From: Trichococcus palustris
Lineage (GTDB): Bacteria; Bacillota; Bacilli; Lactobacillales; Aerococcaceae
Assembly: GCF_900114465.1 (NCBI RefSeq)
Contig: NZ_FOTD01000015.1
Location: forward strand, 1-64,000
Length of the DNA: 64,000 bases
Reading direction: 5' to 3'
How positions within the stretch are numbered: the stretch's first letter is position 1; each line of letters starts with the position of its first letter. Position numbers and translations under genes: made by a program. Shown here piece after piece: positions 1-64,000 of the stretch. The notes beneath the pieces are model-generated. The model was given only the letters and a program-made list of their open reading frames with translations, ran no database searches and was not told the DNA's origin.

Positions 1-20
1 CAGGTTTATATACGCAAAAA

Positions 21-45
21 ACTGCCCCACATTACGGGGAGCAGT
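21..45 (-). terminator. Possible intrinsic terminator hairpin
   Basis: ACTGC at 21-25 pairs with GCAGT at 41-45, extended by CCC/GGG. On the minus strand the hairpin is followed by a run of seven T (plus-strand A at 14-20). No minus-strand gene that it would serve is visible to its right, so it may be a remnant. Confidence 0.35.
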
Positions 46-149
46 CTGTAAAACTGTTTAAATATTTTACTGTCCTATTGACGGGAGGCACACCACAGAC
101 AGGGTTGTCCCATTCTTTTTTTCATTTATCAACCTAAATAATTGAACCA

Positions 150-215
150 TCACCTTGCAATAATCAGGCAAGGAAGCCCCTGACTTCAGTCACGGGGAGT
201 TGTCAGCCTAGAAGG
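150..215 (+). mobile_element. Solo IS200/IS605-type right-end relic
   Basis: Two hairpins in tandem are visible: CCTTGC/GCAAGG (about 154-173), then CCCC-TGAC, loop TTCA, GTCA-C-GGGG (177-197), followed by AGTTGTC. The second hairpin and the GTT(G/C)AC-like tail match the right ends of the two tnpB-bearing elements in this window (around 4357-4385 on the minus strand and 44659-44686). No transposase gene is adjacent. The rest of 1-353 shows only a weak terminator hairpin at 21-45 and AT-rich promoter-like sequence before the first gene. Confidence 0.55.
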
Positions 216-353
216 AAATGCAAAATTTCCCGATATAAATTTATCCCTTTTATCCAACAAAATAATTGCGCTTTCTTTTTTACCTTTAATAAATATCAAA
301 AGTGTTATATAATTATTACGTTAAGATAACATTATATGTTAGGGGTGTTCGGC

Positions 354-629
354 ATGAAATTGATCGATGTTACAAATAGCCACGCTGATCTTGTACGTGA
401 GCAATTGGCAAACACCGATGCTCAATTTGTCAAAGTTTATTCTTTGGGACAAACCACAATCATCTTTACAGGCGCTTCAAAACACGACGATATCATTGTT
501 TTAAACCGAATCCGTCGCGTCAAACAAAGCGAAATTGACTTTGTTTTAAAAAAACTCCTGCATCTCTCGATGAGTGATGTAGAAGTAATGCCTGGACATA
601 ATTTTGTGGAATTATCTCATGTGAAATAA
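354..629 (+). CDS. DUF1827 family small protein
   Basis: A 91-residue soluble protein with no signal peptide or membrane segment. The N-terminus (MKLIDVTNSHADLV) and overall length resemble the DUF1827 family of Lactobacillales. I recognise this from memory and the function of the family is unknown. An upstream in-frame ATG at 336 exists, but AGGGGTG at 340-346 sits six bases before the ATG at 354, so 354 is the better start. The gene stands alone and converges on prfC, sharing a bidirectional terminator with it. Confidence 0.65.
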   Translation: MKLIDVTNSHADLVREQLANTDAQFVKVYSLGQTTIIFTGASKHDDIIVLNRIRRVKQSEIDFVLKKLLHLSMSDVEVMPGHNFVELSHVK

Positions 630-675
630 CAGACAATTTTTTGCAATCGAAAAAACCTTATTTTAACGCAAAACG

Positions 676-722
676 GGGCTGCCCAAAAACTAGATTATTT
701 ATTCTAGTTTTTGGACAGCCCT
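676..722. terminator. Bidirectional terminator between DUF1827 gene and prfC
   Basis: A long inverted repeat: GGGCTG(C)CCAAAAACTAGA pairs with TCTAGTTTTTGG(A)CAGCCC around an AT-rich loop. T-rich sequence follows on the plus strand (724-732). It lies between the convergent 3' ends of the DUF1827 gene and prfC. Confidence 0.8.
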
Positions 723-744
723 CGTTTTTTCTTTTTATATTTTC

Positions 745-2322
745 TTATAGCAAAGCGGTTAATTTTACATTCGGGTATTTGTCTTCGAACCAGCGAAGCG
801 CAAATTGATTTTCGAATAAGAACACCGGATTATCGAAACGATCACGGCACAAAAGATTACGGCTGGAAGACATGTTCGGATCGAGATCTTCTGGTTCGAT
901 CCAACGGGCAATTTTTGAACCCATCGGCGTCATTTCCACTTCGGCATTATATTCATGCAACAAGCGATACTGGAACACCTCAAACTGCAACTGACCGACA
1001 GCACCCAAGATGTAATCTTCTGTATGGTAGGTCTTGTACAATTGGATCGCCCCTTCTTGCACCAGTTGTTGCACCCCTTTATGGAAGGATTTTTGTTTCA
1101 TGACATTTTTCGGGGTCACTTTCATGAAAAGTTCCGGCGTGAATTGCGGCAAAGCTTCAAATTGCACCGCTTTTTTACCTTCATAGATAGTGTCACCGAT
1201 CTGGAAGTTACCGGTGTCATATAACCCGATGATATCCCCGGCCACAGCTGTCTCGACTTGTTCACGGGAATCCGCCATGAATTGTGTCGTATGCGCCAAT
1301 TTGATCTTTTTGCCGGTACGGTTGATGAAGACATCCATCCCCGGTTTGAATTCGCCGGAGCAGATCCGTACGAACGCAATCCGGTCGCGGTGGGCAGGAT
1401 TCATGTTGGCTTGGATTTTGAAAATGAACCCGGTTAACTCTTCGCTTGTCGGTTCAATCGTCTCATCGGCCTCCGTCACATGCGCACTTGGATTTGGCGC
1501 AAAATCGACGAAAGCATCCAAGAATGTCTGCACACCGAAACCTGTCAAAGCAGAACCGAAGAACACAGGCGTCAATTCTCCAGCAGCAATCGCGTCTTCC
1601 GAAAATGTATTTCCGGCCTCTTTCAATAATTGCACGTCTTCTACAGCTTGCGTGTAGATGGTGGATTTTTTAATGGCATAGTCGCCTTCGATTTCCCCAT
1701 TTTCATTCAATGGCAGAAAATCATTGTCTCCGTTGTCTTCCGGATGCGTCAGTTCGACGCGGTTGTTGTAGATGTCGTATAGACCCAACAAGTTTTTCCC
1801 CATGCCCATCGGCCAGTTCATCGGGTAAGCATCGATTTCCAATACCTCTTCCAATTCAGCGATCAGGTCCATCGGTTCGCGGCCGTCACGGTCCATTTTA
1901 TTGATGAAGGTGAAGATAGGAATTCCACGCATACGGCAAACTTTGAACAGTTTCTTCGTTTGCGGTTCGATCCCTTTCCCGCTGTCGATGACCATGACCG
2001 CGCTATCCACTGCCATTAAGGTACGGTACGTATCTTCCGAGAAATCCTCATGCCCCGGTGTATCCAAAATATTGATTTGGTAGCCATCGTAATCCACTTG
2101 CATAACCGAACTAGTTACGGAAATCCCTCTTTGTTTTTCGATTTCCATCCAGTCGGACTTGGCGAATTTGCCGGATTTTTTCCCTTTTACAGTACCCGCC
2201 TGGCGGATGGCACCACCAAAAAGCAATAATTGTTCTGTAATCGTCGTTTTACCTGCATCCGGATGAGAGATGATGGCAAATGTTTTTCTTGATTTCACTT
2301 TATCTGCTAATGTTTGATTCAT
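745..2322 (-). CDS. prfC: Peptide chain release factor 3 (RF3)
   Basis: A 525-residue translational GTPase, the usual RF3 length. RF3 removes RF1/RF2 from the ribosome after peptide release and acts in the cytosol. The G1 loop SHPDAGKTT is at 19-27, G3 DTPGHEDF begins at D87, and G4 NKMD is at 141-144. EF-Tu-like and RF3-specific C-terminal domains follow. AAAGGGGAAAA precedes the ATG at a normal distance. The gene is monocistronic, ending at the shared terminator at 676-722. Its upstream region is long and holds repeat material, described separately. Confidence 0.95.
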
Positions 2323-2388
2323 ATTTTTCCCCTTTATTTTTTCATTATCTAGATCTTAACTTGTCTCATGCCCGTTGCGTAAATAGGA

Positions 2389-2414
2389 AAAGCTGAACGG
2401 ACCCGTTCAGCTTT
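2389..2414. repeat. Perfect palindrome, fragment of repeat family A 5' hairpin
   Basis: AAAGCTGAACGG pairs perfectly with CCGTTCAGCTTT around a 2-nt loop. The same GCTGAACGG...CCGTTCAGC hairpin opens family A copies at 44784 and 55406. Here the rest of the element is absent. On the minus strand it lies in the prfC leader, followed by TTTTCC, so it could act as a weak attenuator. Confidence 0.6.
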
Positions 2415-2592
2415 GACGGAAAAATAAGCTTTTTTGCCCCAAAACCTATTGCATGAGGTCAAAAATTTCTTTTTTCAGAAGTGCCGGCCCGCAAAGCTAG
2501 ACAATTTCCTCATTTGAACAGCTATACCCAAATAGCACAAAAAAGATAGCCTGAGCGATCCGCACACGCTAGCCAACGACATAACCTTAGTC

Positions 2593-2621
2593 ATTATACA
2601 AGAAATCATGCCATTCCACAA
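2593..2621 (-). promoter_or_regulatory. Candidate prfC promoter
   Basis: Minus-strand TATAAT (plus 2593-2598) lies 17 bp from TTGTGG (plus 2616-2621), a good sigma-A spacing with a moderate -35. The implied leader to prfC is about 260 nt and includes the palindrome at 2389-2414. The 2323-2660 stretch shows nothing else I can name. Confidence 0.4.
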
Positions 2622-2660
2622 GAAACACAGTGCCGGTATATCCCAAGAAAACAAGAAAGA

Positions 2661-2852
2661 GAGTGAGACAAAAAGCGGCCAGACCAGAATCACTGGAGCG
2701 AATAAGCGGAGGATGGTCACAGACCATCTGAGCATTATTCGTGAAGTGACGTCGGGTCTGTTTTTTGGAACACGTTTAGAGAGTGCGAATGAGAACACGT
2801 TTACGATTAATCGTTAGAAAAAAGAAACAGGCTAGGACTTTTGTCCCAGCTT
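2661..2852 (+). repeat. Repeat family B, copy 1 (long hairpin plus terminator)
   Basis: The element starts GAGTGAGA. A long interrupted hairpin follows (2680-2760) with paired blocks CAGACC/GGTCTG, TCACT/AGTGA, CGAATAA/TTATTCG and GATGGTC/GACCATC. Then come two GAACACGTTTA units, ACGATTAATCGT, and a terminal hairpin GGCTAGGAC/GTCCCAGC (2830-2850). The terminal hairpin lies just beyond the stop codon of the minus-strand gene at 2861 and can serve as its terminator. Related copies are at 9866-10026 and 56778-56910. Confidence 0.75.
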
Positions 2853-2860
2853 CTGCTCTT

Positions 2861-4255
2861 TCATCCTTGGTTTTCCGTTTTTTTCGATTCGCCTGAATCA
2901 GCTTCCTCTTCACCGGCTTTGAATCGCTCTTTAGGCGGGCGGTTGTTCTCATTGATATAGGAAACCGTTACTTTCAATAATCTGCGGTTTTCAAATTCCA
3001 ATGTTTTGATCAGCAACCCTTCTTCCTCTATGGAAGCTTCCGTATCGGCCTCCGGAAATTCACCCAACTCAGTCAGCAGATAGCCGGCAATGGTATCCAC
3101 ATCCGGGGATTCAAAATGGGTCTCAAAGTAATCATTGAATCTTGAAAGTGGCGTGCTTCCATCCACTTCGTATTCATTATCCCCCTTCTTCTCGATCAGG
3201 ATATAACTTTCGTCATATTCATCCTGGATATCCCCAACAATTTCCTCCAAAATATCCTCCAATGTAACGATTCCGACGAGCCCGCCATATTCGTCATGCA
3301 ACAAAGCCAATTGATTATGGCTTTTCTTCAGATAGGACATCAGTTCATCCGTCAAGATGGTCTCGGGTACAAAGAGCGGTTCATTCATGATTTTACGGAG
3401 ATCGATTTTCTCGATCGGCGTATTTTTTGATTCCTTCAATAAATTCTTCAAATGCAAAACGCCGATGATGTTATCTTTGTCATCATCATAAATCGGAATT
3501 CTGGTGTATGGTGAATCCAACGCCGCTTGGATATTTTCTGAGACATCTTCATTGACATCCAGCATGAACGTATCCGTTCTCGGAACCATAATTTCACGCG
3601 CCATCTTGTTGTCCATCGATAGTACCCCCTTCAACATGTTGAACTCCGTCTTCTCGATGGCTCCTTCATCGCTGCTGCGTTCCAATAGTTCGCGCACTTC
3701 TTGGCGCGAGAACATATCGTTTCCGCTTGTGAAGTCGATCGGCGTCATTTTTTCCAATATGCCTGTTGAAAAAGAAAGCAGCCAGACGAACGGCTTCATG
3801 AATTTTTGCATGATCGTAATGAAGCCTGCGCCTACTCGGGCAATCTCTTCCGGACGTTGCATGCCAAGCTGTTTCGGATACAACTCCCCAAAGACAAGGG
3901 ATACATAGGATAAGGCTAAAGTTACGATCAAAATCGAAGCCTCCTCCGCTCCAGGAACCTTACTCAATAACGGTTCCAATTTGGCAGCAAAAGAGCTTGC
4001 CGCAGAAGCACTGGACAGAAATCCGGCAAAAGTGATGGCAACTTGGATTGTCGCCAAAAAATCATCTGAATTGTCCAATAAATTTAAGATCTTCCGGGCT
4101 TTTTCATCGCCTTTTATGGCCTGATTCGCCACTTTATTCTTGTTCAATGATACAAAAGCAATTTCTGATGCTGCAAAGAACGCATTCACCAGGGTCAATA
4201 CCGCAATCAGTAATAGTTTCCAGAACAACGTCTGATTACTGGGGTCTGTGTTCAT
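2861..4255 (-). CDS. CNNM/CorC (hemolysin C) family membrane protein with CBS pair
   Basis: A 464-residue polytopic membrane protein. The N-terminal DUF21/CNNM domain (about 1-190, several hydrophobic segments) is followed by a CBS pair (about 205-335) and a C-terminal CorC_HlyC domain ending in an acidic, charged tail. Family members are implicated in Mg2+ or other cation homeostasis; the substrate cannot be read from sequence. An in-frame ATG lies upstream at 4321. However, AAAGGAG before the ATG at 4255 and the charged preceding residues favour 4255. Repeat B copy 1 follows the gene, and an IS200/IS605 element lies upstream. Confidence 0.85.
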   Translation of the reverse strand: MNTDPSNQTLFWKLLLIAVLTLVNAFFAASEIAFVSLNKNKVANQAIKGDEKARKILNLLDNSDDFLATIQVAITFAGFLSSASAASSFAAKLEPLLSKVPGAEEASILIVTLALSYVSLVFGELYPKQLGMQRPEEIARVGAGFITIMQKFMKPFVWLLSFSTGILEKMTPIDFTSGNDMFSRQEVRELLERSSDEGAIEKTEFNMLKGVLSMDNKMAREIMVPRTDTFMLDVNEDVSENIQAALDSPYTRIPIYDDDKDNIIGVLHLKNLLKESKNTPIEKIDLRKIMNEPLFVPETILTDELMSYLKKSHNQLALLHDEYGGLVGIVTLEDILEEIVGDIQDEYDESYILIEKKGDNEYEVDGSTPLSRFNDYFETHFESPDVDTIAGYLLTELGEFPEADTEASIEEEGLLIKTLEFENRRLLKVTVSYINENNRPPKERFKAGEEEADSGESKKTENQG

Positions 4256-4414
4256 ATGTTTTTTCTTCTCCTTTGGTAATAAAAACGATTTCACGTTAAT
4301 GTTCAGTCTGTTACCTTCCATTATCTAATGCTATCGATAAAAAAACAAGATATATTATGAACCTCCCATGATTAAAGTCATAGGCTTCGAAGGCTCATGT
4401 GAGCCAACCGTTGG

Positions 4415-5789
4415 CTAAGATACAGCAGAAACCGAGAAGTCTGCACTCGCAGATATAACTTGATTTAAGCTAATTAGTGTAGCCAACGTTTGTTCTGTTC
4501 TTACTAGAGATACAGGAACTTTTGCCTGTATCCCCAACTCTCTCATTTCTGAAAGAGGTTTGAGAATCGCACGGATAAAGAAACGGGCGCCAATATTATA
4601 AGATGCATTTAAGTCCGCATGGTATTCTTTTCCGCTTTGGAACGTACAGAGGTCTTTGCGTGGCGTTCGCTCTACCTTTCCGCTCCCGTCATAGGCGTAC
4701 ATACTGGTGCCATTGGCGAGGACCCTGGAGATGCGCATACCCTCAAAATGCGCCATTTCTTCCACTTTATTCTGAATCGCTATTTTACGCCAGTAATGCA
4801 ATTTAAAACGCAGACGCTTTGCACCCCTGAAACCCTTCGGCATTGTCATTTGCCTCAGATACTCAAAGACAATCGTATCCACTTGATGCGCTTTGGCAAA
4901 GGACAAAATCTGATGCGCAGCATCGTTCACCAACTGGTTTTGGATTCCTTTAATTTTGTTCCAATAGCGCGGACATCTTGCACCAAAGGTGTTGCGTTGG
5001 GCTTTTTTCAGCTGATTTGTAAGATGGTAGAAATGGGTCTTTTTCTTTTGCCTGCTTGATGAACTTGTGGGCAACGACAGTTCCATCACTATCCATAACA
5101 GCACAAACGGCAGTGTTTGTCAGTCCTAAATCGACAGATAAAATGCGGCAATCCAATTCCGCTTTCTTGTGCAGTTTGATTTCTTTCTCATATGCAAAAT
5201 GTAAGAAATATTTCTTGCCTTTGCGCACCAACTTTGGGTTCATGACTTTCCAATCGGATAGGCCACGCTTTTCCAAATCTACCTGTTTTAGCGTTACGGG
5301 TTGCCACACCCAATCATTCCGTTCGAATACTTTGATTGATACGGTATCGTTTTCGACTTTGTACATATTTCCTTTATAAAGTACTGGAAACTCTTTGTGT
5401 TCGCATTGAGGTGTGGGCGCTTTTTTAAGGAATCTTTGCTTTTCTATACTTGCTTTACTTCGTTCCTGTTCCCAATTTTGATAATTAGAACGCCAAGATT
5501 GCCACTTGCCATAAGCTGAGGTAATGCAAGCGCGTCTAAGGTAAGAAGGAAACTTATGAAACAGCACGTCGAAGTCAGCGTATTTTGGGTTTGGGTTTTT
5601 CGCGGTAGCATGAATCAGCATCTCGATCGCACGTTGAGTAGTCAGATTGGATTCATCATAAGACAATTCTAATTCTTGGTAACACACCTTTAAACAGTAT
5701 TCCAGCGCCAAACAATAGTGCTCAAGCGTTGCATCGAATACGCTGGATTGATCCAGCACTTTAACTTTGACGGTTTTGCATTGTTTCAT
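4415..5789 (-). pseudogene. tnpB: TnpB RNA-guided nuclease, frameshifted
   Basis: TnpB proteins are RNA-guided DNA nucleases of IS200/IS605 elements. The start (GGTGAG before ATG at 5789) and N-terminal half are intact, with the RuvC-I aspartate in VDLGLTNTAV. The reading frame then shifts at an A-rich stretch near 5035-5050 (AAAAGAAAAAGAC on the minus strand). The second half continues in another frame from about 5040 to 4415. It carries a RuvC-II-like glutamate (IVFEYL) and a RuvC-III aspartate (HADLNASYN). The usual CxxC zinc pairs are not evident. Joined, the product would be about 455 residues. A real mutation, slippage or sequencing error cannot be told apart here. Confidence 0.8.
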
Positions 5790-5800
5790 AAGTTCTCACC

Positions 5801-6202
5801 TCATTTCTTCTGTTGCGTTGTAATGTATTCTCGAATCTGTTGCTCTGTCTGCTCAGAAACCGTAGCTACAAAATAGCTTGGATTCCAAAGATGCCCGCCC
5901 CATAATCGTGATTTAAGTTCTGGATATTTCGCAAACAAACGTCTTGCAGAAACACCTTTGAACGCTTTCACGATACTAGGAATGTAATGCTGTGGCTTGC
6001 ATTCAATCAGCAAGTGGACATGGTCTTTCCCTGTCTCCATTTCACTGATTGAAACACCTTGTTCATGAGCAATTCCTTGGAGAATTTCTTTCATCGAATG
6101 CTCAATTTCTCCAGTAAAAATATCGTGGCGATATTTCACACACCAGACAAGATGATACTGAATAGAATAAACATATCCTCTACCATGATATACGTTAGCC
6201 AT
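5801..6202 (-). CDS. tnpA: IS200/IS605 TnpA Y1 HUH transposase
   Basis: A 133-residue single-strand DNA transposase of normal length. The HUH motif (H61-V-H63) and the catalytic tyrosine in NPSYFVATV (Y110) are both present, so it appears functional. A GTG at 6211 would add three residues. However, GAGGTG six bases before the ATG at 6202 marks that ATG as the start. tnpB begins 11 bp downstream. Because TnpA alone suffices for movement in this family, the element could still move despite the broken tnpB. Confidence 0.88.
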   Translation of the reverse strand: MANVYHGRGYVYSIQYHLVWCVKYRHDIFTGEIEHSMKEILQGIAHEQGVSISEMETGKDHVHLLIECKPQHYIPSIVKAFKGVSARRLFAKYPELKSRLWGGHLWNPSYFVATVSEQTEQQIREYITTQQKK

Positions 6203-6379
6203 TTCTATCACCTCTGTAACTATTGTAACATATGCTAATTGATAAAGTTATTTATAACGTTTGTTTAAACGGTCTATTTCTTTGACATATGTACCGCCAA
6301 CACCCCAAGACGTAGTGGATTAATCACTGCTAAAATCACGAGTGTGTGCGCCGCCACTATATCAAGATACGAGAAAAAA

Positions 6380-6410
6380 CACGCACCGGAGCCAAACGCC
6401 CAGTGCGTGT
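6380..6410 (-). terminator. Terminator of nox
   Basis: CACGCAC pairs with GTGCGTG around a 16-nt loop. On the minus strand it is followed by TTTTTT and lies just past the nox stop codon. Confidence 0.8.
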
Positions 6411-6429
6411 CTACAATTTACGCAGATCT

Positions 6430-7788
6430 TTATTTCTTAGCCAATTCTGCTTCTTGATCAAGCGCTTTTTGGGCAAGCAAGTTCAAGTAGTTCCAAGGAC
6501 GGTCAAAATGAGGTTGGAAGAAGAAGTCGACCAACGCCAAATCTTCGATGGTCATTTTGTTTTGGATCGCTAACGACAATGTGTTGGCGGATTGCGTCAC
6601 ATCATACTTGGACATGATCTGTCCGCCGACGATGCGGGTTGTCCCAACTTCATAAACCAACTTCATCAACACTTTTTCAGTTGTCGGCATGAATTCCGGA
6701 CGGTAGTTATCTTCCATCGTCACGGAACGTGTTTCCAAGCCGAATGCTGCAGCGCTTGCGTCGTTCACGCCCGTTGAACCGATGTTGAAGCCGTTCAAAT
6801 ACAAGCCTGAAGTTGATTGTGTTCCGCGGTATTTCATTTTTGGTCCGTTGATGTTCTTTCCGACCAACAAGCCCATGCGGACGGCATTCGTAGCTAGCGG
6901 AATGTATGCATGTCCCCCGTTCGGGTTATAGTTCACTGCGCAACTATCCCCTGCAGCAAACACATCCGGTACGCTTGTTTGCATATAGTCATCCACGATA
7001 ATTGCGCCATTTCCAAGCATATCGACTTGGCCTTTGACCAATTCCGTGCTCGGTCTGAAGCCGACACACAAGATGACAAGCTCTGCTTCGTATTCTCCGC
7101 CGGTAGTGATGACAGTCGTTCTATCGCCAGCTTCGTTTTCTTTAAAGCCTTTCACCATTTCGTTCAATTGGATTTTCACGCCATGTTTGCGCAAATCGTC
7201 TTCCAGAACATCCGTGAATTCAGGATCCAAATATTTGTTCAAGATGCGATCCAAACCATCGACCAAGGTTACTTCTTTGCCGTCATTAGCGAATGCTTCC
7301 ACCAATTCGATGCCGATATAGCCTCCGCCGATGACAACGATTTTTTTCTTGTCGTCTTTGCATGCGATGATCGCCTTGGCTTGATTGTAGTTTTTGCACA
7401 GCAATACATTTTTACTTTGGATGCCTTCGATCGGCGGGATGATGGGCCATGAACCTGTCGTCAACACCAATTTGTCGTAAGTGTCCTCAAACTCTTCGCC
7501 AGTCACCAGATTTTTGACAGCTACAGTTTTTGCAGCTGTATCAATATTAGTTACGTCGTGTTGCATATTCACATTTGCGCCTAACGATGCTAATTCTTCG
7601 GGATTCGAATAGAATAATCCTTGTGGATCTTTCACAACCCCACCGACGTACAGTGCAATGCCGCATGATAAGAATGAAACATTATCGTTTCTTTCGTATA
7701 CGGTTACCTCCATACCTGGGTTCTCCTTCAAAATGGTCTTGACTGCAGATGTTCCGGCATGTGTACATCCCACTACGATTACTTTCAT
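6430..7788 (-). CDS. nox: H2O-forming NADH oxidase (flavoprotein)
   Basis: A 452-residue pyridine nucleotide-disulfide oxidoreductase. It has an N-terminal FAD-binding GxxxAG-like start (VVGCTHAGTSA), the single redox cysteine C42 in SFLSCG, an internal NAD-binding GGGYIGIE motif, a second FAD motif (VFAAGDS) and a C-terminal dimerisation domain. The single active-site cysteine and length fit the four-electron NADH oxidase of lactic acid bacteria, which reduces O2 to water and regenerates NAD+. CoA-disulfide reductase is the main alternative in the same family. AGGAGG precedes the ATG and the gene is monocistronic. Confidence 0.88.
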   Translation of the reverse strand: MKVIVVGCTHAGTSAVKTILKENPGMEVTVYERNDNVSFLSCGIALYVGGVVKDPQGLFYSNPEELASLGANVNMQHDVTNIDTAAKTVAVKNLVTGEEFEDTYDKLVLTTGSWPIIPPIEGIQSKNVLLCKNYNQAKAIIACKDDKKKIVVIGGGYIGIELVEAFANDGKEVTLVDGLDRILNKYLDPEFTDVLEDDLRKHGVKIQLNEMVKGFKENEAGDRTTVITTGGEYEAELVILCVGFRPSTELVKGQVDMLGNGAIIVDDYMQTSVPDVFAAGDSCAVNYNPNGGHAYIPLATNAVRMGLLVGKNINGPKMKYRGTQSTSGLYLNGFNIGSTGVNDASAAAFGLETRSVTMEDNYRPEFMPTTEKVLMKLVYEVGTTRIVGGQIMSKYDVTQSANTLSLAIQNKMTIEDLALVDFFFQPHFDRPWNYLNLLAQKALDQEAELAKK

Positions 7789-7914
7789 TGCATTTCCTCC
7801 TAAATTTTCACATTACTATAATTTACACAAGCTGATTCGCACCCTATGACTTTTCCATAATAAAAAATGCACAAATCAACTGATAATGATTCTCAACACT
7901 TACCATATGATAAA

Positions 7915-7955
7915 GGATTCCGAAGGTGTTTTGCAACTAATAACCCTCGGAATCC
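7915..7955 (+). terminator. Hairpin beyond the transporter remnant
   Basis: GGATTCCGA pairs with TCGGAATCC around a 23-nt loop. A T-rich tail on the plus side (7956-7968) is better than that on the minus side. It probably once terminated the gene whose remnant is at 7966-8115. Confidence 0.5.
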
Positions 7956-7965
7956 TTATTATTTT

Positions 7966-8115
7966 TTATTTGCAGTCTATAACACTTTTTCTTTCCTGTT
8001 TTTTAAGGAAATCATGGATGTACAGAACGACGGTTTTGATCTCCGCATAGATCGGTATAGCCAAAATCATCCCTACGACACCCAAGATTTTACCTGCTGC
8101 CATTTTTAGTTTTCG
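7966..8115 (-). pseudogene. 3' remnant of an AI-2E/PerM family transporter gene
   Basis: About 50 codons remain on the minus strand. They encode KMAAGKILGVVGMILAIP, then a hydrophobic stretch and a charged tail (DFLKKQERK). This matches from memory the C-terminal end of AI-2E (PerM/YdbI-like) transporters, which normally have about 350-400 residues and eight membrane segments. Everything upstream is missing. The remnant runs straight into the solo IS end at 8111-8148, so deletion was probably IS-associated. Confidence 0.65.
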
Positions 8116-8148
8116 GAAACCCGTGACTTCAGTCGTGGGGTGGTTGAC
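8111..8148 (+). mobile_element. Solo IS200/IS605-type right end at a deletion junction
   Basis: ACCCGTGAC, loop TTCA, GTCGTGGGG(T) (8119-8141), then GGTTGAC, the same layout as the right ends at 44659-44686 and, on the minus strand, 4357-4385. One side is the truncated transporter remnant. The other side is the 3' end of the M42 peptidase gene, whose stop codon lies inside this hairpin. Confidence 0.7.
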
Positions 8149-9184
8149 TTTCAATCATTTCAGAACACAGGTATGCTTCAACCAAACGCGCGCACGCCTC
8201 CAATGATTTCTCATGAGTCCTTTCGTAGGCATGACTTGCGTCGATACCTGGCCCAATCAAGGCGTGGCGAACATCCCAGCCGGCTTTCATCGCCGCTGAA
8301 GCATCGCTGCCGTAATAAGGATAAATATCCAGCTTGAACGGGATGGCATCGCGCTCACATAAAGCCGTAAGCTGCTGGCGCAATCCGAAATGATAAGGGC
8401 CGGAACCATCCTTTACGCAGATGGAGACGGTGAACTCATCGGTTTGCTGGTCATCCCCCATCGCGCCCATATCGACAGCAAGATATTCGACCGTATGCTC
8501 TGGCATATTCGAATTGCCGCCGTAGCCGATTTCTTCGTTATTGGAGAAGAAAAAACAAGTCGTATAAGGCAAAATCATTTTTTCAGCCACAATCCTGTGC
8601 AGGAAATCCAGCAGAATCGCCGCACTTGCTTTGTCATCCAAGTGCCTTGACTTGATGAAGCCGGTCGGCGTCACTTCCGTACGCGTCTCAAAGCTGATGA
8701 AATCGCCTACGCGAATGCCCAGCCCCTCTGCATCTTTTGCGCTGTGGACCTCCGCATCCAGGCGCACCTCCATATTTTCCTGGCTGCGTTCTGCCGTCCG
8801 CGCATCCTTGTAGACATGGACACTAGTCTGGTGCAGCAAAATCGTTCCGGTCACTTTTTCGCCGGTGGAAGCCACGTGGACTGTGCAATATTCACCATCG
8901 ATGGAATGATAGGTGAACCCGCCTATCAGATCGATTTTCAGGCGGCCATCCGGTTTGACGGCGCGGACCATCGCCCCTAGCGTGTCGATGTGCGCGGTGA
9001 CGAACCGTCTGCGCTGCTCCTCCCTGCCTTTGACCGTCACCATCAGGCTGCCTTTATGATTCTTCTCAGGCTTCAGTCCTATTCCCCGCAGATCGGCTGC
9101 GATGAAATCGATGATTTCAGTCGTATAGCCAGTCGGCGAAGGGATATTGGTTAACTTTTGAATAGTTTCAACAATGTTGTGCAT
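8129..9184 (-). CDS. M42 family metallo-aminopeptidase, C-terminus rewritten by IS end
   Basis: A 351-residue di-zinc peptidase of the M42 (glutamyl/tetrahedral aminopeptidase) family. Metal-binding blocks are AHIDTLGAMV, RHLDDKASA (bridging Asp), NNEEIGYGG (catalytic Glu pair), VDMGAMGDD and ASHAYERTH. The last residues (QPPHD) and the TGA stop come from the adjacent IS right end, so the native C-terminus was replaced by a few foreign residues. The catalytic core is complete and the protein is probably active. Two paralogues lie at 26790 and 49501. Confidence 0.85.
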   Translation of the reverse strand: MHNIVETIQKLTNIPSPTGYTTEIIDFIAADLRGIGLKPEKNHKGSLMVTVKGREEQRRRFVTAHIDTLGAMVRAVKPDGRLKIDLIGGFTYHSIDGEYCTVHVASTGEKVTGTILLHQTSVHVYKDARTAERSQENMEVRLDAEVHSAKDAEGLGIRVGDFISFETRTEVTPTGFIKSRHLDDKASAAILLDFLHRIVAEKMILPYTTCFFFSNNEEIGYGGNSNMPEHTVEYLAVDMGAMGDDQQTDEFTVSICVKDGSGPYHFGLRQQLTALCERDAIPFKLDIYPYYGSDASAAMKAGWDVRHALIGPGIDASHAYERTHEKSLEACARLVEAYLCSEMIESQPPHD

Positions 9185-9341
9185 GAAATTCCCCCTCTAA
9201 CTTATAGATTAAGTATAGCCAATCTCCTTTAAAAATTATAGAATAATCGAATATTATTATGACATTTATACACTTTTCGGTTAAGATACAATTAGTCACA
9301 AATCATTCGACACACATTACTTTGAAAGCGAGGACTGCCCT

Positions 9342-9779
9342 TTGTTACAGTTCCAATGGACGCAAGACTTACAATCCAAGACATACAAAGATGCTTTGGC
9401 TATCCGCAAGGAGGTTTTTGTCGGCGAGCAGCATGTTTCCGAGGAAATCGAGATCGACGAATTGGAAGGCAAGACCCTCCACTTGGTCGGCTACGAAGGA
9501 ACGCTTCCGGTCGCAACCGCCCGCATCTTTCCTATGGAAAAAGGTAAATACAAGGTTCAACGGGTTGCCATCCGCAAGGAAGCGCGCAAGAAAAATTACG
9601 GAAAACTGTTGATGGAAGAAGTTGAAAAACATGTCCAGCTGCTCAACGGCCATAAATTATTTTTGGGGGCGCAAAATCATGCCCTACCGTTTTATGAAAA
9701 ATTAGGGTTTCATGTTTGTAGCGAGGAATACGAAGAAGCAGGCATTTTGCATCATGATATGGAAAAAATATTGCGTTGA
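9342..9779 (+). CDS. GNAT family N-acetyltransferase
   Basis: A 145-residue protein with the GNAT fold. The acyl-CoA binding loop appears as VQRVAIRKEARKKNYGKLL (roughly 70-90), followed by NHALPFYEKLGF near the C-terminus. It resembles the ElaA/YjcF type of small acetyltransferase; the substrate is unknown. The start is a TTG at 9342 with GCGAGGA about eight bases upstream, and no better ATG is present. It converges on mgtE. Confidence 0.75.
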   Translation: MLQFQWTQDLQSKTYKDALAIRKEVFVGEQHVSEEIEIDELEGKTLHLVGYEGTLPVATARIFPMEKGKYKVQRVAIRKEARKKNYGKLLMEEVEKHVQLLNGHKLFLGAQNHALPFYEKLGFHVCSEEYEEAGILHHDMEKILR

Positions 9780-9817
9780 GGCCCCACCGCTTGGCGCATA
9801 AAAATGAACACTCCTTC

Positions 9818-9865
9818 AAATAAGGAAGAGGGTGGGACATTTAAGTCCTAGCCTCTTCCTTATTT
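9818..9865. terminator. Bidirectional terminator between GNAT gene and repeat B copy 2
   Basis: A perfect 14-bp stem AAATAAGGAAGAGG / CCTCTTCCTTATTT encloses the shorter repeat-type hairpin GTGGGAC...GTCCTAG. A- and T-rich sequence lies on both sides. It lies 38 bp past the GNAT stop. Confidence 0.8.
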
Positions 9866-10026
9866 CTTAACAATTAATCGTAAACGTGTTCTCATTCGCA
9901 CTCTCTAAACGTGTTCCAAAAAGCAGACCCGACGTCACTTCACCAATAATGCTCAGATGATATGCGACCATCATCCGCTTATTCGCTCCAGTGATTCGGG
10001 TCTGAACGCTTTTTTTCTCACTCTCA
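9866..10026 (-). repeat. Repeat family B, copy 2
   Basis: Read on the minus strand, it begins GAGAGTGAGA directly at the mgtE stop codon. It contains the long hairpin (CAGACCC...GGGTCTG, with internal CGAATAA and GATGGTC blocks, one arm slightly decayed), then two AACACGTTTA units and ACGATTAATTGT, and ends at the terminator at 9818-9865. It is closely similar to copy 1 at 2661-2852. Confidence 0.75.
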
Positions 10027-11394
10027 TATCAGAACAGTGATGAAATGTTTTGCGATATTGAAATAGATCAGCACCGATGTCAAATCGCTGAAGGTCGAAA
10101 TGAACGGTCCGCTGGCAACAGCAGGATCGAACCCCAACTTATCCATCAGAATCGGGATCAAGCTTCCGGCCAGATTGGCCACCGTAATGGCAGACAGCAT
10201 GGAGAAGCCGATGATGCCGCTTAGGATGAAGTTATGTTTCCAGACGCCGATGACCACCATGATCGTTACACCGGTAACCAAACCGGATATGAATCCTGTT
10301 GCGACCTCTGATAAAATCGTACGCAATAAGTTCTTTTCCTCGTTATCGGACAGCCCTATCTTACGGACGGCGACGGCCAATGATTGCGTACCCGCATTCC
10401 CCGATGTCCCCGTAATCAAGGTGACGAATACGGATAAAATCGATGCATCCGCAATCAACCCTTCATATTGGCTGATCAGGGAAGACGTGCCCATCCCCAA
10501 GAACAACAAGGTGATGAGCCACGGCAGCCGTTTGGACGCTGCGACAAACGGATTTTCCGATTGTTCCTCTACGTCGACCCCGGCCAAACCGGAGAAATCG
10601 CTTACCGCTTCTTCATCGATGACGTCGATGATATCATCGACGGTAATGATCCCCAAAAGGACGTTATTCTCGTCGATGACCGGCAAAGCCAAGACATCAT
10701 AGTCCCGGAATTTATGGGCGACTTCTTCCTGATTCTCATTCACATCAACGGAGACGACGCGTTCGCTCATGATGTCGGCTATCATCCTATCTTCATCGTT
10801 TACGATCAGATCCCTTAAGGACAAAACTCCCACCAGCACATTATTCACGTCCACCACATAAATATAGTAAATCGTTTCCGCATCAGGGGCTTTGCTCTTC
10901 AGGATTGCCATCGCAGAACGGACAGTCTGATTCGCCACAATCGAAACATATTCCGGTGTCATGATGGCCCCGGCTGTTTCGTCCGCATAGTTCAGCAGAG
11001 CACGTATATCCTTTGCAGCCTGAAGAGGCATCAACCGCAAATACAGGCGAACACGGTCATCTTTCAATTGTTTCAACATATCTACCGCATTATCGGCATA
11101 CATGCCCGCCAGCATATCCGCTGCATATTGATCATTCATTTCCAGCAAATACGCTTCAACCGACTCGACATCTTCTTCGATTATTTCAAACATATCCGAC
11201 ATTTCCCTAGCGGATAAATAGTAATACATCGTGATGCGTTCTTCCGGCATCAACGCGAGGTAGATTTGGGCCTGATCGTACAAATGGTAAGACAAAAATT
11301 CTTCTCGAAATTTCTCCATATCTTCTTCATGAAGGGTAAGCTTGATCTTCTCTAGCTCTTCTTCAAGTTCAAATTCATATTGTGGTTCCAACAT
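10024..11394 (-). CDS. mgtE: Magnesium transporter MgtE
   Basis: A 456-residue Mg2+ channel. The N-terminal acidic MgtE_N superhelical domain (about 1-135) is followed by a CBS pair (about 140-260) that senses cytosolic Mg2+, a linker helix, then five membrane segments (about 290-456) with the GTSGNAGTQS pore-region signature. The length is normal. GAGGAGGG from the end of the upstream pseudouridine synthase gene serves as its ribosome binding site, and the two genes are nearly contiguous, so they are probably co-transcribed. Its stop codon overlaps the edge of repeat B copy 2. Confidence 0.93.
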   Translation of the reverse strand: MLEPQYEFELEEELEKIKLTLHEEDMEKFREEFLSYHLYDQAQIYLALMPEERITMYYYLSAREMSDMFEIIEEDVESVEAYLLEMNDQYAADMLAGMYADNAVDMLKQLKDDRVRLYLRLMPLQAAKDIRALLNYADETAGAIMTPEYVSIVANQTVRSAMAILKSKAPDAETIYYIYVVDVNNVLVGVLSLRDLIVNDEDRMIADIMSERVVSVDVNENQEEVAHKFRDYDVLALPVIDENNVLLGIITVDDIIDVIDEEAVSDFSGLAGVDVEEQSENPFVAASKRLPWLITLLFLGMGTSSLISQYEGLIADASILSVFVTLITGTSGNAGTQSLAVAVRKIGLSDNEEKNLLRTILSEVATGFISGLVTGVTIMVVIGVWKHNFILSGIIGFSMLSAITVANLAGSLIPILMDKLGFDPAVASGPFISTFSDLTSVLIYFNIAKHFITVLI

Positions 11395-11397
11395 GGA

Positions 11398-12303
11398 TTA
11401 GCCCTCCTCGTTTTTCTGCCTCGTTTCCCATTTGATGAAATCCTCCGGCAGAGGAGCCGCTATTCTCAGCAGTTCCCCCGTTATCGGATGGGTAAACGTC
11501 AAAGACTCACAGTGCAAGGCTTGACGCAGAATAGCCGGGTCAGCCTTTCCCCCATATAAATCATCCCCCAGCAAGGGCGCTCCGACGGAAGTGAAGTGCA
11601 CCCGGATTTGGTGGGTTCTGCCAGTGTGAAGCTTTATTTTCACAGTCTGGCCTTCTTCATAGGTTTTATCCAGCCAATATTCGGTCAATGCTTGCTTTCC
11701 ATCTTCCCGCACCATCCGCGTCATGATCGAGTCTTCCGTTCGCCCTATCGGCGCATCGATGAAGCCATGCTCTTCTGTCAGCAACGGTCGGGAAAGAATG
11801 GCACGATAGATTTTATCGACCTCTTTGTTGCGCAGCAACGTATCCATCAACGCGTGGGCATAACCGTGTTTCGCAAATAACATGACACCTGTGGTATCAC
11901 GGTCCAATCGCGTAACGATGTGAATAACCTGATTCGCATACCCTTGTTTCTGATAATACCCCTTCACCCGGTTTGCCATCGAAAGTCGCGGATGGACTTT
12001 TGAAGGGATGGAGGCCGCCCCACTCGGTTTGTTGACAATCAAAAAGTGATCGTCTTCAAACAAGATATCCAACGGGATATCCACTCCGACGGTCGTCTCA
12101 TGCTCCCCTTCATCGGGGATTAATATCGTCACTTTATCCCCCTGCTCCAAGGTGGCCAAAACCGTTCTTTCTTTCCCGTTGAGCCAGATTTTGCCGCCAT
12201 TAAATTTGACGATGGCCAGCAAACTTTTCGATACCCCTTTAGAACGCAGAAAGCTTTTTATTTGTATCGTCTCATCACTCTCATAAATCCAGCTAAAAAT
12301 CAC
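11398..12303 (-). CDS. RluA/RluD family RNA pseudouridine synthase
   Basis: A 301-residue enzyme converting uridine to pseudouridine in RNA. An S4-like N-terminal region precedes the catalytic domain with HIVTRLDRDTTGV (catalytic Asp), the LHTGRTHQIRVH motif and a C-terminal LHC-type segment. It corresponds by synteny to B. subtilis yjbO; the exact target site is unknown. An upstream start at 12342 is possible. However, TTAGGAG eight bases before the GTG at 12303 fixes the likely start. It belongs with nadK and relQ in the common Firmicute order, but a dehydrogenase gene and a terminator lie between. Confidence 0.85.
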   Translation of the reverse strand: MIFSWIYESDETIQIKSFLRSKGVSKSLLAIVKFNGGKIWLNGKERTVLATLEQGDKVTILIPDEGEHETTVGVDIPLDILFEDDHFLIVNKPSGAASIPSKVHPRLSMANRVKGYYQKQGYANQVIHIVTRLDRDTTGVMLFAKHGYAHALMDTLLRNKEVDKIYRAILSRPLLTEEHGFIDAPIGRTEDSIMTRMVREDGKQALTEYWLDKTYEEGQTVKIKLHTGRTHQIRVHFTSVGAPLLGDDLYGGKADPAILRQALHCESLTFTHPITGELLRIAAPLPEDFIKWETRQKNEEG

Positions 12304-12446
12304 TTGTTTTTCTCCTAATCTCTTAAAAAATCTCATCAACAAAACATGGACATGCTATTCTATATCAATTACGTTTCAGACTTAAATATACAATCCTATT
12401 CTAACCAAAACAGCGGTGTTCTACAACTCACAACCGCAGAAAAAAA

Positions 12447-12470
12447 GAAAAGCGGGACAAGCCCGAAAAG
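12447..12470. repeat. Repeat A-like 5' fragment acting as terminator
   Basis: AGAAAAGCGGGACAAGCCCG matches the 5' edge of repeat family A (AGAAAAGCGGnnCAAGCCCGC). On the minus strand it forms CGGG-CTTGT-CCCG followed by CTTTTCTTTTTTT, a plausible terminator for the dehydrogenase gene at 12537. The remaining 12304-12536 interval shows nothing else recognisable. Confidence 0.5.
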
Positions 12471-12536
12471 CGCCGCTGCCCTTTCCGAAAAAAAAGACTG
12501 GACAATAGGAATCCCTTGTCGCAGTCTCCATTATAA

Positions 12537-13487
12537 TCAATAGTTTTTTTCGAAATCGATGACATTACGCAATGGTTTCCCCTGCAGACGGAAACTCTCG
12601 GCATTTTCTTGCACAATCTCAAAAAGGCTATCTTTGAAATGTTCCACCACTCCTGAAAAATGCGGTGTAATCAAGATGTTCGGATGCCCCCACAGCGGAC
12701 TGTCTTCAGCCAACGGTTCTGCCTCAAAAACATCCAAAGCCGCAAAAGCGACAGTACCTTCTGCCAAAGCCCCCAACAAGCTTGCATTGTCGACGGTGGC
12801 ACCACGGCCGACATTGACGAAGAGGACACCTTTTTTCATGTCTCCGAATAAAACCGCGTCAAAGACATGTTCCGTCAGATCCGTCTGGGGCAAAATATCC
12901 ACGACGACATCAGCACTGCCGATGACGGTTTGGATATCCTCCATTTTTACGGTCCTGTCCATTTCCGCTACTGCATTTCCGCTGCGGTTCACGCCAATGA
13001 CGGTCATTCCGAAAGCCTTTGCCAATTGTGCCAGGCGCTTGCCGATATGGCCGGAACCGACGATCAGCATTGTTTTGCCCTTTAATTCATGCAGATCCGT
13101 CATTTGCTCCCATTTTTGCTTCTGCTGGTTCAGAATAGCGGTCCGCAAACCGCGCATATGGGTCAACAGCACGCCGATGACATATTCCGCGATGGCTTCG
13201 CTGTGCATGCCGCTGCCATTCGTCAAATAGATGCCTTTTTCTTTAAATGATTGCAAGGGATAATTATTGATCCCCGCAGAGATGACCTGCACCCATTTCA
13301 GAGCAGGTAAACGCCCGGCCTCCAATTGTTCCGTCAGCCCTTTGTTCCAGCCCACAACCCATTCCACTTCCGCGAGCGCCTCTGCATTCTCCTGAGTGCA
13401 TAACATTTCATAATCTGCATACATATTTTGTAATTGCTCTAAATGCTTTTCCTTCAGACTAGTCGCCAACAACCATTTTTTAGTCAT
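12537..13487 (-). CDS. D-2-hydroxyacid dehydrogenase family protein
   Basis: A 316-residue NAD(P)-dependent dehydrogenase of the D-isomer-specific family. The Rossmann motif is GSGHIGKRLAQLAKAFG (about 145-160). The catalytic arginine lies in NVGRGATVDN, the glutamate in DVFEAEPL and the histidine in TPHFSG. The substrate is unknown. An upstream in-frame start exists at 13505, but the ATG at 13487 follows the nadK stop by 4 bp with GGTGA nearby and gives the expected N-terminus. It is translationally coupled to nadK. Confidence 0.82.
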   Translation of the reverse strand: MTKKWLLATSLKEKHLEQLQNMYADYEMLCTQENAEALAEVEWVVGWNKGLTEQLEAGRLPALKWVQVISAGINNYPLQSFKEKGIYLTNGSGMHSEAIAEYVIGVLLTHMRGLRTAILNQQKQKWEQMTDLHELKGKTMLIVGSGHIGKRLAQLAKAFGMTVIGVNRSGNAVAEMDRTVKMEDIQTVIGSADVVVDILPQTDLTEHVFDAVLFGDMKKGVLFVNVGRGATVDNASLLGALAEGTVAFAALDVFEAEPLAEDSPLWGHPNILITPHFSGVVEHFKDSLFEIVQENAESFRLQGKPLRNVIDFEKNY

Positions 13488-13491
13488 CCGA

Positions 13492-14325
13492 TCACCATTC
13501 CCCATCTTTACGATTATGTCTTTCCTGGTTCTTCATGCCAATAAAAGCATCCTCCACACGGTTCCAAAAATGAGTATGTCTGTATCTTGCAAAATGAACC
13601 CGCTCTTTCGCAATCCGATAGACAATCTTCTCGATTGCCCGCTCCGGAAAAGTCAGATGATCGACAGATAAAATCAATCTATCCGTCCGATCAGGATAGA
13701 CGACAATCCATTCATCTTTTGCAATAATCATGGGTGAACTCAAGGTGCGATAGATCCGGTTGTTCACCGATGCCATTTCGGTGAGCTGAATGGCCTCCGT
13801 ACGTGGGTGAATAACCGCTCCCCCAAGGGATTTGCTGAAACCGGTGGAACCGGTCGGCGTAGAAACACAGATGCCGTCTCCCCTGAACGTCTCGAAGAGG
13901 TCTTCTTTGATGTAAATGTCACACACCATCGTGCCGTCGATTTTCTTTAGACTTGCTTCATTCAAGGCGATATAGCATGCCTCGGTCTCTTCATCCACAT
14001 ATTTTACACGGACTTCCAGCAAAGGGTAACTGACACTCTCGCCCCTATCTTGCTTCAGGCTCTCGATCAGCTCGGGCAGTTCATATGTCCGCCAATCGGT
14101 ATAGAAGCCGAGATGACCGGTGTGGATGCCTACAAAGCGGACATGATGCAACTGTTTCTGGTATTTATGAAAAGCTGACAGGAGCGTACCATCCCCGCCG
14201 ATCGAGACTACTAAATCAGGGGCGTCCGCCACTATTTCTATATCTTCTTTAAGGCACATTTCTTTAAATTTCGCTGCGACCGACAACGTCTCTGGCGTTT
14301 GGTTGTTTACCAGTGCAATCTTCAT
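13492..14325 (-). CDS. nadK: NAD kinase
   Basis: A 277-residue ATP-NAD kinase making NADP+. It shows GGDGTLLSAFHKY (about 44-56), the NE-type segment ALNEASLKK and TPTGSTGFSKSLGG, all typical. AGGGGG precedes the ATG. It lies directly after relQ and before the dehydrogenase gene, the widespread relQ-nadK-rluD order of Firmicutes. The length is normal. Confidence 0.93.
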   Translation of the reverse strand: MKIALVNNQTPETLSVAAKFKEMCLKEDIEIVADAPDLVVSIGGDGTLLSAFHKYQKQLHHVRFVGIHTGHLGFYTDWRTYELPELIESLKQDRGESVSYPLLEVRVKYVDEETEACYIALNEASLKKIDGTMVCDIYIKEDLFETFRGDGICVSTPTGSTGFSKSLGGAVIHPRTEAIQLTEMASVNNRIYRTLSSPMIIAKDEWIVVYPDRTDRLILSVDHLTFPERAIEKIVYRIAKERVHFARYRHTHFWNRVEDAFIGMKNQERHNRKDGEW

Positions 14326-14348
14326 CTATCAAACCCCCTAAGAGAACA

Positions 14349-14990
14349 TTATCTTCCATCTTCCTTTTTGCCCGTAAAGTAATGCTGGGCATCTTTTATC
14401 TCTTCCCGTATTTCAGACATTTCCTCATCCAGTCGGAATGCGGCTTCAGCTGCACGGATCAGCCGGTTATGCAGTTCTTCAGGATATTCACCGCGGTATT
14501 TGTAGTTCAACGAGTGTTCGATTGTTGCCCAGAAATTCATGGCCAGTGTCCGGATCTGTATTTCAACCAATATTTTTTTCTCCTCAAATAAGCGTTGGAC
14601 CGGATATTCAATCACCATGTGATAAGAACGGTAGCCGCTCTCTTTCTTGTTGGTGATATAGTCACGTTCGATGATGATTTCAAAATCGTTCCTTGCCCGC
14701 AGCAATTTCACAACCTCGTGGATATCTTCCACAAACTGACACATGATCCGCAATCCTGCAATATCCTGGACATCTTGTTCCAGACGAGTCAAATCGATAT
14801 CACGCACTTCCGCTTTTTCCAATATGCTTTCCTTTGTTTTCACTCGCCCAGTGATGAACTCGATGGGAGCGTGCGAATTCAGATCGCGATATTCCTTGCG
14901 AATTCCTTTTAACTTAACCTTCAATTCTTCTACCGCTTGTTCGTACGGCGCCAAAAATGAATCCCAGTTTTCCACAATATTATTTTCCAT
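14349..14990 (-). CDS. relQ: Small alarmone synthetase, GTP pyrophosphokinase RelQ
   Basis: A 213-residue RelA/SpoT synthetase-domain protein without hydrolase or TGS domains, matching the RelQ/SasB class that makes (p)ppGpp and pGpp. It has the substrate region HAPIEFITGRVKTKESI, the GLRIMC strand, the GYRSYHMV motif and VEIQIRT with the catalytic Glu. The start at 14990 is chosen because AGGGTG lies eight bases upstream and the longer form adds a poor extension. It is the first gene of the relQ-nadK-dehydrogenase unit and divergent from the CYTH gene. Confidence 0.92.
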   Translation of the reverse strand: MENNIVENWDSFLAPYEQAVEELKVKLKGIRKEYRDLNSHAPIEFITGRVKTKESILEKAEVRDIDLTRLEQDVQDIAGLRIMCQFVEDIHEVVKLLRARNDFEIIIERDYITNKKESGYRSYHMVIEYPVQRLFEEKKILVEIQIRTLAMNFWATIEHSLNYKYRGEYPEELHNRLIRAAEAAFRLDEEMSEIREEIKDAQHYFTGKKEDGR

Positions 14991-15289
14991 AGAACGACAC
15001 CCTATCATTATTGTATGCTCCTTCATTTTAGCACACATGACTGCATTTCCAAACTAATCCCGGACAAAATATCAGAATTCGTTTTTCATTCAAATTCACT
15101 TTTCCCCTCGAAAGCCAAGACCAAAGAACGATATTTTTTCAACTTATGTTACAATGTGAATAGACATTACGAATCACGTGTATTTTGATCAGGCGAGGGG
15201 CAAAAAGCGGTCACGCGATTCATCGACTTCGTTTGGCATCCGAATCGTCTGGGTTATATTTCCCCTCAAAAAGAAAGGAAGTAATTGAT

Positions 15290-15874
15290 ATGAGCCAACA
15301 AATTGAGAAAGAATTCAAAAACTTACTGACAAAAGAAGAATATGAAACATTGATTATTGCCTCTCAATTAGACGAGAAAGAACCCATCAAACAGACAAAC
15401 ATTTACTATGATACGCATGATATGAAATTAAAAGCATTGAACAGCGGCTTGCGCATCCGGATTTACGAAGATAAAGGTGAAATCACGCTGAAAACACCCA
15501 TCCAAGAAAACGAGAAATTGGAAACGACGGATGAATTGACTCTGGAAGAAGCCACTGCACTTGCGGAAGCGCATAAATTGAAGGAGAGCGGGAATGTTGC
15601 GGAAAAACTCAAAGGGTATGGCATTGACGTTTCGGATTTGGATGTCATCGGCCACCTTTCTACCCTCCGTTATGAGTTCCCAGGAGACAACGGGACCTAT
15701 TTCCTCGATAAAAGCTACTACCAAGATCAAATGGATTACGAATTGGAATTCGAATCCGAATCCGAATCGTTGGAGCAGGGCTACATCGCATTCCAGGAGT
15801 TCTTGCAGAAGAACGCCATCAAAGTCAGAAAAGCAAAACAAAAAATCGAACGGATGCTGGCTTACCCAAACTGA
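15290..15874 (+). CDS. CYTH domain protein (YjbK-like)
   Basis: A 194-residue CYTH/triphosphate tunnel metalloenzyme fold protein. The ExExK signature is IEKEFK near the N-terminus, followed by alternating charged strands typical of the eight-stranded tunnel, which binds triphosphates and divalent metal. The biological substrate is unknown; inorganic triphosphatase activity is the best guess. AAAGGAAG precedes the ATG at 15290. The 300-bp gap to relQ holds divergent promoter sequence (a TACAAT at about 15149 is the only good -10) and nothing else. Confidence 0.82.
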   Translation: MSQQIEKEFKNLLTKEEYETLIIASQLDEKEPIKQTNIYYDTHDMKLKALNSGLRIRIYEDKGEITLKTPIQENEKLETTDELTLEEATALAEAHKLKESGNVAEKLKGYGIDVSDLDVIGHLSTLRYEFPGDNGTYFLDKSYYQDQMDYELEFESESESLEQGYIAFQEFLQKNAIKVRKAKQKIERMLAYPN

Positions 15875-15894
15875 TCACCCAACTATCAAAATGA

Positions 15895-15933
15895 AACGCC
15901 GCGTTTGGAGGTTTCCCCTCCAAATGCGGCGTT
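15895..15933 (+). terminator. Terminator of CYTH gene
   Basis: AACGCCGCGTTTGGAGG pairs with CCTCCAAATGCGGCGTT and is followed by GTCTTTTTTT. The rest of the 330-bp gap up to 16204 shows only AT-rich, promoter-like sequence with GGAAGGG as ribosome binding site. Confidence 0.9.
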
Positions 15934-16203
15934 GTCTTTTTTTATCGAGAAAATAGTCGATTTATTTGCAAAAAATGGGTTTGTTCCGTAAAATACTCCC
16001 TGACAAAGAAATTACTGGCATCCCGACAGTAACGTGATTGCAATGCAGCGCTTTCCGGGCCCCTTCAGAGCGCAACAAACGGAAAAGGAATACACCAATA
16101 CAAACGGTTCACCTTACCGTTCTTTAAAAGCCGTTTTGCTATTCGTTTTTAAAATAATTTGATACACTTAATAGGAAGAAAATAAGAAAGAGGAAGGGAT
16201 ACA

Positions 16204-16905
16204 ATGTATAGGCAACAACAGAATTCAGCAGATTCTCTCTCTTCTCCTCAAAAAATTTTTGAGCTCTATTTATTCGTGAACCCAATCGGCTTCAAATGTT
16301 ATCGTACGGAACAAGAAGTGTTGAAGTTTATCCATTCGTTGGATGGACAAAAAGTACATTTCCATTTTATTACTTTCCATAACTTCAATACAGTAAACCA
16401 ATATATGAAGCGCTTGAAGTTGCCGGAAAAAGACTTAAATCTGAGGAACCAAATATACAGTTCCATCTATGATGCTTCCCTTGCTTATAAAGCCGCCTTG
16501 ATGCAAGGCAAAAAGAAAGGCCGCAACTTCCTGCTCTATTTGCAGAAAGCGTTGGCACACGGAACAGCAACCTACTCGAAGGAATTGCTTGCAGAAGTCG
16601 CAGCTAAAGCCAAGCTGGACGTCGATATGTTTTTTGAAGACAAAGCATCGTCTTTCGTCAAAAGCAGCTATGAAGCCGACCAACATACCGCCCAAGAGAT
16701 GCACATAACGAAGAATCCTTCATTGGTGATCTTCGATAATTCAAACTATCAATATGGCCTTTTATTGGAGGACAACATTACAGCGGAGGTGCTGAATGAA
16801 ATCATCCTTGAATCCTCGTCAAATGCGGAGAAAAAGGCTGAATTATTACATGATTTAAACATAACCACCATCGGCAGAGGCTATATCCGGATCACCAATA
16901 AATGA
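16204..16905 (+). CDS. SpxH/YjbH-like ClpXP adaptor (DsbA-fold)
   Basis: A 233-residue cytosolic thioredoxin/DsbA-fold protein. The region FVNPIGFKCY near residue 30 occupies the active-site position but has no CxxC, as expected for adaptor rather than oxidoreductase function. Synteny is the main support: it lies beside pepF, coiA, mecA and spx in the order that carries yjbH (spxH) in B. subtilis. SpxH delivers Spx to ClpXP for degradation. A plain DsbA-family protein is the alternative. Confidence 0.62.
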   Translation: MYRQQQNSADSLSSPQKIFELYLFVNPIGFKCYRTEQEVLKFIHSLDGQKVHFHFITFHNFNTVNQYMKRLKLPEKDLNLRNQIYSSIYDASLAYKAALMQGKKKGRNFLLYLQKALAHGTATYSKELLAEVAAKAKLDVDMFFEDKASSFVKSSYEADQHTAQEMHITKNPSLVIFDNSNYQYGLLLEDNITAEVLNEIILESSSNAEKKAELLHDLNITTIGRGYIRITNK

Positions 16906-16926
16906 TGCGGTACAAACAAATAAATA

Positions 16927-16978
16927 AATAAGGGTTCGGCACCTCAATCATTTCCGATGATTGTGCCGAACCCTTATT
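16927..16978. terminator. Bidirectional terminator, spxH-like gene and pepF
   Basis: AATAAGGGTTCGGCA pairs with TGCCGAACCCTTATT, with an inner CAATCAT/ATGATTG stem. It lies between the convergent spxH-like and pepF genes. Confidence 0.88.
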
Positions 16979-17038
16979 TATCATTTCAGAACCCTCAAAA
17001 CGACCGCTTGATGGCTGAACGGCTTTCGTTACACCCGC

Positions 17039-18856
17039 TTATTTTTTGGATTCGGCTATCAGTTGTTCCAATTCGTTCAAGCGTTCTTCAAATACCATCA
17101 TGGCATCCTCGATGTAAGCCGCTTGCGTCATATCGACGCCCGCTTTTTTGATCACGTCGATCGGATAAGCGCTGTTTCCGGATTTTAAGTAGGACAAGTA
17201 ACGGTCCAATGCCCCTTCTTCCCCATCGACAATTTTCTTGGCCAGCGCCGTCGCTGCGGAGAAACCGGTCGCATATTGGTAGACATAGTAGTTGTAGTAA
17301 AAATGCGGAATGCGCGCCCATTCGATTGCGATTTCCGGATCTTTTTCCACCTCGGGGCCGTAATACTTGGCATTCAGATCGCCGTAATAGTTTGTCATGA
17401 AATCCTGCGTCAATGGCACACCCGCTTGCGCTTGTTGATGAACATAATGCTCAAATTCAGCGAATTGCGTTTGACGGAAAATAGTCCCTTTAAACCCATC
17501 CAAATAATGGTTCAATACGTAGATTCTGACATTTGGATCTGTCTGTGTTTTCAACAGATGGTCCGTCAAAATATTTTCGTTCGTCGTCGAAGCGATTTCC
17601 GCCAAGAAAATGGAGTAATCCCCATAAACGAACGGTTGATTTTTTCTTGTCAAATAACTGTGGACGCTGTGCCCCAATTCATGGACCAGCGTGTAAAGTT
17701 CATTCAAGGAATCTTGCCAGTTCATCAGAATGTACGGATTGGTATCGTATGCACCTGAAGAATAGGCCCCGCTGCGTTTCCCCTCGTTCTCTTTCCAATC
17801 TATCCAACGGTTGCCGAACGCCTCTTTCAAGATGCTCAAATAATCTTCACCGAGCGGTTGTAGACCCTTCAACGTTTCTTCTTTTGCAGCTTCGATGCCG
17901 TATTTTATAGGCGCCTCGCCGGTCAGCGGGGTATACATATCATACATATGCAGTTCGTCCACTCCCAGCAGCTCTTTGCGCAATCCTACGTAGCGATGCA
18001 ACAGCGGAAGGTTTTTATTTACGACCTCAAGCAACGTATCATAAACAGCTTCCGGGATATGGTTGTTTGCCAAGGCAGCCGCGCGTGCGGAAGCATAGTT
18101 ATGCACCTTCGCATTATAATTATGCGCTTTGACGTGTGCGGATAGAGTAGAGGCGAAGGTGTTCTTCAACCCGTCGTAGGTTTCGTAAAGGGCCTTAAAC
18201 GCGCCTTCACGGACAGCTCGGTTCGGACTCTCCATCAGCTTGCCGTATAAGCCGTGCGATAATTTCACTTCCTGCCCCTCGTCGTCCTTGACCTTCGGGA
18301 ACTGAATATCCGCGTTGTTCAAAACGGAGAAGGTTTTGCTCGGCGCAGAGAAAATTTCGCTGGCACCTGCCAAAAGCTCCTCTTCCCGGGCGGACAAAAC
18401 ATGTTCCCTCGAGGAAGTGATGCTGTCCAACAGATGCGCATAAGGTCGCAGTTCTTCATCCTCTGCAAGGTATTTCGCAAGGACATCTTCCGGAATTTCC
18501 ATGATTTCCGGTTCAAACCAAGATACCGCTTCGCTGACGTTGGTCAAGATGGAAATGGCCTTGTCATGCAGATTTTGATAGGTGCTGTTGGCCGTGTCCT
18601 GATCATTTTTCAAGTGCGAGTAGACATAGGCGCTTTCCAACATGCGGTTGATCGCCAAAACGCCTTCGATGCCTTTCACCAGAGCCTTGCTGCTGGATCC
18701 GATTGTTCCTTGCAACAATTTGACGAACGGTACCGATTCCGCAATGTCGTCCAAAGCCTTTTCATATTCTTCATCTGAAGCATAAATGCTCGTCAAATCC
18801 CAAGTGAATTCCTCAGGTATGTCATTGCGTTTCAATAATTGATGTCTTTCAGTCAT
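17039..18856 (-). CDS. pepF: Oligoendopeptidase F (M3 family)
   Basis: A 605-residue cytosolic zinc metallopeptidase that cleaves oligopeptides of about 7-17 residues. The zinc motif HELGHS lies near residue 389 with the downstream glutamate in EIASTTNE. The N-terminal PepF region starts with LLKRNDIPEEFTWDL. GGAGGCG precedes the ATG at the right distance. It lies between the spxH-like gene and coiA, the conserved order in Bacilli. Confidence 0.94.
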   Translation of the reverse strand: MTERHQLLKRNDIPEEFTWDLTSIYASDEEYEKALDDIAESVPFVKLLQGTIGSSSKALVKGIEGVLAINRMLESAYVYSHLKNDQDTANSTYQNLHDKAISILTNVSEAVSWFEPEIMEIPEDVLAKYLAEDEELRPYAHLLDSITSSREHVLSAREEELLAGASEIFSAPSKTFSVLNNADIQFPKVKDDEGQEVKLSHGLYGKLMESPNRAVREGAFKALYETYDGLKNTFASTLSAHVKAHNYNAKVHNYASARAAALANNHIPEAVYDTLLEVVNKNLPLLHRYVGLRKELLGVDELHMYDMYTPLTGEAPIKYGIEAAKEETLKGLQPLGEDYLSILKEAFGNRWIDWKENEGKRSGAYSSGAYDTNPYILMNWQDSLNELYTLVHELGHSVHSYLTRKNQPFVYGDYSIFLAEIASTTNENILTDHLLKTQTDPNVRIYVLNHYLDGFKGTIFRQTQFAEFEHYVHQQAQAGVPLTQDFMTNYYGDLNAKYYGPEVEKDPEIAIEWARIPHFYYNYYVYQYATGFSAATALAKKIVDGEEGALDRYLSYLKSGNSAYPIDVIKKAGVDMTQAAYIEDAMMVFEERLNELEQLIAESKK

Positions 18857-18930
18857 AAATACGCCTCCATTTATATGTATATTACAATGTTATCATATTT
18901 CCATACAAATGGTTCAACGATAATGCTTCC

Positions 18931-20118
18931 TTACTGAAGATTCTGGAAAAGACAATTGGTCTTCCCCTTTTCCGGCAACTTCAGCAAGAGCCATTGATTC
19001 TCGCCGACAGCGACAAGATACTGTTCCCCCTCCAACCGCTTCAGGAAAGAGAGGACCGACGCCCAATCATTCTCCTCTTTCATAAAAACGGTCTCGCGTT
19101 TCCTTATCATTTTCGACGCAAGAAACTGGCGGATCCATTTTAGAACATCTTGCTTTGTGAAGCTGGCGTTTTCTCCTTGGGAAATCATTTCCTGCAGCAA
19201 ATAATACCCCCAAATATAAATAGGCGTGATGAACGACAACGAATGGAAGGGATATTCAAAAAGCAAGGCGGGCAATTGGTGCAGCGCCTCCCGGTTCAAA
19301 TATATTTTCAGCAGAAATTTTTTATGCTCCAGATCCGTTCGATAGCGCAACAGGTTGATGTCTTTCGGCTGCATATAGGTCCTTTTCCCTCCTGCCGTTC
19401 TGCCTTTCTTTTTAGGATAAAAAGCGGGAGGGAATTCCCCTTTGTTGAACAGACGCTCCAAGACCGGAAAAGGCAAGCCGCATAAAGGAAAGACGGCTTT
19501 GTCAAAGGTTAATTGATTCGTTCCGCTTATCCTGAAGTTATGGCAGAGCTGCAGCTCCTCCCGTTCGCTGTCCAACAGGCTGAACCAACAGCCTCCTTCG
19601 TTGGAATGGTTCAGAAATTGAAAGATTTTTTGCGTCAGGTGGCGCGGCTGATAATCCATCCCGCATATCCACCAAACATGGTAGCCGTTTTGCCGATAGC
19701 CTTCCGTTCGTCCTTTCAACTCGGCAAAGGCGATGGGGCTGCATTGATATTCTATCGCAATCGGTTTTCCCGATTCGGGGCGTATCAACAAATCGGGTCG
19801 TTGCGTCAATTCGGGCAACCAGCTTTCCAACAAGACCGGCAACCCTTCTACGCGAAACTTTTCCAGCAGCATCCGTTTCCCTTTTAGATGCGCCGCCGTC
19901 TCGCCCTCAGTGAAGGCGGCGCAATTCTCAGCATGGTAATGCGCAAAATGAGCCGACATATATTCCCCGCTTTTGAACATCACCCTTCCCTTACAACAAG
20001 GACAATAATACGTTCCGCCGGCATTCATGCGGATCCTTTTTTGTGCTTGTTCTGCATAAAGCGGCTGATCCTTTTCATCCAATGCAATCAACACAGTCAA
20101 CGCCTCCCTTTCATTCAT
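18931..20118 (-). CDS. coiA: CoiA-like competence protein
   Basis: A 395-residue CoiA family protein. The N-terminal zinc-ribbon-like segment has CPCC followed by HFAHYH and a further Cys. The nuclease-like core is QRPDLLI...AIEYQCSPI, with a predicted catalytic Asp-Glu pair. In streptococci CoiA is needed for transformation after DNA uptake; here that role is inferred from family membership. The gene lies 75 bp upstream of pepF on the same strand, the usual pairing. Confidence 0.85.
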   Translation of the reverse strand: MNEREALTVLIALDEKDQPLYAEQAQKRIRMNAGGTYYCPCCKGRVMFKSGEYMSAHFAHYHAENCAAFTEGETAAHLKGKRMLLEKFRVEGLPVLLESWLPELTQRPDLLIRPESGKPIAIEYQCSPIAFAELKGRTEGYRQNGYHVWWICGMDYQPRHLTQKIFQFLNHSNEGGCWFSLLDSEREELQLCHNFRISGTNQLTFDKAVFPLCGLPFPVLERLFNKGEFPPAFYPKKKGRTAGGKRTYMQPKDINLLRYRTDLEHKKFLLKIYLNREALHQLPALLFEYPFHSLSFITPIYIWGYYLLQEMISQGENASFTKQDVLKWIRQFLASKMIRKRETVFMKEENDWASVLSFLKRLEGEQYLVAVGENQWLLLKLPEKGKTNCLFQNLQ

Positions 20119-20167
20119 CCCTCATTCCTATTATTCGCCACCTTTCGTATTTCCTTTTAAAATAAAA

Positions 20168-20200
20168 AAAAAGATCCAACCGCATCAGCGATCAGATCTT
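20168..20200 (-). terminator. Terminator of mecA
   Basis: On the minus strand AAGATC pairs with GATCTT around an 18-nt loop and is followed by eight T. It lies just past the mecA stop codon. Confidence 0.65.
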
Positions 20201-20206
20201 GTATGA

Positions 20207-20869
20207 TTATTTGAAATAGTGTCTGGCAACTTCCAAAGCATTGTCTTGAATGACCAATTTCCCGTATTCGCTAAGAACTTCGGTGGCGATGTCGGATTCT
20301 TCCGCAAATTCCAACGCCTTGAGAATTTCAGTATCCAGATTGGTTTCCGTCATTTCATCGATGAAGTAAACGACGGCCAGATAGTAATGTTTATCGTAGT
20401 AATACAGGCTGGAGACGCCGCTTTCCAAAAACATCCGTTTCGCCAATTCTAAGAAATCATCAAACGACTGAAACTTGAATACCACTTCGACCGGAGCCAT
20501 GTCGTCTTCATCCATTTCGGAAGCCTTCTTCTCACGTTCGTTGAAGTTTTTCGTCTGTTTCTTTATATAATCCACGACATGTTCTAATTGGCTGGAACCA
20601 TTCACATTTTCATAATCCTCGTCGCCGTTCATGCCTCTGCTGATGAATAATTCTAATCCATTACCATTAGGCAGCACTTGGAATGTAATGGCGTCCGATT
20701 CGTGAAACTGATTATCAACATCCACTTCCTCTAAGATACTATAAAAGAAGCTTTCAATTTGCTTTTGATTTCCCAATAAATCAAGGAAGGTAATACCTCT
20801 CTCTTCTAAATCAGAATTCTCAATCAAAACGCGAATTGTGTTTTCGTTAATATTTTCCATTTCCATCAT
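20207..20869 (-). CDS. mecA: Adaptor protein MecA
   Basis: A 220-residue ClpC adaptor. The N-terminal substrate-binding region (MEMENINENTIRVLIENSDL) and C-terminal ClpC-binding region (from about 130, with FKFQSFDDFLELAK) are separated by an acidic linker. MecA targets proteins such as ComK or ComX to ClpCP. There are two adjacent candidate ATGs; GGGGTGAAGC fits either. It follows spx and precedes coiA as in B. subtilis. Confidence 0.92.
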   Translation of the reverse strand: MMEMENINENTIRVLIENSDLEERGITFLDLLGNQKQIESFFYSILEEVDVDNQFHESDAITFQVLPNGNGLELFISRGMNGDEDYENVNGSSQLEHVVDYIKKQTKNFNEREKKASEMDEDDMAPVEVVFKFQSFDDFLELAKRMFLESGVSSLYYYDKHYYLAVVYFIDEMTETNLDTEILKALEFAEESDIATEVLSEYGKLVIQDNALEVARHYFK

Positions 20870-21052
20870 GCTTCACCCCACTTTTCTTCCTTTTTTGTTA
20901 TAACCATTGTAAATCAAATCGCAAAAATGTAAAGACAAAAGCATATAATCTTTCAACTTATCCCTCAATTCTTCGAATTTCCATCAAAAAAGCAAGCATA
21001 CCAAATTTCTTCAGTGTACTTGCAACAATATCATTTTTCAATTGTCGATCGG

Positions 21053-21451
21053 CTAGAAATTTGCCAATCTCTGTGCTTTTTGCAATTCCATCGCACGGAC
21101 TTCTCTCGGCAGGAAGCGGCGGATTTCGTCTTCGTTGTACCCTACTTGTAATCTCTTTTCATCCAAAATAATCGGACGGCGCAGCAATCCTGGATTTTCT
21201 TGGATTAAAGCGAAGAGGTTATTTAAAGGTAGCTCATCTAGGTCAATATTTAATTCTTGAAATGCTTTGGAACGAGTAGAAATGATTTCTTCAGTACCTT
21301 CTTCGGTCATTTTCAAGATATTTTTAATTTCGATTTGTGACAAAGGTTCGGAGAATATGTTTCTTTCAGTATAAGGTATATTGTTTTCTTCTAACCATGC
21401 ACGTGCCTTACGACAAGAGGTACAACTTGGGGAAGTATATAAGGTTACCAT
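21053..21451 (-). CDS. spx: Transcriptional regulator Spx
   Basis: A 132-residue ArsC-fold regulator that binds the RNA polymerase alpha C-terminal domain and controls the disulfide-stress response. The redox switch C10-T-S-C13 is present, as is the conserved basic segment around [17 protein letters not shown]. It lies upstream of mecA on the same strand. Together with MecA and the SpxH-like protein, the window carries both the regulator and its likely proteolysis adaptor. The gap to trpS holds AT-rich promoter sequence with a minus-strand TATAAT near 21500. Confidence 0.93.
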
Positions 21452-21774
21452 CTCTATCTCTCCTTTTTTGTAAGTTTTTTTCTGACTACTTACATTTATT
21501 ATTATAAACCATTTTTTTATGAATAGCTATCCTTTTTTTTGTTGTCTATACAATTTTTCGTCACATTTCAGACACAAATGAACTTGGGAAGAATAAGTAA
21601 AAATGCCGAAAATTCTCCTGCACCAACATTTCTATGCGTTTACAATTAATAAGTTATTTTTTCAGTTTATACTAAATCTATTTTAATAACAATTCCTCCA
21701 ATAAATTTTACCTGTTTTATAAAACGCTTCCATCCCAACCGTCCGAATGCACCTGTTCCAAAAAGAAGAAAATC

Positions 21775-21803
21775 GTGAAAGCATTTCGTATTTGAGTTAT
21801 AAT
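21775..21803 (+). promoter_or_regulatory. Candidate trpS promoter
   Basis: A TATAAT at 21798-21803 lies 17-18 bp after a weak -35 (around GTGAAA). TAGGAGG at 21825-21831 precedes the trpS ATG. No T-box sequence (GGGTGGAACC) was found upstream of trpS. Confidence 0.45.
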
Positions 21804-21827
21804 AAATTGCGACGTACTTAACCCTAG

Positions 21828-22829
<1,002 letters not shown>

Positions 22830-22836
22830 GTTAAAG

Positions 22837-22873
22837 AAAGAGGCTAAGACATTAAGTTTGTCTTAGCCTCTTT
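22837..22873. terminator. Bidirectional terminator after trpS
   Basis: AAAGAGGCTAAGAC pairs with GTCTTAGCCTCTTT. It is also the terminal hairpin of repeat C copy 1, with the same core (GGCTARGAC) as the B copies. Confidence 0.88.
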
Positions 22874-23044
22874 CCTATTCCCTAACGATTGATCATAAAC
22901 GAAAATGCTCGCACTCTGCCTAAACGTGTTCTGATTCGCAGACACCACTTCCGTTTCGAAACCGGCTTTCGTCCACAAAAGAGGTAAACGAAAAGTCGGT
23001 TTCTCCAACGTCCGGGTGTCTAAACGCGATTCATCGCACTCTTC
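22874..23044 (-). repeat. Repeat family C, copy 1
   Basis: Read on the minus strand, it starts AAGAGTGCGA next to the lplA stop. Its central hairpin is AGACACC...GGTGTCT with the inner stem AACCG(A)CTTTTCGT/ACGAAAG(C)CGGTT. GAACACGTTTA, GAGTGCGA and a GATCAATCGTTAG tail follow, and the terminator is at 22837-22873. Flanks match family B, but the hairpin is unrelated in sequence. A second copy lies inside 56910-57100. Confidence 0.72.
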
Positions 23045-24052
23045 TTAATACAATCCTTCGACCAATTCCTCAGGCGTAACATTGCCGAAGTATTTTTTCG
23101 TATCGATCTCGTTGAGTTTCGCTAAAATGTCTTCTTTCGCGTATTTCACGCCAATGAAGGCATCCTCCACATCTTTGATTTCGCCAAGTCCGAAGAAGTC
23201 GCCATAGATCTTCAGATGTTGGATATGGCCATCTTCCACGTTCAGGCGGACATCGATTGAACCGATCGTGAAACGATGGTGCTTTTCGATTTCGAATTTA
23301 GGCGATTTACCGTAGTTCCAATCCCAGTTGCCGAAGTATTCCTCGCGGATTTCGTAGACGCGTTTCCAGTCTTCTTCCGTCAGATGGTATTCTTTCACTT
23401 TTTCACGGCTGTCCACAGCGAAGATGTAGAGCAGCATCAAGTCACGGAATTCTTCCGTCGTCATTTTTTGGTATGGTTCATCCACGAAAGGTTTGATATT
23501 GGTTACACGGCTGCGGACCGATTTGATCCCTTTTGATTCGATCTTATCTTTTCTGGGTTTCAAAGCGCTGCTTACCGCATCCAGATCAGAATCGAATAAG
23601 ATGGTGCCATGGGCAGTCATCCTGCCGTTCGTCGCATACATCGCGTTTCCCGAGAATTTTTTGTCGCCGATGACCAAGTCGTTACGGCCTTTCAGTTCGG
23701 CATCCTTCACGCCGACACTATGCAGGAAGGCGATGACCGGTTGTGTGAATTTCCCGAAATCCCGGAAGGAGTCCCCATCATCCTTGGTGATGAAACAGAA
23801 TGAGAAGTTCCCAAGATCGTGATAGACAGCTCCACCGCCGGACATTCTGCGGACGATATGGATGCCCTTCTCTTCGACGTACTCCGAATTGATCTCTTCG
23901 ATGGTATTTTGGTTCCTACCGATGATGATGGACGGTTCATTTATATAGAACAGCAGGATCGGTTCATCCAAAATTTTTTCCTTCAACAGGAATGTTTCCA
24001 ATGCGATATTTACGCTGGGGTCTAACTGATTTTGATTATCTACAAAGTACAT
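23045..24052 (-). CDS. lplA: Lipoate-protein ligase A
   Basis: A 335-residue lipoate ligase that activates free lipoate with ATP and attaches it to E2/GcvH lipoyl domains. The conserved RRMSGGGAVYHDLGN motif lies near residue 70, a K-containing FSGNAMYATNGR segment follows, and the C-terminal accessory domain is complete. An upstream in-frame start at 24100 would overlap the preceding gene; the ATG at 24052 gives the standard N-terminus (MYFVDNQNQ). It follows a YhfI-like MBL gene, as lplJ does in B. subtilis. Confidence 0.9.
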   Translation of the reverse strand: MYFVDNQNQLDPSVNIALETFLLKEKILDEPILLFYINEPSIIIGRNQNTIEEINSEYVEEKGIHIVRRMSGGGAVYHDLGNFSFCFITKDDGDSFRDFGKFTQPVIAFLHSVGVKDAELKGRNDLVIGDKKFSGNAMYATNGRMTAHGTILFDSDLDAVSSALKPRKDKIESKGIKSVRSRVTNIKPFVDEPYQKMTTEEFRDLMLLYIFAVDSREKVKEYHLTEEDWKRVYEIREEYFGNWDWNYGKSPKFEIEKHHRFTIGSIDVRLNVEDGHIQHLKIYGDFFGLGEIKDVEDAFIGVKYAKEDILAKLNEIDTKKYFGNVTPEELVEGLY

Positions 24053-24096
24053 GCTGCTTCTCGCTCCCATTCTGAATATAGTTTTTTTATTTAAGA

Positions 24097-24836
24097 TCAA
24101 ATTGTAATGATGCGATGTTTTGCTGCAAGGCTGACGGCAACCGATGGCGCGGCCGCTCTTGCTTGCTCCAACAGCACATTCAAGTCGCCTTTTTGCGGAA
24201 GATGCGTCAATACAAGGCCCTTTACCTCCCCTGCCTCTGCGATGCTCCCGACCTCAGCCGCTGTCATATGAGCAGGGTGCCCTTCATTCCCGTTGAACAG
24301 ATTCGTATCCGCCAAAAATAAATCCGCCTCTTTGACAAAGGGAACGAATGCCGGCAGGTAGGCAGAGTCTGCCCCAAAGACAAACACTTTCCCCGTGTTT
24401 ATTTCTTCGAAGCGCATTGCGTAACAAGGGACCGGATGAATTGTTTTCATGAATTGAATGCGGAACGGCCCTACCGTCAACGTCTCTTCGCCTTGATAGG
24501 CGATCCCTTCGCTGACATTCGGCATATCCAACAGCTTGAAGAAATCCGATTCCGCATGGCCATAGATGGGCAAAATCTTTTTTTTTTCCCTTCAGCGGCT
24601 TCTTTCAATTGAAAGGTGTACTGCAAGACCCCCAGATCGGCAATGTGATCGGCGTGATAATGCGTCAGGATCACAGCATCCAAATCCAAGGGATCCAAAT
24701 GGTGCTCCAAAGTGAGCAGCGCATTACTTCCTGCATCAATCAAAAGTCTGTATTCCCCGGAAGTCAACAAATAGGATGTTGTCCCGACATCTTTCGTCGG
24801 ATAACCACCCATATAACCCAAAATAGTCAGTTCCAT
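24097..24836 (-). pseudogene. YhfI-like MBL-fold hydrolase split at an A10 run
   Basis: A metallo-beta-lactamase fold protein with the zinc motif THYHADHIAD near residue 60. GGAGGGG six bases before the ATG at 24836 sets the start. The frame is lost at a run of ten A on the minus strand (plus T at 24588-24597). The rest (from LPIYGHAESDFFK to HRIITI) continues in another frame to 24097. Joined, it would be about 245 residues, the usual length. Synteny with lplA matches yhfI-lplJ of B. subtilis. Mutation, transcriptional slippage at the homopolymer or a read error are all possible. Confidence 0.75.
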
Positions 24837-25048
24837 TTTTTCCCCTCCAGCATTATTCAATATATATAGAAGATACAGGATTATCAGGACATTAGCAATC
24901 TGTTTGTCTCGCAAAAAAAAATTGACTCCATAAAAATAAAAAATACAGTTTATTCCTATTTATGGTACAGGTTATCATAACTCACTTTTCCATTATACCA
25001 ATTATCCAACCAAATGCTATCGATATGCCCAGGCAAAAAAAACAGTTC

Positions 25049-25075
25049 CATCTGTTTGTGAAACCAATACAGATG
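25049..25075 (-). terminator. Possible terminator downstream of hemY-like gene
   Basis: On the minus strand CATCTGT pairs with ACAGATG around a 13-nt loop, and a run of eight T follows after six bases. It lies about 40 bp past the HemY-like stop codon. The rest of the 24837-25112 gap is AT-rich and holds the promoter region of the MBL gene. Confidence 0.5.
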
Positions 25076-25091
25076 AAACCGCTGTGTCACA

Positions 25092-25124
25092 CCTTCCGCG
25101 TGCGCGCTCCTGCTATGCGGAAGG
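25092..25124 (+). terminator. Hairpin with plus-strand T run over the 3' end of the hemY-like gene
   Basis: CCTTCCGC pairs with GCGGAAGG around a 17-nt loop. On the plus strand it is followed by ATTATTTTTTTTT, the layout of a plus-strand terminator, although no plus-strand gene is seen upstream. The stop codon of the minus-strand gene lies in the hairpin. Confidence 0.45.
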
Positions 25125-26543
25125 ATTATTTTTTTTTCCCGTTTCCAACATATGCTGGATTGCATCGGCTGCCAACTGCTTTCCTTCAGCGATGGCATTC
25201 GACATATCGTACCCTTTTAAGCCATTCCCTCCCAGAAAAATCCCTTTTTCGGCATACCGTTGCTCCATGCTGCAACCGTCCGCTATCATGTCTTTGCGCT
25301 GGTGCAGACTGAAATGCGGTACGGCACTGCTCCAACGGTAAACTTTGGAAGAATGCGGTTCGGACGTCAGCTCCAGTATTTCTTTCAATTCTCTTTTTAG
25401 GATGTCGATGATGATTTCATCCGTCAATTTTACAAGCGTTTCCTCTTGTCTGCGGCCAAATTCAACCAGCAAATAGAGTTTCGGCGCTTCCTCAAAGGAT
25501 AACCATTTTTTGTTCAAAATGGTTGCTTTCGTTATATGGTAGGCGCTTTTTCGTGGGATGACAAAGCCGCTGCCGACCGGCATTTTCCCGATGGATTTTT
25601 TATCCAATTGAAATAATAACGTACCCATACTGGTGCTGATTGGTTCCGGAAAAGGGATATCCGCAATGGCACGCTCTATATATCTGTGGGTATCCTGCGC
25701 GTTGGTGGCAACGATTACGCTGCCCATCCGGATGGGTTCATGGCCGTTCAACTCCAATACGATATTCCCTTCTCCTCGAACCTCCATTCCCGTGACCTTT
25801 TGATTCAAATAGACATGCCCGTCCACTTTCCGACCCAACGCATCCACCAGTGACGACATGCCTTTTTTCAGTGTATATTCTTTTCCCGGACCGTCGGCAT
25901 ATTTTTTGATGACAGCTTCCGATTTCTCCTTATGGCCCGTCCTGGCATATAACGCAACCAAGTTCTTGTCGTATTGCTTGACTGGTATCAATTCCATGGA
26001 CCCATATATATTCTCCGGGAAATAAGGCTCAGCTATATAATCCACGAATTCACGGCCCAGCCGAAATTCCAAGAATTTATCTGTGGAATATTTGGGATCC
26101 TCATGGATGCTTTTGCTGAAAAACATCCCGTTCAGGATCGATTTTATTTTTGAACCAAAGGATAGTGCCTCTTCATGCCAGATGTCATTTAAAAAGAGCG
26201 GCAAACCATGGTAAGTAGGAATGATGGCTCCAACAAATTCATTTCCGTCAAACAGCGTCATATTACCGCCTGCGTTGAATTGTATGTCATCAGATAAACC
26301 TAGTTCTTCCAGGAAGCCCCTGACATCAGCGCGTCTCAAATCAAATGAAGAGGCGCCTGTATCGACAGCAAAACCATCCACCTCGATTGTTCGGATCATT
26401 CCGCCGACACGCGCCCGCTCTTCAATGATCATATATTCGAAGGGAAGTTGTTTGTCCCTGATAGCCTTATCGATTTCATAAGCGGCTGTCAACCCTCTCA
26501 GCCCGCCGCCGATGATGGCAATTTTCCTGTTCACTCGTTCCAA
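25113..26543 (-). CDS. HemY-like FAD-dependent protoporphyrinogen oxidase family protein
   Basis: A 476-residue flavin amine oxidase fold protein. The N-terminal FAD motif IAIIGGGLRGLTAAYE (about 8-23), the arginine-rich RVGGMIRT segment and the C-terminal IFLGGNGLKGYDMSNAI FAD loop are complete. The length matches HemY (coproporphyrinogen/protoporphyrinogen oxidase). No other heme-pathway gene is in the window and many Lactobacillales lack the pathway, so the real substrate is uncertain. Confidence 0.75.
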   Translation of the reverse strand: MERVNRKIAIIGGGLRGLTAAYEIDKAIRDKQLPFEYMIIEERARVGGMIRTIEVDGFAVDTGASSFDLRRADVRGFLEELGLSDDIQFNAGGNMTLFDGNEFVGAIIPTYHGLPLFLNDIWHEEALSFGSKIKSILNGMFFSKSIHEDPKYSTDKFLEFRLGREFVDYIAEPYFPENIYGSMELIPVKQYDKNLVALYARTGHKEKSEAVIKKYADGPGKEYTLKKGMSSLVDALGRKVDGHVYLNQKVTGMEVRGEGNIVLELNGHEPIRMGSVIVATNAQDTHRYIERAIADIPFPEPISTSMGTLLFQLDKKSIGKMPVGSGFVIPRKSAYHITKATILNKKWLSFEEAPKLYLLVEFGRRQEETLVKLTDEIIIDILKRELKEILELTSEPHSSKVYRWSSAVPHFSLHQRKDMIADGCSMEQRYAEKGIFLGGNGLKGYDMSNAIAEGKQLAADAIQHMLETGKKNNPSA

Positions 26544-26692
26544 CCTGTCACCTCCTTTTGCAAAACAACCTTTTCTACTATATTACTCTACTTTTTCATA
26601 AAAATATGTGGATACTTTTCGACAGATGGTCGCTAGGGCGATGGGAACGGAAGCGATGGCGTCTCGAAAAATTTTGCCTCCGAAGAAAATAA

Positions 26693-26734
26693 ACTACCGG
26701 ATGACCATCTTTTTCTGGTTGGTCATCCGGTAGT
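26693..26734 (-). terminator. Terminator of the second M42 peptidase gene
   Basis: ACTACCGGATGACCA pairs perfectly with TGGTCATCCGGTAGT around a 12-nt loop, followed by TTTATTTTC on the minus strand. Confidence 0.85.
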
Positions 26735-26789
26735 CTATCGATGAAAAACAGTTGATTTTTGGACGCGTTCGATCAGAATCCCGGTCGAA

Positions 26790-27875
26790 TCAGACATTCG
26801 CTCTAATTTTTGCGATGGCCGCCGTATCCAATCGTTTTACAACTTCAGTCACCAGTTTCACAGCGTTCAGATAGTCATCTTCATGTATGACGGAAGTATG
26901 GGAATGCAGATAGCGTACTGGGACGGTGATGGCGAAGGATGGGATGCCGTCCAGACTTTGGTGCTGCGAACCGGCATCCGTTCCACCTCCCGCGATGACT
27001 GTATATTGAAAAGGAATCTTGCATTCCTCCGCAACCGCGACAATAAAATCGCGCAAGCCGCGATGCGGAATCATCGATGCATCAAAAATCAGCAACTGCG
27101 GTCCTTTGCCCAATTCAGAATCGGCTTCCTGAGGCGTCATGCCCGGTGTATCCCCGGCTGTGCCCGTATCCAATGCAAAGGCGATGTCCGGACGGATCAT
27201 GTGCGTCGCCGTTTTTGCGCCGCGCAAGCCGACCTCTTCCTGCACGTTTGCTCCCGCAAAGAGCACATTCGGATGCCCTTCTTGCGCCAGTTTTTCCAGG
27301 ACTTTGATGGCAACAGCGGTCCCGACGCGGTTGTCCCACGCTTTCGCCAATAGGTACTTCGAACCGTTCATCCGTTTGAAGCCAATATACGGTGTAATCA
27401 TATCGCCGGGACGGATGCCCCATTCCTGCACCTGCTCTTTTGAAGAGGCGCCTATGTCGATGAACATGTCTTTGACCTCATATGGTTTTTTGCGTGCTTC
27501 GGCAGTCAGCACATGCGGCGGTTTACAACCGATGACGCCATGGAATCGCTCGCCTTTGGAACTGGTTATTTCGACTTGCTGCGCCAACATGACCTGCCCC
27601 CACCAGCCGCCCAGCGTCTGGAACTTGATGAAGCCTTTATCCGTGATCGCTGTCACCATGAAGCCCACTTCGTCCAGATGTCCGGCCAGCAAAACGACTG
27701 GCCCTTCAACATCGCCCGTATGCTTCGCAAACACCCCGCCTAGTCCATCCTGCACGAACTCCTCGGCAAACGGTTCGGCATAGCGTTTGAAAACATCACG
27801 CACCTCTCCTTCGTTGCCGGGCACACCGCGCGCATCCGTCAGATCGATCAGCATCTGTAATTCTTTTTCCTCCAC
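26790..27875 (-). CDS. M42 family metallo-aminopeptidase (second paralogue)
   Basis: A 361-residue di-zinc aminopeptidase. Metal and catalytic blocks are [45 protein letters not shown] and the final HTSVIHEDD. It resembles PepA/YsdC-type glutamyl aminopeptidases and endoglucanase M-like annotations. A longer form starts at 27905. A GTG at 27875 preceded by GGGGGA gives an N-terminus ([16 protein letters not shown]) that matches the paralogue at 49501, so I prefer it. It is monocistronic. Confidence 0.88.
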
Positions 27876-27979
27876 AAAAATCCCCCGCTTCCTTTTAGTC
27901 ACCATCTATTATATCATTTTCTGGACTAAAAAAAATCGCCATTTCCCAGTCCAGGACTGAAGAAACGACGATCATAAAA

Positions 27980-28339
27980 TTATTTGTTTAAAGCGTCTTT
28001 AGCTTGGTCAGCGATCGCTGTGAAAGCTGCAGCATCTGTAACTGCTAAGTCAGCCAACATTTTGCGGTTCATTTCGATACCAGCAAGTTTTAATCCGTGG
28101 ATCAATGTGCTGTAGCTTAAGCCGTTCATGCGAGCAGCCGCGTTGATACGAGTGACCCATAATCTACGGAAGTCACGTTTCTTTTGACGACGGTCTCTGT
28201 AAGCATAAGTATAAGATTTCATTACTTGTTCTTTAGCTGTTTTGAATAATGTATGTTTTGAACCGTAATAACCTTTAGATAATTTAATAATCTTTTTACG
28301 GCGTTTACGGGTTACTGTCCCACCTTTAACACGTGGCAT
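27980..28339 (-). CDS. rplT: 50S ribosomal protein L20
   Basis: A 119-residue L20, starting [16 protein letters not shown], with the basic N-terminal extension and globular C-terminal domain of normal length. It is the last gene of infC-rpmI-rplT. L20 assembles early on 23S rRNA and in Bacilli also represses this operon by binding its leader. GGAGGAAAT precedes the ATG. Confidence 0.98.
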
Positions 28340-28408
28340 AGTGATTTCCTCCTTATTAGAACGCTAGGTTCTATCTTCGTATTTTTAGTTAATTTGGTTT
28401 AATTGGAA

Positions 28409-28609
28409 TTATCTCATTTGTGACAATTGTTGGCTGATACGTTTCATATCAGATGGGCTAACCATTGAAGCTTGACGCAATTGACGTCTTTGTTTCTTTG
28501 TTTTCCCATGGAATCTATGGCTTGTAAAAGCGCTCCAGCGTTTTAGTCCGCCGTTACCAGTTCTTTTAAAACGTTTTGCGGAACCACGGTGAGTTTTTTG
28601 TTTTGGCAT
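28409..28609 (-). CDS. rpmI: 50S ribosomal protein L35
   Basis: A 66-residue basic protein starting [18 protein letters not shown], the L35 signature. It lies between infC and rplT with the usual short spacings and an AGGAGGAAAG ribosome binding site. Confidence 0.98.
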
Positions 28610-28638
28610 TTGTCTTTCCTCCTAAATTAAATTAAAAA

Positions 28639-29157
28639 TTATTTCTCTGTTGATTTCGGGGCTAACATCAAGAACATGCTTCTGCCATCCATCTTAGGAT
28701 GAGATTCAATTGTGGACACATCGGTAAGTTCAGACGAAAGACGATCAAGGACTCTTTGTCCGATCTCTTTATGTGTAATCGCACGTCCTTTGAAACGGAT
28801 CGATGCTTTTACTTTGTCGCCTTTTTCTAAAAACTTACGAGCGTTACGCAATTTAGTTTGAAAATCATTCTCGTCAATGGAAGGACTTAAACGGACTTCT
28901 TTGATGCTTACCACTTTTTGGTTTTTACGGGCTTCACGTTCACGTTTTTGTTGATCGAAACGGAACTTACCGTAATCCATAATACGGGCAACGGGCGGGT
29001 TTGCATTTGGCGATACCAAAACTAAATCTAAATTTGCTGCTTCTGCAATCTGCAATGCATCACTTTTCGATTTGACTCCTAGTTGCTCGCCGTCACTACC
29101 GATAATACGTAGTTCGCGGGCACGGATGCCGTCGTTAACCATCATATCTTTTGCTAT
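28639..29157 (-). CDS. infC: Translation initiation factor IF-3, probable AUA start
   Basis: IF-3 prevents subunit joining and checks start-codon pairing. The protein has the N-domain ([12 protein letters not shown]), the linker and the C-domain. The first ATG (29145) lies 19 nt from the only good ribosome binding site. The site, GGAGGTG (plus 29165-29171), is seven nt from an in-frame ATA at 29157, giving an N-terminus (I)AKDMMVNDG that matches enterococcal IF-3 ([11 protein letters not shown]). A rare start codon is a known feature of infC and allows autoregulation. With this start the protein has 172 residues. Confidence 0.9.
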
Positions 29158-29194
29158 GGTCGTTCACCTCCATGATATTTGAGAGAAAGGACGC

Positions 29195-29330
29195 AGAAAA
29201 AATCGGCGGATTATAATAACCCGCCGACCAGACTTGTTTAAAACAAGTTACTTGTACATATCTAACCCAAGGACTGATTCGTCTACTTAGGCGAGAAGCG
29301 GGCGCCTCTGCTTAATTTCTCAACTTTTAA
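29195..29330 (-). promoter_or_regulatory. infC-rpmI-rplT leader with attenuator (L20 leader candidate)
   Basis: Minus-strand TCGGCGG pairs with CCGCCGA (plus 29203-29228) and is followed by TTTTTTC, an intrinsic terminator placed 30-40 nt before the infC ribosome binding site. An upstream palindrome AACTTGTTTTAAACAAGTT (about 29235-29253) could take part in an antiterminator. Position and gene order fit the L20-responsive leader of Bacilli; the pseudoknot was not verified. Confidence 0.65.
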
Positions 29331-29424
29331 AGTATACCCTGCCCCGGCCGGATAGTCAAGCTTATTCCGCGAGAAATTTTCTTTTCCACCTTTTCGGCCA
29401 ACGGCAAGTTTTTCGAATGAAGGC

Positions 29425-29919
29425 TTATTTGCGGTAATGCCAGATGCCTGCCAGCTCTTCCGACGGCAACGCCGCGGCCAGTTCTGCAACGGTCTTCTCC
29501 AGTTTCGGTACGACCAGATCGGGAGCCAGTTCCTGCAGCGGCAACAGCACGAAGGTGCGTTCCTGCATGCGCGGATGCGGCACCGTCAGCCTCTCTTCGG
29601 CGATGACAGCATCACCGAAAAGGACGATGTCCGCGTCCAATGTCCTTGGGCCGAAACGGATGGTCCGGATACGGCCCAATTCGTTCTCCACACCTTGGCA
29701 GGCGTCCAATAAAGCCAAAGGAGATAAATCGGTCTCCGCTGCGAAAACCAGATTCAAGAAATCCGGTTGGTCCAGATAGCCGACCGGTTTTGATTCATAG
29801 AGGGAAGAGATCTGTTTTACCCGTAAAGCGGGCATATTTTGAAACATTTGGAGGGCCTTCTCCAAATGTTCCTTGCGCGGCTCCAAATTCGTGCCCAAGG
29901 CGATGTAAACGACTGTCAT
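29425..29919 (-). CDS. folK: HPPK, 6-hydroxymethyl-dihydropterin pyrophosphokinase
   Basis: A 164-residue enzyme transferring pyrophosphate from ATP to 6-hydroxymethyl-7,8-dihydropterin. It has the N-terminal ALGTNLEPR, the PVGYLDQPDFLN block and the signature FGPRTLDADIVLFG. The ATG abuts the folB stop codon, so translation is coupled. It is the last gene of the folate block. Confidence 0.95.
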   Translation of the reverse strand: MTVVYIALGTNLEPRKEHLEKALQMFQNMPALRVKQISSLYESKPVGYLDQPDFLNLVFAAETDLSPLALLDACQGVENELGRIRTIRFGPRTLDADIVLFGDAVIAEERLTVPHPRMQERTFVLLPLQELAPDLVVPKLEKTVAELAAALPSEELAGIWHYRK

Positions 29920-30288
29920 CTAGCCTATCTCCCTTTCACGGTAAATTTCCACCGCAACGGAATCATAATGCCCGACAATCGGCGGATCAGGTTTGATCAC
30001 TTTGACGCGGCAAGCTTGCAACGAATCGAATTTCTGAAGCAGGGCGATGGCGATATGTTCCGCCAACGCTTCGATCAGATTGAAGTTTTCCTCCTCCACG
30101 ACGGCCTTCACCGCTTTGTAAGCATGCCCGTAATGGATCGAATCCTCCATTTTGTCGCTGTAGCCCGCTGTTTTTGTGTCGGTGTACAGGATGACATCCA
30201 CGTTGAATCGTTGACCCAGTTTCTTTTCCTCCGGGTGTAATCCATGAAAAGCATAAAATTGCAGGTTATTCAAAAATATTTTATCCAA
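29920..30288 (-). CDS. folB: Dihydroneopterin aldolase
   Basis: A 122-residue aldolase converting dihydroneopterin to 6-hydroxymethyl-dihydropterin. The FYAFHGLHPEEKKLGQRF region with the conserved Glu and the catalytic lysine in KVIKPDPPI are present. It overlaps the end of folP by 8 bp and touches folK. Confidence 0.95.
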   Translation of the reverse strand: MDKIFLNNLQFYAFHGLHPEEKKLGQRFNVDVILYTDTKTAGYSDKMEDSIHYGHAYKAVKAVVEEENFNLIEALAEHIAIALLQKFDSLQACRVKVIKPDPPIVGHYDSVAVEIYREREIG

Positions 30289-31114
30289 TGGGACTATCTC
30301 CTTTTTTTAGCATGGCATCCATCATTTTGGCTACGTCAGCATTTGCCTTTACGTTATGGACACGGAATATGTGGGCGCCGTTCATGATTCCCAGAGCAGT
30401 GGTGGCCGCAGTCCCTTCATCGCGTTCTTTGAAGGGTGCATCCCCCAGCACCGTTCCGATAAATCGTTTGCGCGAAGTCGCCAACAATAACGGGTAACCC
30501 AAGTCGGCGAAACGGCGCAAGTGATGGATCACATTCAGATTGTCTTCAAACGTCTTCGCAAATCCGCACCCGGGATCCAGGATGATGTTGTGTCTGGGAA
30601 CCCCTGCCGCCAAAGCGATCCGCATGCTCTCCGAGAGATCTTGGATCATGTCCTCGATCAGGAAATTGTAATCCGCTGCTTCGCGGTTGTGCATGAGGAT
30701 GATCGGAACATCAAATTCGGCTGCGACAGCCGCAATCTCAGGGTCGTATTTGCAGCCCCAGATATCATTGATGATGTCGATCCCCGCTTCGCAGGCGGCA
30801 CGGGCCACCGCCGATTTATACGTATCGACGGAAAGCGGGACAGCCACTGCCGCTTTCACGGCTTTGATGACCGGCACAATGCGCGCGATTTCTTCTTCAT
30901 CGGAAATCTGGGTGTGTCCCGGACGGGTCGATTCCCCGCCGATATCGATGAAATCAGCCCCGTCACGCACCATCTCGATGGCATGGGCAACGGCCGCTTC
31001 GAGCGTATTCCATTCGCCGCCATCGGAAAAAGAATCCGGCGTAACGTTCAGTATGCCCATGATATAGCTGCGCTTTGACAAATCATAGGTTTTTGCTTTT
31101 GTCACAAGTTTCAA
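30281..31114 (-). CDS. folP: Dihydropteroate synthase
   Basis: A 277-residue TIM-barrel enzyme joining pABA with hydroxymethyl-dihydropterin pyrophosphate, the sulfonamide target. It has MGILNVTPDSFSDGG, DIGGESTRPGH, the IINDIWG loop and the C-terminal IFRVHNVK segment. It lies 30 bp after folE. Confidence 0.96.
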   Translation of the reverse strand: MKLVTKAKTYDLSKRSYIMGILNVTPDSFSDGGEWNTLEAAVAHAIEMVRDGADFIDIGGESTRPGHTQISDEEEIARIVPVIKAVKAAVAVPLSVDTYKSAVARAACEAGIDIINDIWGCKYDPEIAAVAAEFDVPIILMHNREAADYNFLIEDMIQDLSESMRIALAAGVPRHNIILDPGCGFAKTFEDNLNVIHHLRRFADLGYPLLLATSRKRFIGTVLGDAPFKERDEGTAATTALGIMNGAHIFRVHNVKANADVAKMMDAMLKKGDSPIG

Positions 31115-31144
31115 GGAAAAACCTCCTCCGTAGTTAAACTGCTC

Positions 31145-31702
31145 TTATAATTTGATTAATTCCAGCACTTCGCTTCTGGATTTGAATGATTGCTTGAATG
31201 CACCGCGGACCGCCGACGTCACCGTCTTGCTGCCCGGTTTCTTCACGCCGCGCATGGTCATGCACATGTGCTCGGCTTCCAGCACCACCATGACCCCCTG
31301 CGGATCCAAATGCTCCATCAGGATATCCGCCACCGTGGTCGTGATCCTTTCCTGGATCTGAGGCTTCTTGCTGACCTCATCCAGGATGCGGGCCAGTTTG
31401 CTCAAACCGATCACTTGTCCGTCTTTCGGCATGTAGGCGATATGCCCCACCCCGAAAAAGGGAACCAGATGATGTTCGCAAGTGGAGTAGAAAGGGATAT
31501 CTTTCACCAATACGATTTCATCGGTATCTTCATGGAAAACCACCTTCGCGTGTTCAGCGGGGTCCTTTTCGACACCGGAAAAAATCTCCGCATACATGCG
31601 TGCTACCCGTTTCGGTGTATCCTGCAATCCGGAACGATTCGGATCTTCCCCTATCGCTTCCAGTATTTGATAAACCGCAGACTCTATCTTTTCTAAATCC
31701 AT
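31145..31702 (-). CDS. folE: GTP cyclohydrolase I (FolE)
   Basis: A 185-residue zinc enzyme making dihydroneopterin triphosphate from GTP. The zinc and catalytic residues are in [13 protein letters not shown] and the second cysteine is in HMCMTMRG. It opens the folE-folP-folB-folK order, following the amidohydrolase by 20 bp. folC is not in the window. Confidence 0.96.
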
Positions 31703-31722
31703 TCTATTTCCTCCTCAAGTGG

Positions 31723-32913
31723 CTATTTTGCTAGCAAGGCTGCGAGCGTGATGTCCCCCACCGCTTTTGCAGCAACCAGTAAAGATTTTTCATTTATGTC
31801 GAACTTAGGATGATGGTTGTCAAAGACCTCTGCCTGTTCCGGGCGTGCGCCCACATTCAGGAAAGCTCCCGGTATCTTCAACAGATATTGCCCGAAGTCT
31901 TCGGCTCCCGTATTGGCGGGAACGGCAACGACCGTATCCAGATAATCCCCGATCCCTTCTTTTTCCAGGACCGCGATGGCCTTGGCCGTTTGTTCCGGAT
32001 GATTATACAAAGGCGGATAGTCGGAATTATATTCGATGTCCACCTTCACGTCGTACATTTCCGCCAGGCCGCGGCCGATACGGTGGAAATGTTCTTCGAT
32101 GACTTTGCCGACCTCCAGATCCATGTAACGGGCATCGCCGCGCAGGATCAGGTTGTCTTTGATGACATTGCTGCTGCCGACGCCCTCAAAAGAACCGATC
32201 GTCACAACCGCCATATCGTACGGATTGATGCGGCGGGAGGCGATGGTCTGCAGATTCATGACGAAGCTGGAAGCTGCCACGATCACATCATTCGCTTTAT
32301 GCGGTGCCGAACCATGTCCGCCGGTTCCTTGGATGTGCACGTTGATGTCGCTGCAGCCGGCATAGGCATAACCGCTTGTATAGAAAATGGTGCCCGTTTC
32401 GTAATCCGGATAAAAATGGATGCCGTAGATTTCATCGACATCATCCAGCAGACCCGAATCCACGATGCTCTTCGCTCCGGCCGGGGCTTGCTCTTCCGCA
32501 TGTTGATGAACGATTTTAACGGTTCCGTCCCATTCATCCTTCAGTCGGATCAAGCAATCCGCCAAAACCAGCAGATAGGCTGTGTGCCCATCGTGCCCGC
32601 AGGCATGCATGACGCCCGGATTTTTGGATGCAAACGGCAATCCGGTTTGCTCCTCGATCTTCAAGGCATCAAAGTCGGCCCGCAATGCGATTGTTTTGCC
32701 GGGGTTCTTCCCTTTGATCGTCACGACGATGCCATAGCCGTTCCCGACATGCGTATGCACTTCCACCTCTTTGCCTTCATAAAACCGGGCAATAAAAGCG
32801 GACGTCTCTTTTTCCTGGAAAGATATTTCAGGATATTCGTGAAAATGACGGCGTAAGGAAATCATTTCTTCTTCACGCTCATTCAGCATGTTCATTAATT
32901 TATCTCTTAACAT
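31723..32913 (-). CDS. M20D family amidohydrolase
   Basis: A 396-residue metal-dependent amidohydrolase of the M20D group (hippurate, N-acetyl amino acid, IAA-amino acid or p-aminobenzoyl-glutamate hydrolases). Motifs are RADFDAL, MHACGHDGHTAYLL, HQHAEEQAPAGA and the late NVGARPE...HHPKFD. The dimerisation domain lies in the middle. It is the first gene of the folate operon, 20 bp before folE. Co-transcription makes a folate-related amide, such as p-aminobenzoyl-glutamate, a reasonable but unproven substrate. Confidence 0.85.
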   Translation of the reverse strand: MLRDKLMNMLNEREEEMISLRRHFHEYPEISFQEKETSAFIARFYEGKEVEVHTHVGNGYGIVVTIKGKNPGKTIALRADFDALKIEEQTGLPFASKNPGVMHACGHDGHTAYLLVLADCLIRLKDEWDGTVKIVHQHAEEQAPAGAKSIVDSGLLDDVDEIYGIHFYPDYETGTIFYTSGYAYAGCSDINVHIQGTGGHGSAPHKANDVIVAASSFVMNLQTIASRRINPYDMAVVTIGSFEGVGSSNVIKDNLILRGDARYMDLEVGKVIEEHFHRIGRGLAEMYDVKVDIEYNSDYPPLYNHPEQTAKAIAVLEKEGIGDYLDTVVAVPANTGAEDFGQYLLKIPGAFLNVGARPEQAEVFDNHHPKFDINEKSLLVAAKAVGDITLAALLAK

Positions 32914-32948
32914 AAAAACCCCTCATTCCCTATATAGTCATTTCAAGA

Positions 32949-33260
32949 AAAGCGGTCCAAGCCCGCCCTGCCTCGACAGAAATTTAAAGGACGCAACGCT
33001 CCTTGCAGTCGCCTTGTACTGGTAGTCTAAGGAATGAATTCCTAAGACTACCACGCAAATGAGCAAACCGCGCAATTGCTGAGAGACTTCCTGCGTCAGC
33101 AGGTTAGTCGAACAGTATGTCTTGGCTCATAGAGCCAAGAGGTTCCTTCATCTTTCGTTTCCGAGAGGCAGGCTTGGACCGCTAGACATCATGTTGTGGC
33201 GTGAAACTAATTAGGAATCTGTTAAACACCAACAGTGATGTGCTTCTTATATCAAAAAAA
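32949..33260 (+). ncRNA. Repeat family A, copy 1 (structured RNA candidate, long form without early module)
   Basis: The closing stem is AGCGGTCCAAGC (32951-32962) with GCTTGGACCGCT (33172-33183), 12 perfect pairs. It continues with CTGCCTC (32968-32974) and GAGGCAG (33165-33171). The central hairpin GGTAGTCT...AGACTACC is at 33021-33052 and CTTGGCTC/GAGCCAAG at about 33121-33139. The 3' tail is GCTAGACATCATG...TGGCGTG. The pairings are kept with different bases in other copies. It lies between the amidohydrolase gene and thrS, antisense to both. Confidence 0.72.
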
Positions 33261-33292
33261 TTATGCTTCCTAGCTATAAACAAAAAAAGCCC

Positions 33293-33314
33293 GGGACATA
33301 TAAAGCAATGTCCC
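33293..33314 (-). terminator. Terminator of thrS
   Basis: GGGACAT pairs with ATGTCCC. On the minus strand it is followed by CGGGCTTTTTTTG. It lies about 90 bp past the thrS stop, adjacent to repeat A copy 1. Confidence 0.75.
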
Positions 33315-33403
33315 AGACCTCTTTCGAGCAAACAGGATTCAGTCTACATTACCTGAAGGTTATTGTATCATGATTCGCCTGCGTAGATGTGGATTTGATA
33401 AGA

Positions 33404-35338
33404 TTATTTGAAGTTTTTGATTTCATCTTGCACAGACGCGAAGAACTCTTCAACGGTAACTGTGTTTGTTTCTTTGGATCCGTAGCGTCGGATGGTTACT
33501 GTGCCGTTTTCCAATTCTTGATCCCCGATAACTAATTGATACGGGATTTTTTGCGTTTGTGAAGCACGGATTTTGTAACCCATTTTTTCATTGCGGTCAT
33601 CAACGTCGATGCGCATGCCCAGCTGTTCCATTTTGTTTTTCAATTCGTAGGCTTTATCGGCATGCATATCCAAGTTTACGGGGATGATCGTTGCTTGAAC
33701 AGGGGCCAACCAAACCGGGAAAGCGCCTTTGTATTCTTCAATCAAGTAAGCCACGAAACGTTCCATCGTCGAAATGACTCCGCGGTGGATAACGACCGGA
33801 CGGTGGTTGTTTTCGCCGTCTTCCCCGACATAAGTCAGGTCAAAGCGTTCCGGCAACAGAAAGTCCAACTGGATGGTGGACATCGTTTCTTCGATACCCA
33901 AGGCAGTCTTGAATTGCACGTCCAGTTTAGGGCCGTAGAAAGCCGCTTCGCCGATGGCTTCAAAATATTCCAGACCGAATTCGTCCATCGCTTCTTTCAG
34001 CATCGCTTCAGCTTTGTTCCACATGTTGTCATCGTCATAGTATTTCACTTTGTCTTCAGGGTCGCGGTAGCTCAGACGGAAACGGTAATCCGTGATTTTG
34101 AAATCTTTATAGACATCCATGACCAATTGCAGGACGCGTTTGAATTCATCTTTGATCTGGTCCGGGCGCACAAAAACGTGGGCATCGTTCAACGTCATTT
34201 CGCGGACGCGTTGCAGGCCGGACAAGGCGCCGCTCTTTTCATAGCGGTGCATCATGCCCAATTCGGCAATGCGGATCGGCAATTCGCGGTAGCTGTGGAT
34301 ATCATTTTTGTAGACCATCATATGGTGCGGGCAGTTCATCGGGCGCAATACCAACATTTCGCCGTCGCCCATGTCCATCGGCGGGAACATATCATCATGG
34401 TAGTGATCCCAGTGACCGGATGTCTTGTACAGTTCCACATTCGCCATGATCGGCGTGTAGACGTGTTGATAACCCAAACTCACTTCTTTGTCGACGATAT
34501 AGCGTTCCAATGTGCGGCGGATGGTTGCGCCTTTCGGCAACCAGAACGGCAAGCCGGAACCGACTTCAGGGGCGATCATGAACAGATCCAATTCTTTCCC
34601 TAATTTGCGGTGGTCGCGTTCTTTCGCTTCTTCGCGCATTTTGATGAATTCAGCCAAGGCTTTTTTGTCGAAGAACGCAGTTCCGTAGACGCGTTGCATC
34701 ATTTTGTTGTTTGAATTCCCGCGCCAGTATGCGCCGGCAAGAGATAATAATTTGAAGACTTGGATTTTTCCGGTCGACGGCACGTGGATGCCGCGGCATA
34801 GGTCGGTGAAATCTTCTTGCGTGTAGACGGTGATGGTTTCGTTCTCCGGCAGAGCTGTGATCAACTCGACTTTGTAAGGATCGCTTGCGAACAAGGCCAA
34901 TGCTTCTTCACGGCTCACTTCGCGGCGGACGATCGGATAGTTCGCTTTGACGATGTTCATCATTTCAGCTTCGACTTTCGGAAGGTCCTCTTCGGAAAGC
35001 TGCACTTCCATGTCGGTGTCATAGTAGAAGCCTGATTCGATTGCCGGGCCCACACCGAAGTGGATGCCGGGGAACAGGCGCGTCAAGGCATGTGCCATCA
35101 AATGGGCAGTCGAATGGCGCAGGATATAAAGGGCATCTTCGTGATCCGGCGTTACGATTTCAAGGACACCGTCCATTTCCAATGGGCGGGTGAAGTCGAC
35201 CAACTCACCGTTGAATTTTCCGGCCAAGGCTTTCTTGGCCAGGCTGTTGCTGATGCTTTTTGCTACTTCTTCCACGGTTACGCCGGCAGCGAATGCTTTT
35301 ACGGCGCCATCAGGGAAAGTGATTTTGATTTCTGACAT
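33404..35338 (-). CDS. thrS: Threonyl-tRNA synthetase
   Basis: A 644-residue class II synthetase with an N-terminal TGS domain (1-62), the editing/SAD domain ([11 protein letters not shown] and [12 protein letters not shown]), the catalytic core ([20 protein letters not shown], motif 3 near the C-terminal side) and an anticodon-binding domain from about 535. GGAGGAATCAGC precedes the ATG. Expression is controlled by the T-box leader at 35410-35655. Confidence 0.98.
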
Positions 35339-35409
35339 GCTGATTCCTCCAATTTTTTTATGTGGCTCCTCCGCTAGGGAGTGCCGCTGGGTTTTGACAA
35401 AAAAGATAC

Positions 35410-35655
35410 AAAAAAAAGCCCATTTCCAGCCTTAGCCGGAAATGGGACGTGTCTACGTGGTTCCACCCAAATTCAAGAGTGCTACAAAAACCCGTTAAGA
35501 TCCCTGTCTCATTCTCACTTGAACGCGATAACGAGCGTACCGTTTCCCCCTACTTCAAGTTCAGGGAATCTCTCGAAAGTGGTCAATAAATAAGTGATTG
35601 AGATGTCGCACCAACCCATCCCTCGCTAAAAATCAGTTTATTTAAAGGTATCTTT
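35410..35655 (-). promoter_or_regulatory. T-box leader of thrS
   Basis: On the minus strand a structured leader carries the T-box core GGGTGGAACCACG (plus 35456-35468). A terminator CCCATTTCC...GGAAATGGG (35419-35446) and a T run follow. Uncharged tRNA-Thr would stabilise the alternative antiterminator. The AGAGA-containing Stem I region lies around 35560-35580; I could not assign the specifier codon with certainty. The 35656-35739 stretch holds only promoter-like AT-rich sequence. Confidence 0.92.
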
Positions 35656-35739
35656 CTCATCGATTTTGCTATTCTTTCATCTGTATTCCATTTAAACACT
35701 AAAACGAATGGATTTCAAGCATTATTTCCGCTATCGCCC

Positions 35740-36669
35740 TTAACTTTCGAAACGGCGATTTTTCCCTTTGATCGCGACTTCCCTTGCCAGGAAACGGATG
35801 CGTTCCATCAATCGTTTCGCCTTGATCGGTTCGTCATCACCCCTGTTGCCCATGCGGAAATGCTCTTCGAGCTCATTCAGCGTGAAATTCGAACTGAAGA
35901 AGGTCGGCAAATCCTCCTGCATCCGGTATTGCAGGATTACACCCAACACTTCATCGCGGATCCAGGTTGAGTTCGCTTCCGCCCCGATATCATCCAGCAT
36001 CAGGACTTCCGTTTTTTTGACGGCATCGATTTTTTCATTCACCGTATTGCTTTGGATGGCCTGTTTCATTTCCATGGTGAAGGTCGGATAATGCATCAGT
36101 GTCGTCACATGGCCGGTCAACGCCAATTCATGCGCGATGGCTCCCAAGAGATAGGATTTCCCTACACCGAACGGCCCGACGAAATACAGCGCCTGGTGAT
36201 GCGCCTTCGGGTTCTCGTTGTACTGGTCTATGAAATTCAGCGATTCCAAAATCGCGGACATCCGTTCATTCGATTGGACAAAGTCTTTGAAGGTCGCATT
36301 CCGCACGTCTTTCGGCATGGACATGGAATGGATGCGGCTCCTCAATTCCTTCTCCTTCACTTTCGCCAAGGTTTCTGCAGTCGGTGTGTAAACAACATCG
36401 ATGTAGCCGGCGTTCAAGGCCAGATGCGGTTCATAGCCGGGATTCTGCGATTCCTTGCCCGCCTTTATTTTTTCCTTTTCCTGCACGTATTCGTACAGCT
36501 TCGAATAGCTTTTATCGACGATTTCCTGTGTCAGCTTGTCTTGATGTTCCTGAAAGAAATGCTGTACATCGCCGTCCTCCATGATCATGGCGATCATCGC
36601 TTTGTAGCGTTGGCTGATCTCAGGATTGTTCATATATTTACTGAAAGCTCTGCCGATGGGTTCCATCAT
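35740..36669 (-). CDS. dnaI: Primosomal helicase loader DnaI
   Basis: A 309-residue AAA+ protein that loads the replicative helicase DnaC. The N-terminal helicase-binding region (1-120) is followed by the ATPase with Walker A GPFGVGKSYLLG and Walker B VLMLDDIGAE, and a sensor-type arginine near the C-terminus. The start overlaps the dnaB stop by 4 bp (translational coupling). B. subtilis has the same dnaB-dnaI pair. Confidence 0.93.
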   Translation of the reverse strand: MMEPIGRAFSKYMNNPEISQRYKAMIAMIMEDGDVQHFFQEHQDKLTQEIVDKSYSKLYEYVQEKEKIKAGKESQNPGYEPHLALNAGYIDVVYTPTAETLAKVKEKELRSRIHSMSMPKDVRNATFKDFVQSNERMSAILESLNFIDQYNENPKAHHQALYFVGPFGVGKSYLLGAIAHELALTGHVTTLMHYPTFTMEMKQAIQSNTVNEKIDAVKKTEVLMLDDIGAEANSTWIRDEVLGVILQYRMQEDLPTFFSSNFTLNELEEHFRMGNRGDDEPIKAKRLMERIRFLAREVAIKGKNRRFES

Positions 36670-38099
36670 TCATCCCCTGCCTTTCCGCTACTTCTCAATT
36701 TCTTGATGCGTTCATTTATTTTCTTTTGCGCTTCCTCAGACAACGGCGTTTCCAAATGGATTTTGCTGTCCGCCTGAGCCCAATCCGGCAAAGTCTCTTT
36801 CTTACGGATGACCGGATTGCCGTAATTCTTCGCGATGGTGCGATTCGTTGCACGCTTTTCGGCCTTTGCTTTTATTTCACCGGCAAATTGCTTCGCCTTC
36901 GCCAACGCCTGCTCCGGCGTGTTGACTCCGGCCTGCAGCCAATCGCTCGCGATGGAATCCACGAAGTTCTTTGCCAAGTTAGGGCGATTCTGAATGACCA
37001 ATACATAGTGGACCAAAATATTCAAAACAGCCGGTGTGATGGCAGCCTGTTGCATCAAATCATTCAAAATCTGCTTCTCCCCGCTTGTGACGATGCCGCC
37101 TTTCTGTTTCTTGATGCTCTTCAGAAAGAAATGCGGCGGCAACTGTTCGCTGGCTTGGATCAAGGCAATCTCATTTTTTGAATAGTGGGACTGCTGCAGA
37201 TCTTTCACCCGCACATCGGCTTTACCGCGTGCATCTTCGATTGTTTCTGCCACCTTGTCCTTGACCTGCAGACGCGTCTGGAATTTTTGTTCGTACGCGG
37301 AAGAAACAATCTTTTGCAACGCCTGGCCATCCACCTTGCCCGTTTCGATATCGGCAGCCTGCAGGACAAATTGGGACATCTGCATTTCATCGCATCCATA
37401 CAGCGTATGCAGGACCGTGATGGTATGCTCCAATTCTTTCGTGATCGAATCTTGGCTGACGAATTGTTTGTTCAACAATTGATGAAAAAAAGTGAAATCG
37501 AACGTCCTGCCGTCAATAGCAGGCGCCGTCCGATTGTCGTTTTCAATCAAATCACCCGCACGCTGTTTCAGGCCGCTCCGTTCCGTAAATGAACGTTCCG
37601 AGAAGGAATAGACATCCAGGAAGGATTTGGTGATTTCCTCCGCCTTTCCTTTGTCCACCTTCTGGCTGCTGAAGCGTTCCTGCAGGGAAAGATATTTCCG
37701 TTCCCCTACCTTTTCGTACAGCAGCAGGCTCATCAAGTCATCATGGAAGAAATCAAAACTGGAAAGGGGCGATTGTACTTCATAGATGTACTGCTTCCCC
37801 GGTTCATGGAGCAGATAAGTCTTCAGCAGGCCGATGCCTTCCAGTCTCACCCGTGCCTGATAAAATTCAGGGATACCGATGTTCAATAAGGCCAGCAGTT
37901 CTGAATGAAGCAGGCCGGGGCTCCAATGTTTTTCAGGATCCACTTCCGTCAAGAGCGTCATATAGAGGCTATAGGCCGTGGAGCCAATGATCGGCTGATA
38001 CAAAAAGGTCACTATTTTACGATGAACATCAGAAACCAGGCTATTTTGGCGGACCACAAAGGGGTCTTTCGGGCTTAAACTTTGCCAAGGATAACTCAT
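36666..38099 (-). CDS. dnaB: Replication initiation and membrane attachment protein DnaB
   Basis: A 477-residue DnaB/DnaD family helicase co-loader (not the E. coli-type helicase). The N-terminal winged-helix region (about 1-120) and two DnaB_2 (DnaD-like) domains (roughly 180-420) are followed by a basic C-terminal tail. It helps load the helicase at oriC and at restart sites. It overlaps nrdR and dnaI by 4 bp each, so nrdR-dnaB-dnaI form one unit. Confidence 0.9.
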
Positions 38100-38620
38100 T
38101 CACCGTCTTCCTTTCCTTCGCTCGTTTGCTTCGGAAGTTCATCTGCTGGCGTCGCAGGCGGACGAGCCGTTTTCCGTTCCATGTTTTCCAATTCCTCCAG
38201 GAAGGTTTTCCGGTCCGAAAATTGACGGTATACGCTCGCAAAGCGAATGTAGGCCACATCATCGATTTTGGCGAGTTTATCCATGACATGCTCCCCGATT
38301 ACGATGCTGGAAACCTCATTTTCGCCGAGGGCACGAATCTCTGCTTCCACTTCATTTACGACATTCTCCAATTGCTCCAAAGCGATCGGCCTCTTCTCGC
38401 TGGATCTGATCAACCCGCGCAATAATTTCTCGCGGCTGAATTCTTCGCGGGTTCCATTTTTCTTGATGACAAGCAGCGGGGTCTGTTCGATTCTTTCGAA
38501 TGTGGTGAACCGGAAATGACATCTTTCGCATTCTCTTCTGCGGCGAATGGCCTTCCCCTCATCAGCTGGACGGCTGTCCACTACGCGAGAACCATGATAT
38601 TGACATTTCGGACATTGCAT
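38096..38620 (-). CDS. nrdR: Transcriptional repressor NrdR
   Basis: A 174-residue repressor of ribonucleotide reductase genes. It has an N-terminal zinc ribbon (C3-x2-C6 and C31-x2-C34 in CERCHFRF) and an ATP-cone (about 49-139) that senses dATP/ATP. The C-terminal tail is longer than the minimum of the family and low in complexity. It precedes dnaB as in B. subtilis. Confidence 0.95.
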
Positions 38621-38677
38621 CTGAGCTCCCCCTTTTCAAACGATTTTTATTATTCATTATAGCATAACCAAAGCCCA

Positions 38678-38709
38678 AAAGCCTTGAAAATATGGCTTTT
38701 GGGCTTTTT
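38678..38709 (-). terminator. Terminator-like hairpin between coaE and nrdR
   Basis: AAAGCCCAAAAGCC pairs with GGCTTTTGGGCTTT around a short AT-rich loop, followed on the plus side by TTTT. On the minus strand it lies just past coaE and ahead of nrdR, so it may separate the two transcripts. Confidence 0.65.
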
Positions 38710-38714
38710 TGAGA

Positions 38715-39314
38715 CTAGATAAATTTGTTTTCGATCAACCAATTTTGCAATTGTCGTTCGGTATCCTCCGGCGTCCCCGAATTGTCGATGACGAAATCTC
38801 CGCGTTTCTTTTTCTCTTCGATCGACAGTTGGCTCCTGATCCGTTGGCGGGCTTCCGTTTCCGTCAAATGGTCACGGGCCATCAACCGTTGCAATTGGAT
38901 TGCTTCCGGCACATAGACGACCATAACGCCATCGCACTCGGTTTGGTAACCCGCCTCGAACAACAGCGGGATATCCAGGACAATCAATGCGTGGCCTTCT
39001 GATGCCCGCTTTCCCATTTCTGAGTGGATCCACTCACGGATATGATTTTTCATCAAACGATCCAACAGGGTGCGTTTTTCTTTGTGCGCGAAGATGACTG
39101 ACCCTAACTTTTTCCTGTCGAGGGAACCATCCGCCAAGAGGAATTCCGCGCCGAAATGCGCCACGATATCGGCCAATCCCGGCGTACCGGGTTCAACCAC
39201 CGCTCGCGCCCCCAAATCGGCATCCACAACCGGAAATCCGGCAGCCGAGAAACTTTTTGAAACGCTGGATTTTCCGGTGGCGATGCTTCCCGTCAGGCCT
39301 AAAATATAACTCAT
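38715..39314 (-). CDS. coaE: Dephospho-CoA kinase
   Basis: A 199-residue P-loop kinase catalysing the last step of CoA synthesis. The Walker A is GLTGSIATGKSSV (6-18), with DADLGARAVVEPG and the LID-type RDHLTETEARQRI. It follows mutM by about 10 bp and ends near a 3' hairpin (AAAAGCC...GGCTTTT, 38678-38709). Confidence 0.94.
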   Translation of the reverse strand: MSYILGLTGSIATGKSSVSKSFSAAGFPVVDADLGARAVVEPGTPGLADIVAHFGAEFLLADGSLDRKKLGSVIFAHKEKRTLLDRLMKNHIREWIHSEMGKRASEGHALIVLDIPLLFEAGYQTECDGVMVVYVPEAIQLQRLMARDHLTETEARQRIRSQLSIEEKKKRGDFVIDNSGTPEDTERQLQNWLIENKFI

Positions 39315-39324
39315 GTGGCACTCA

Positions 39325-40161
39325 TCACGCTTTCTTCATTTTTTGACAATGCGGGCAATAGTGCGTGCCCCTTTGTGCCACCCTGATTTTTTCGATCGGG
39401 TGGCCGCAGCGGGGGCAGGGTTTTCCGGTTTGCCCGTACACGGCAAGGGAGACCTGGAATTTCCCGGCTTCACCCAGCGTGTTTTTGTACGTCCGGATTG
39501 TCGATCCGCCCGCTTCAACCGCACGACCGATTACATCGATGATGGCATCGCGCAATCGTTTCGCTGCAGCCGGTCCGATGGTGTTCGCCGGCTGCAAAGG
39601 ATTTATCTTCGCTTGGAACAGCGATTCATCGGCATAGATGTTCCCGACTCCCGCCACAATATTTTGATCGAGGATGACCGCCTTGATGACCCGGCTTGAT
39701 TTGGAAAGATCTTTCCGGAACTCATTCAGTTTAAAGAAGTCGGCAACCGGCTCCGGCCCCATTTTTTTGAAGGGCTCATATTCCTCGCGTTTGTCGATCG
39801 GCAGCAAGGTGAAGCGGCCGAATTTGCGGACATCCAAATAGCGCAGTTGGCGGCCGTCCGCCAAATAAAAAATGACGTGGGTATGCTTTTGGATCGGATC
39901 ACCGGAATGATTGACTTCATACTTCCCTTCCATGCGCAGGTGGGAAACCATCGCCCAATGGTCCAGCAGGAAAATCAAATACTTCCCGCGTCTTTCAACC
40001 GTGTGGATTGTTTCGCCGCGCAAGGCTTTCTTGAATTTTCCCGTTGAAAAAGGCGGTGTGATCATGCGGTCCCAAAAAACGGCGACGTCAATGATGACAG
40101 CTCCCGTTATCAACTGATTCAGTCCTTTTCTGATTGTTTCAACTTCAGGCAATTCAGGCAT
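39325..40161 (-). CDS. mutM: Formamidopyrimidine-DNA glycosylase
   Basis: A 278-residue DNA repair glycosylase/AP lyase removing 8-oxoguanine. The mature N-terminus PELPEVE (catalytic Pro2, Glu3), the helix-two-turn-helix region with QNIVAGVGNIYADE and the C-terminal zinc finger (CPRCGHPIEKI...CPHCQ) are complete. It follows polA in transcription order; repeat A copy 2 lies in the intervening space. Confidence 0.97.
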   Translation of the reverse strand: MPELPEVETIRKGLNQLITGAVIIDVAVFWDRMITPPFSTGKFKKALRGETIHTVERRGKYLIFLLDHWAMVSHLRMEGKYEVNHSGDPIQKHTHVIFYLADGRQLRYLDVRKFGRFTLLPIDKREEYEPFKKMGPEPVADFFKLNEFRKDLSKSSRVIKAVILDQNIVAGVGNIYADESLFQAKINPLQPANTIGPAAAKRLRDAIIDVIGRAVEAGGSTIRTYKNTLGEAGKFQVSLAVYGQTGKPCPRCGHPIEKIRVAQRGTHYCPHCQKMKKA

Positions 40162-40181
40162 AGGATCATCCCCTTTCTAAT

Positions 40182-40463
40182 AAAAGCGGAACAAGTCCGC
40201 CCAGACCTTGGTAAGGAAACACTGTGACCTAGACGGTCAAGTGTATCATGCCTCTAAGCGATTGAAATCGTAAGAGTCATGACAATTTAGGAAATCGTAA
40301 AGGTGGCAACGCTCCTTGCAGTCGCCTTGTACTGGTAGTCTAAGGAATGAATTCCTAAGACTACCATGCAAATGAGCATCGCAGAGCGCAATGGGTACGA
40401 TTTATCTAATTTCCGAAGGTCTGACTTGTGTAGCTAGACATCATTTGATAGCGTAAGACAGTT
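40182..40463 (+). ncRNA. Repeat family A, copy 2 (short form with module)
   Basis: Closing pairs are ACAAGT (40191-40196) with ACTTGT (40424-40429) and CAGACCT (40202-40208) with AGGTCTG (40417-40423). A second long-range stem is AAATCGTA/TACGATTT (about 40291-40299 with 40396-40403). The module hairpin TCATG...CATGA is at 40246-40272 and the central hairpin TGGTAGTCT...AGACTACCA at 40333-40365. It fills the whole space between mutM and polA, ending at the polA stop codon, antisense to both. Confidence 0.75.
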
Positions 40464-43113
40464 ATTTCGCTTCGTACCAGCTGTCGCCGTAATTGCTGTC
40501 CACTTTCATGGGAACACTTAAGGCAACGGCGTGTTCCATCACTTCCGGCACCAATTTCGCCAAAATCGGAATCTCCTCCGCCGGGCATTCGAAGATCAGT
40601 TCATCGTGCACCTGCAGCAGCATATTCGCCTGCAGGCCCTTTTCTTCGAGGGCTTTTTCCATTTGGACCATGGCCACCTTGATGATGTCCGCGGCCGTTC
40701 CCTGGATCGGCGAATTGATGGCAGTGCGTTCCGCAAAAGAACGCAGGTTGAAGTTCCGGTTATCGATATCCGGCAAATAGCGGCGTCTATGGAACAAGGT
40801 TTCCACATAGCCGTTTTCTTTCGCTTCCTTCACGATGTCTTCCATGAATCGCTTGACGCCCGGGTATTTGTCGAAATACTTGTCGATGAATTCCTGCGCC
40901 GCTCTACGGGTGATGTTCAGATTTTGGGACAAGCCGTAATCGCTGATGCCGTAGACGACCCCGAAATTGACGGCTTTCGCTTGGCGGCGGAGATTGGACG
41001 TGACATCCTCCGGCTTATCGACGCCGAATACGCGCATCGCTGTCGACGTATGGATATCCTGCCCTTCGATGAAGGCTTCCCGCAGATGCTCATCGCCCGA
41101 AATATGCGCCAATACACGCAATTCGATCTGCGAATAATCGGATGCGAAAATCTTCCAGCCTTCTTTTTGCGGCACGAAGGCTTGGCGGATTTTACGCCCT
41201 TCTTCCATCCGGATTGGAATGTTCTGCAGATTCGGGTCGACAGAGCTCAAGCGGCCCGTCTGCGTCAAGGTCTGCAAGTAGCGCGTATGGATTTTCCCGG
41301 TTTCCGGCCGGATGTATTTCAGCAAGCCTTCCACATAGGTGGATTGCAATTTTGCCAATTGCCGGTAATTCAGGATATGCTCCACGATCGGTGCTTGCGC
41401 CTGCAATTTTTCCAGAACATCGACAGCGGTCGAATAGCCTGTCTTCGTCTTTTTGATGACCGGATATCCCATTTTTTCAAACAGGATGACGCCCAGCTGT
41501 TTCGGGGAATTGATGTTGAATTCTTCCCCGGCTTCCGCATAGACGGATTTTTCGATTTCAATCAAACGGCCGGCGAATTCCTCCTTCATCTTCAACAGAC
41601 GCTCAGGGTCCACCTTGATCCCTTTGATTTCCATCCTTGCCAATACGAACGACAAAGGCAACTCGATGTCGTAGTACAAGTCTTTTTGGACGTTGTCTGC
41701 CAATTCCGTATTCAGCTGTGCATACAGGGATCGGATCGCTTTCGCTTTGCGCGCCAAATGGTCGTGCAAAACGGCATCCTCCGGAACTGCCTGCTTGGCT
41801 CCCTTGCCGTACACCGTCTCATCGTAGGAGACATCGTTATAGCCATATTCCTGAGCCACTTCAGCCAGATCCTTGCTGTTGTCTTTCGTGTTCAAAATAT
41901 AGGAAGCCAACAGGATATCGAAGATGACCCCTCTCAGTTCGATGCCGACATAGTGGAGCATGACCGTCGTCCGCTTGCCGTCGTAGACGACCTTTTCCAT
42001 CGCCTCATCTTCCGCCCATTTTTTGAAGGCAGCGCTGGCGAGCACCGTTTCCAGGGAGGCTGTGTAGATCTGTCCGTCCGCACCCCAACTGAGGGCGATG
42101 ATGGTGCCTTCATGGTAGTTGTCTTCCAGCATTTCCACATAGAGGGACATGCGGTCCGAGAAGTGTTCCGGTTTGATTTCCGTCAACGTTTCGAAATGGA
42201 TCTCTTCGAACGATTCGGAACGGTCTTCCGATTCCACGCCCAATTTGCTGAGGAAGCCGTTGAAGTCCATCTCGCGGTAAAATTCAACCAGCTGATCGAT
42301 GTTCTTCCCTTCGACAGCCAAATCATCCAATGACAGGGTGACCGGGGAATCCAGATCGATGGTCGCCAAGGTTTTGCTTAAAAAGGCGTTGTCTTTGTCG
42401 TTGATCAGATTTTCTTTCAGCTTGCTTTTTTTCATCTCTTCGACATGTCCGTAAAGATTCTCGATGGAACCGTACTCCGCCAATAGTTTCAAAGCCGTCT
42501 TTTCGCCGACTTTGGTGACGCCGGGATAATTATCGGAAGGATCGCCCATCAGGCCCTTCATGTCGATGATCTGCAGTGGCTCAAGGCCGTACTCTTCCCG
42601 GATGGTTTCAGGCGTGTAGGATTTCAGTTCCGATACGCCTTTCACCGTGATGTCGACGCGGATATTGTCCGTCACCAACTGCGTCATATCCTTGTCGCCG
42701 GAAATGATGACCACATCATAGCCGGCCTGGTCCGCCAACCTCGAAAAGGTGCCGATGATGTCATCGGCTTCATAGTTCACGAGTTCATACGTTTTCCCGC
42801 CAAAAGCACGCACCAACACGCTGAAGTAAGGCCATTGTTCAGCCATTTCCGAAGGCATGCTGTCACGCCCGCCTTTGTAGTTGCCGTATAATTCATTGCG
42901 GAAAGTCGTTTTTCCGGAATCAAAAGCCACCAGCATGTGTGTCGGCTCTTCTGTCTGGAAAATACGCTCCAATATATTATTAAATGCAAATAGCGCATTT
43001 GTGTGCAATCCGTTTTTGTTGCGGAAACTGTCCAAATTCATCAACCCGTAAAACGAGCGGAAAGCCACACTGCTTCCATCCACCAACACTAATTTTTTCT
43101 TTTTCTCAGTCAT
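40462..43113 (-). CDS. polA: DNA polymerase I
   Basis: An 883-residue family A polymerase for Okazaki fragment processing and repair. The N-terminal 5'-3' nuclease (VDGSSVAFRSF, VAFDSGKTTFR, YEADDIIGT) occupies about 1-290. The middle 3'-5' exonuclease-like domain lacks the usual D-x-E (it reads YVEMLEDNYHEG), so proofreading is probably absent, as in many Firmicutes. The polymerase has motif A DYSQIELRVLA (near 660), motif B RRQAKAVNFGVVYG and motif C VHDELIFE (near 840). Confidence 0.97.
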   Translation of the reverse strand: MTEKKKKLVLVDGSSVAFRSFYGLMNLDSFRNKNGLHTNALFAFNNILERIFQTEEPTHMLVAFDSGKTTFRNELYGNYKGGRDSMPSEMAEQWPYFSVLVRAFGGKTYELVNYEADDIIGTFSRLADQAGYDVVIISGDKDMTQLVTDNIRVDITVKGVSELKSYTPETIREEYGLEPLQIIDMKGLMGDPSDNYPGVTKVGEKTALKLLAEYGSIENLYGHVEEMKKSKLKENLINDKDNAFLSKTLATIDLDSPVTLSLDDLAVEGKNIDQLVEFYREMDFNGFLSKLGVESEDRSESFEEIHFETLTEIKPEHFSDRMSLYVEMLEDNYHEGTIIALSWGADGQIYTASLETVLASAAFKKWAEDEAMEKVVYDGKRTTVMLHYVGIELRGVIFDILLASYILNTKDNSKDLAEVAQEYGYNDVSYDETVYGKGAKQAVPEDAVLHDHLARKAKAIRSLYAQLNTELADNVQKDLYYDIELPLSFVLARMEIKGIKVDPERLLKMKEEFAGRLIEIEKSVYAEAGEEFNINSPKQLGVILFEKMGYPVIKKTKTGYSTAVDVLEKLQAQAPIVEHILNYRQLAKLQSTYVEGLLKYIRPETGKIHTRYLQTLTQTGRLSSVDPNLQNIPIRMEEGRKIRQAFVPQKEGWKIFASDYSQIELRVLAHISGDEHLREAFIEGQDIHTSTAMRVFGVDKPEDVTSNLRRQAKAVNFGVVYGISDYGLSQNLNITRRAAQEFIDKYFDKYPGVKRFMEDIVKEAKENGYVETLFHRRRYLPDIDNRNFNLRSFAERTAINSPIQGTAADIIKVAMVQMEKALEEKGLQANMLLQVHDELIFECPAEEIPILAKLVPEVMEHAVALSVPMKVDSNYGDSWYEAK

Positions 43114-43134
43114 TCCCTAACATCCTAACTCTGT

Positions 43135-43668
43135 TTATTCTGATCGCTCTTCTCCATCAGCAAGAGAGCTTACGCCTTCTCCGCCGTCCGTTTCTTCCAT
43201 GATGGCTTCGGACTCTTCGTCTTCGAAAGCCAGCTTGCGCGGTGTCTCCACGATCAATTCCGCATCCAACACCCTTTTATTTTCCATATTCGTTCCGATG
43301 ACGCTGATCGTCACTTGCTCACGGCGTTCGTCTACACGTTCCACTTCAAAAACAAACGTGACGGTGCTGTTATGGTAAACCGGTTCAATCACATTCAAAG
43401 AAATGTCGACAATATGCGAACCCGGACCTGGCAAATGCTTGGAAACATTGCTTGTTAAAATCCCAACCAACAAAACCGTCGGCACAATCGGTTTTTTAAA
43501 CCGTGTCATCTGTGAATAATCATGTTGAATGTACAAAGGATTACCGTCATTCGTCAAGCCAAGGTACAGCAAAATATCCTTGTCTTCGATAATCTCTGTA
43601 ACAGATAAAGAATCCCCCTCTTGGATTTCGTCAATCGACTTTCCAACTTTTATATCTTTCAGACCCAT
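43135..43668 (-). CDS. MaoC-like hot-dog domain protein lacking the catalytic His
   Basis: A 177-residue protein. Residues about 20-145 resemble MaoC/PhaJ-type (R)-hydratase domains. In active members the motif reads D-x-N-P-x-H followed by a GM-containing loop. Here it reads NDGNPLYIQH, with Tyr in the His position, and KKPIVPTVL instead of the GM loop. The C-terminal 35 residues are acidic and low in complexity. It is probably a non-catalytic acyl-binding or structural protein; the role is unknown. It lies 21 bp upstream of polA on the same strand. Confidence 0.6.
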   Translation of the reverse strand: MGLKDIKVGKSIDEIQEGDSLSVTEIIEDKDILLYLGLTNDGNPLYIQHDYSQMTRFKKPIVPTVLLVGILTSNVSKHLPGPGSHIVDISLNVIEPVYHNSTVTFVFEVERVDERREQVTISVIGTNMENKRVLDAELIVETPRKLAFEDEESEAIMEETDGGEGVSSLADGEERSE

Positions 43669-43689
43669 TTTCTCTATTCCTTTCTTTGA

Positions 43690-44686
43690 ACAAGTGCCGC
43701 CGCACTCTCGTGACTTCAGTCATGAGTTAGGCGACACGGTTTTTTTCTTGCTTCATCTTTGGCGAACACCTGTTCGATGGTGTGTAATGAAGCCAAAGAG
43801 GTGAGTATCATGCTGAAAGCCTATCAGTTCCGTCTGTACCCCAATCGGGAACAGAAAATCTATTTCGCCAATTGTTTTGGCTCCGCACGGTTCATCTTCA
43901 ACCAGATGCTGGCTGACCGGAAAGAAATCTACGAAACATACAAAAACGACAAGGAACTGTTGAGAAGCATCAAGCCGAGAACCTATACCTCCTTCAAGGA
44001 AGAATTTCCGTTCCTGAAAGAGGTGGACAACCTTGCTTTGGCGAATGCCAGTCAAAATCTGAACAATGCCTATAAGAACTTCTTCCGCGACAAATCCGTC
44101 GGTTTTCCGAAATTCAAATCCAAGCACAAGTCGAAAGCATCCTATACCACCAACAACCAGGGCGGAAACATCCGTATCGAAAACGGAAAAATCAAACTGC
44201 CGAAGATCGGTTTCGTCACAATCAAGCAGCACCGGGATTTTGACGGGCTGATCAAGTCCTGCACGGTTTCCATGAACAAGACAGGCAACTACTTCATTTC
44301 CATTCTGGTGGAACAAGAAACGCCGGAATGGCTGCCTGCGGAACACAAAATCGGCATCGACCTCGGCCTTTCCGATTTCGCTGTCACCACAAACGATGCC
44401 GGGGAATCCGTGAAACATGCGAACCCGAAATGGCTGCACCAGTCTGAAAAGAAAATCAAGAAAGCCCCGCACATCCGCGACTGGACGTGTCCTGCTTGCG
44501 GCACATTCCATGATCGGGACATCAATGCCAGCAAGAACCTTTTGGCTTTGGCCAAATAAAAGAAAACACTGAGGCAGGTACTGCCTTTTGAGCCTACTAA
44601 ATATCCATTCCCTCTGCCTGTAAAGACATACGCAGGCAAGGAAGGAGTTCGTAGGAAGCTCGCGACTTTAGTCGTGAGTAGTTCAC
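43690..44686 (+). mobile_element. IS200/IS605-type element with internally deleted tnpB, no tnpA
   Basis: The left hairpin is CTCGTGAC-TTCA-GTCATGAG (43707-43726). The right hairpin is CTCGCGAC-TTTA-GTCGTGAG (44659-44678) followed by TAGTTCAC. The right-end sequence before it (GCAGGCAAGGAAGGAG) matches the solo relic near 160-175. The only gene is the shortened tnpB. Such single-gene elements need a TnpA in trans, which the element at 4357-6300 could supply if compatible. Confidence 0.7.
43810..44559 (+). CDS. tnpB: TnpB family protein with in-frame internal deletion
   Basis: A 249-residue protein against about 370 for the family. The N-terminal half is complete (MLKAYQFRLYPNREQK onward) and holds the RuvC-I Asp (D184 in GIDLGLSDFA). 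After about residue 216 it jumps to APHIRDWTCPACG. The second CxxC (C227, C230) and the RuvC-III Asp (HDRDINASKN) are kept. Missing are the RuvC-II Glu region and the first CxxC. The reading frame is intact on both sides. The ATG at 43810 gives the standard TnpB start. DNA cleavage is unlikely; RNA or DNA binding might persist. Confidence 0.75.
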   Translation: MLKAYQFRLYPNREQKIYFANCFGSARFIFNQMLADRKEIYETYKNDKELLRSIKPRTYTSFKEEFPFLKEVDNLALANASQNLNNAYKNFFRDKSVGFPKFKSKHKSKASYTTNNQGGNIRIENGKIKLPKIGFVTIKQHRDFDGLIKSCTVSMNKTGNYFISILVEQETPEWLPAEHKIGIDLGLSDFAVTTNDAGESVKHANPKWLHQSEKKIKKAPHIRDWTCPACGTFHDRDINASKNLLALAK

Positions 44687-44783
44687 CACATATATTCCTA
44701 TCATAACAAAAACGCGGGTGTGATAAAAGTCGTTTAGCTCCGGAATATCCGAACCTTCCCCGAATAATAGCCAAAATGCGAGA

Positions 44784-45257
44784 AAAGCTGAACGGGTTCG
44801 TTCAGCCCTGAGTGATGAAACACTGTGACCTGAACGGTCAAGTGTATCATGCCTCTAAGCGATTGAAATCGCAAGAGTCATGACAATTTAGGAAATCTGT
44901 CCGGTAGTAACGCTCCTTGCAGTCGCCTTGTACTGGTAGTCTAAGGAATGAATTCCTAAGACTACCATGCAAATGAGCATCGCAGAGCGCAATTGCTGAG
45001 AGACTTCCAAAAACAAAGGAATCAACGTGACCGTGCCGGCCAGTTGTATCATGTTTCTAAGCCATCGAAGATGGCAAGAACCATGACAAGTCGAACAGTA
45101 TGTCTTGGCTCGCAGAGACAAGAGGTTCCTTCATCCCTTTTCCGAAGGGCTAACCCGTGAAGCTAGCCAACTATTTTGATGCGTGGAACATTTTGCAAAT
45201 CCTTGAAACACTTGCGGTGATGCATTTTTACAATCAAAAAACTTTATACTTTCCTTT
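44784..45257 (+). ncRNA. Repeat family A, copy 3 (long form, two modules)
   Basis: Closing pairs are ACGGGTT (44792-44798) with AACCCGT (45152-45158) and AGCCCT (44804-44809) with AGGGCT (45146-45151). Module hairpin 1 is at 44847-44883 (TCATG, CTCT, GCGAT / ATCGC, AGAG, CATGA). Module hairpin 2 is at 45049-45086 (TCATG, TTCT, GCCATC / GATGGC, AGAA, CATGA), so the pairs changed together. The central hairpin is at 44934-44967. Module 2 replaces the TGCGTCAGCAGGTTA segment found at this place in copies 1 and 5. The element lies between the deleted-tnpB element and a VanZ-like gene. Confidence 0.78.
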
Positions 45258-45267
45258 TAGTTAAAAA

Positions 45268-45297
45268 ATCCGCCGAAGCGTTCTCGGCGGATTTTCC
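45268..45297 (-). terminator. Terminator past the VanZ-like gene
   Basis: AATCCGCCGA pairs with TCGGCGGATT, with A/T runs on both sides. It lies directly after the VanZ-like gene on the minus strand and after repeat A copy 3 on the plus strand, so it could serve both. Confidence 0.8.
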
Positions 45298-45312
45298 CTT
45301 CTCTGTCGTTTT

Positions 45313-45939
45313 TCAAAAGCTCTTCATGGAATAGATGGCGAGAAAGAAGACGCTCACCAACAGGAAAGGGACGAGTCCCCACACGAATCCCTTGATGCGG
45401 CTTTGCCTGTCCGATGCCAAGCTCACCAGCGAGCGGAAGATGCCGTAGCCTATGACGGCTCCCAAGGTATTGTCGAAGAGATCGTCGAATTCAAACAACC
45501 CTATCCGGAAAAACAGCTGGGATAGCTCGATGAGGAGACTGAACAAAAAAGCAAGCTAGCCTATCCTTTTGATCGAAGCCAATTTTGAGTGCAACAAGGC
45601 CGGCAGAAAGCCAAAAGGAACGAACAGGATGATATTCAGGACGATTTCCATGAATAACCCCTTCCCTTTCGGGTCATGGATCCAGGGCAAGTTCATCATC
45701 GCTTTGTACGACCAAAACAGCTCCAACTCATAGTCAATCGCTGTTCCCATCTTCCGATTGAGCACCGTCAGATACAGGACAGCGGTGAGGTAGGTCGCAA
45801 GCGTCGTCGTCAGGATTATTTTGCCGGGCAATTCGTGGTGTTCCGCCTCAAAAGAGAAGAACGCCACAAAAATCCAGATCAAAACAAATAAGATAATGAT
45901 CAGCTCGAAACACCCCCATCTTTTCGATAATGTTGTCAT
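45313..45939 (-). pseudogene. VanZ-like membrane protein gene with an in-frame TAG
   Basis: The N-terminal part encodes two to three membrane segments and the VanZ-type LNIILFVPFGFLPALL motif. A TAG at plus 45556-45558 interrupts it. The same frame continues without a break (LAFLFSLLIELSQLFF, then FEFDDLFDNTLGAVIGYG), a typical second half of VanZ family proteins. Without the stop the product would be about 208 residues. VanZ proteins are linked to teicoplanin or lipoglycopeptide tolerance in some hosts; the function of this one is unknown. Confidence 0.8.
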
Positions 45940-46008
45940 CAGATTAGCCTGTCATGCCTTCATCAAACGGATTTCACAGCAAAACCGACACTCTGTTTGT
46001 AACTAAAC

Positions 46009-46054
46009 GGAGGGTGGAACAACAATCATTTCCATGATTGCTGCCCCACCCTCC
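46009..46054 (-). terminator. Terminator of murC
   Basis: GGAGGGTGG pairs with CCACCCTCC, with an inner CAATCAT/ATGATTG stem. It lies just past the murC stop codon. Confidence 0.75.
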
Positions 46055-46068
46055 CGGATATAATCGGA

Positions 46069-47400
46069 CTAATTTTTAGTCGGCATGCTGTGGCTCAATA
46101 ATTCTTCGTATGCTTTTTCGAATTTTTGCACATCGCCGGCGCCCATGAAAATCGCTACGGCATCATGGTATTTCAACAGCGGGGACATATTGCTCACTTG
46201 CAATACTTCCGCTCCTTTTTTCACTTTATTCGCCAAATCCTGAATAGAAACTTGGCCGTCATGTTCGCGGACGGAACCAAAGATATCGCACAGGTAGACA
46301 ACATCCGCCAAATCCAGAGATTCCGCAAACTCATCCAATAGCGCTACCGTTCTTGTGAAGGTATGCGGTTGGAAAATCGCAATGATTTCCTTTGAAGGGT
46401 ATTTTTGTCTGGCAGCATCGAGGGTCGCTTTGATTTCAGATGGATGATGCGCATAGTCATCGATGACAACCATATCCGAAATGCTTCTTTCGCTGAAGCG
46501 GCGTTTCACGCCGGAGAAAGTCTTCAGTTCCGCCGCAACTTTCTCTTTGTCCAACCCTTCCAACCAGCAGAAAGTGATGACAGCCAATGAGTTCAAGACA
46601 TTGTGGGTGCCGAATGAAGGGATTTCGAAATGCCCATAGAATTCGCCGTTGATTTCCACATCAAAGCTGCTTCCGGTCGTGTCCTTCGTCAGGTTTTTCG
46701 CAACGACGTCATTGCTTTCGTCAAATCCGTAGAAGGTAACAGGATATTTCCCTTTTAATTCACGCACATGAGCATCTTCCCCACAGGCGATGATGCCTTT
46801 TTTGACTTGGGATGAGAAGGTATCGAAAGCGCTGAATACATCATCGATATCTTGGTAGTAATCGGGATGATCAAAATCGATATTCGTGATGATGGCGTAA
46901 TCCGGGGAATAAGCCAGGAAGTGGCGTCTGTATTCGCAGGCTTCCAAAACGAAGAACTCCGCGTCTTCCCTGCCGAAGCCCGTTCCGTCGCCGATCAAGT
47001 AGCTTGTCGGTTCAATGCCGCCCAACACATGCGAAAGAAGACCGGTTGTGCTTGTCTTGCCGTGAGAGCCGGTGATTGCTACGCTTGTATAGTTTTTGAT
47101 CAATTCGCCGATGAAAGTATGATAGCGGACGACAGTAAGTCCCATCTCTTTCGCTTTGGCAATCTCTTCATGCGAGTCAGAAAACGCGTTCCCTGCAATG
47201 ATCGTCAATCCTGGTTTAATGTTCGCTTCGTCGAAAGGCAGAATTAAAATGCCTGCATCGTCCAGCCCTTTTTGTGTAAAGAAATAGGTCTCAACGTCAG
47301 ACCCCTGCACTTTATAGCCTTTTCCGTGAAGGATCAATGCTAATGCGCTCATGCCTGAACCTTTTATGCCGACAAAATGATAAATCGTTTCCGTTTCCAT
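46069..47400 (-). CDS. murC: UDP-N-acetylmuramate--L-alanine ligase
   Basis: A 443-residue Mur ligase adding L-Ala to UDP-MurNAc. The N-terminal nucleotide-binding [11 protein letters not shown], the ATP loop [12 protein letters not shown] (about 107-118), the central domain with [19 protein letters not shown] and the C-terminal [11 protein letters not shown] block are complete. GGAGG five bases before the ATG at 47400 is preferred over a weaker start 12 bp upstream. Confidence 0.96.
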
Positions 47401-47680
47401 AATTACCTCCAAATATAATAAGGGAAGAATGCCGAACAGCCTTCTATCCCTTTAGTGTATGTTTTTCTCTGTGGACCACATACCTTTATTCCTGAAAAAC
47501 ACAAAATCCACTCTTTTGCGGGTCGGTATTTTCCATAGATGCCGAAGAATCGAAGATAGTATACCATCCCCAGATTAAGAAGCTGACATGAATGGGTTAA
47601 ACTTTGGTGTCAAACATTTCAAAGATTGCAGTTTCGTTAATGATGACGCATCGCTGCACTCGAACATGTCAAAAGTATGT

Positions 47681-48388
47681 CTAAAAATACGATTGGCCGG
47701 CCGATTGTGATTCTCCAGCCGCTTCTTGCGTAAACTTATCGGATACATCAAAAGAACGCTCCTGCGCCATGATGCCCAATAAGGAACGGTTCATCGCCCG
47801 CTTCGTTTTTCCGTGAAGGGGATGGAGCCCATTCCCTTCACGGCTGGTTTCATCCTCATAAGCATCGTCATCTTCTGAAACGGATGCATCAAACAAAAGC
47901 AGATCCTCATCCGGCTTCACCAAAAGATCGGCGATATAGCCATAATCGATTTTACTTTCTGTTTTGCTGGTCCACCCTTTCAACGGTTCAGGGATCTCCG
48001 TCAACTGGAACGGCCGTCTGCTTCTATAATGCGCATAAGGATGCATATCCGATTGGCTGCGGCGTTCCTTGAGTTTCTCATCCTGCAGGTGTTTCTTTTT
48101 TACAGCAAATACATCTTCGGTCGGAACGGCTTCCTTGTCCCGATAAGAAATGAACGCCTCCTTATTATGGCGCAGGAAAGGCACCGTGTCGGCGGGGGTG
48201 TGCATCAAATCATTGGAAATGTAGGGGGAAGGTTGCACAGAATAGTCTGTTTCTTGCTGAATGGCTGCCCTTTTTTCCTGATTTTCCAAATAGTTCGGAA
48301 AATGTATTCTCTTGATTGAATGGTGATTTCCATGTGCAGAAGACCGGGAATCGTGTTCGGAAAAAACAGGTCCCTCATAGCGGCTCAT
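47681..48388 (-). CDS. Unknown hydrophilic protein in the sftA slot
   Basis: A 235-residue protein rich in charged residues and Ser, with no membrane segment and no Walker motifs. AGAGGAGGGG before the ATG at 48388 is a strong ribosome binding site. By synteny (ytpR before, murC after) this is the place of the FtsK-like DNA translocase SftA in Bacilli. The protein resembles a disordered N-terminal region rather than a whole enzyme, so it may be what remains after loss of the motor. The 280-bp gap to murC shows no trace of a motor domain. I do not recognise the protein itself. Confidence 0.6.
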   Translation of the reverse strand: MSRYEGPVFSEHDSRSSAHGNHHSIKRIHFPNYLENQEKRAAIQQETDYSVQPSPYISNDLMHTPADTVPFLRHNKEAFISYRDKEAVPTEDVFAVKKKHLQDEKLKERRSQSDMHPYAHYRSRRPFQLTEIPEPLKGWTSKTESKIDYGYIADLLVKPDEDLLLFDASVSEDDDAYEDETSREGNGLHPLHGKTKRAMNRSLLGIMAQERSFDVSDKFTQEAAGESQSAGQSYF

Positions 48389-48495
48389 CCAATCCCCTCC
48401 TCTCATTTCTATTTTTCATTTCGGTAAAACGCAGGTTTTTAGTTTTGAAATTTCCTTTATAATAGTACTTCTTTTTTGACCAAATTTCCATAGCA

Positions 48496-49110
48496 TTATT
48501 TGAAAAATGCTGAACCCACCACATAGCTGTCATCCAATACAAGGATGCCCTTTTTAGCGGCAGCATTTTCTAATCCCAATTCTTTTGCGGAACAGATCAT
48601 GCCATTGCTTGCGACACCGCGCAATGCGCCCGGCCAGATGATCAGGCCGCTCGGCATAACCGCACCAGGCTTCGCAACGACGACGCGTTGTCCTTTTTTG
48701 ATGTTCGCTGCACCACAGACGATCTGCAACACTTCGCCGTTGTCGACTTCCGTTTGCGTAACGGACAGGTGGTCAGAATCTTCGTGAGGCACGCACTCTT
48801 TCACATAGCCCACAACGAATTTAGGCGAATGGTCGACGGCAACCAAATCGGTAAAGCCGGCTGCTTTGATCAGATCATTCACTTTCACAAGCTGTTCATC
48901 CGTCAAAAATACTTGGCCGTTTGCGGTCAAATCCACGCTCTCGGAAATAGCGAAGAGGTTATAGCCCATCGTTTCATTCGTTGCGCTGTTGTAGATGCGC
49001 GTAACCGTGCCCTTTGATTCGCAGGCTTGTTCCTGTCTTACAGCGATGTCCCCTTTTGTCAAAAGTAATGTATCCCCTACTGCTTTACGATTATAAAAAC
49101 TTAACCACAT
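48496..49110 (-). CDS. ytpR: YtpR family tRNA-binding domain protein
   Basis: A 204-residue protein with an N-terminal DUF4479-like region (1-90) and a C-terminal EMAP/tRNA-binding OB domain (about 95-200; VGYVKECVPHEDSDHLSVTQ, VCGAANIKKGQRVVVAKPGA). It resembles the N-terminal part of the PheT beta subunit. The cellular role is not established. AGAAGGAGC precedes the ATG. It follows the thioredoxin-like gene, the ytpP-ytpR order. Confidence 0.88.
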   Translation of the reverse strand: MWLSFYNRKAVGDTLLLTKGDIAVRQEQACESKGTVTRIYNSATNETMGYNLFAISESVDLTANGQVFLTDEQLVKVNDLIKAAGFTDLVAVDHSPKFVVGYVKECVPHEDSDHLSVTQTEVDNGEVLQIVCGAANIKKGQRVVVAKPGAVMPSGLIIWPGALRGVASNGMICSAKELGLENAAAKKGILVLDDSYVVGSAFFK

Positions 49111-49157
49111 GTCTGTTTTTGCTCCTTCTATACGTTCTCTGTTATTTTTATTATTAA

Positions 49158-49472
49158 TTATTTGGCACCTTCAAAAAAGGCTTCGATTTCTTCTTGCGTC
49201 TTGTGATCCTTTGAAACGAAACGCCCGATTTCTTGCCCTTTGTCATACACGATGAAGCTCGGGATACCCAACACATCCAACGATCGGCAGAGATCGATGA
49301 AGTCGTCGCGGTCCACTTCGACAAACCGGTAATCGCCGAACTTCGCTTCCACTTCGGGCATGAATGGTTTGATGAAGTGGCAATCAGGACACCAGGTGGT
49401 CGTAAAGACAAAAGCCGTTTTTCCCGCATCGCGTAAAGCGTAAAACTGTTCTGCATTCTGCAATTTTTCCAT
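49158..49472 (-). CDS. Thioredoxin-like protein (YtpP type)
   Basis: A 104-residue thioredoxin-fold protein with the active-site W-C-P-D-C near residue 33 and the cis-proline segment LGIPSFIVYD. The CPDC variant differs from the classical CGPC. GAGGGGTG seven bases before the ATG at 49472 decides the start; the longer frame upstream is the antisense of the neighbour's 3' region. It belongs to the M42-thioredoxin-ytpR run. Confidence 0.88.
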   Translation of the reverse strand: MEKLQNAEQFYALRDAGKTAFVFTTTWCPDCHFIKPFMPEVEAKFGDYRFVEVDRDDFIDLCRSLDVLGIPSFIVYDKGQEIGRFVSKDHKTQEEIEAFFEGAK

Positions 49473-49500
49473 TTTTGGACACCCCTCAGCTTTTCTCGGC

Positions 49501-50577
49501 TCAGTTATTGGCCATGATTGTTTCGTATGTACTCTTGTCCAATGACTTGATGACCTGCGCCACCATCTCTTTTGCGGCAGCATAATCATCGATATGGAAC
49601 ATCGTTTGGTGCGTATGGATGTAGCGTGCGCACACGCCGATGACGGCACTCGGTACCCCATCGTTCATCACATGCGCCGCACCCGCATCGGTACCGCCTT
49701 TTGATACAAAATATTGGTACGGAATATGGTGCGTTTCCGCAGTATCCAACAGGAATTCGCGCATGCCCTTCAAGGTGATCATCCCCGGATCTTGGATGCG
49801 CAACAGGAAGCCTTCGCCCAGATGGCCGAACGTATCCTTGGTGGTCGTCAAATCATCCGCTGCGGAACAGTCGACGGCAAAGAACAAGTCAGGCTTGAAT
49901 TTATGGACCGCGCCTTTGGTCCCGCGCAAGCCGACTTCCTCCTGCACATTGGCTCCGGCAATCAACGTATTCGGCAACTTTTCATCTTTCAGAGCTTCCA
50001 ACGTTTCCAGTACGACGGCATTCCCGTAACGGTTATCCCACGCTTTTGAAATGATTTTCTTTTTGTTGGCCGTCCAGATCGTTTCCACCTGCGGGACGAT
50101 GGTATCGCCGGGGCGAACACCAAAGGCAAGGGCCTCTTCCTTCGAATCGAAGCCCGCATCAAAGAGGATGTCGGCTACCTTCACCTGCTGTGCAGCCGCT
50201 GCATCGCGCAACAAATGCGGCGGAACCGAAGAGGAGATGACGGGGATATCCCCTTTTGCAGTCTGCAGGGTGAAACGCTGTGCCGAGACCACGTAGGGAT
50301 TCCAGCCGCCTAAAGGCACTACCCGGAACAAGCCCCTGTCGGTGATGCCGGTAAGCATGAATCCGACTTCATCCATGTGGGCCGCAACCATGATGCGCGG
50401 AGCCGTAGCATCCGCATTTTCACGGATCCCAAAAATGCCGCCAAGCCCATCCATTTCAATGCGGTCAACCAATGGCTCCATTTTTTCGCGCATGACATTG
50501 CGGACATTCCTTTCATTTCCGCTTGTTCCTTGTAATTCGGTCAATTCCTTGATTAAAGCAAATGTTTTATCTTCCAT
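49501..50577 (-). CDS. M42 family metallo-aminopeptidase (third paralogue, YtoP type)
   Basis: A 358-residue di-zinc aminopeptidase with [45 protein letters not shown] and THQTMFHIDD. By position (next to a ytzB-like gene, thioredoxin and ytpR) it corresponds to ytoP of B. subtilis. The start at 50577 is chosen from alignment with the paralogue at 26790 (MEDKTFALIKELTELQG); the ribosome binding site is weak, and a longer form from 50628 is possible. Confidence 0.87.
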   Translation of the reverse strand: MEDKTFALIKELTELQGTSGNERNVRNVMREKMEPLVDRIEMDGLGGIFGIRENADATAPRIMVAAHMDEVGFMLTGITDRGLFRVVPLGGWNPYVVSAQRFTLQTAKGDIPVISSSVPPHLLRDAAAAQQVKVADILFDAGFDSKEEALAFGVRPGDTIVPQVETIWTANKKKIISKAWDNRYGNAVVLETLEALKDEKLPNTLIAGANVQEEVGLRGTKGAVHKFKPDLFFAVDCSAADDLTTTKDTFGHLGEGFLLRIQDPGMITLKGMREFLLDTAETHHIPYQYFVSKGGTDAGAAHVMNDGVPSAVIGVCARYIHTHQTMFHIDDYAAAKEMVAQVIKSLDKSTYETIMANN

Positions 50578-50846
50578 CCATGAACGGGACACGGTCGCCG
50601 AGGAAATAGTTCCCCTTATCACGGTCAACCTGCCCCCGATCCCCCTTCGTTGAAAAGCTATCCTTACTATTATAGCGTAGCCTTATTGTCAGGGCAACGT
50701 TTCAATTGCATTTCGCCGTTTTATCCACGATGGATCATTCCCGCCCGAAATGTATAGGTTTACATTTCCCTATGCTTTCAAAGTAATTATTGTTATACTT
50801 AATTGTGAATAATAAAGAAAGCGCATCAATTTGAGGAGGCTTTACG

Positions 50847-51197
50847 ATGAACTTTTTAGAAAAACGAAAATGCGAAAAGAACAAGGAAGAGATTTTGGGT
50901 GGCATCTTATTTGGCGCAGGTATCGTCATTGGTTCAATTATCACGGCACTGTGCTACGAGAAGAAAAGAATGGTGAACGGCGATACCATTTTGGAAAATG
51001 TCAAAAAAATGTTTTTGGCGGAAGCGCCGATCGAAGGTTCCTGGATTGAGTTGCATCCCGTACCGCTCAACCGCTACTCTTCTGAGACGGATGTCTACTA
51101 CGGAGGAATTTCCCGCAAGGAAGATGGCGTATTGGTCCAATACGAATTCATCGCAGATGCCTATACCGGAACCGTACTGGATTTATACAAATTATAA
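50847..51197 (+). CDS. YtzB-like small membrane-anchored PepSY-type protein
   Basis: A 116-residue protein. One membrane segment (about 17-38, ILGGILFGAGIVIGSIITAL) is followed by a short soluble domain with a PepSY-like pattern (YYGGISRKEDGVLVQYEFIADAYTG). GAGGAGG precedes the ATG. PepSY domains often sit beside peptidases and may restrain them; here the divergent neighbour is an M42 peptidase. The 270-bp divergent gap contains a TATACT (50794-50799) as a possible -10. Confidence 0.65.
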   Translation: MNFLEKRKCEKNKEEILGGILFGAGIVIGSIITALCYEKKRMVNGDTILENVKKMFLAEAPIEGSWIELHPVPLNRYSSETDVYYGGISRKEDGVLVQYEFIADAYTGTVLDLYKL

Positions 51198-51204
51198 ACA
51201 AAAA

Positions 51205-51243
51205 AAGAAGAATCAAAAATCACGCTGATTTTTGATTCTTCTT
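51205..51243 (+). terminator. Terminator of ytzB-like gene
   Basis: AAGAAGAATCAAAAATCA pairs perfectly with TGATTTTTGATTCTTCTT around CGC, followed by TTTTT. Confidence 0.9.
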
Positions 51244-51277
51244 TTTTGGCTAAGTAAATATAATTTTTTATATAAGA

Positions 51278-51525
51278 AGCGCATCATTACAGGTGTTCCA
51301 CAAATTACTAATCTGCTTAACGCCATCACATGATGTCTAGCTGCACAAGTCAGACCTTCGGAAATTAGATAAATCGTACCCATTGCGCTCTACGATGCTC
51401 ATTTGCATGGGGCTCTTAGGGATTCATCCCTTAGAGCCCCAGTATAAGGTGAGCGTAGGGAAAGTTGCGGGGCACGATTTCCTAAATTTCTGTCAGGTCT
51501 GGGCGGACTTGTTCCGCTTTTCTTA
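51278..51525 (-). ncRNA. Repeat family A, copy 4 (short form without module)
   Basis: Read on the minus strand. Closing pairs (plus coordinates) are ACAAGT 51345-51350 with ACTTGT 51507-51512 and CAGACCT 51351-51357 with AGGTCTG 51495-51501. The central hairpin GGGGCTCT...AGAGCCCC is at 51409-51440, against GGTAGTCT...AGACTACC in copies 1-3. The module is absent: AATTTAGGAAATCG follows GACAGA directly. It lies between the convergent ytzB-like gene and trmB, the only copy in this orientation. Confidence 0.75.
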
Positions 51526-51530
51526 TTTCG

Positions 51531-52178
51531 TTACGCTTTTTTAGGGAAGGCGGCTTCCACACGGTAAATGCGTGATCCGCGCGAAGAGAATTTCTCTTCG
51601 TATTCGGTCATGACGTTCCCCTCGAAGTCGCTGTTGTGCAAGTCCAACCATACTTCGAGCAAAGTCATGCCATATTGCGAGAAGCTCGCAAGGGAATACT
51701 CGAACAGGCCTTGGTTGTCCGTCTTGAAGTGGATTTCTCCACCGGCTACCAGGATTTGCTCGTAATTCTTCAAAAAATTTGCATGCGTCAGCCTGCGTTT
51801 GTCATGTTTCGATTTCGGCCATGGATCCGAGAAGTTCAGATAGACACGGTCAACTTCCCCATCGGCGAAGAAATCAGCCACATTCTCCCCATCCGTATTC
51901 AGCAATTGCACATTCGGCAAATCGGCTTCCACAATTTTATCCAATGCCATAACGGCAACACTCGTTTGGCGTTCTATCCCGATATAGTTGATTTCAGGGT
52001 GCATCTTTGCCATCCCGACGATGAATTGGCCTTTTCCGGATCCGATTTCCACATGGATCGGGTGGTCATTCCCAAAACGTTCTTCCCATTTCCCCTTCCA
52101 TTCGGCCGGTTCCATCACAACATAACGGGTACTTTCAGCTAATTTTTCAGCTGCCCAAGGTTTATTTCTAACGCGCAT
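51531..52178 (-). CDS. trmB: tRNA (guanine-N7)-methyltransferase
   Basis: A 215-residue SAM-dependent enzyme making m7G46 in tRNA. The SAM loop is [12 protein letters not shown] (about 41-52), with [11 protein letters not shown] and the catalytic [16 protein letters not shown] block. AGAGGTAG precedes the ATG. It lies 78 bp after the YtmP-like kinase gene, as in B. subtilis. Confidence 0.96.
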
Positions 52179-52256
52179 AGTCTACCTCTTTCATAAATTA
52201 CATATTTTTTCATAAAAAGAAATCCTTTCCGTTCGCATAGGTGACGAAGAGGATTT

Positions 52257-53054
52257 CTATAGGTCTTGATTGCTCCGATTTTGATAAAGCTCTTGCAGCA
52301 GAAGAAGCGTTTGGTTCATTTCCAGCTCGCGCCCTTGCAGACGATTTTTTTTGATCATGAGCAGGCAATTCATCAGGCTGTACCATTCCAGTCTGCGGGA
52401 AATGTCGTCCGTCATGTGCAGACCGTATTCTTCCAGCCAACCGTTCCAATCTTCCAATGCCACATATTGGGTCAGAAGCATACTGATATCGGAAAGGGGA
52501 TCGGCTATCTTGACCATTTCCCAGTCCACCAGATACAGCCGTTCGGCGTTATCCAACAGGAAATTTTTGCGATTGACGTCGCCATGGCAAACCGTCTTGG
52601 GCGCAGCGGTGATGCTCGCTGCGGTAGCTCTCACATATTGAACCGCATGCTGCAGGAGCGGATGCGACTTCAAGTCTTCCGGCAAATCTTTTATGTACAG
52701 ATTGAGGAAGTTTATCGGATTGTAAACTTCGCCCTTCACTTTTTGAAGCATATTGAACAGATTTTCGGATTGATGAATCCGATGCAAAATGTCAATGACC
52801 GCTTTCCCCTTCATTTCGCCCGGTTTCAGTTCCCGGCCGTTCAGCCACTCTTGAGCCGTCAAGATGTCCCCGTTTCCGACCCGTTTTGTCCAGATCAGTT
52901 TCGGCGTTATCCCTTCAACGGAGAGCGCAGCTAAAAAAGGAGAAGAATTGCGTTTCAAAAAAACTTTTTCATCTGCTCTTGTGCCCATATAAGCTTGTCC
53001 TGTATCTCCTCCAATGGGGTGTAACCGCCATCCCGAGTCCATTTTATAATCCAT
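52257..53054 (-). CDS. Choline/aminoglycoside kinase-like phosphotransferase (YtmP type)
   Basis: A 265-residue small-molecule kinase fold protein. The catalytic loop is VCHGDVNRKNFLLD (near 160-173) and the metal-binding Asp is in LYLVDWEMVKIADPL. The substrate is unknown. AAGGA nine bases before the ATG at 53054 favours it over an ATG 9 bp upstream. It pairs with trmB as ytmP does with ytmQ. Confidence 0.85.
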   Translation of the reverse strand: MDYKMDSGWRLHPIGGDTGQAYMGTRADEKVFLKRNSSPFLAALSVEGITPKLIWTKRVGNGDILTAQEWLNGRELKPGEMKGKAVIDILHRIHQSENLFNMLQKVKGEVYNPINFLNLYIKDLPEDLKSHPLLQHAVQYVRATAASITAAPKTVCHGDVNRKNFLLDNAERLYLVDWEMVKIADPLSDISMLLTQYVALEDWNGWLEEYGLHMTDDISRRLEWYSLMNCLLMIKKNRLQGRELEMNQTLLLLQELYQNRSNQDL

Positions 53055-53107
53055 CGAGCTCATTCCTTACTCAGTCTCTAGTTTTACTGTCCATTTATTC
53101 CTTCCCA

Positions 53108-53141
53108 TGAAAAGAAGGAGCCGGGACGAAAGCCCCAGCTG
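53108..53141 (-). terminator. Probable terminator of the ecs operon
   Basis: On the minus strand AGCTGGGGC pairs imperfectly with GTCCCGGCT around TTTC, followed by CCTTCTTTTC. It lies about 170 bp past the ecsB stop. The interval 53142-53312 shows nothing else I can name. Confidence 0.5.
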
Positions 53142-53312
53142 TCTATTTATTGTTCTATTCATCATTGCATGCTGCACATACACACAACCCTTTTCCGCCC
53201 AAAAAAAAAATTTGAAAGGAAGCTGCGTATATTCCACCCTTTATTTTAGGATGCTTTACATATCCAGTCAAGAATATTCGGCTATTCTTCGCCAAAACAT
53301 TCTCGATTATCC

Positions 53313-54545
53313 TTAGGAAAAGGTGTTTTCTCTTTTCGCTGTGCGGCTGCCCATATAAAAGCGGATGAAACACCAAACGAAGGCCAGATTGGCTGCCAAT
53401 GCGATCAAGCCGGCCATCCAATCGACTCCAACCGTGATGGCGAGCGCAAAAGCCACTGCCTCGCATCCCAGCAAATAGGTGATGATTTTTTTGAATCCAG
53501 CGAACTTATCGCCATTTGGAACAGGATACAGACGATTCATCATGTTCTCGTTATAGTGGAAATACAAGGGCATCAGCTGGAAGCCCGTCAAATAAAGAAA
53601 CAACAGACTCAGTGCCAAGGATAGGCTCTTCGCCGGGGTTGCCGCCAACAAGACCACCCCGATCAGCAAAAGCCTGACAAACAGACCGCTGTAATCCGTC
53701 CCCCTCATAAATGCCCGAGCATAGAGATATTGGAATGTATTCCCCTTGCCTTCCACTCGGCGCAGGATGCCGTCCAAATATTTCCTTCTTTTCGCTTTGT
53801 TCTTCACCTGAGGGACATCGGTAAAAAGATTGATGATCCGATTCACACGTGCCGTCCGCTGTTCTTCGGCGGCGGTTATGTTTTCCCATTGGTAGAGCGG
53901 ATATTTTGTCTCGAAACGTACTTGTACTTTTTTATGCAGAAGTACAGTATACAGCGTTACAAGAACAGGCGCAACCCACGGATTAAAAAATATGGAGATA
54001 CTGAACAATAAAACGCCAAAAATCCACAATAGCCCATTGTTTTTCTGGATAACCGCCCGATCGTTGCATTTCAACGCCAACACCTGAAGATCCAACTGGA
54101 TGGACTTCAATAAGAGCAGCGTCGCATAGATGGGCAGGAAATCGCTGATTTGGATCGTTCTCCCTGCAAATAACAGCGGCATTGCGGCGGCCCCAATAAA
54201 GAACAGGAGCACCGCCGGAAAAACCAGGCTGTAGCGTTTCGCTTTTTGGAAATACCCGCCCCATTCTTTTTCTTTCGCCAAAAGGAACACTTGATCGGCC
54301 GCTTCCACAAGCGTAGCCAGCTTGCCGATGAAAATGCTCAGGGAGAAAAGCAATACGATCAGCACCTCTCCCCAAACAAAATCCGGTGTCAGTGTCTTCA
54401 CGAATTCGGAATACCGGAACGCCAAAGCGCCGATCAGGAACAGGAGCACGATGACAAAGTGGTCGTTGAAAATATATTTGCTGTAGCGGCTGAATTTTTT
54501 CAGATGCAGTTGTTGTCTTCTTTTCCAGATGCTTTCCATTGTCAT
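53313..54545 (-). CDS. ecsB: ABC transporter permease EcsB
   Basis: A 410-residue integral membrane protein with about ten hydrophobic segments, a basic N-terminus and the EcsB-type central soluble loop. With EcsA it forms an exporter that in B. subtilis affects secretion, competence and regulated intramembrane proteolysis. The start overlaps the ecsA stop (ATGA), so translation is coupled. Confidence 0.86.
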   Translation of the reverse strand: MTMESIWKRRQQLHLKKFSRYSKYIFNDHFVIVLLFLIGALAFRYSEFVKTLTPDFVWGEVLIVLLFSLSIFIGKLATLVEAADQVFLLAKEKEWGGYFQKAKRYSLVFPAVLLFFIGAAAMPLLFAGRTIQISDFLPIYATLLLLKSIQLDLQVLALKCNDRAVIQKNNGLLWIFGVLLFSISIFFNPWVAPVLVTLYTVLLHKKVQVRFETKYPLYQWENITAAEEQRTARVNRIINLFTDVPQVKNKAKRRKYLDGILRRVEGKGNTFQYLYARAFMRGTDYSGLFVRLLLIGVVLLAATPAKSLSLALSLLFLYLTGFQLMPLYFHYNENMMNRLYPVPNGDKFAGFKKIITYLLGCEAVAFALAITVGVDWMAGLIALAANLAFVWCFIRFYMGSRTAKRENTFS

Positions 54546-55279
54546 GACGGCAACGCTTCTTTCGTCAAGCTGATGTACAGCTCATCCAGGCTTGCCCCGG
54601 GCATATTCATTTCCTTTTGCAGATCGGCCATCGTCCCCGTGACCTTCACTTCGCCATGATGGAGCAAGATGAAATTATCGCATTCCTTTTCCGCCGATGC
54701 CAGGACATGGGTGGACATCAAAATAGCCGCGCCCTGCTTTTTCTTCTCCTTGACCATCTCCAAAAAGGAATGGATCCCCAACGGGTCCAACCCCAGAAAC
54801 GGTTCATCGATCACGTACACGGGAGCATCCACCATGAAGGAACACACGATCATGACCTTTTGCTTCATCCCCTTGGAGAAGTAGGCCGGAAACCAATCCA
54901 GCTTATCCTCCAGACGGAATTCTTTGATGTAGCGCATCGCCTTTTCCATCGCTTCCGCTGCCGGAATATTGTAGGCCATTGCCGTAATTTCCAGATGTTC
55001 GCGCAACGTCAACTCCTCATATAAAACCGGCGTTTCCGGAATGAAAGAGAAGGAGCGGCGGTAGCGCTCCGTGTCCGCCCGCAACGTCAGGCCATCGATT
55101 GAAATCTCCCCGCTGTACGGCATCATCAAACCGATGATATGTTTGATGGTCGTGCTCTTTCCGGCACCATTCAATCCGATCAACCCGGTTAATTCGCCCG
55201 GGTTCACTTCAAAGGTGATATTGTTTATGACAGGCACTTGCGTATAGCCGCCTGTGACATTTTCTAGTTTTAGTGACAT
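54542..55279 (-). CDS. ecsA: ABC transporter ATP-binding protein EcsA
   Basis: A 245-residue ABC ATPase with Walker A GLNGAGKSTT (about 36-45), the signature-type FSKGMKQK, Walker B VYVIDEPFLGLD and the switch His in STHVLASAE. It is first in ecsA-ecsB and divergent from the HIT gene, as in other Bacilli. Repeat A copy 5 lies in the divergent gap. Confidence 0.92.
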   Translation of the reverse strand: MSLKLENVTGGYTQVPVINNITFEVNPGELTGLIGLNGAGKSTTIKHIIGLMMPYSGEISIDGLTLRADTERYRRSFSFIPETPVLYEELTLREHLEITAMAYNIPAAEAMEKAMRYIKEFRLEDKLDWFPAYFSKGMKQKVMIVCSFMVDAPVYVIDEPFLGLDPLGIHSFLEMVKEKKKQGAAILMSTHVLASAEKECDNFILLHHGEVKVTGTMADLQKEMNMPGASLDELYISLTKEALPS

Positions 55280-55405
55280 AGTAAAGTTCCTTTCCGCTTC
55301 CTTATGTGTATTATATTATAACATAGCCCGATGCTGAACCGTTTCGAATAGATTGTTTTTGAATAATATGAAAAATGGGCCAAATATGATAAAGTGAGTC
55401 TATGA

Positions 55406-55828
55406 GAAAAGCTGAACGGGTTCGTTCAGCCCTGTTTAAGGAAACACTGTGACCAAAAAGCGTTCAAGTGTATCATGTCTCTAAGCGATTGAAATCGCAA
55501 GAGCCATGACAATTTAGGAAATCGTGCCCTGCAACTTTCCCTACGGTCACCTTATACTGGGACTCTAAAGGATGAATCCCTAAGAGTCCCATGCAAATGA
55601 GCATCGCAGAGCGCAATTGCTGAGAGACTTCCTGCGTCAGCAGGTTAGTCGAACAGTATGTCTTGGCTCATAGAGCCAAGAGGTTCCTTCATCCCTTTTC
55701 CGAAGGGCTAACCCGTGAAGCTAGCCAATTTTTTTGATGCGTGGAACATTTTGCAAATCCGTGAAACACTTCCGGTGATGCGCTTTTACAATCAAAAAAA
55801 ATTTATACTTTCCTTTTAGTTAAAAAAT
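55406..55828 (+). ncRNA. Repeat family A, copy 5 (long form with one module)
   Basis: Closing pairs are ACGGGTT (55416-55422) with AACCCGT (55710-55716) and AGCCCT (55428-55433) with AGGGCT (55704-55709). The module hairpin TCATG...CATGA is at about 55473-55509. The central hairpin GGGACTCT...AGAGTCCC is at 55559-55590, a third sequence version of that stem. CTTGGCTC/GAGCCAAG is at 55660-55680. The 3' tail AATCAAAAAA...TTTATACTTTCC is shared with copy 3. It lies between divergent ecsA and the HIT gene. Confidence 0.78.
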
Positions 55829-55863
55829 AAAACGGATACGTTATTCAGAAAGAGGTCAAAACC

Positions 55864-56298
55864 ATGACAGATTGTATTTTTTGCAAGATCGCAAACCATG
55901 AAATCCCAAGCAACATCGTTTATGAAGATGACGTAGTCATAGCCTTCCTGGATTTATCGCAAGTCACTAAAGGGCACACCCTTTTGGTACCGAAAAAGCA
56001 TGTTGCCGATATCTTCGAGTACGATGAAGAGTTGGCGAAAGACGTCTTTTCGCGCATCCCAAAGATTGCCCGCGCAATCGAAAGGTCGAGCGATGATATT
56101 TTGGGTCTGAACATCCTGAACAACAACCGTTCCATCGCCTATCAATCGGTTTTCCATTCCCACATCCACTTCTTGCCCCGCTATGAAGACTCCGATTCGG
56201 ACGGCTTCGGTTTGAAATGGAAAACACATGAAGGCAAATATTCAACGGCAGAGTTGGCGGCAGTCATTGCCGCTATCAAAGAGAACTTGGAGGATTAA
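55864..56298 (+). CDS. hit: HIT family protein (histidine triad nucleotide hydrolase)
   Basis: A 144-residue HIT protein with CIFCKIANHEIP at the N-terminus (zinc-binding Cys pair) and the triad HSHIHFLPR. Such proteins hydrolyse nucleotide-amidates such as AMP-lysine. AAAGAGG precedes the ATG. It lies next to ecsA and two bases upstream of the YtxH gene. Confidence 0.93.
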   Translation: MTDCIFCKIANHEIPSNIVYEDDVVIAFLDLSQVTKGHTLLVPKKHVADIFEYDEELAKDVFSRIPKIARAIERSSDDILGLNILNNNRSIAYQSVFHSHIHFLPRYEDSDSDGFGLKWKTHEGKYSTAELAAVIAAIKENLED

Positions 56299-56300
56299 TT

Positions 56301-56684
56301 ATGCGTTCATTTACGGAAGGACTTTTGTTCGGAGCGGTAGTCGGCGGTTTGGTAGCCCTTTTGAATACCCCCAACAATGGAAAAGAAAATCGCGAAAAAA
56401 TAAAAGAATATCTGGATGACACCACCTTGGCTGTCGCTGATCTGAATGAGAGCCTGAACGGCCTTCGCGAATCGGTGAACACCTTGACAAACCAAGGATT
56501 GGCGGTCGCCACTCAATTCACTGATGACGTCACAAAATCAGTTGAGAACTTTACCCTCAGCACACAGCCGCGCATCAATCGCATTAACGAAAGCCTCAAC
56601 ACCCTTACAGAAGACATGGACATCGTCATTACCAATCTGGAATCGAAGCTTCCCGAAACAGAGGCAGAGGCTGCGATGAAATAG
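56301..56684 (+). CDS. YtxH domain membrane-associated protein
   Basis: A 127-residue protein with an N-terminal membrane segment rich in Gly and Ala (FTEGLLFGAVVGGLVALL) and a long amphipathic, probably coiled-coil helix. This is the YtxH/YhaH family layout. The family is stress-linked in Bacilli, with no known activity. GGAGG at the end of the HIT gene is its ribosome binding site, so the two are one operon. Confidence 0.8.
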   Translation: MRSFTEGLLFGAVVGGLVALLNTPNNGKENREKIKEYLDDTTLAVADLNESLNGLRESVNTLTNQGLAVATQFTDDVTKSVENFTLSTQPRINRINESLNTLTEDMDIVITNLESKLPETEAEAAMK

Positions 56685-56777
56685 CAGCTATATATATTGA
56701 ATGATTGTCTTACCAACGATTCGGAAAGGATTGTCATGCAACCTCCCCGAACAGATAGGAAACCAGAATTGTTTTTT

Positions 56778-57145
56778 GAGAGTGGACAAAGAGCGTTTGG
56801 ACCCGAATCACTGGAGCGAATAAGCGGAGGATGGTCGCAGACCGTCTGAGCATTATTCGTGAAGTGACTTCAGGTCTGCTTTTTGGAACACGTTTAAACA
56901 GAGTGCGATGAATTGAGTTTAGACACCCGGACGTTGGAGAAACTGGCTTTTCGTTCACCTCTTTTGTGGACGACCCTGAAAGGAAGCACTGTGGTCGCAA
57001 GCGCCCAAGTGTATCATGTCTCTAAGCGATTGAAATCGCAAGACACATGACAAAACGGGAGTGGTGTCTGCAATTCAGAACACGTTTACGATTAATTGTT
57101 AGGAAATGCGAACGAGGCTAGGACTCTTGTCCCAGCCCCTTTTTT
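56778..57145 (+). repeat. Composite repeat: family B hairpin, family C hairpin, inserted A-type module
   Basis: A B-type unit opens with GAGAGTGG. Its hairpin (GGACCC...AGGTCTG, about 56798-56880) is followed by GGAACACGTTTA. A C-type unit then starts (GTTTAGACACC, about 56918). Its inner arm is broken after TTTTGTGGACGA by an A-family module (56980-57051, with CTCTAAGCGAT/ATCGC and ATCATG/CATGAC). CGGGAGTGGTGTCTGC, ACGATTAATTGT and the terminal hairpin GGCTAGGAC/GTCCCAGCC (57118-57139) close it. The rest of 56685-57380 is AT-rich; TATAGT at 57320-57325 may be the prsA -10. Confidence 0.72.
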
Positions 57146-57380
57146 TTCAATATATGCAGCTACTTTGCCTTTCAGCGTTCGATCAGGTTTGTAAAGCTAC
57201 GGAAATCCGCCACTCGGCTTTCCGTAGCTTTACTGTTATTTTCCAGATGCAAATATGAAGTTTCCTTGAAGAATGCTAGCGTTTTTAAGGAATCTTTTCC
57301 ATTATCGAAAAGTTTATGCTATAGTAAAAAAAGATTATCTAGACGATAAATAAAAGACAAGAATAGGAAGTGCCATATTC

Positions 57381-58346
57381 ATGAAGAAAAAATTAGCATT
57401 GACGTCCGTTGCTTTTTTGACGGCTATCACACTTGCAGGATGCGCATCATCAAGCCAAACGGTTGCCACATCATCTGCCGGCAACATCACGAAAGATGAA
57501 TTATATGATGCAATGAAGAGTTCAACCGGCAAGACGGTTTTACAACGCCTGATTTTGATCGACGTATTGAACAAAGCTGTAGGAAAAAACACATTGGAGG
57601 CTGATGCGAAAGCGGAAGTAACTTCCACCATCGCTCAATATGGCGGCGAAACATCATTCAACTACATCTTGGCGCAATCCGGCTTTGCAAATAAAGATGA
57701 GTATCAACAAGTCTTATACTTGAATAAATTGATCGAAGCGGCTGTCAAAGCCAAGACTAGCTTCACGGATGCAGAAGTACAAGCTTATTACGATACTTAC
57801 CAACCAAAAATAAATGTCCAACACATCCTTGTAGCCGATGAAGCGACAGCCGTAGATTTGATCAATCAAATCAACGGAGGAGCGGACTTCGCCGAATTGG
57901 CGAAAGCAAACTCGACCGATACCGCAACTGCTTCAAAAGGCGGCGAAACTGGTCTGTTCGGTGCAGGGGATATGGTCAAAGAATTCGAAGACGCTGCTTA
58001 CGCTTTGAATGTGGGTGAAGTGACACAGACTCCGGTTAAAACCCAATATGGTTACCACATCATCAAGATGCTCGAAAAACCAGCAAAAGGTACACTTGAA
58101 GAAGAACGCACCAACATCGAAGCTTTGATGATGAAAGACAAACTTGCCGATAACGCTTATCTGACTTCTGTCATTTCTACAATCGTGCAAGATGCCAAGG
58201 TAGAAATCAAAGACAAAGACCTTTCAACCGCAATCGATACATTCTTGCCGGCAAAAACGACTGATTCAAGTGCAGCTGCATCTGATTCCGCCGCTACATC
58301 AGGATCTGCAACTTCAGAATCCGCTACTTCCGATTCTGCAAAATAA
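57381..58346 (+). CDS. prsA: Foldase lipoprotein PrsA (parvulin-type PPIase)
   Basis: A 321-residue exported lipoprotein. The signal peptide with lipobox LAGC places the lipidated Cys at about residue 21. The PpiC parvulin domain (about 140-230; QHILVADEATAV, GGETGLFGAGDMV, TQYGYHIIKM) is flanked by the SurA-like N- and C-terminal lobes. The tail is a Ser/Ala/Thr-rich low-complexity stretch. PrsA helps fold secreted proteins outside the membrane. It stands alone, with yhaM convergent. Confidence 0.94.
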   Translation: MKKKLALTSVAFLTAITLAGCASSSQTVATSSAGNITKDELYDAMKSSTGKTVLQRLILIDVLNKAVGKNTLEADAKAEVTSTIAQYGGETSFNYILAQSGFANKDEYQQVLYLNKLIEAAVKAKTSFTDAEVQAYYDTYQPKINVQHILVADEATAVDLINQINGGADFAELAKANSTDTATASKGGETGLFGAGDMVKEFEDAAYALNVGEVTQTPVKTQYGYHIIKMLEKPAKGTLEEERTNIEALMMKDKLADNAYLTSVISTIVQDAKVEIKDKDLSTAIDTFLPAKTTDSSAAASDSAATSGSATSESATSDSAK

Positions 58347-58357
58347 TTTCCACATCA

Positions 58358-58403
58358 AAAAAAGAATCAGGAATCCTTTCAAGAGGGTTCCTGATTCTTT
58401 TTT
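58358..58403. terminator. Bidirectional terminator between prsA and yhaM
   Basis: AAAAAGAATCAGGAA pairs with TTCCTGATTCTTTTT, with an inner CCT/AGG. A and T runs lie on both sides between convergent genes. Confidence 0.92.
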
Positions 58404-58412
58404 TCAATTTTT

Positions 58413-59375
58413 TCATTCTTCTGTTGGCTGGGTAAACTTCGGCTTATAGAAGGTCCGGTTTTCCAAACCAAAAATCCGTTCGCCGAATGTTCCTGGGGTT
58501 GTCCGCAACAATGCCGTATCGATCATGTTGATGGAGGCATCCAAATTGTCCAAATGATGGATGATTTCCGCTTCCAACAGATGCGGGACAACCGGGGAGC
58601 CAAATTCCATTTTCCCGTGATGAGCCAACACGATATGTTTCAACAAGATGACCTCTTCGTTGTCTTCGTCAATGTTCAGGAGCCCGCAGGCCTTCGTGAT
58701 TTCTTCGTCGATCAACACGATATGCCCAATCAAATTGCCCTTCAACGTATACTCGGTGGACATGCTGCCGCTCAATTCGATCGTCTTGCCGATATCATGC
58801 AAAATGATGCCCCCGTACAACAAGGATCTGTTCACGGCCGGATAATTCTCCAATACCGTTTTCGCCAAACGCAGGATGGAGACGGTATGATACCCCAAGC
58901 CGCCCACAAAGGCATGATGGTGCCGTTTAGCGGCCGGATATTCAAAAAACTCCACTTGGTATTTTTTCAGGATATGACGGACAATCCGATTGATCGGAGC
59001 GCTCGTGATTTCGAATAAAATCTGGCTGACTTCTTCCACCATTTCTTCTGATTTCAACGGCGCGCTCTCCATGTACAGTTCTGGGCTGTTCGGTTCGCCT
59101 TCGCGAGCCAACCGCAATTTGGAGATGCGGAGCTGCGGATTGTTCTGATACAGCTCCCTCTTCCCGGTCACGACGACCACCTGTCCCGGAACGAATTGCT
59201 TGATGTCTTCCTCTTTCGCATCCCAATATTTTCCGTCTATTTGCCCACTGCGGTCTTGAAAGGTGAAGGCGATGAACTTCTTTCCATTCTTCGCCAGCCG
59301 AACATCGGCACTTTTGATCAGCACATAAATTTCGAAACCGTCATCTATTTCATGTTCATAAATTTTCTTAGTCAT
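58413..59375 (-). CDS. yhaM: 3'-5' exoribonuclease YhaM
   Basis: A 320-residue nuclease with an N-terminal OB-fold (about 20-100, FTFQDRSGQIDGKYWD) and a C-terminal HD domain (about 160-290; HHHAFVGGLGYHT, HDIGKTIE). YhaM trims 3' ends of RNA and some DNA. It follows yhaN by about 20 bp in the yhaO-yhaN-yhaM order. Confidence 0.93.
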   Translation of the reverse strand: MTKKIYEHEIDDGFEIYVLIKSADVRLAKNGKKFIAFTFQDRSGQIDGKYWDAKEEDIKQFVPGQVVVVTGKRELYQNNPQLRISKLRLAREGEPNSPELYMESAPLKSEEMVEEVSQILFEITSAPINRIVRHILKKYQVEFFEYPAAKRHHHAFVGGLGYHTVSILRLAKTVLENYPAVNRSLLYGGIILHDIGKTIELSGSMSTEYTLKGNLIGHIVLIDEEITKACGLLNIDEDNEEVILLKHIVLAHHGKMEFGSPVVPHLLEAEIIHHLDNLDASINMIDTALLRTTPGTFGERIFGLENRTFYKPKFTQPTEE

Positions 59376-59396
59376 AATTTCCCGCTCCCTTCGTCC

Positions 59397-62219
59397 TTAT
59401 TTTAACATGTATACTTGCTTCTGGGAAAAACGTTCTGCACAAGAATCATCAAAAGTGAAAAAGATGATCTGCACCGTCCCGCTCAGTTCCTCCAGCAAAT
59501 CGAACATGATGTTTTTCCGTTCGCTGTCGAAATTCACAAAGCCATCATCGATCAGGATGGGCATGTTGACGATATCCGCCGTATTCTTAACAAAAGCCAA
59601 CCGCAGAGCGATGTACAATTGCTCCACCGTACCTTGCGATAATTCATTCGGCAGGAAGACAGTCCCGTCTTTGCGCTGCACCTTCATCCCATTTTTCTGG
59701 AAGAGAATGCGTGTATAGGCTTCTCCCGTCAACCGCTTGAAGTAATCGGAGGTGTCCTGCAGCATAGTCGGCATCCGGTCTTCTTTCCCCAGATTCAACG
59801 CAGCCTCAATCCAATCGCCTGCAATCAACAGGCTCGCCCATTCGACCGCCATTTCGCGGAGCTCGGTTTCCGCCAACGCGAATTCCTGCAGCAACGCGCT
59901 GTATGTCCCGCCTTCCTCCAGTTGCTCCAACTGGTGCTTCAGCTCGACCTCGCCTCTTTGCAGCTGCGTCAGCTTGCTCTTCAATTGCTGCAGTTCTGCT
60001 TTGTTTTGCTCGTAAAGATCTTTGCTTGCCTTTACGTCCGCATACTGCGCCAATAAAGCTTCCCTCTTAACGATCTGTTCATCCAGTAATTCTTTGCGTT
60101 TGAGGTTACTTGCCTGCTGTTCTTTCGCAACCAACAATTGATAAAAATCGGCTTCCGTCTTTGCATTGGCCTGGGTCAATAACAGTTGCCGCGCCCGGTT
60201 TGTTTCGGTCAAATCGGCCTGGACCGCTTGCAGTTCCGCTTGGCTTTCCTTGATTTGTTCGGATACATTTGCGGCCATATTTTCTTCCAGGATGACGGCT
60301 TGATGGATTTCGGTAAAGCGATCCGCCATTTCCCTTGCGGTCAGATGTCCCAAATGGAAATGTTCCCGGATAGCATCCGTTTGCTCATTCCATTGATCGA
60401 TGGCCAGTTGCAAGGCAGCCATTTCCGTTTCCTGTTTTTCGACAGTCCTGCCCTTGTCAGCCAAAGCCTCAGCCGGATCGGCCTGCAACAAGCCGGCGAC
60501 CGTCATGCGTGCAGGATAGCCTTTTTTCTGCAGGAAGGCTTGTTGCTCCGCATGGATCGTTTTGCCCAGCTCTTCCTGATCTTCGCGGCTGTTCAGGAAT
60601 GCCAGAAATTTTTCCTGCAGCTCTTCCATTTCGCTGTGCAGGGTCCCCATTCGCTCACGCACGGCAGCTTGGCGGACATATTTCTCCATGGAAAAACCCG
60701 ATTCATTCCTTTTTTCCGCAGCGACCGGATTGTCGGTTTTCGGTTTCTTCGTCAACAAAAGAAGCGCGCTGACGGCGGCGGTTCCCGCAACTACCCATGC
60801 AACCAGCTTGATGCCCGGTGCGGCAAAGGAAAGGATCAGTACGATGACGGCCAATGCCAATAAGCCCATACCCAGGCCATTGGAACGTTGCGCAACAACC
60901 GGAGCCGGCTGCGGTGGCTGTTGGATTTCTTTTTGCCAGCTTGCATAGATGGCATCGGCTACTTTTTCTTCCTTCAATTTGGCTTCTTCCCGCTGCAGTG
61001 CTTCCAATTTTTCTTCATGGAAACCGATCGTCTGGTCCAAGCGCAACAAGCTTTCCGCATTGTTCTTCGCTTTTTCCGACAACTGCTGAAGGAGTTTGCG
61101 CTCTTCCTCTTCGAGAGGCGACGGAACCGATGCTGCCAAATCCAACCCCATCGCCAGTTTTTGTTTTGCCAATTCCGCTTTCGCGAGGCTGACCTCATTC
61201 GCCAAATAGGCCAATTGGTTCAAATTGGTTTGCGTGGCGCTTACTTCATGGCTCAGGGCGGCAAAGGCCGCTTGGTGCTCGCGGTACCATTCCACATGGC
61301 TGTATTCCGCCAATTGTTTTCCCAATTGGAAGAGCCTTTCTTGGAGGGAGGATTGGGAAAGGATGAGCGCCGAAATTTTCTCCTGCAATCTCTCCCACTG
61401 GCGGCGGGCATCTTCCGGCACTTTGCTGTAGTCGACGGCAGTGATCTGCTTTTTCAGCCGCGACCATTCCTGATAGCTGTCGGCCAAGGTCAGGCTTTCC
61501 GTGATGTCGCTGTTTTGGCGGTCCAGCAGCTGTTGCCTTGCGGCGATGTCAGCCTGCTGTTTTTGGCTGTCGGTTAGCTGCAGAAGCAGTGTTTCGTATT
61601 CCGCATTTTTCACTTTTGCCTGCTGCAGTTTCCTTTGCAGTTTATCCGCATCGCGGATTTTCTTGTTCAGCGACGGAACGGTCCCGGTCGGTTTGAACAG
61701 CTTGGTCGCCTCCTGGCGGAAATCGTCGGCCAATTGCAGCAAGCGTTCGCTCCCGCTTGTGCCGATGCTCAGCAGATAGCGGTTCAAATCCTCTTTCTTC
61801 GTTTTGCTCAGAGCGAGCAGACTGTCGATTTTGAAGGTATAGAGGGTCTGATAGGTTTCCCTGTCCATCCCCAGCAAAAGCTGACTGATGTTCGCGGCAG
61901 TCTTTTGGCTGCCGTCGGGCAACGTGACAACGGCCTGACCTTTGTTGCGGTCCTTCACCCGTTCAACGATGACATCCCCATAGGGCGTGCCCGTCAAGAA
62001 CAGTCTGCCGCCATAGACCTGTCCGTTCTTGGGGATATACAGATTTTGGTCTTTCTTATGGGCTGTCGGGAAGCCGAAGAAAATGCTGTTTATAAAGGAT
62101 GACAGCGTACTCTTCCCCGCCTCATTTTTCCCATAGAATACTTGCAGGTCCTGGAGCTGATCGAATGTCTGATTCAGCCATTTCCCGTAGCCGTATATTT
62201 CAATCTTCTGAATCTTCAA
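59397..62219 (-). CDS. yhaN: YhaN-type AAA/SbcC-like ATPase, TTG start
   Basis: A 940-residue SMC-like ATPase. Walker A is FYGKNEAGKSTLSSF near residue 30, long coiled coils (about 170-830) flank a short hydrophobic stretch near 470-510, and the C-terminal signature and Walker B are LSQGTVEQLYIALR and PILIDDGFVNFD. An open frame extends further upstream over yhaO. However, AGGAGG six bases before a TTG at 62219 and the standard beginning (KIQKIEIYGYGKW) mark the start. It overlaps yhaO by 20 bp. With YhaO it probably forms an SbcCD-like nuclease. Confidence 0.88.
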   Translation of the reverse strand: MKIQKIEIYGYGKWLNQTFDQLQDLQVFYGKNEAGKSTLSSFINSIFFGFPTAHKKDQNLYIPKNGQVYGGRLFLTGTPYGDVIVERVKDRNKGQAVVTLPDGSQKTAANISQLLLGMDRETYQTLYTFKIDSLLALSKTKKEDLNRYLLSIGTSGSERLLQLADDFRQEATKLFKPTGTVPSLNKKIRDADKLQRKLQQAKVKNAEYETLLLQLTDSQKQQADIAARQQLLDRQNSDITESLTLADSYQEWSRLKKQITAVDYSKVPEDARRQWERLQEKISALILSQSSLQERLFQLGKQLAEYSHVEWYREHQAAFAALSHEVSATQTNLNQLAYLANEVSLAKAELAKQKLAMGLDLAASVPSPLEEEERKLLQQLSEKAKNNAESLLRLDQTIGFHEEKLEALQREEAKLKEEKVADAIYASWQKEIQQPPQPAPVVAQRSNGLGMGLLALAVIVLILSFAAPGIKLVAWVVAGTAAVSALLLLTKKPKTDNPVAAEKRNESGFSMEKYVRQAAVRERMGTLHSEMEELQEKFLAFLNSREDQEELGKTIHAEQQAFLQKKGYPARMTVAGLLQADPAEALADKGRTVEKQETEMAALQLAIDQWNEQTDAIREHFHLGHLTAREMADRFTEIHQAVILEENMAANVSEQIKESQAELQAVQADLTETNRARQLLLTQANAKTEADFYQLLVAKEQQASNLKRKELLDEQIVKREALLAQYADVKASKDLYEQNKAELQQLKSKLTQLQRGEVELKHQLEQLEEGGTYSALLQEFALAETELREMAVEWASLLIAGDWIEAALNLGKEDRMPTMLQDTSDYFKRLTGEAYTRILFQKNGMKVQRKDGTVFLPNELSQGTVEQLYIALRLAFVKNTADIVNMPILIDDGFVNFDSERKNIMFDLLEELSGTVQIIFFTFDDSCAERFSQKQVYMLK

Positions 62220-63456
62220 CGGAATCCTCCTCGAATGCGATGGCTTGCACCAATCTTGTTTTGGCGGCTTCCAGCACTTCCGCTTTGAATGTTTCATCTT
62301 TTCGAAGTTCAGCGAACTTGGTGCGGATAACGGCATGTTGGAAAAATTGATCCAACCTTTGATAAAATACGTCATCCGCTGCCGTTTCCGTCCAACTCTT
62401 TGAAAAACTGTCCTTCATGACTTGGTCGAACGGAAACAGCTCCTTTTCCGTGTCTACGGCAATCTTCAGGCTGTACAGGTAGCAGAACGGTTTCCCGAAT
62501 TGTTGCGGAACACCGTCCAGCAAATCGCCGTCTTCCATCTTCGCGATGACATCCGGGTGCAGGTCCTGCGTGTCACGAAAAACAACCGAGAGCAGGATGC
62601 TGGCTCTCCTCGTCTGGTAATGCGCCAAAATGTCATCGATGCGTTCAAAGACATCATTCAGGCTGACGCACCCCGCCAACGACACCTCCGCCTTTTCCCA
62701 AACGATGGGGGCGGTCGGCATGAACTGCAAGAGGGGCTCCATCTTCCTTTGGAGCGTTACCAGATAGGCGCCCTTCTCTTCGGTTTCGTTCGGATTGCGC
62801 CCTTGCGTGTTGCCGCAATAAACCACCGGCGGGGCCAGCTGCAGCGTCTGGCGTTTATGGATGTGGCCCAAAGCCCAGTAGTCATAGTTTTTCATATTCA
62901 GTTCGCCCAGAGAAAACGGCGCATAAACACCCTCGGAAGAATGCAACCCTTCCAAGTAGCCATGCAGCATGCCGATGTGATAATCGGCCGTCATATCCCT
63001 TTGCGGATATTCCAGTATCATCCGTTCCTCCACCCAACGGGACGGATAGCTGAACCCGGTGATGGCGACTTTTTCGCCCTGTTTCGTGGTCAGGTAAGCC
63101 GTCGCGACTTCCTTCTCAAAAATGGTGACGTTATCCGGCAATTGCAGCTTCAATGCTTCCCTCCCCAAAAAGTCGTGGTTCCCATGGGAAAGGAACACGG
63201 GGATGCCGGCTTGGTCCAAGCGCCCGAGTTCTTCGCGGAGAAAGGCCTGTGCCTTTACGCTTTGGTTTTCTTCATCATAAATATCCCCGCTTATCAGGAA
63301 AAAGTCCACCGCGGCAGCGATCGCCCGGCTGATCAGTTCATGAAAAGAGGCAAAGGTGGATTGGTAAATCTCTTCAAAAAGTTGCGGATCCAGCTGTTTT
63401 ATGCCTTTGAAAGGACTATCCAGATGGATATCCGCTGTATGGATAAATGTAATCAC
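62200..63456 (-). CDS. yhaO: YhaO-type DNA repair metallophosphoesterase (SbcD-like)
   Basis: A 418-residue calcineurin-fold nuclease. Metal ligands are in HTADIHLDSPF (D8, H10), ISGDIYDE, SHGNHDF and MLHGYLEG/ALGHIHKRQ. The C-terminal part is the capping and partner-binding region. It is first in the yhaO-yhaN-yhaM unit and translationally coupled to yhaN. The 163-bp gap upstream contains no clear terminator. Confidence 0.9.
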   Translation of the reverse strand: MITFIHTADIHLDSPFKGIKQLDPQLFEEIYQSTFASFHELISRAIAAAVDFFLISGDIYDEENQSVKAQAFLREELGRLDQAGIPVFLSHGNHDFLGREALKLQLPDNVTIFEKEVATAYLTTKQGEKVAITGFSYPSRWVEERMILEYPQRDMTADYHIGMLHGYLEGLHSSEGVYAPFSLGELNMKNYDYWALGHIHKRQTLQLAPPVVYCGNTQGRNPNETEEKGAYLVTLQRKMEPLLQFMPTAPIVWEKAEVSLAGCVSLNDVFERIDDILAHYQTRRASILLSVVFRDTQDLHPDVIAKMEDGDLLDGVPQQFGKPFCYLYSLKIAVDTEKELFPFDQVMKDSFSKSWTETAADDVFYQRLDQFFQHAVIRTKFAELRKDETFKAEVLEAAKTRLVQAIAFEEDSVEDSED

Positions 63457-63619
63457 GAGCTGACCCCTTTTCTTTAGAAATAAAAAATAAGCCGCAACCT
63501 ATTCCGCAACTCCCCGAAGCAAAGACACCGGACCGCGTGTGATGAGCATGCAACTTGTCCTGTCCGTGCTGTCCGGCCATCGTATCGGAAATGGTTACAG
63601 CTTACAGTTTATTCACTTA

Positions 63620-63970
63620 TTATTTGTCTAATGAACTGTATAATTCTTGCAACGGTTTTGTGATGATGCCGTTGATTTCTTCCATCATCTTGCTCAGTTG
63701 TTGTTCTTTTTCCATCATCTTTTGGATGATTGTGTTCGTGGAAGCTTTTTCTGCGATCGCTTGGGCATTGGTGATATCTTCTTCAGTGATTTCTCCGCCT
63801 GTCATCTGTTTTTGTTGCAGATTCACTTGGATATCGCGGAATTCTTTGAATAGAGAAGAAGCTTCCCCATCAGCTGTCATTTCATTATAGGCAACCGCCA
63901 AGGATTTGAACACATCCACCTCGCGAAGACTTTTTTCAAGTTCATATGCTGTATCATAAATATTGCTCAT
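63620..63970 (-). CDS. YlbF/YheA family protein
   Basis: A 116-residue helical, coiled-coil-rich protein of the YlbF/YmcA/YheA family (VDVFKSLAVAYNEMTAD, FKEFRDIQVNLQQKQMTGG). Relatives YlbF and YmcA in B. subtilis form a complex guiding RNase Y; the YheA branch is uncharacterised. It lies upstream of yhaO on the same strand, probably with its own promoter beyond the window edge. Confidence 0.82.
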   Translation of the reverse strand: MSNIYDTAYELEKSLREVDVFKSLAVAYNEMTADGEASSLFKEFRDIQVNLQQKQMTGGEITEEDITNAQAIAEKASTNTIIQKMMEKEQQLSKMMEEINGIITKPLQELYSSLDK

Positions 63971-64000
63971 TTTACCATTCCTTCCTTAATTGAATACTAT

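Follow-up and report, generated by a model that had tools for sequence, protein, structure and literature searches.

Repeats of the BOX type have long been known in streptococci, to our knowledge without a known mechanism of mobilisation. REP and BIME mosaics, which occur with RAYT transposases, consist of mixed hairpin modules adjoining gene ends, and HEARO, a large structured RNA candidate of bacteria, likewise occurs in multiple copies. The BOX elements of Streptococcus pneumoniae and S. suis are modular intergenic repeats of variable size, built as boxA-boxB(n)-boxC, and have been reported with terminal inverted repeats and target duplications, while SPRITE repeats lie near gene ends and resemble terminators (PMC3049150).

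The repeats described here, termed family A, lie in a 64,000-nucleotide stretch of Trichococcus palustris DNA (contig NZ_FOTD01000015.1, positions 1 to 64,000, hereafter the window). The reading that we favor, with a probability of roughly 0.66, is that family A is a BOX-like, non-autonomous, modular interspersed repeat that is mobilised in trans, resides in intergenic linkers and forms part of the neighbouring UTRs. In family A, the two outer arms of the unit pair with each other to give a long, imperfect hairpin, to which a tail is optionally appended. From 5' to 3', it consists of an AAAAGC hairpin, an arm, an optional M1 cassette, an inner arm and an optional core cassette, followed by either a short return or a mid module (with M1b as an option), the return arm up to a GCTAG motif, and the optional tail, which comprises about 95 nt beyond GCTAG and often stops against a terminator-like hairpin. 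The hairpin cassettes M1, core, mid and M1b plug into fixed positions on this rod, and turn over between species at a single site. At window position 53085, relatives carry the same insertion without the core (L061), with the core (L063), or with both core and M1 (L059). Among 83 distinct copies, the distance between the 5' end and the core is mostly about 75, 145 or 202 nt, and that between the core and GCTAG about 110, 172 or 237 nt.

The earlier note had listed five copies in the window, with three versions each of the closing stem and the central hairpin. A repeat search and alignment of the window bear out all five, and the stem and hairpin versions can be read directly from them; the boundaries used here include tails wherever present. 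In the repeat search, the segments at 32985, 40298, 44899 and 55523 group together (81 nt, 72-96% identical), and the minus-strand copy pairs with the plus-strand copies over 51313-51488. Copy 1 (32948-33281, plus strand) has the 5' hairpin, core cassette, mid module, a type I closing arm and a tail, without M1; it is flanked by genes for an M20 peptidase and a class II tRNA synthetase of the threonyl type, and a terminator-like hairpin starts on its convergent side at about 33282. Copy 2 (40182-40459, plus strand), between a polA-like and an Fpg/mutM-like gene, carries M1 and the core cassette in the short form, with a type III closing arm and a cut tail. Copy 3 (44783-45267, plus strand) is the longest of the window, having M1, core, a mid module with the second hairpin cassette M1b, and a tail, after which a terminator-like hairpin follows at about 45268-45296. 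Its M1 cassette spans 44808-44890, its core cassette, a conserved apical rod that includes the central hairpin, spans 44899-45008, and M1b (45008-45089) stands in place of the small mid-module hairpin. Copy 4 (51248-51521, minus strand) is a short form with core cassette, type III closing arm and tail; its start is about 10 nt past a methyltransferase gene's stop codon, and its far end abuts a terminator-like hairpin (51198-51247). Copy 5 (55407-55827, plus strand), with M1, core, mid, a type II closing arm and a tail, occupies the 5' leader of a HIT-family gene. A sixth copy, missing from the earlier list, is found at 2388-2503 (plus strand), without a core cassette and with decayed arms, and a seventh lies on the same contig beyond the window (C40:69456). 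The M1 cassette is also found at 56981-57053 (plus strand) within a different hairpin mosaic, family B. The description of the family as intergenic and lacking a protein of its own is supported: no encoded protein was found, and a search of ten flanking proteins revealed no transposon nuclease and no function in common.

Five copies in 64 kb had been taken to imply dispersal, and dispersal is borne out by the rest of the genome. A BLAST search of the host genome (G000) with copy 3 as the query yields 71 matches with E <= 0.001, the best apart from the query itself having an E of 1.1e-117. Merging of matches less than 400 nt apart leaves 40 places, about seven of which consist of one short match, mostly to the M1 cassette alone. 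All 13 Trichococcus genomes have matches, these being the host and each of the 12 other members, as do 17 of the 60 genomes searched; outside the genus, 4 of 47 match, one of which (G045) does so over 34 nt only. Full elements also occur in two further genera of the order. One, G058, belongs to another family, and its copies repeat the build with stems of different sequence, share the core-less junction (CCTGAATGAGCA) and have M1 at another position; the other, G023, has one further full copy (L066). A promoter in the tail was considered and dropped, as TATAAT-like motifs in the G058 and G023 tails have no fixed spacing. Of 65 DNA stretches that contain the core pattern, 63 come from assemblies named Trichococcus or from the same-genus assembly "Sedimentibacter sp. 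SX930", and the other two, in unrelated MAGs, may be due to chance. In a draw of 299 genomes of the class, whose Trichococcus content is not given, G000 alone matched a covariance model built on the core cassette. Phage and plasmid collections had no family A match, and viral contigs had no stretch with the exact core pattern.

Of 395 genomes in the order, 12 contain the M1 pattern, namely 10 of 11 Trichococcus genomes, G023 and G036, and the other Lactobacillales genera sampled gave no match. Both M1 matches in G023 are located between the 23S and 5S rRNA genes, and in Trichococcus, M1 is also found on its own after stop codons and as part of other hairpin mosaics. That cassettes are common to separate repeat families and genera suggests that the hairpin modules themselves travel.

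Comparison of orthologous loci demonstrates that family A has moved, and that its insertions are polymorphic between species. The sites of copies 2 and 5 are each empty in all seven relatives read, and that of copy 4 is empty in two of seven, the others having a stub, a minimal element, a full element or other sequence. Conversely, an element at 53085 is present in 5/7 relatives and absent from the window, and one at 52150-52260 is present in 1/7. At position 35700, three of the six relatives shown have a bare 5' hairpin stub, two a full element beside the stub, and one the 5' half. An element of G007 is located directly after a TAA, and the seven other loci read (of 13 fetched) comprise six empty sites and one deletion remnant; similarly, a G002 element has seven empty orthologues among the other loci read (12 fetched). 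Loci whose junction was absent from view (L224, L225, L231, L233, L236, L237, L238, L241 and L244) were left out of this reading. The related species are only about 71-80% identical in aligned stretches, and these insertions are therefore not recent events. The empty sites and the turnover of cassettes together indicate a mobile repeat, which refines the MITE alternative that the earlier note had named as a candidate to exclude; no ends in common with Y1 elements were seen. No target duplication is present at the 52150, 53085 and L135 junctions, and the outermost ends have no terminal inverted repeat; the outer arms of the rod are inverted repeats, but the tail runs about 95 nt past them.

The placement of these insertions is polar. 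With open reading frames taken from our own greedy six-frame calls rather than from annotation, the 5' end is positioned -2 to +13 nt from the stop codon of an upstream co-directional gene at 35 of 41 sites, counting one copy per site. The same range around the stop codon holds the 5' end of 38 of the 51 copies with a co-directional upstream ORF (of 80 with a readable 5' anchor), a count that includes four false 5' anchors inside M1 (L001, L014, L015 and L024), which the one-per-site and hairpin-position counts exclude. In 83 copies, the neighbouring genes are convergent in 30, both sense in 19, both antisense in 15 and divergent in 7, with one side unknown in 12. Terminator-like hairpins show a sharp polarity. 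Among 70 copies, such a hairpin follows the element in 46, precedes it in 15 and is found far downstream in 15; for strong hairpins (dG <= -15), these numbers are 39, 3 and 2. As the 38/51, neighbour-orientation and 70-copy hairpin counts include orthologous copies at one site, the strong hairpins were also counted once per site, and follow in 32/60, precede in 2/60 and lie far downstream in 2/60. The following hairpin starts 91-118 nt past GCTAG in 29 of 46 copies and 10-45 nt past it in 16, in which the tail is cut. A wider count found a terminator-like hairpin at 51 of 78 copies (undetected at 27), versus 27 of 111 random places. The sequences of these hairpins differ from copy to copy and empty sites keep their hairpin, indicating that the terminator belongs to the site and not to the element. 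Where empty, the L135 and L140 sites have a linker of only about 15-20 nt in several species, and nearness to the stop codon may be a mere consequence of insertion into a short linker.

The predicted folding of family A is strong. Two minimal copies have fold z scores of -9.4 and -6.4 (-7.1 and -3.6 for their reverse complements), copy 3 (44783-45182) has -6.8 and copy 5 has -5.9. In copy 5, the minimum free energy fold prefers a local 5' hairpin and leaves the outer stem unclosed, and the centroid closes it. Against shuffles, the first 60 of 78 copies have a mean z of -6.8 in sense and -5.9 in antisense, with sense lower in 43/60, and the raw folding energy is better on the sense strand in 46/78; a strand preference of the predicted fold is a modest hint. 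All 70 copies that could be typed at both ends have closing arms of matching type; the other 8 of the 78 were untypable. In an alignment of 33 rows, 96.3% of cells are paired and 19 of 46 pairs have changes on both sides; with slid partners, these values are 22-50% and 2-6. Own arms are the best partners in 4/6 haplotypes by row and 5/6 by column (mean of -25.1 vs -16.4 kcal/mol), and the decayed copy at 2388 is a case in which they are best by neither.

In the earlier note, such compensatory change was read as evidence for a selected RNA fold and against a DNA repeat. Pairing is indeed kept between diverged arms, and RNAalifold and the slid-partner control both give strong-looking results on family A alignments; the claim as it stood is unproven, since covariation is not significant once phylogeny is taken into account. 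A tree-aware null, run with our own code rather than R-scape and of low power (251 and 104 inferred changes), yielded no structural pair with E < 0.05 in two tests, the best values being 0.35 and 0.325. In the test with E of 0.35, which used the full copy 4 and left out row L044, unalignable over its 3' half, the top pairs mostly reflect the linked type I/II haplotype, paired and unpaired positions alike. Much of the raw count of changes is explained by single changes inherited by many copies, the arm versions being a few linked haplotypes. An alignment of joined arms, and an 18-row filtered version of it, went unused for their false matches, and pointed only to the 2388 and L066 copies; the pair at columns 36-59 is broken in 5/26 core hairpins. 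A conserved ability to fold is well supported, and selection acting on family A as RNA is likely.

Alternatively, family A may be viewed as a host-selected regulatory or trans-acting RNA family, for instance a module for 3' UTR stability or processing that has been dispersed by happenstance. The strong folding and matching of arms would fit this notion, as would the location right behind stop codons, the better sense folding of 43 of the 60 copies, and the long, nearly invariant unpaired stretches held by the core. Yet the whole core cassette is missing from many copies, the insertions vary between species at the sites read, the flanking genes have no function in common, and the co-directional contexts are split 19 to 15 between sense and antisense, and this alternative appears unlikely.

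In the BOX-like reading, copies would be spread into short A-rich linkers by an enzyme supplied in trans. Cassettes would be swapped mainly through recombination between copies, and a copy downstream of a co-directional gene would be transcribed together with it as a structured 3' UTR. The paired arms may be kept because the folded form, as RNA or as single-stranded DNA during transposition, is tolerated by the mobilising machinery or by the host. Searches for Y1 transposases and for RVT_1 identified no mobilising enzyme. An improbable version of such mobilisation makes family A a REP- or PATE-like derivative that an IS200/IS605-type Y1 transposase moves in the form of single-stranded DNA, with the rod as the recognised hairpin. 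It is consistent with junctions that lack target duplications, with a strand-specific fold, and with the presence of Y1 genes in 4/4 Trichococcus genomes searched, one of them within the window. Y1 transposases were found in 5/7 genomes overall, but in neither G036 nor G058, both of which have related elements, and of 23 Y1 loci, just one lies near a family A match, which is an ordinary copy.

A more novel idea is that family A spreads in the form of a mobile, structured RNA: carried in UTRs and reverse-transcribed in trans, it would re-enter linkers between stop codon and terminator, with the tail facing the terminator hairpin, and swap whole cassettes with unrelated hairpin repeats. This we consider very unlikely as a whole; for the swapping, M1 would be the example, through its place in family B and in the 23S-5S spacer of another genus. 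Also very unlikely is an RNA-borne retroelement, reverse-transcribed in trans and inserted into linkers with AAAAGC as its flush end and the tail as its ragged one, to which the flush 5' ends of the listed copies, their full or variously cut tails that often still abut the terminator-like hairpin, and insertion beside terminator A-runs are suited, but deletion alone may account for tail loss, Rfam shows no group II domain match, and RVT_1, found in 8/14 genomes, has no match in G000, G002, G003, G004, G005 or G036.

Among known systems, HEARO, GOLLD, ROOL and omega-RNA resemble family A in being large structured non-coding RNA candidates of bacteria, and were named in the earlier note as candidates to exclude. 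Rfam contains models for all four. None of them finds support, as no Rfam model matches and no nuclease was seen among the ten flanking proteins searched: the window and three G058 loci match 0 of 4227 Rfam families at the gathering score, and an E-value search of copy 3 produced weak, chance-like matches only. Family A differs from REP and BIME mosaics in its larger unit and its long-range paired arms, and the Y1 searches found no RAYT-like gene flanked by these hairpins. The earlier statement that the family is not recognised stands, with no description in the openly licensed PMC papers searched, and the word "repeat" is absent from the main text of a Trichococcus genome paper (PMC6950789). 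Family A appears to be a new family.

SPRITE and RUP of S. pneumoniae, like family A, are dispersed, non-coding and enriched between convergent genes, and are much shorter and not modular (PMC3049150); in contrast to SPRITE, the terminator at family A copies is the site's own and not the element's. Family A adds to the BOX type a second, unrelated-looking family, present in dozens of copies in a non-pathogenic genus. With its sharp terminator-directed polarity and with empty sites that can be read in about a dozen sequenced species, it makes the insertion mechanism, the exchange of cassettes and the effect on 3' UTRs testable. By build, distribution and the uncertainty over the mobiliser, the closest kind appears to be BOX, whose optional internal modules between fixed end modules are also found in family A. 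As in family A, BOX has a predicted folded RNA, optional middle modules between fixed ends, dozens of copies, enrichment between convergent genes, size variation at orthologous sites, and an uncertain mobilising enzyme (PMC3049150). The two probably differ in sequence, as judged from the lack of an Rfam match and with BOX compared by description only, and the terminal inverted repeats and target duplications of BOX are not seen at the outermost ends and at the three junctions read of family A. Whereas BOX carries a tandem array of boxB, family A has different hairpins plugged in at several places, one of which, M1, is common to another repeat family, and a tail that is strongly docked on the terminator.

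In two loci read from relatives at the place orthologous to the window 35700 site (L064 and L065), a lone 5' hairpin of family A adjoins an inserted family A element. Read on the opposite strand, this lone hairpin is a terminator-like hairpin (GCTGACGTTCAGC followed by TTTTC) that lies 3' of a stop codon. At the site of copy 4, the family A element at window 51248-51521 (minus strand), genome G002 carries an array of approximately 500 nt made up of related hairpin units (CCCGACAGATC..., L062), and the same place in other species holds a family A element, a stub or nothing. At L245 in G008, only the family A tail is left, and the upstream gene is fused to it at its end; this locus is a deletion remnant of a family A element.

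Besides family A, the window contains a second hairpin-repeat family, named family B, with copies at 2659-2821 and 56785-57125 on the plus strand and at 9863-10025 and 22920-23048 on the minus strand. In the copies read, a terminator-like hairpin is found 3' of the repeat. One family B copy has M1, the optional hairpin cassette of family A, inside it, and bigger mosaics of family B-type hairpins are present at other Trichococcus loci. The window also harbors an IS200-like Y1 transposase gene (5801-6211, minus strand), whose flanks, in the fetched locus, have no match to family A or family B. Outside the genus, an M1-like hairpin was found at two places in G023, a genome of the same order (L066 and L078), and in each case it resides in the 23S-5S spacer, immediately upstream of the 5S gene.
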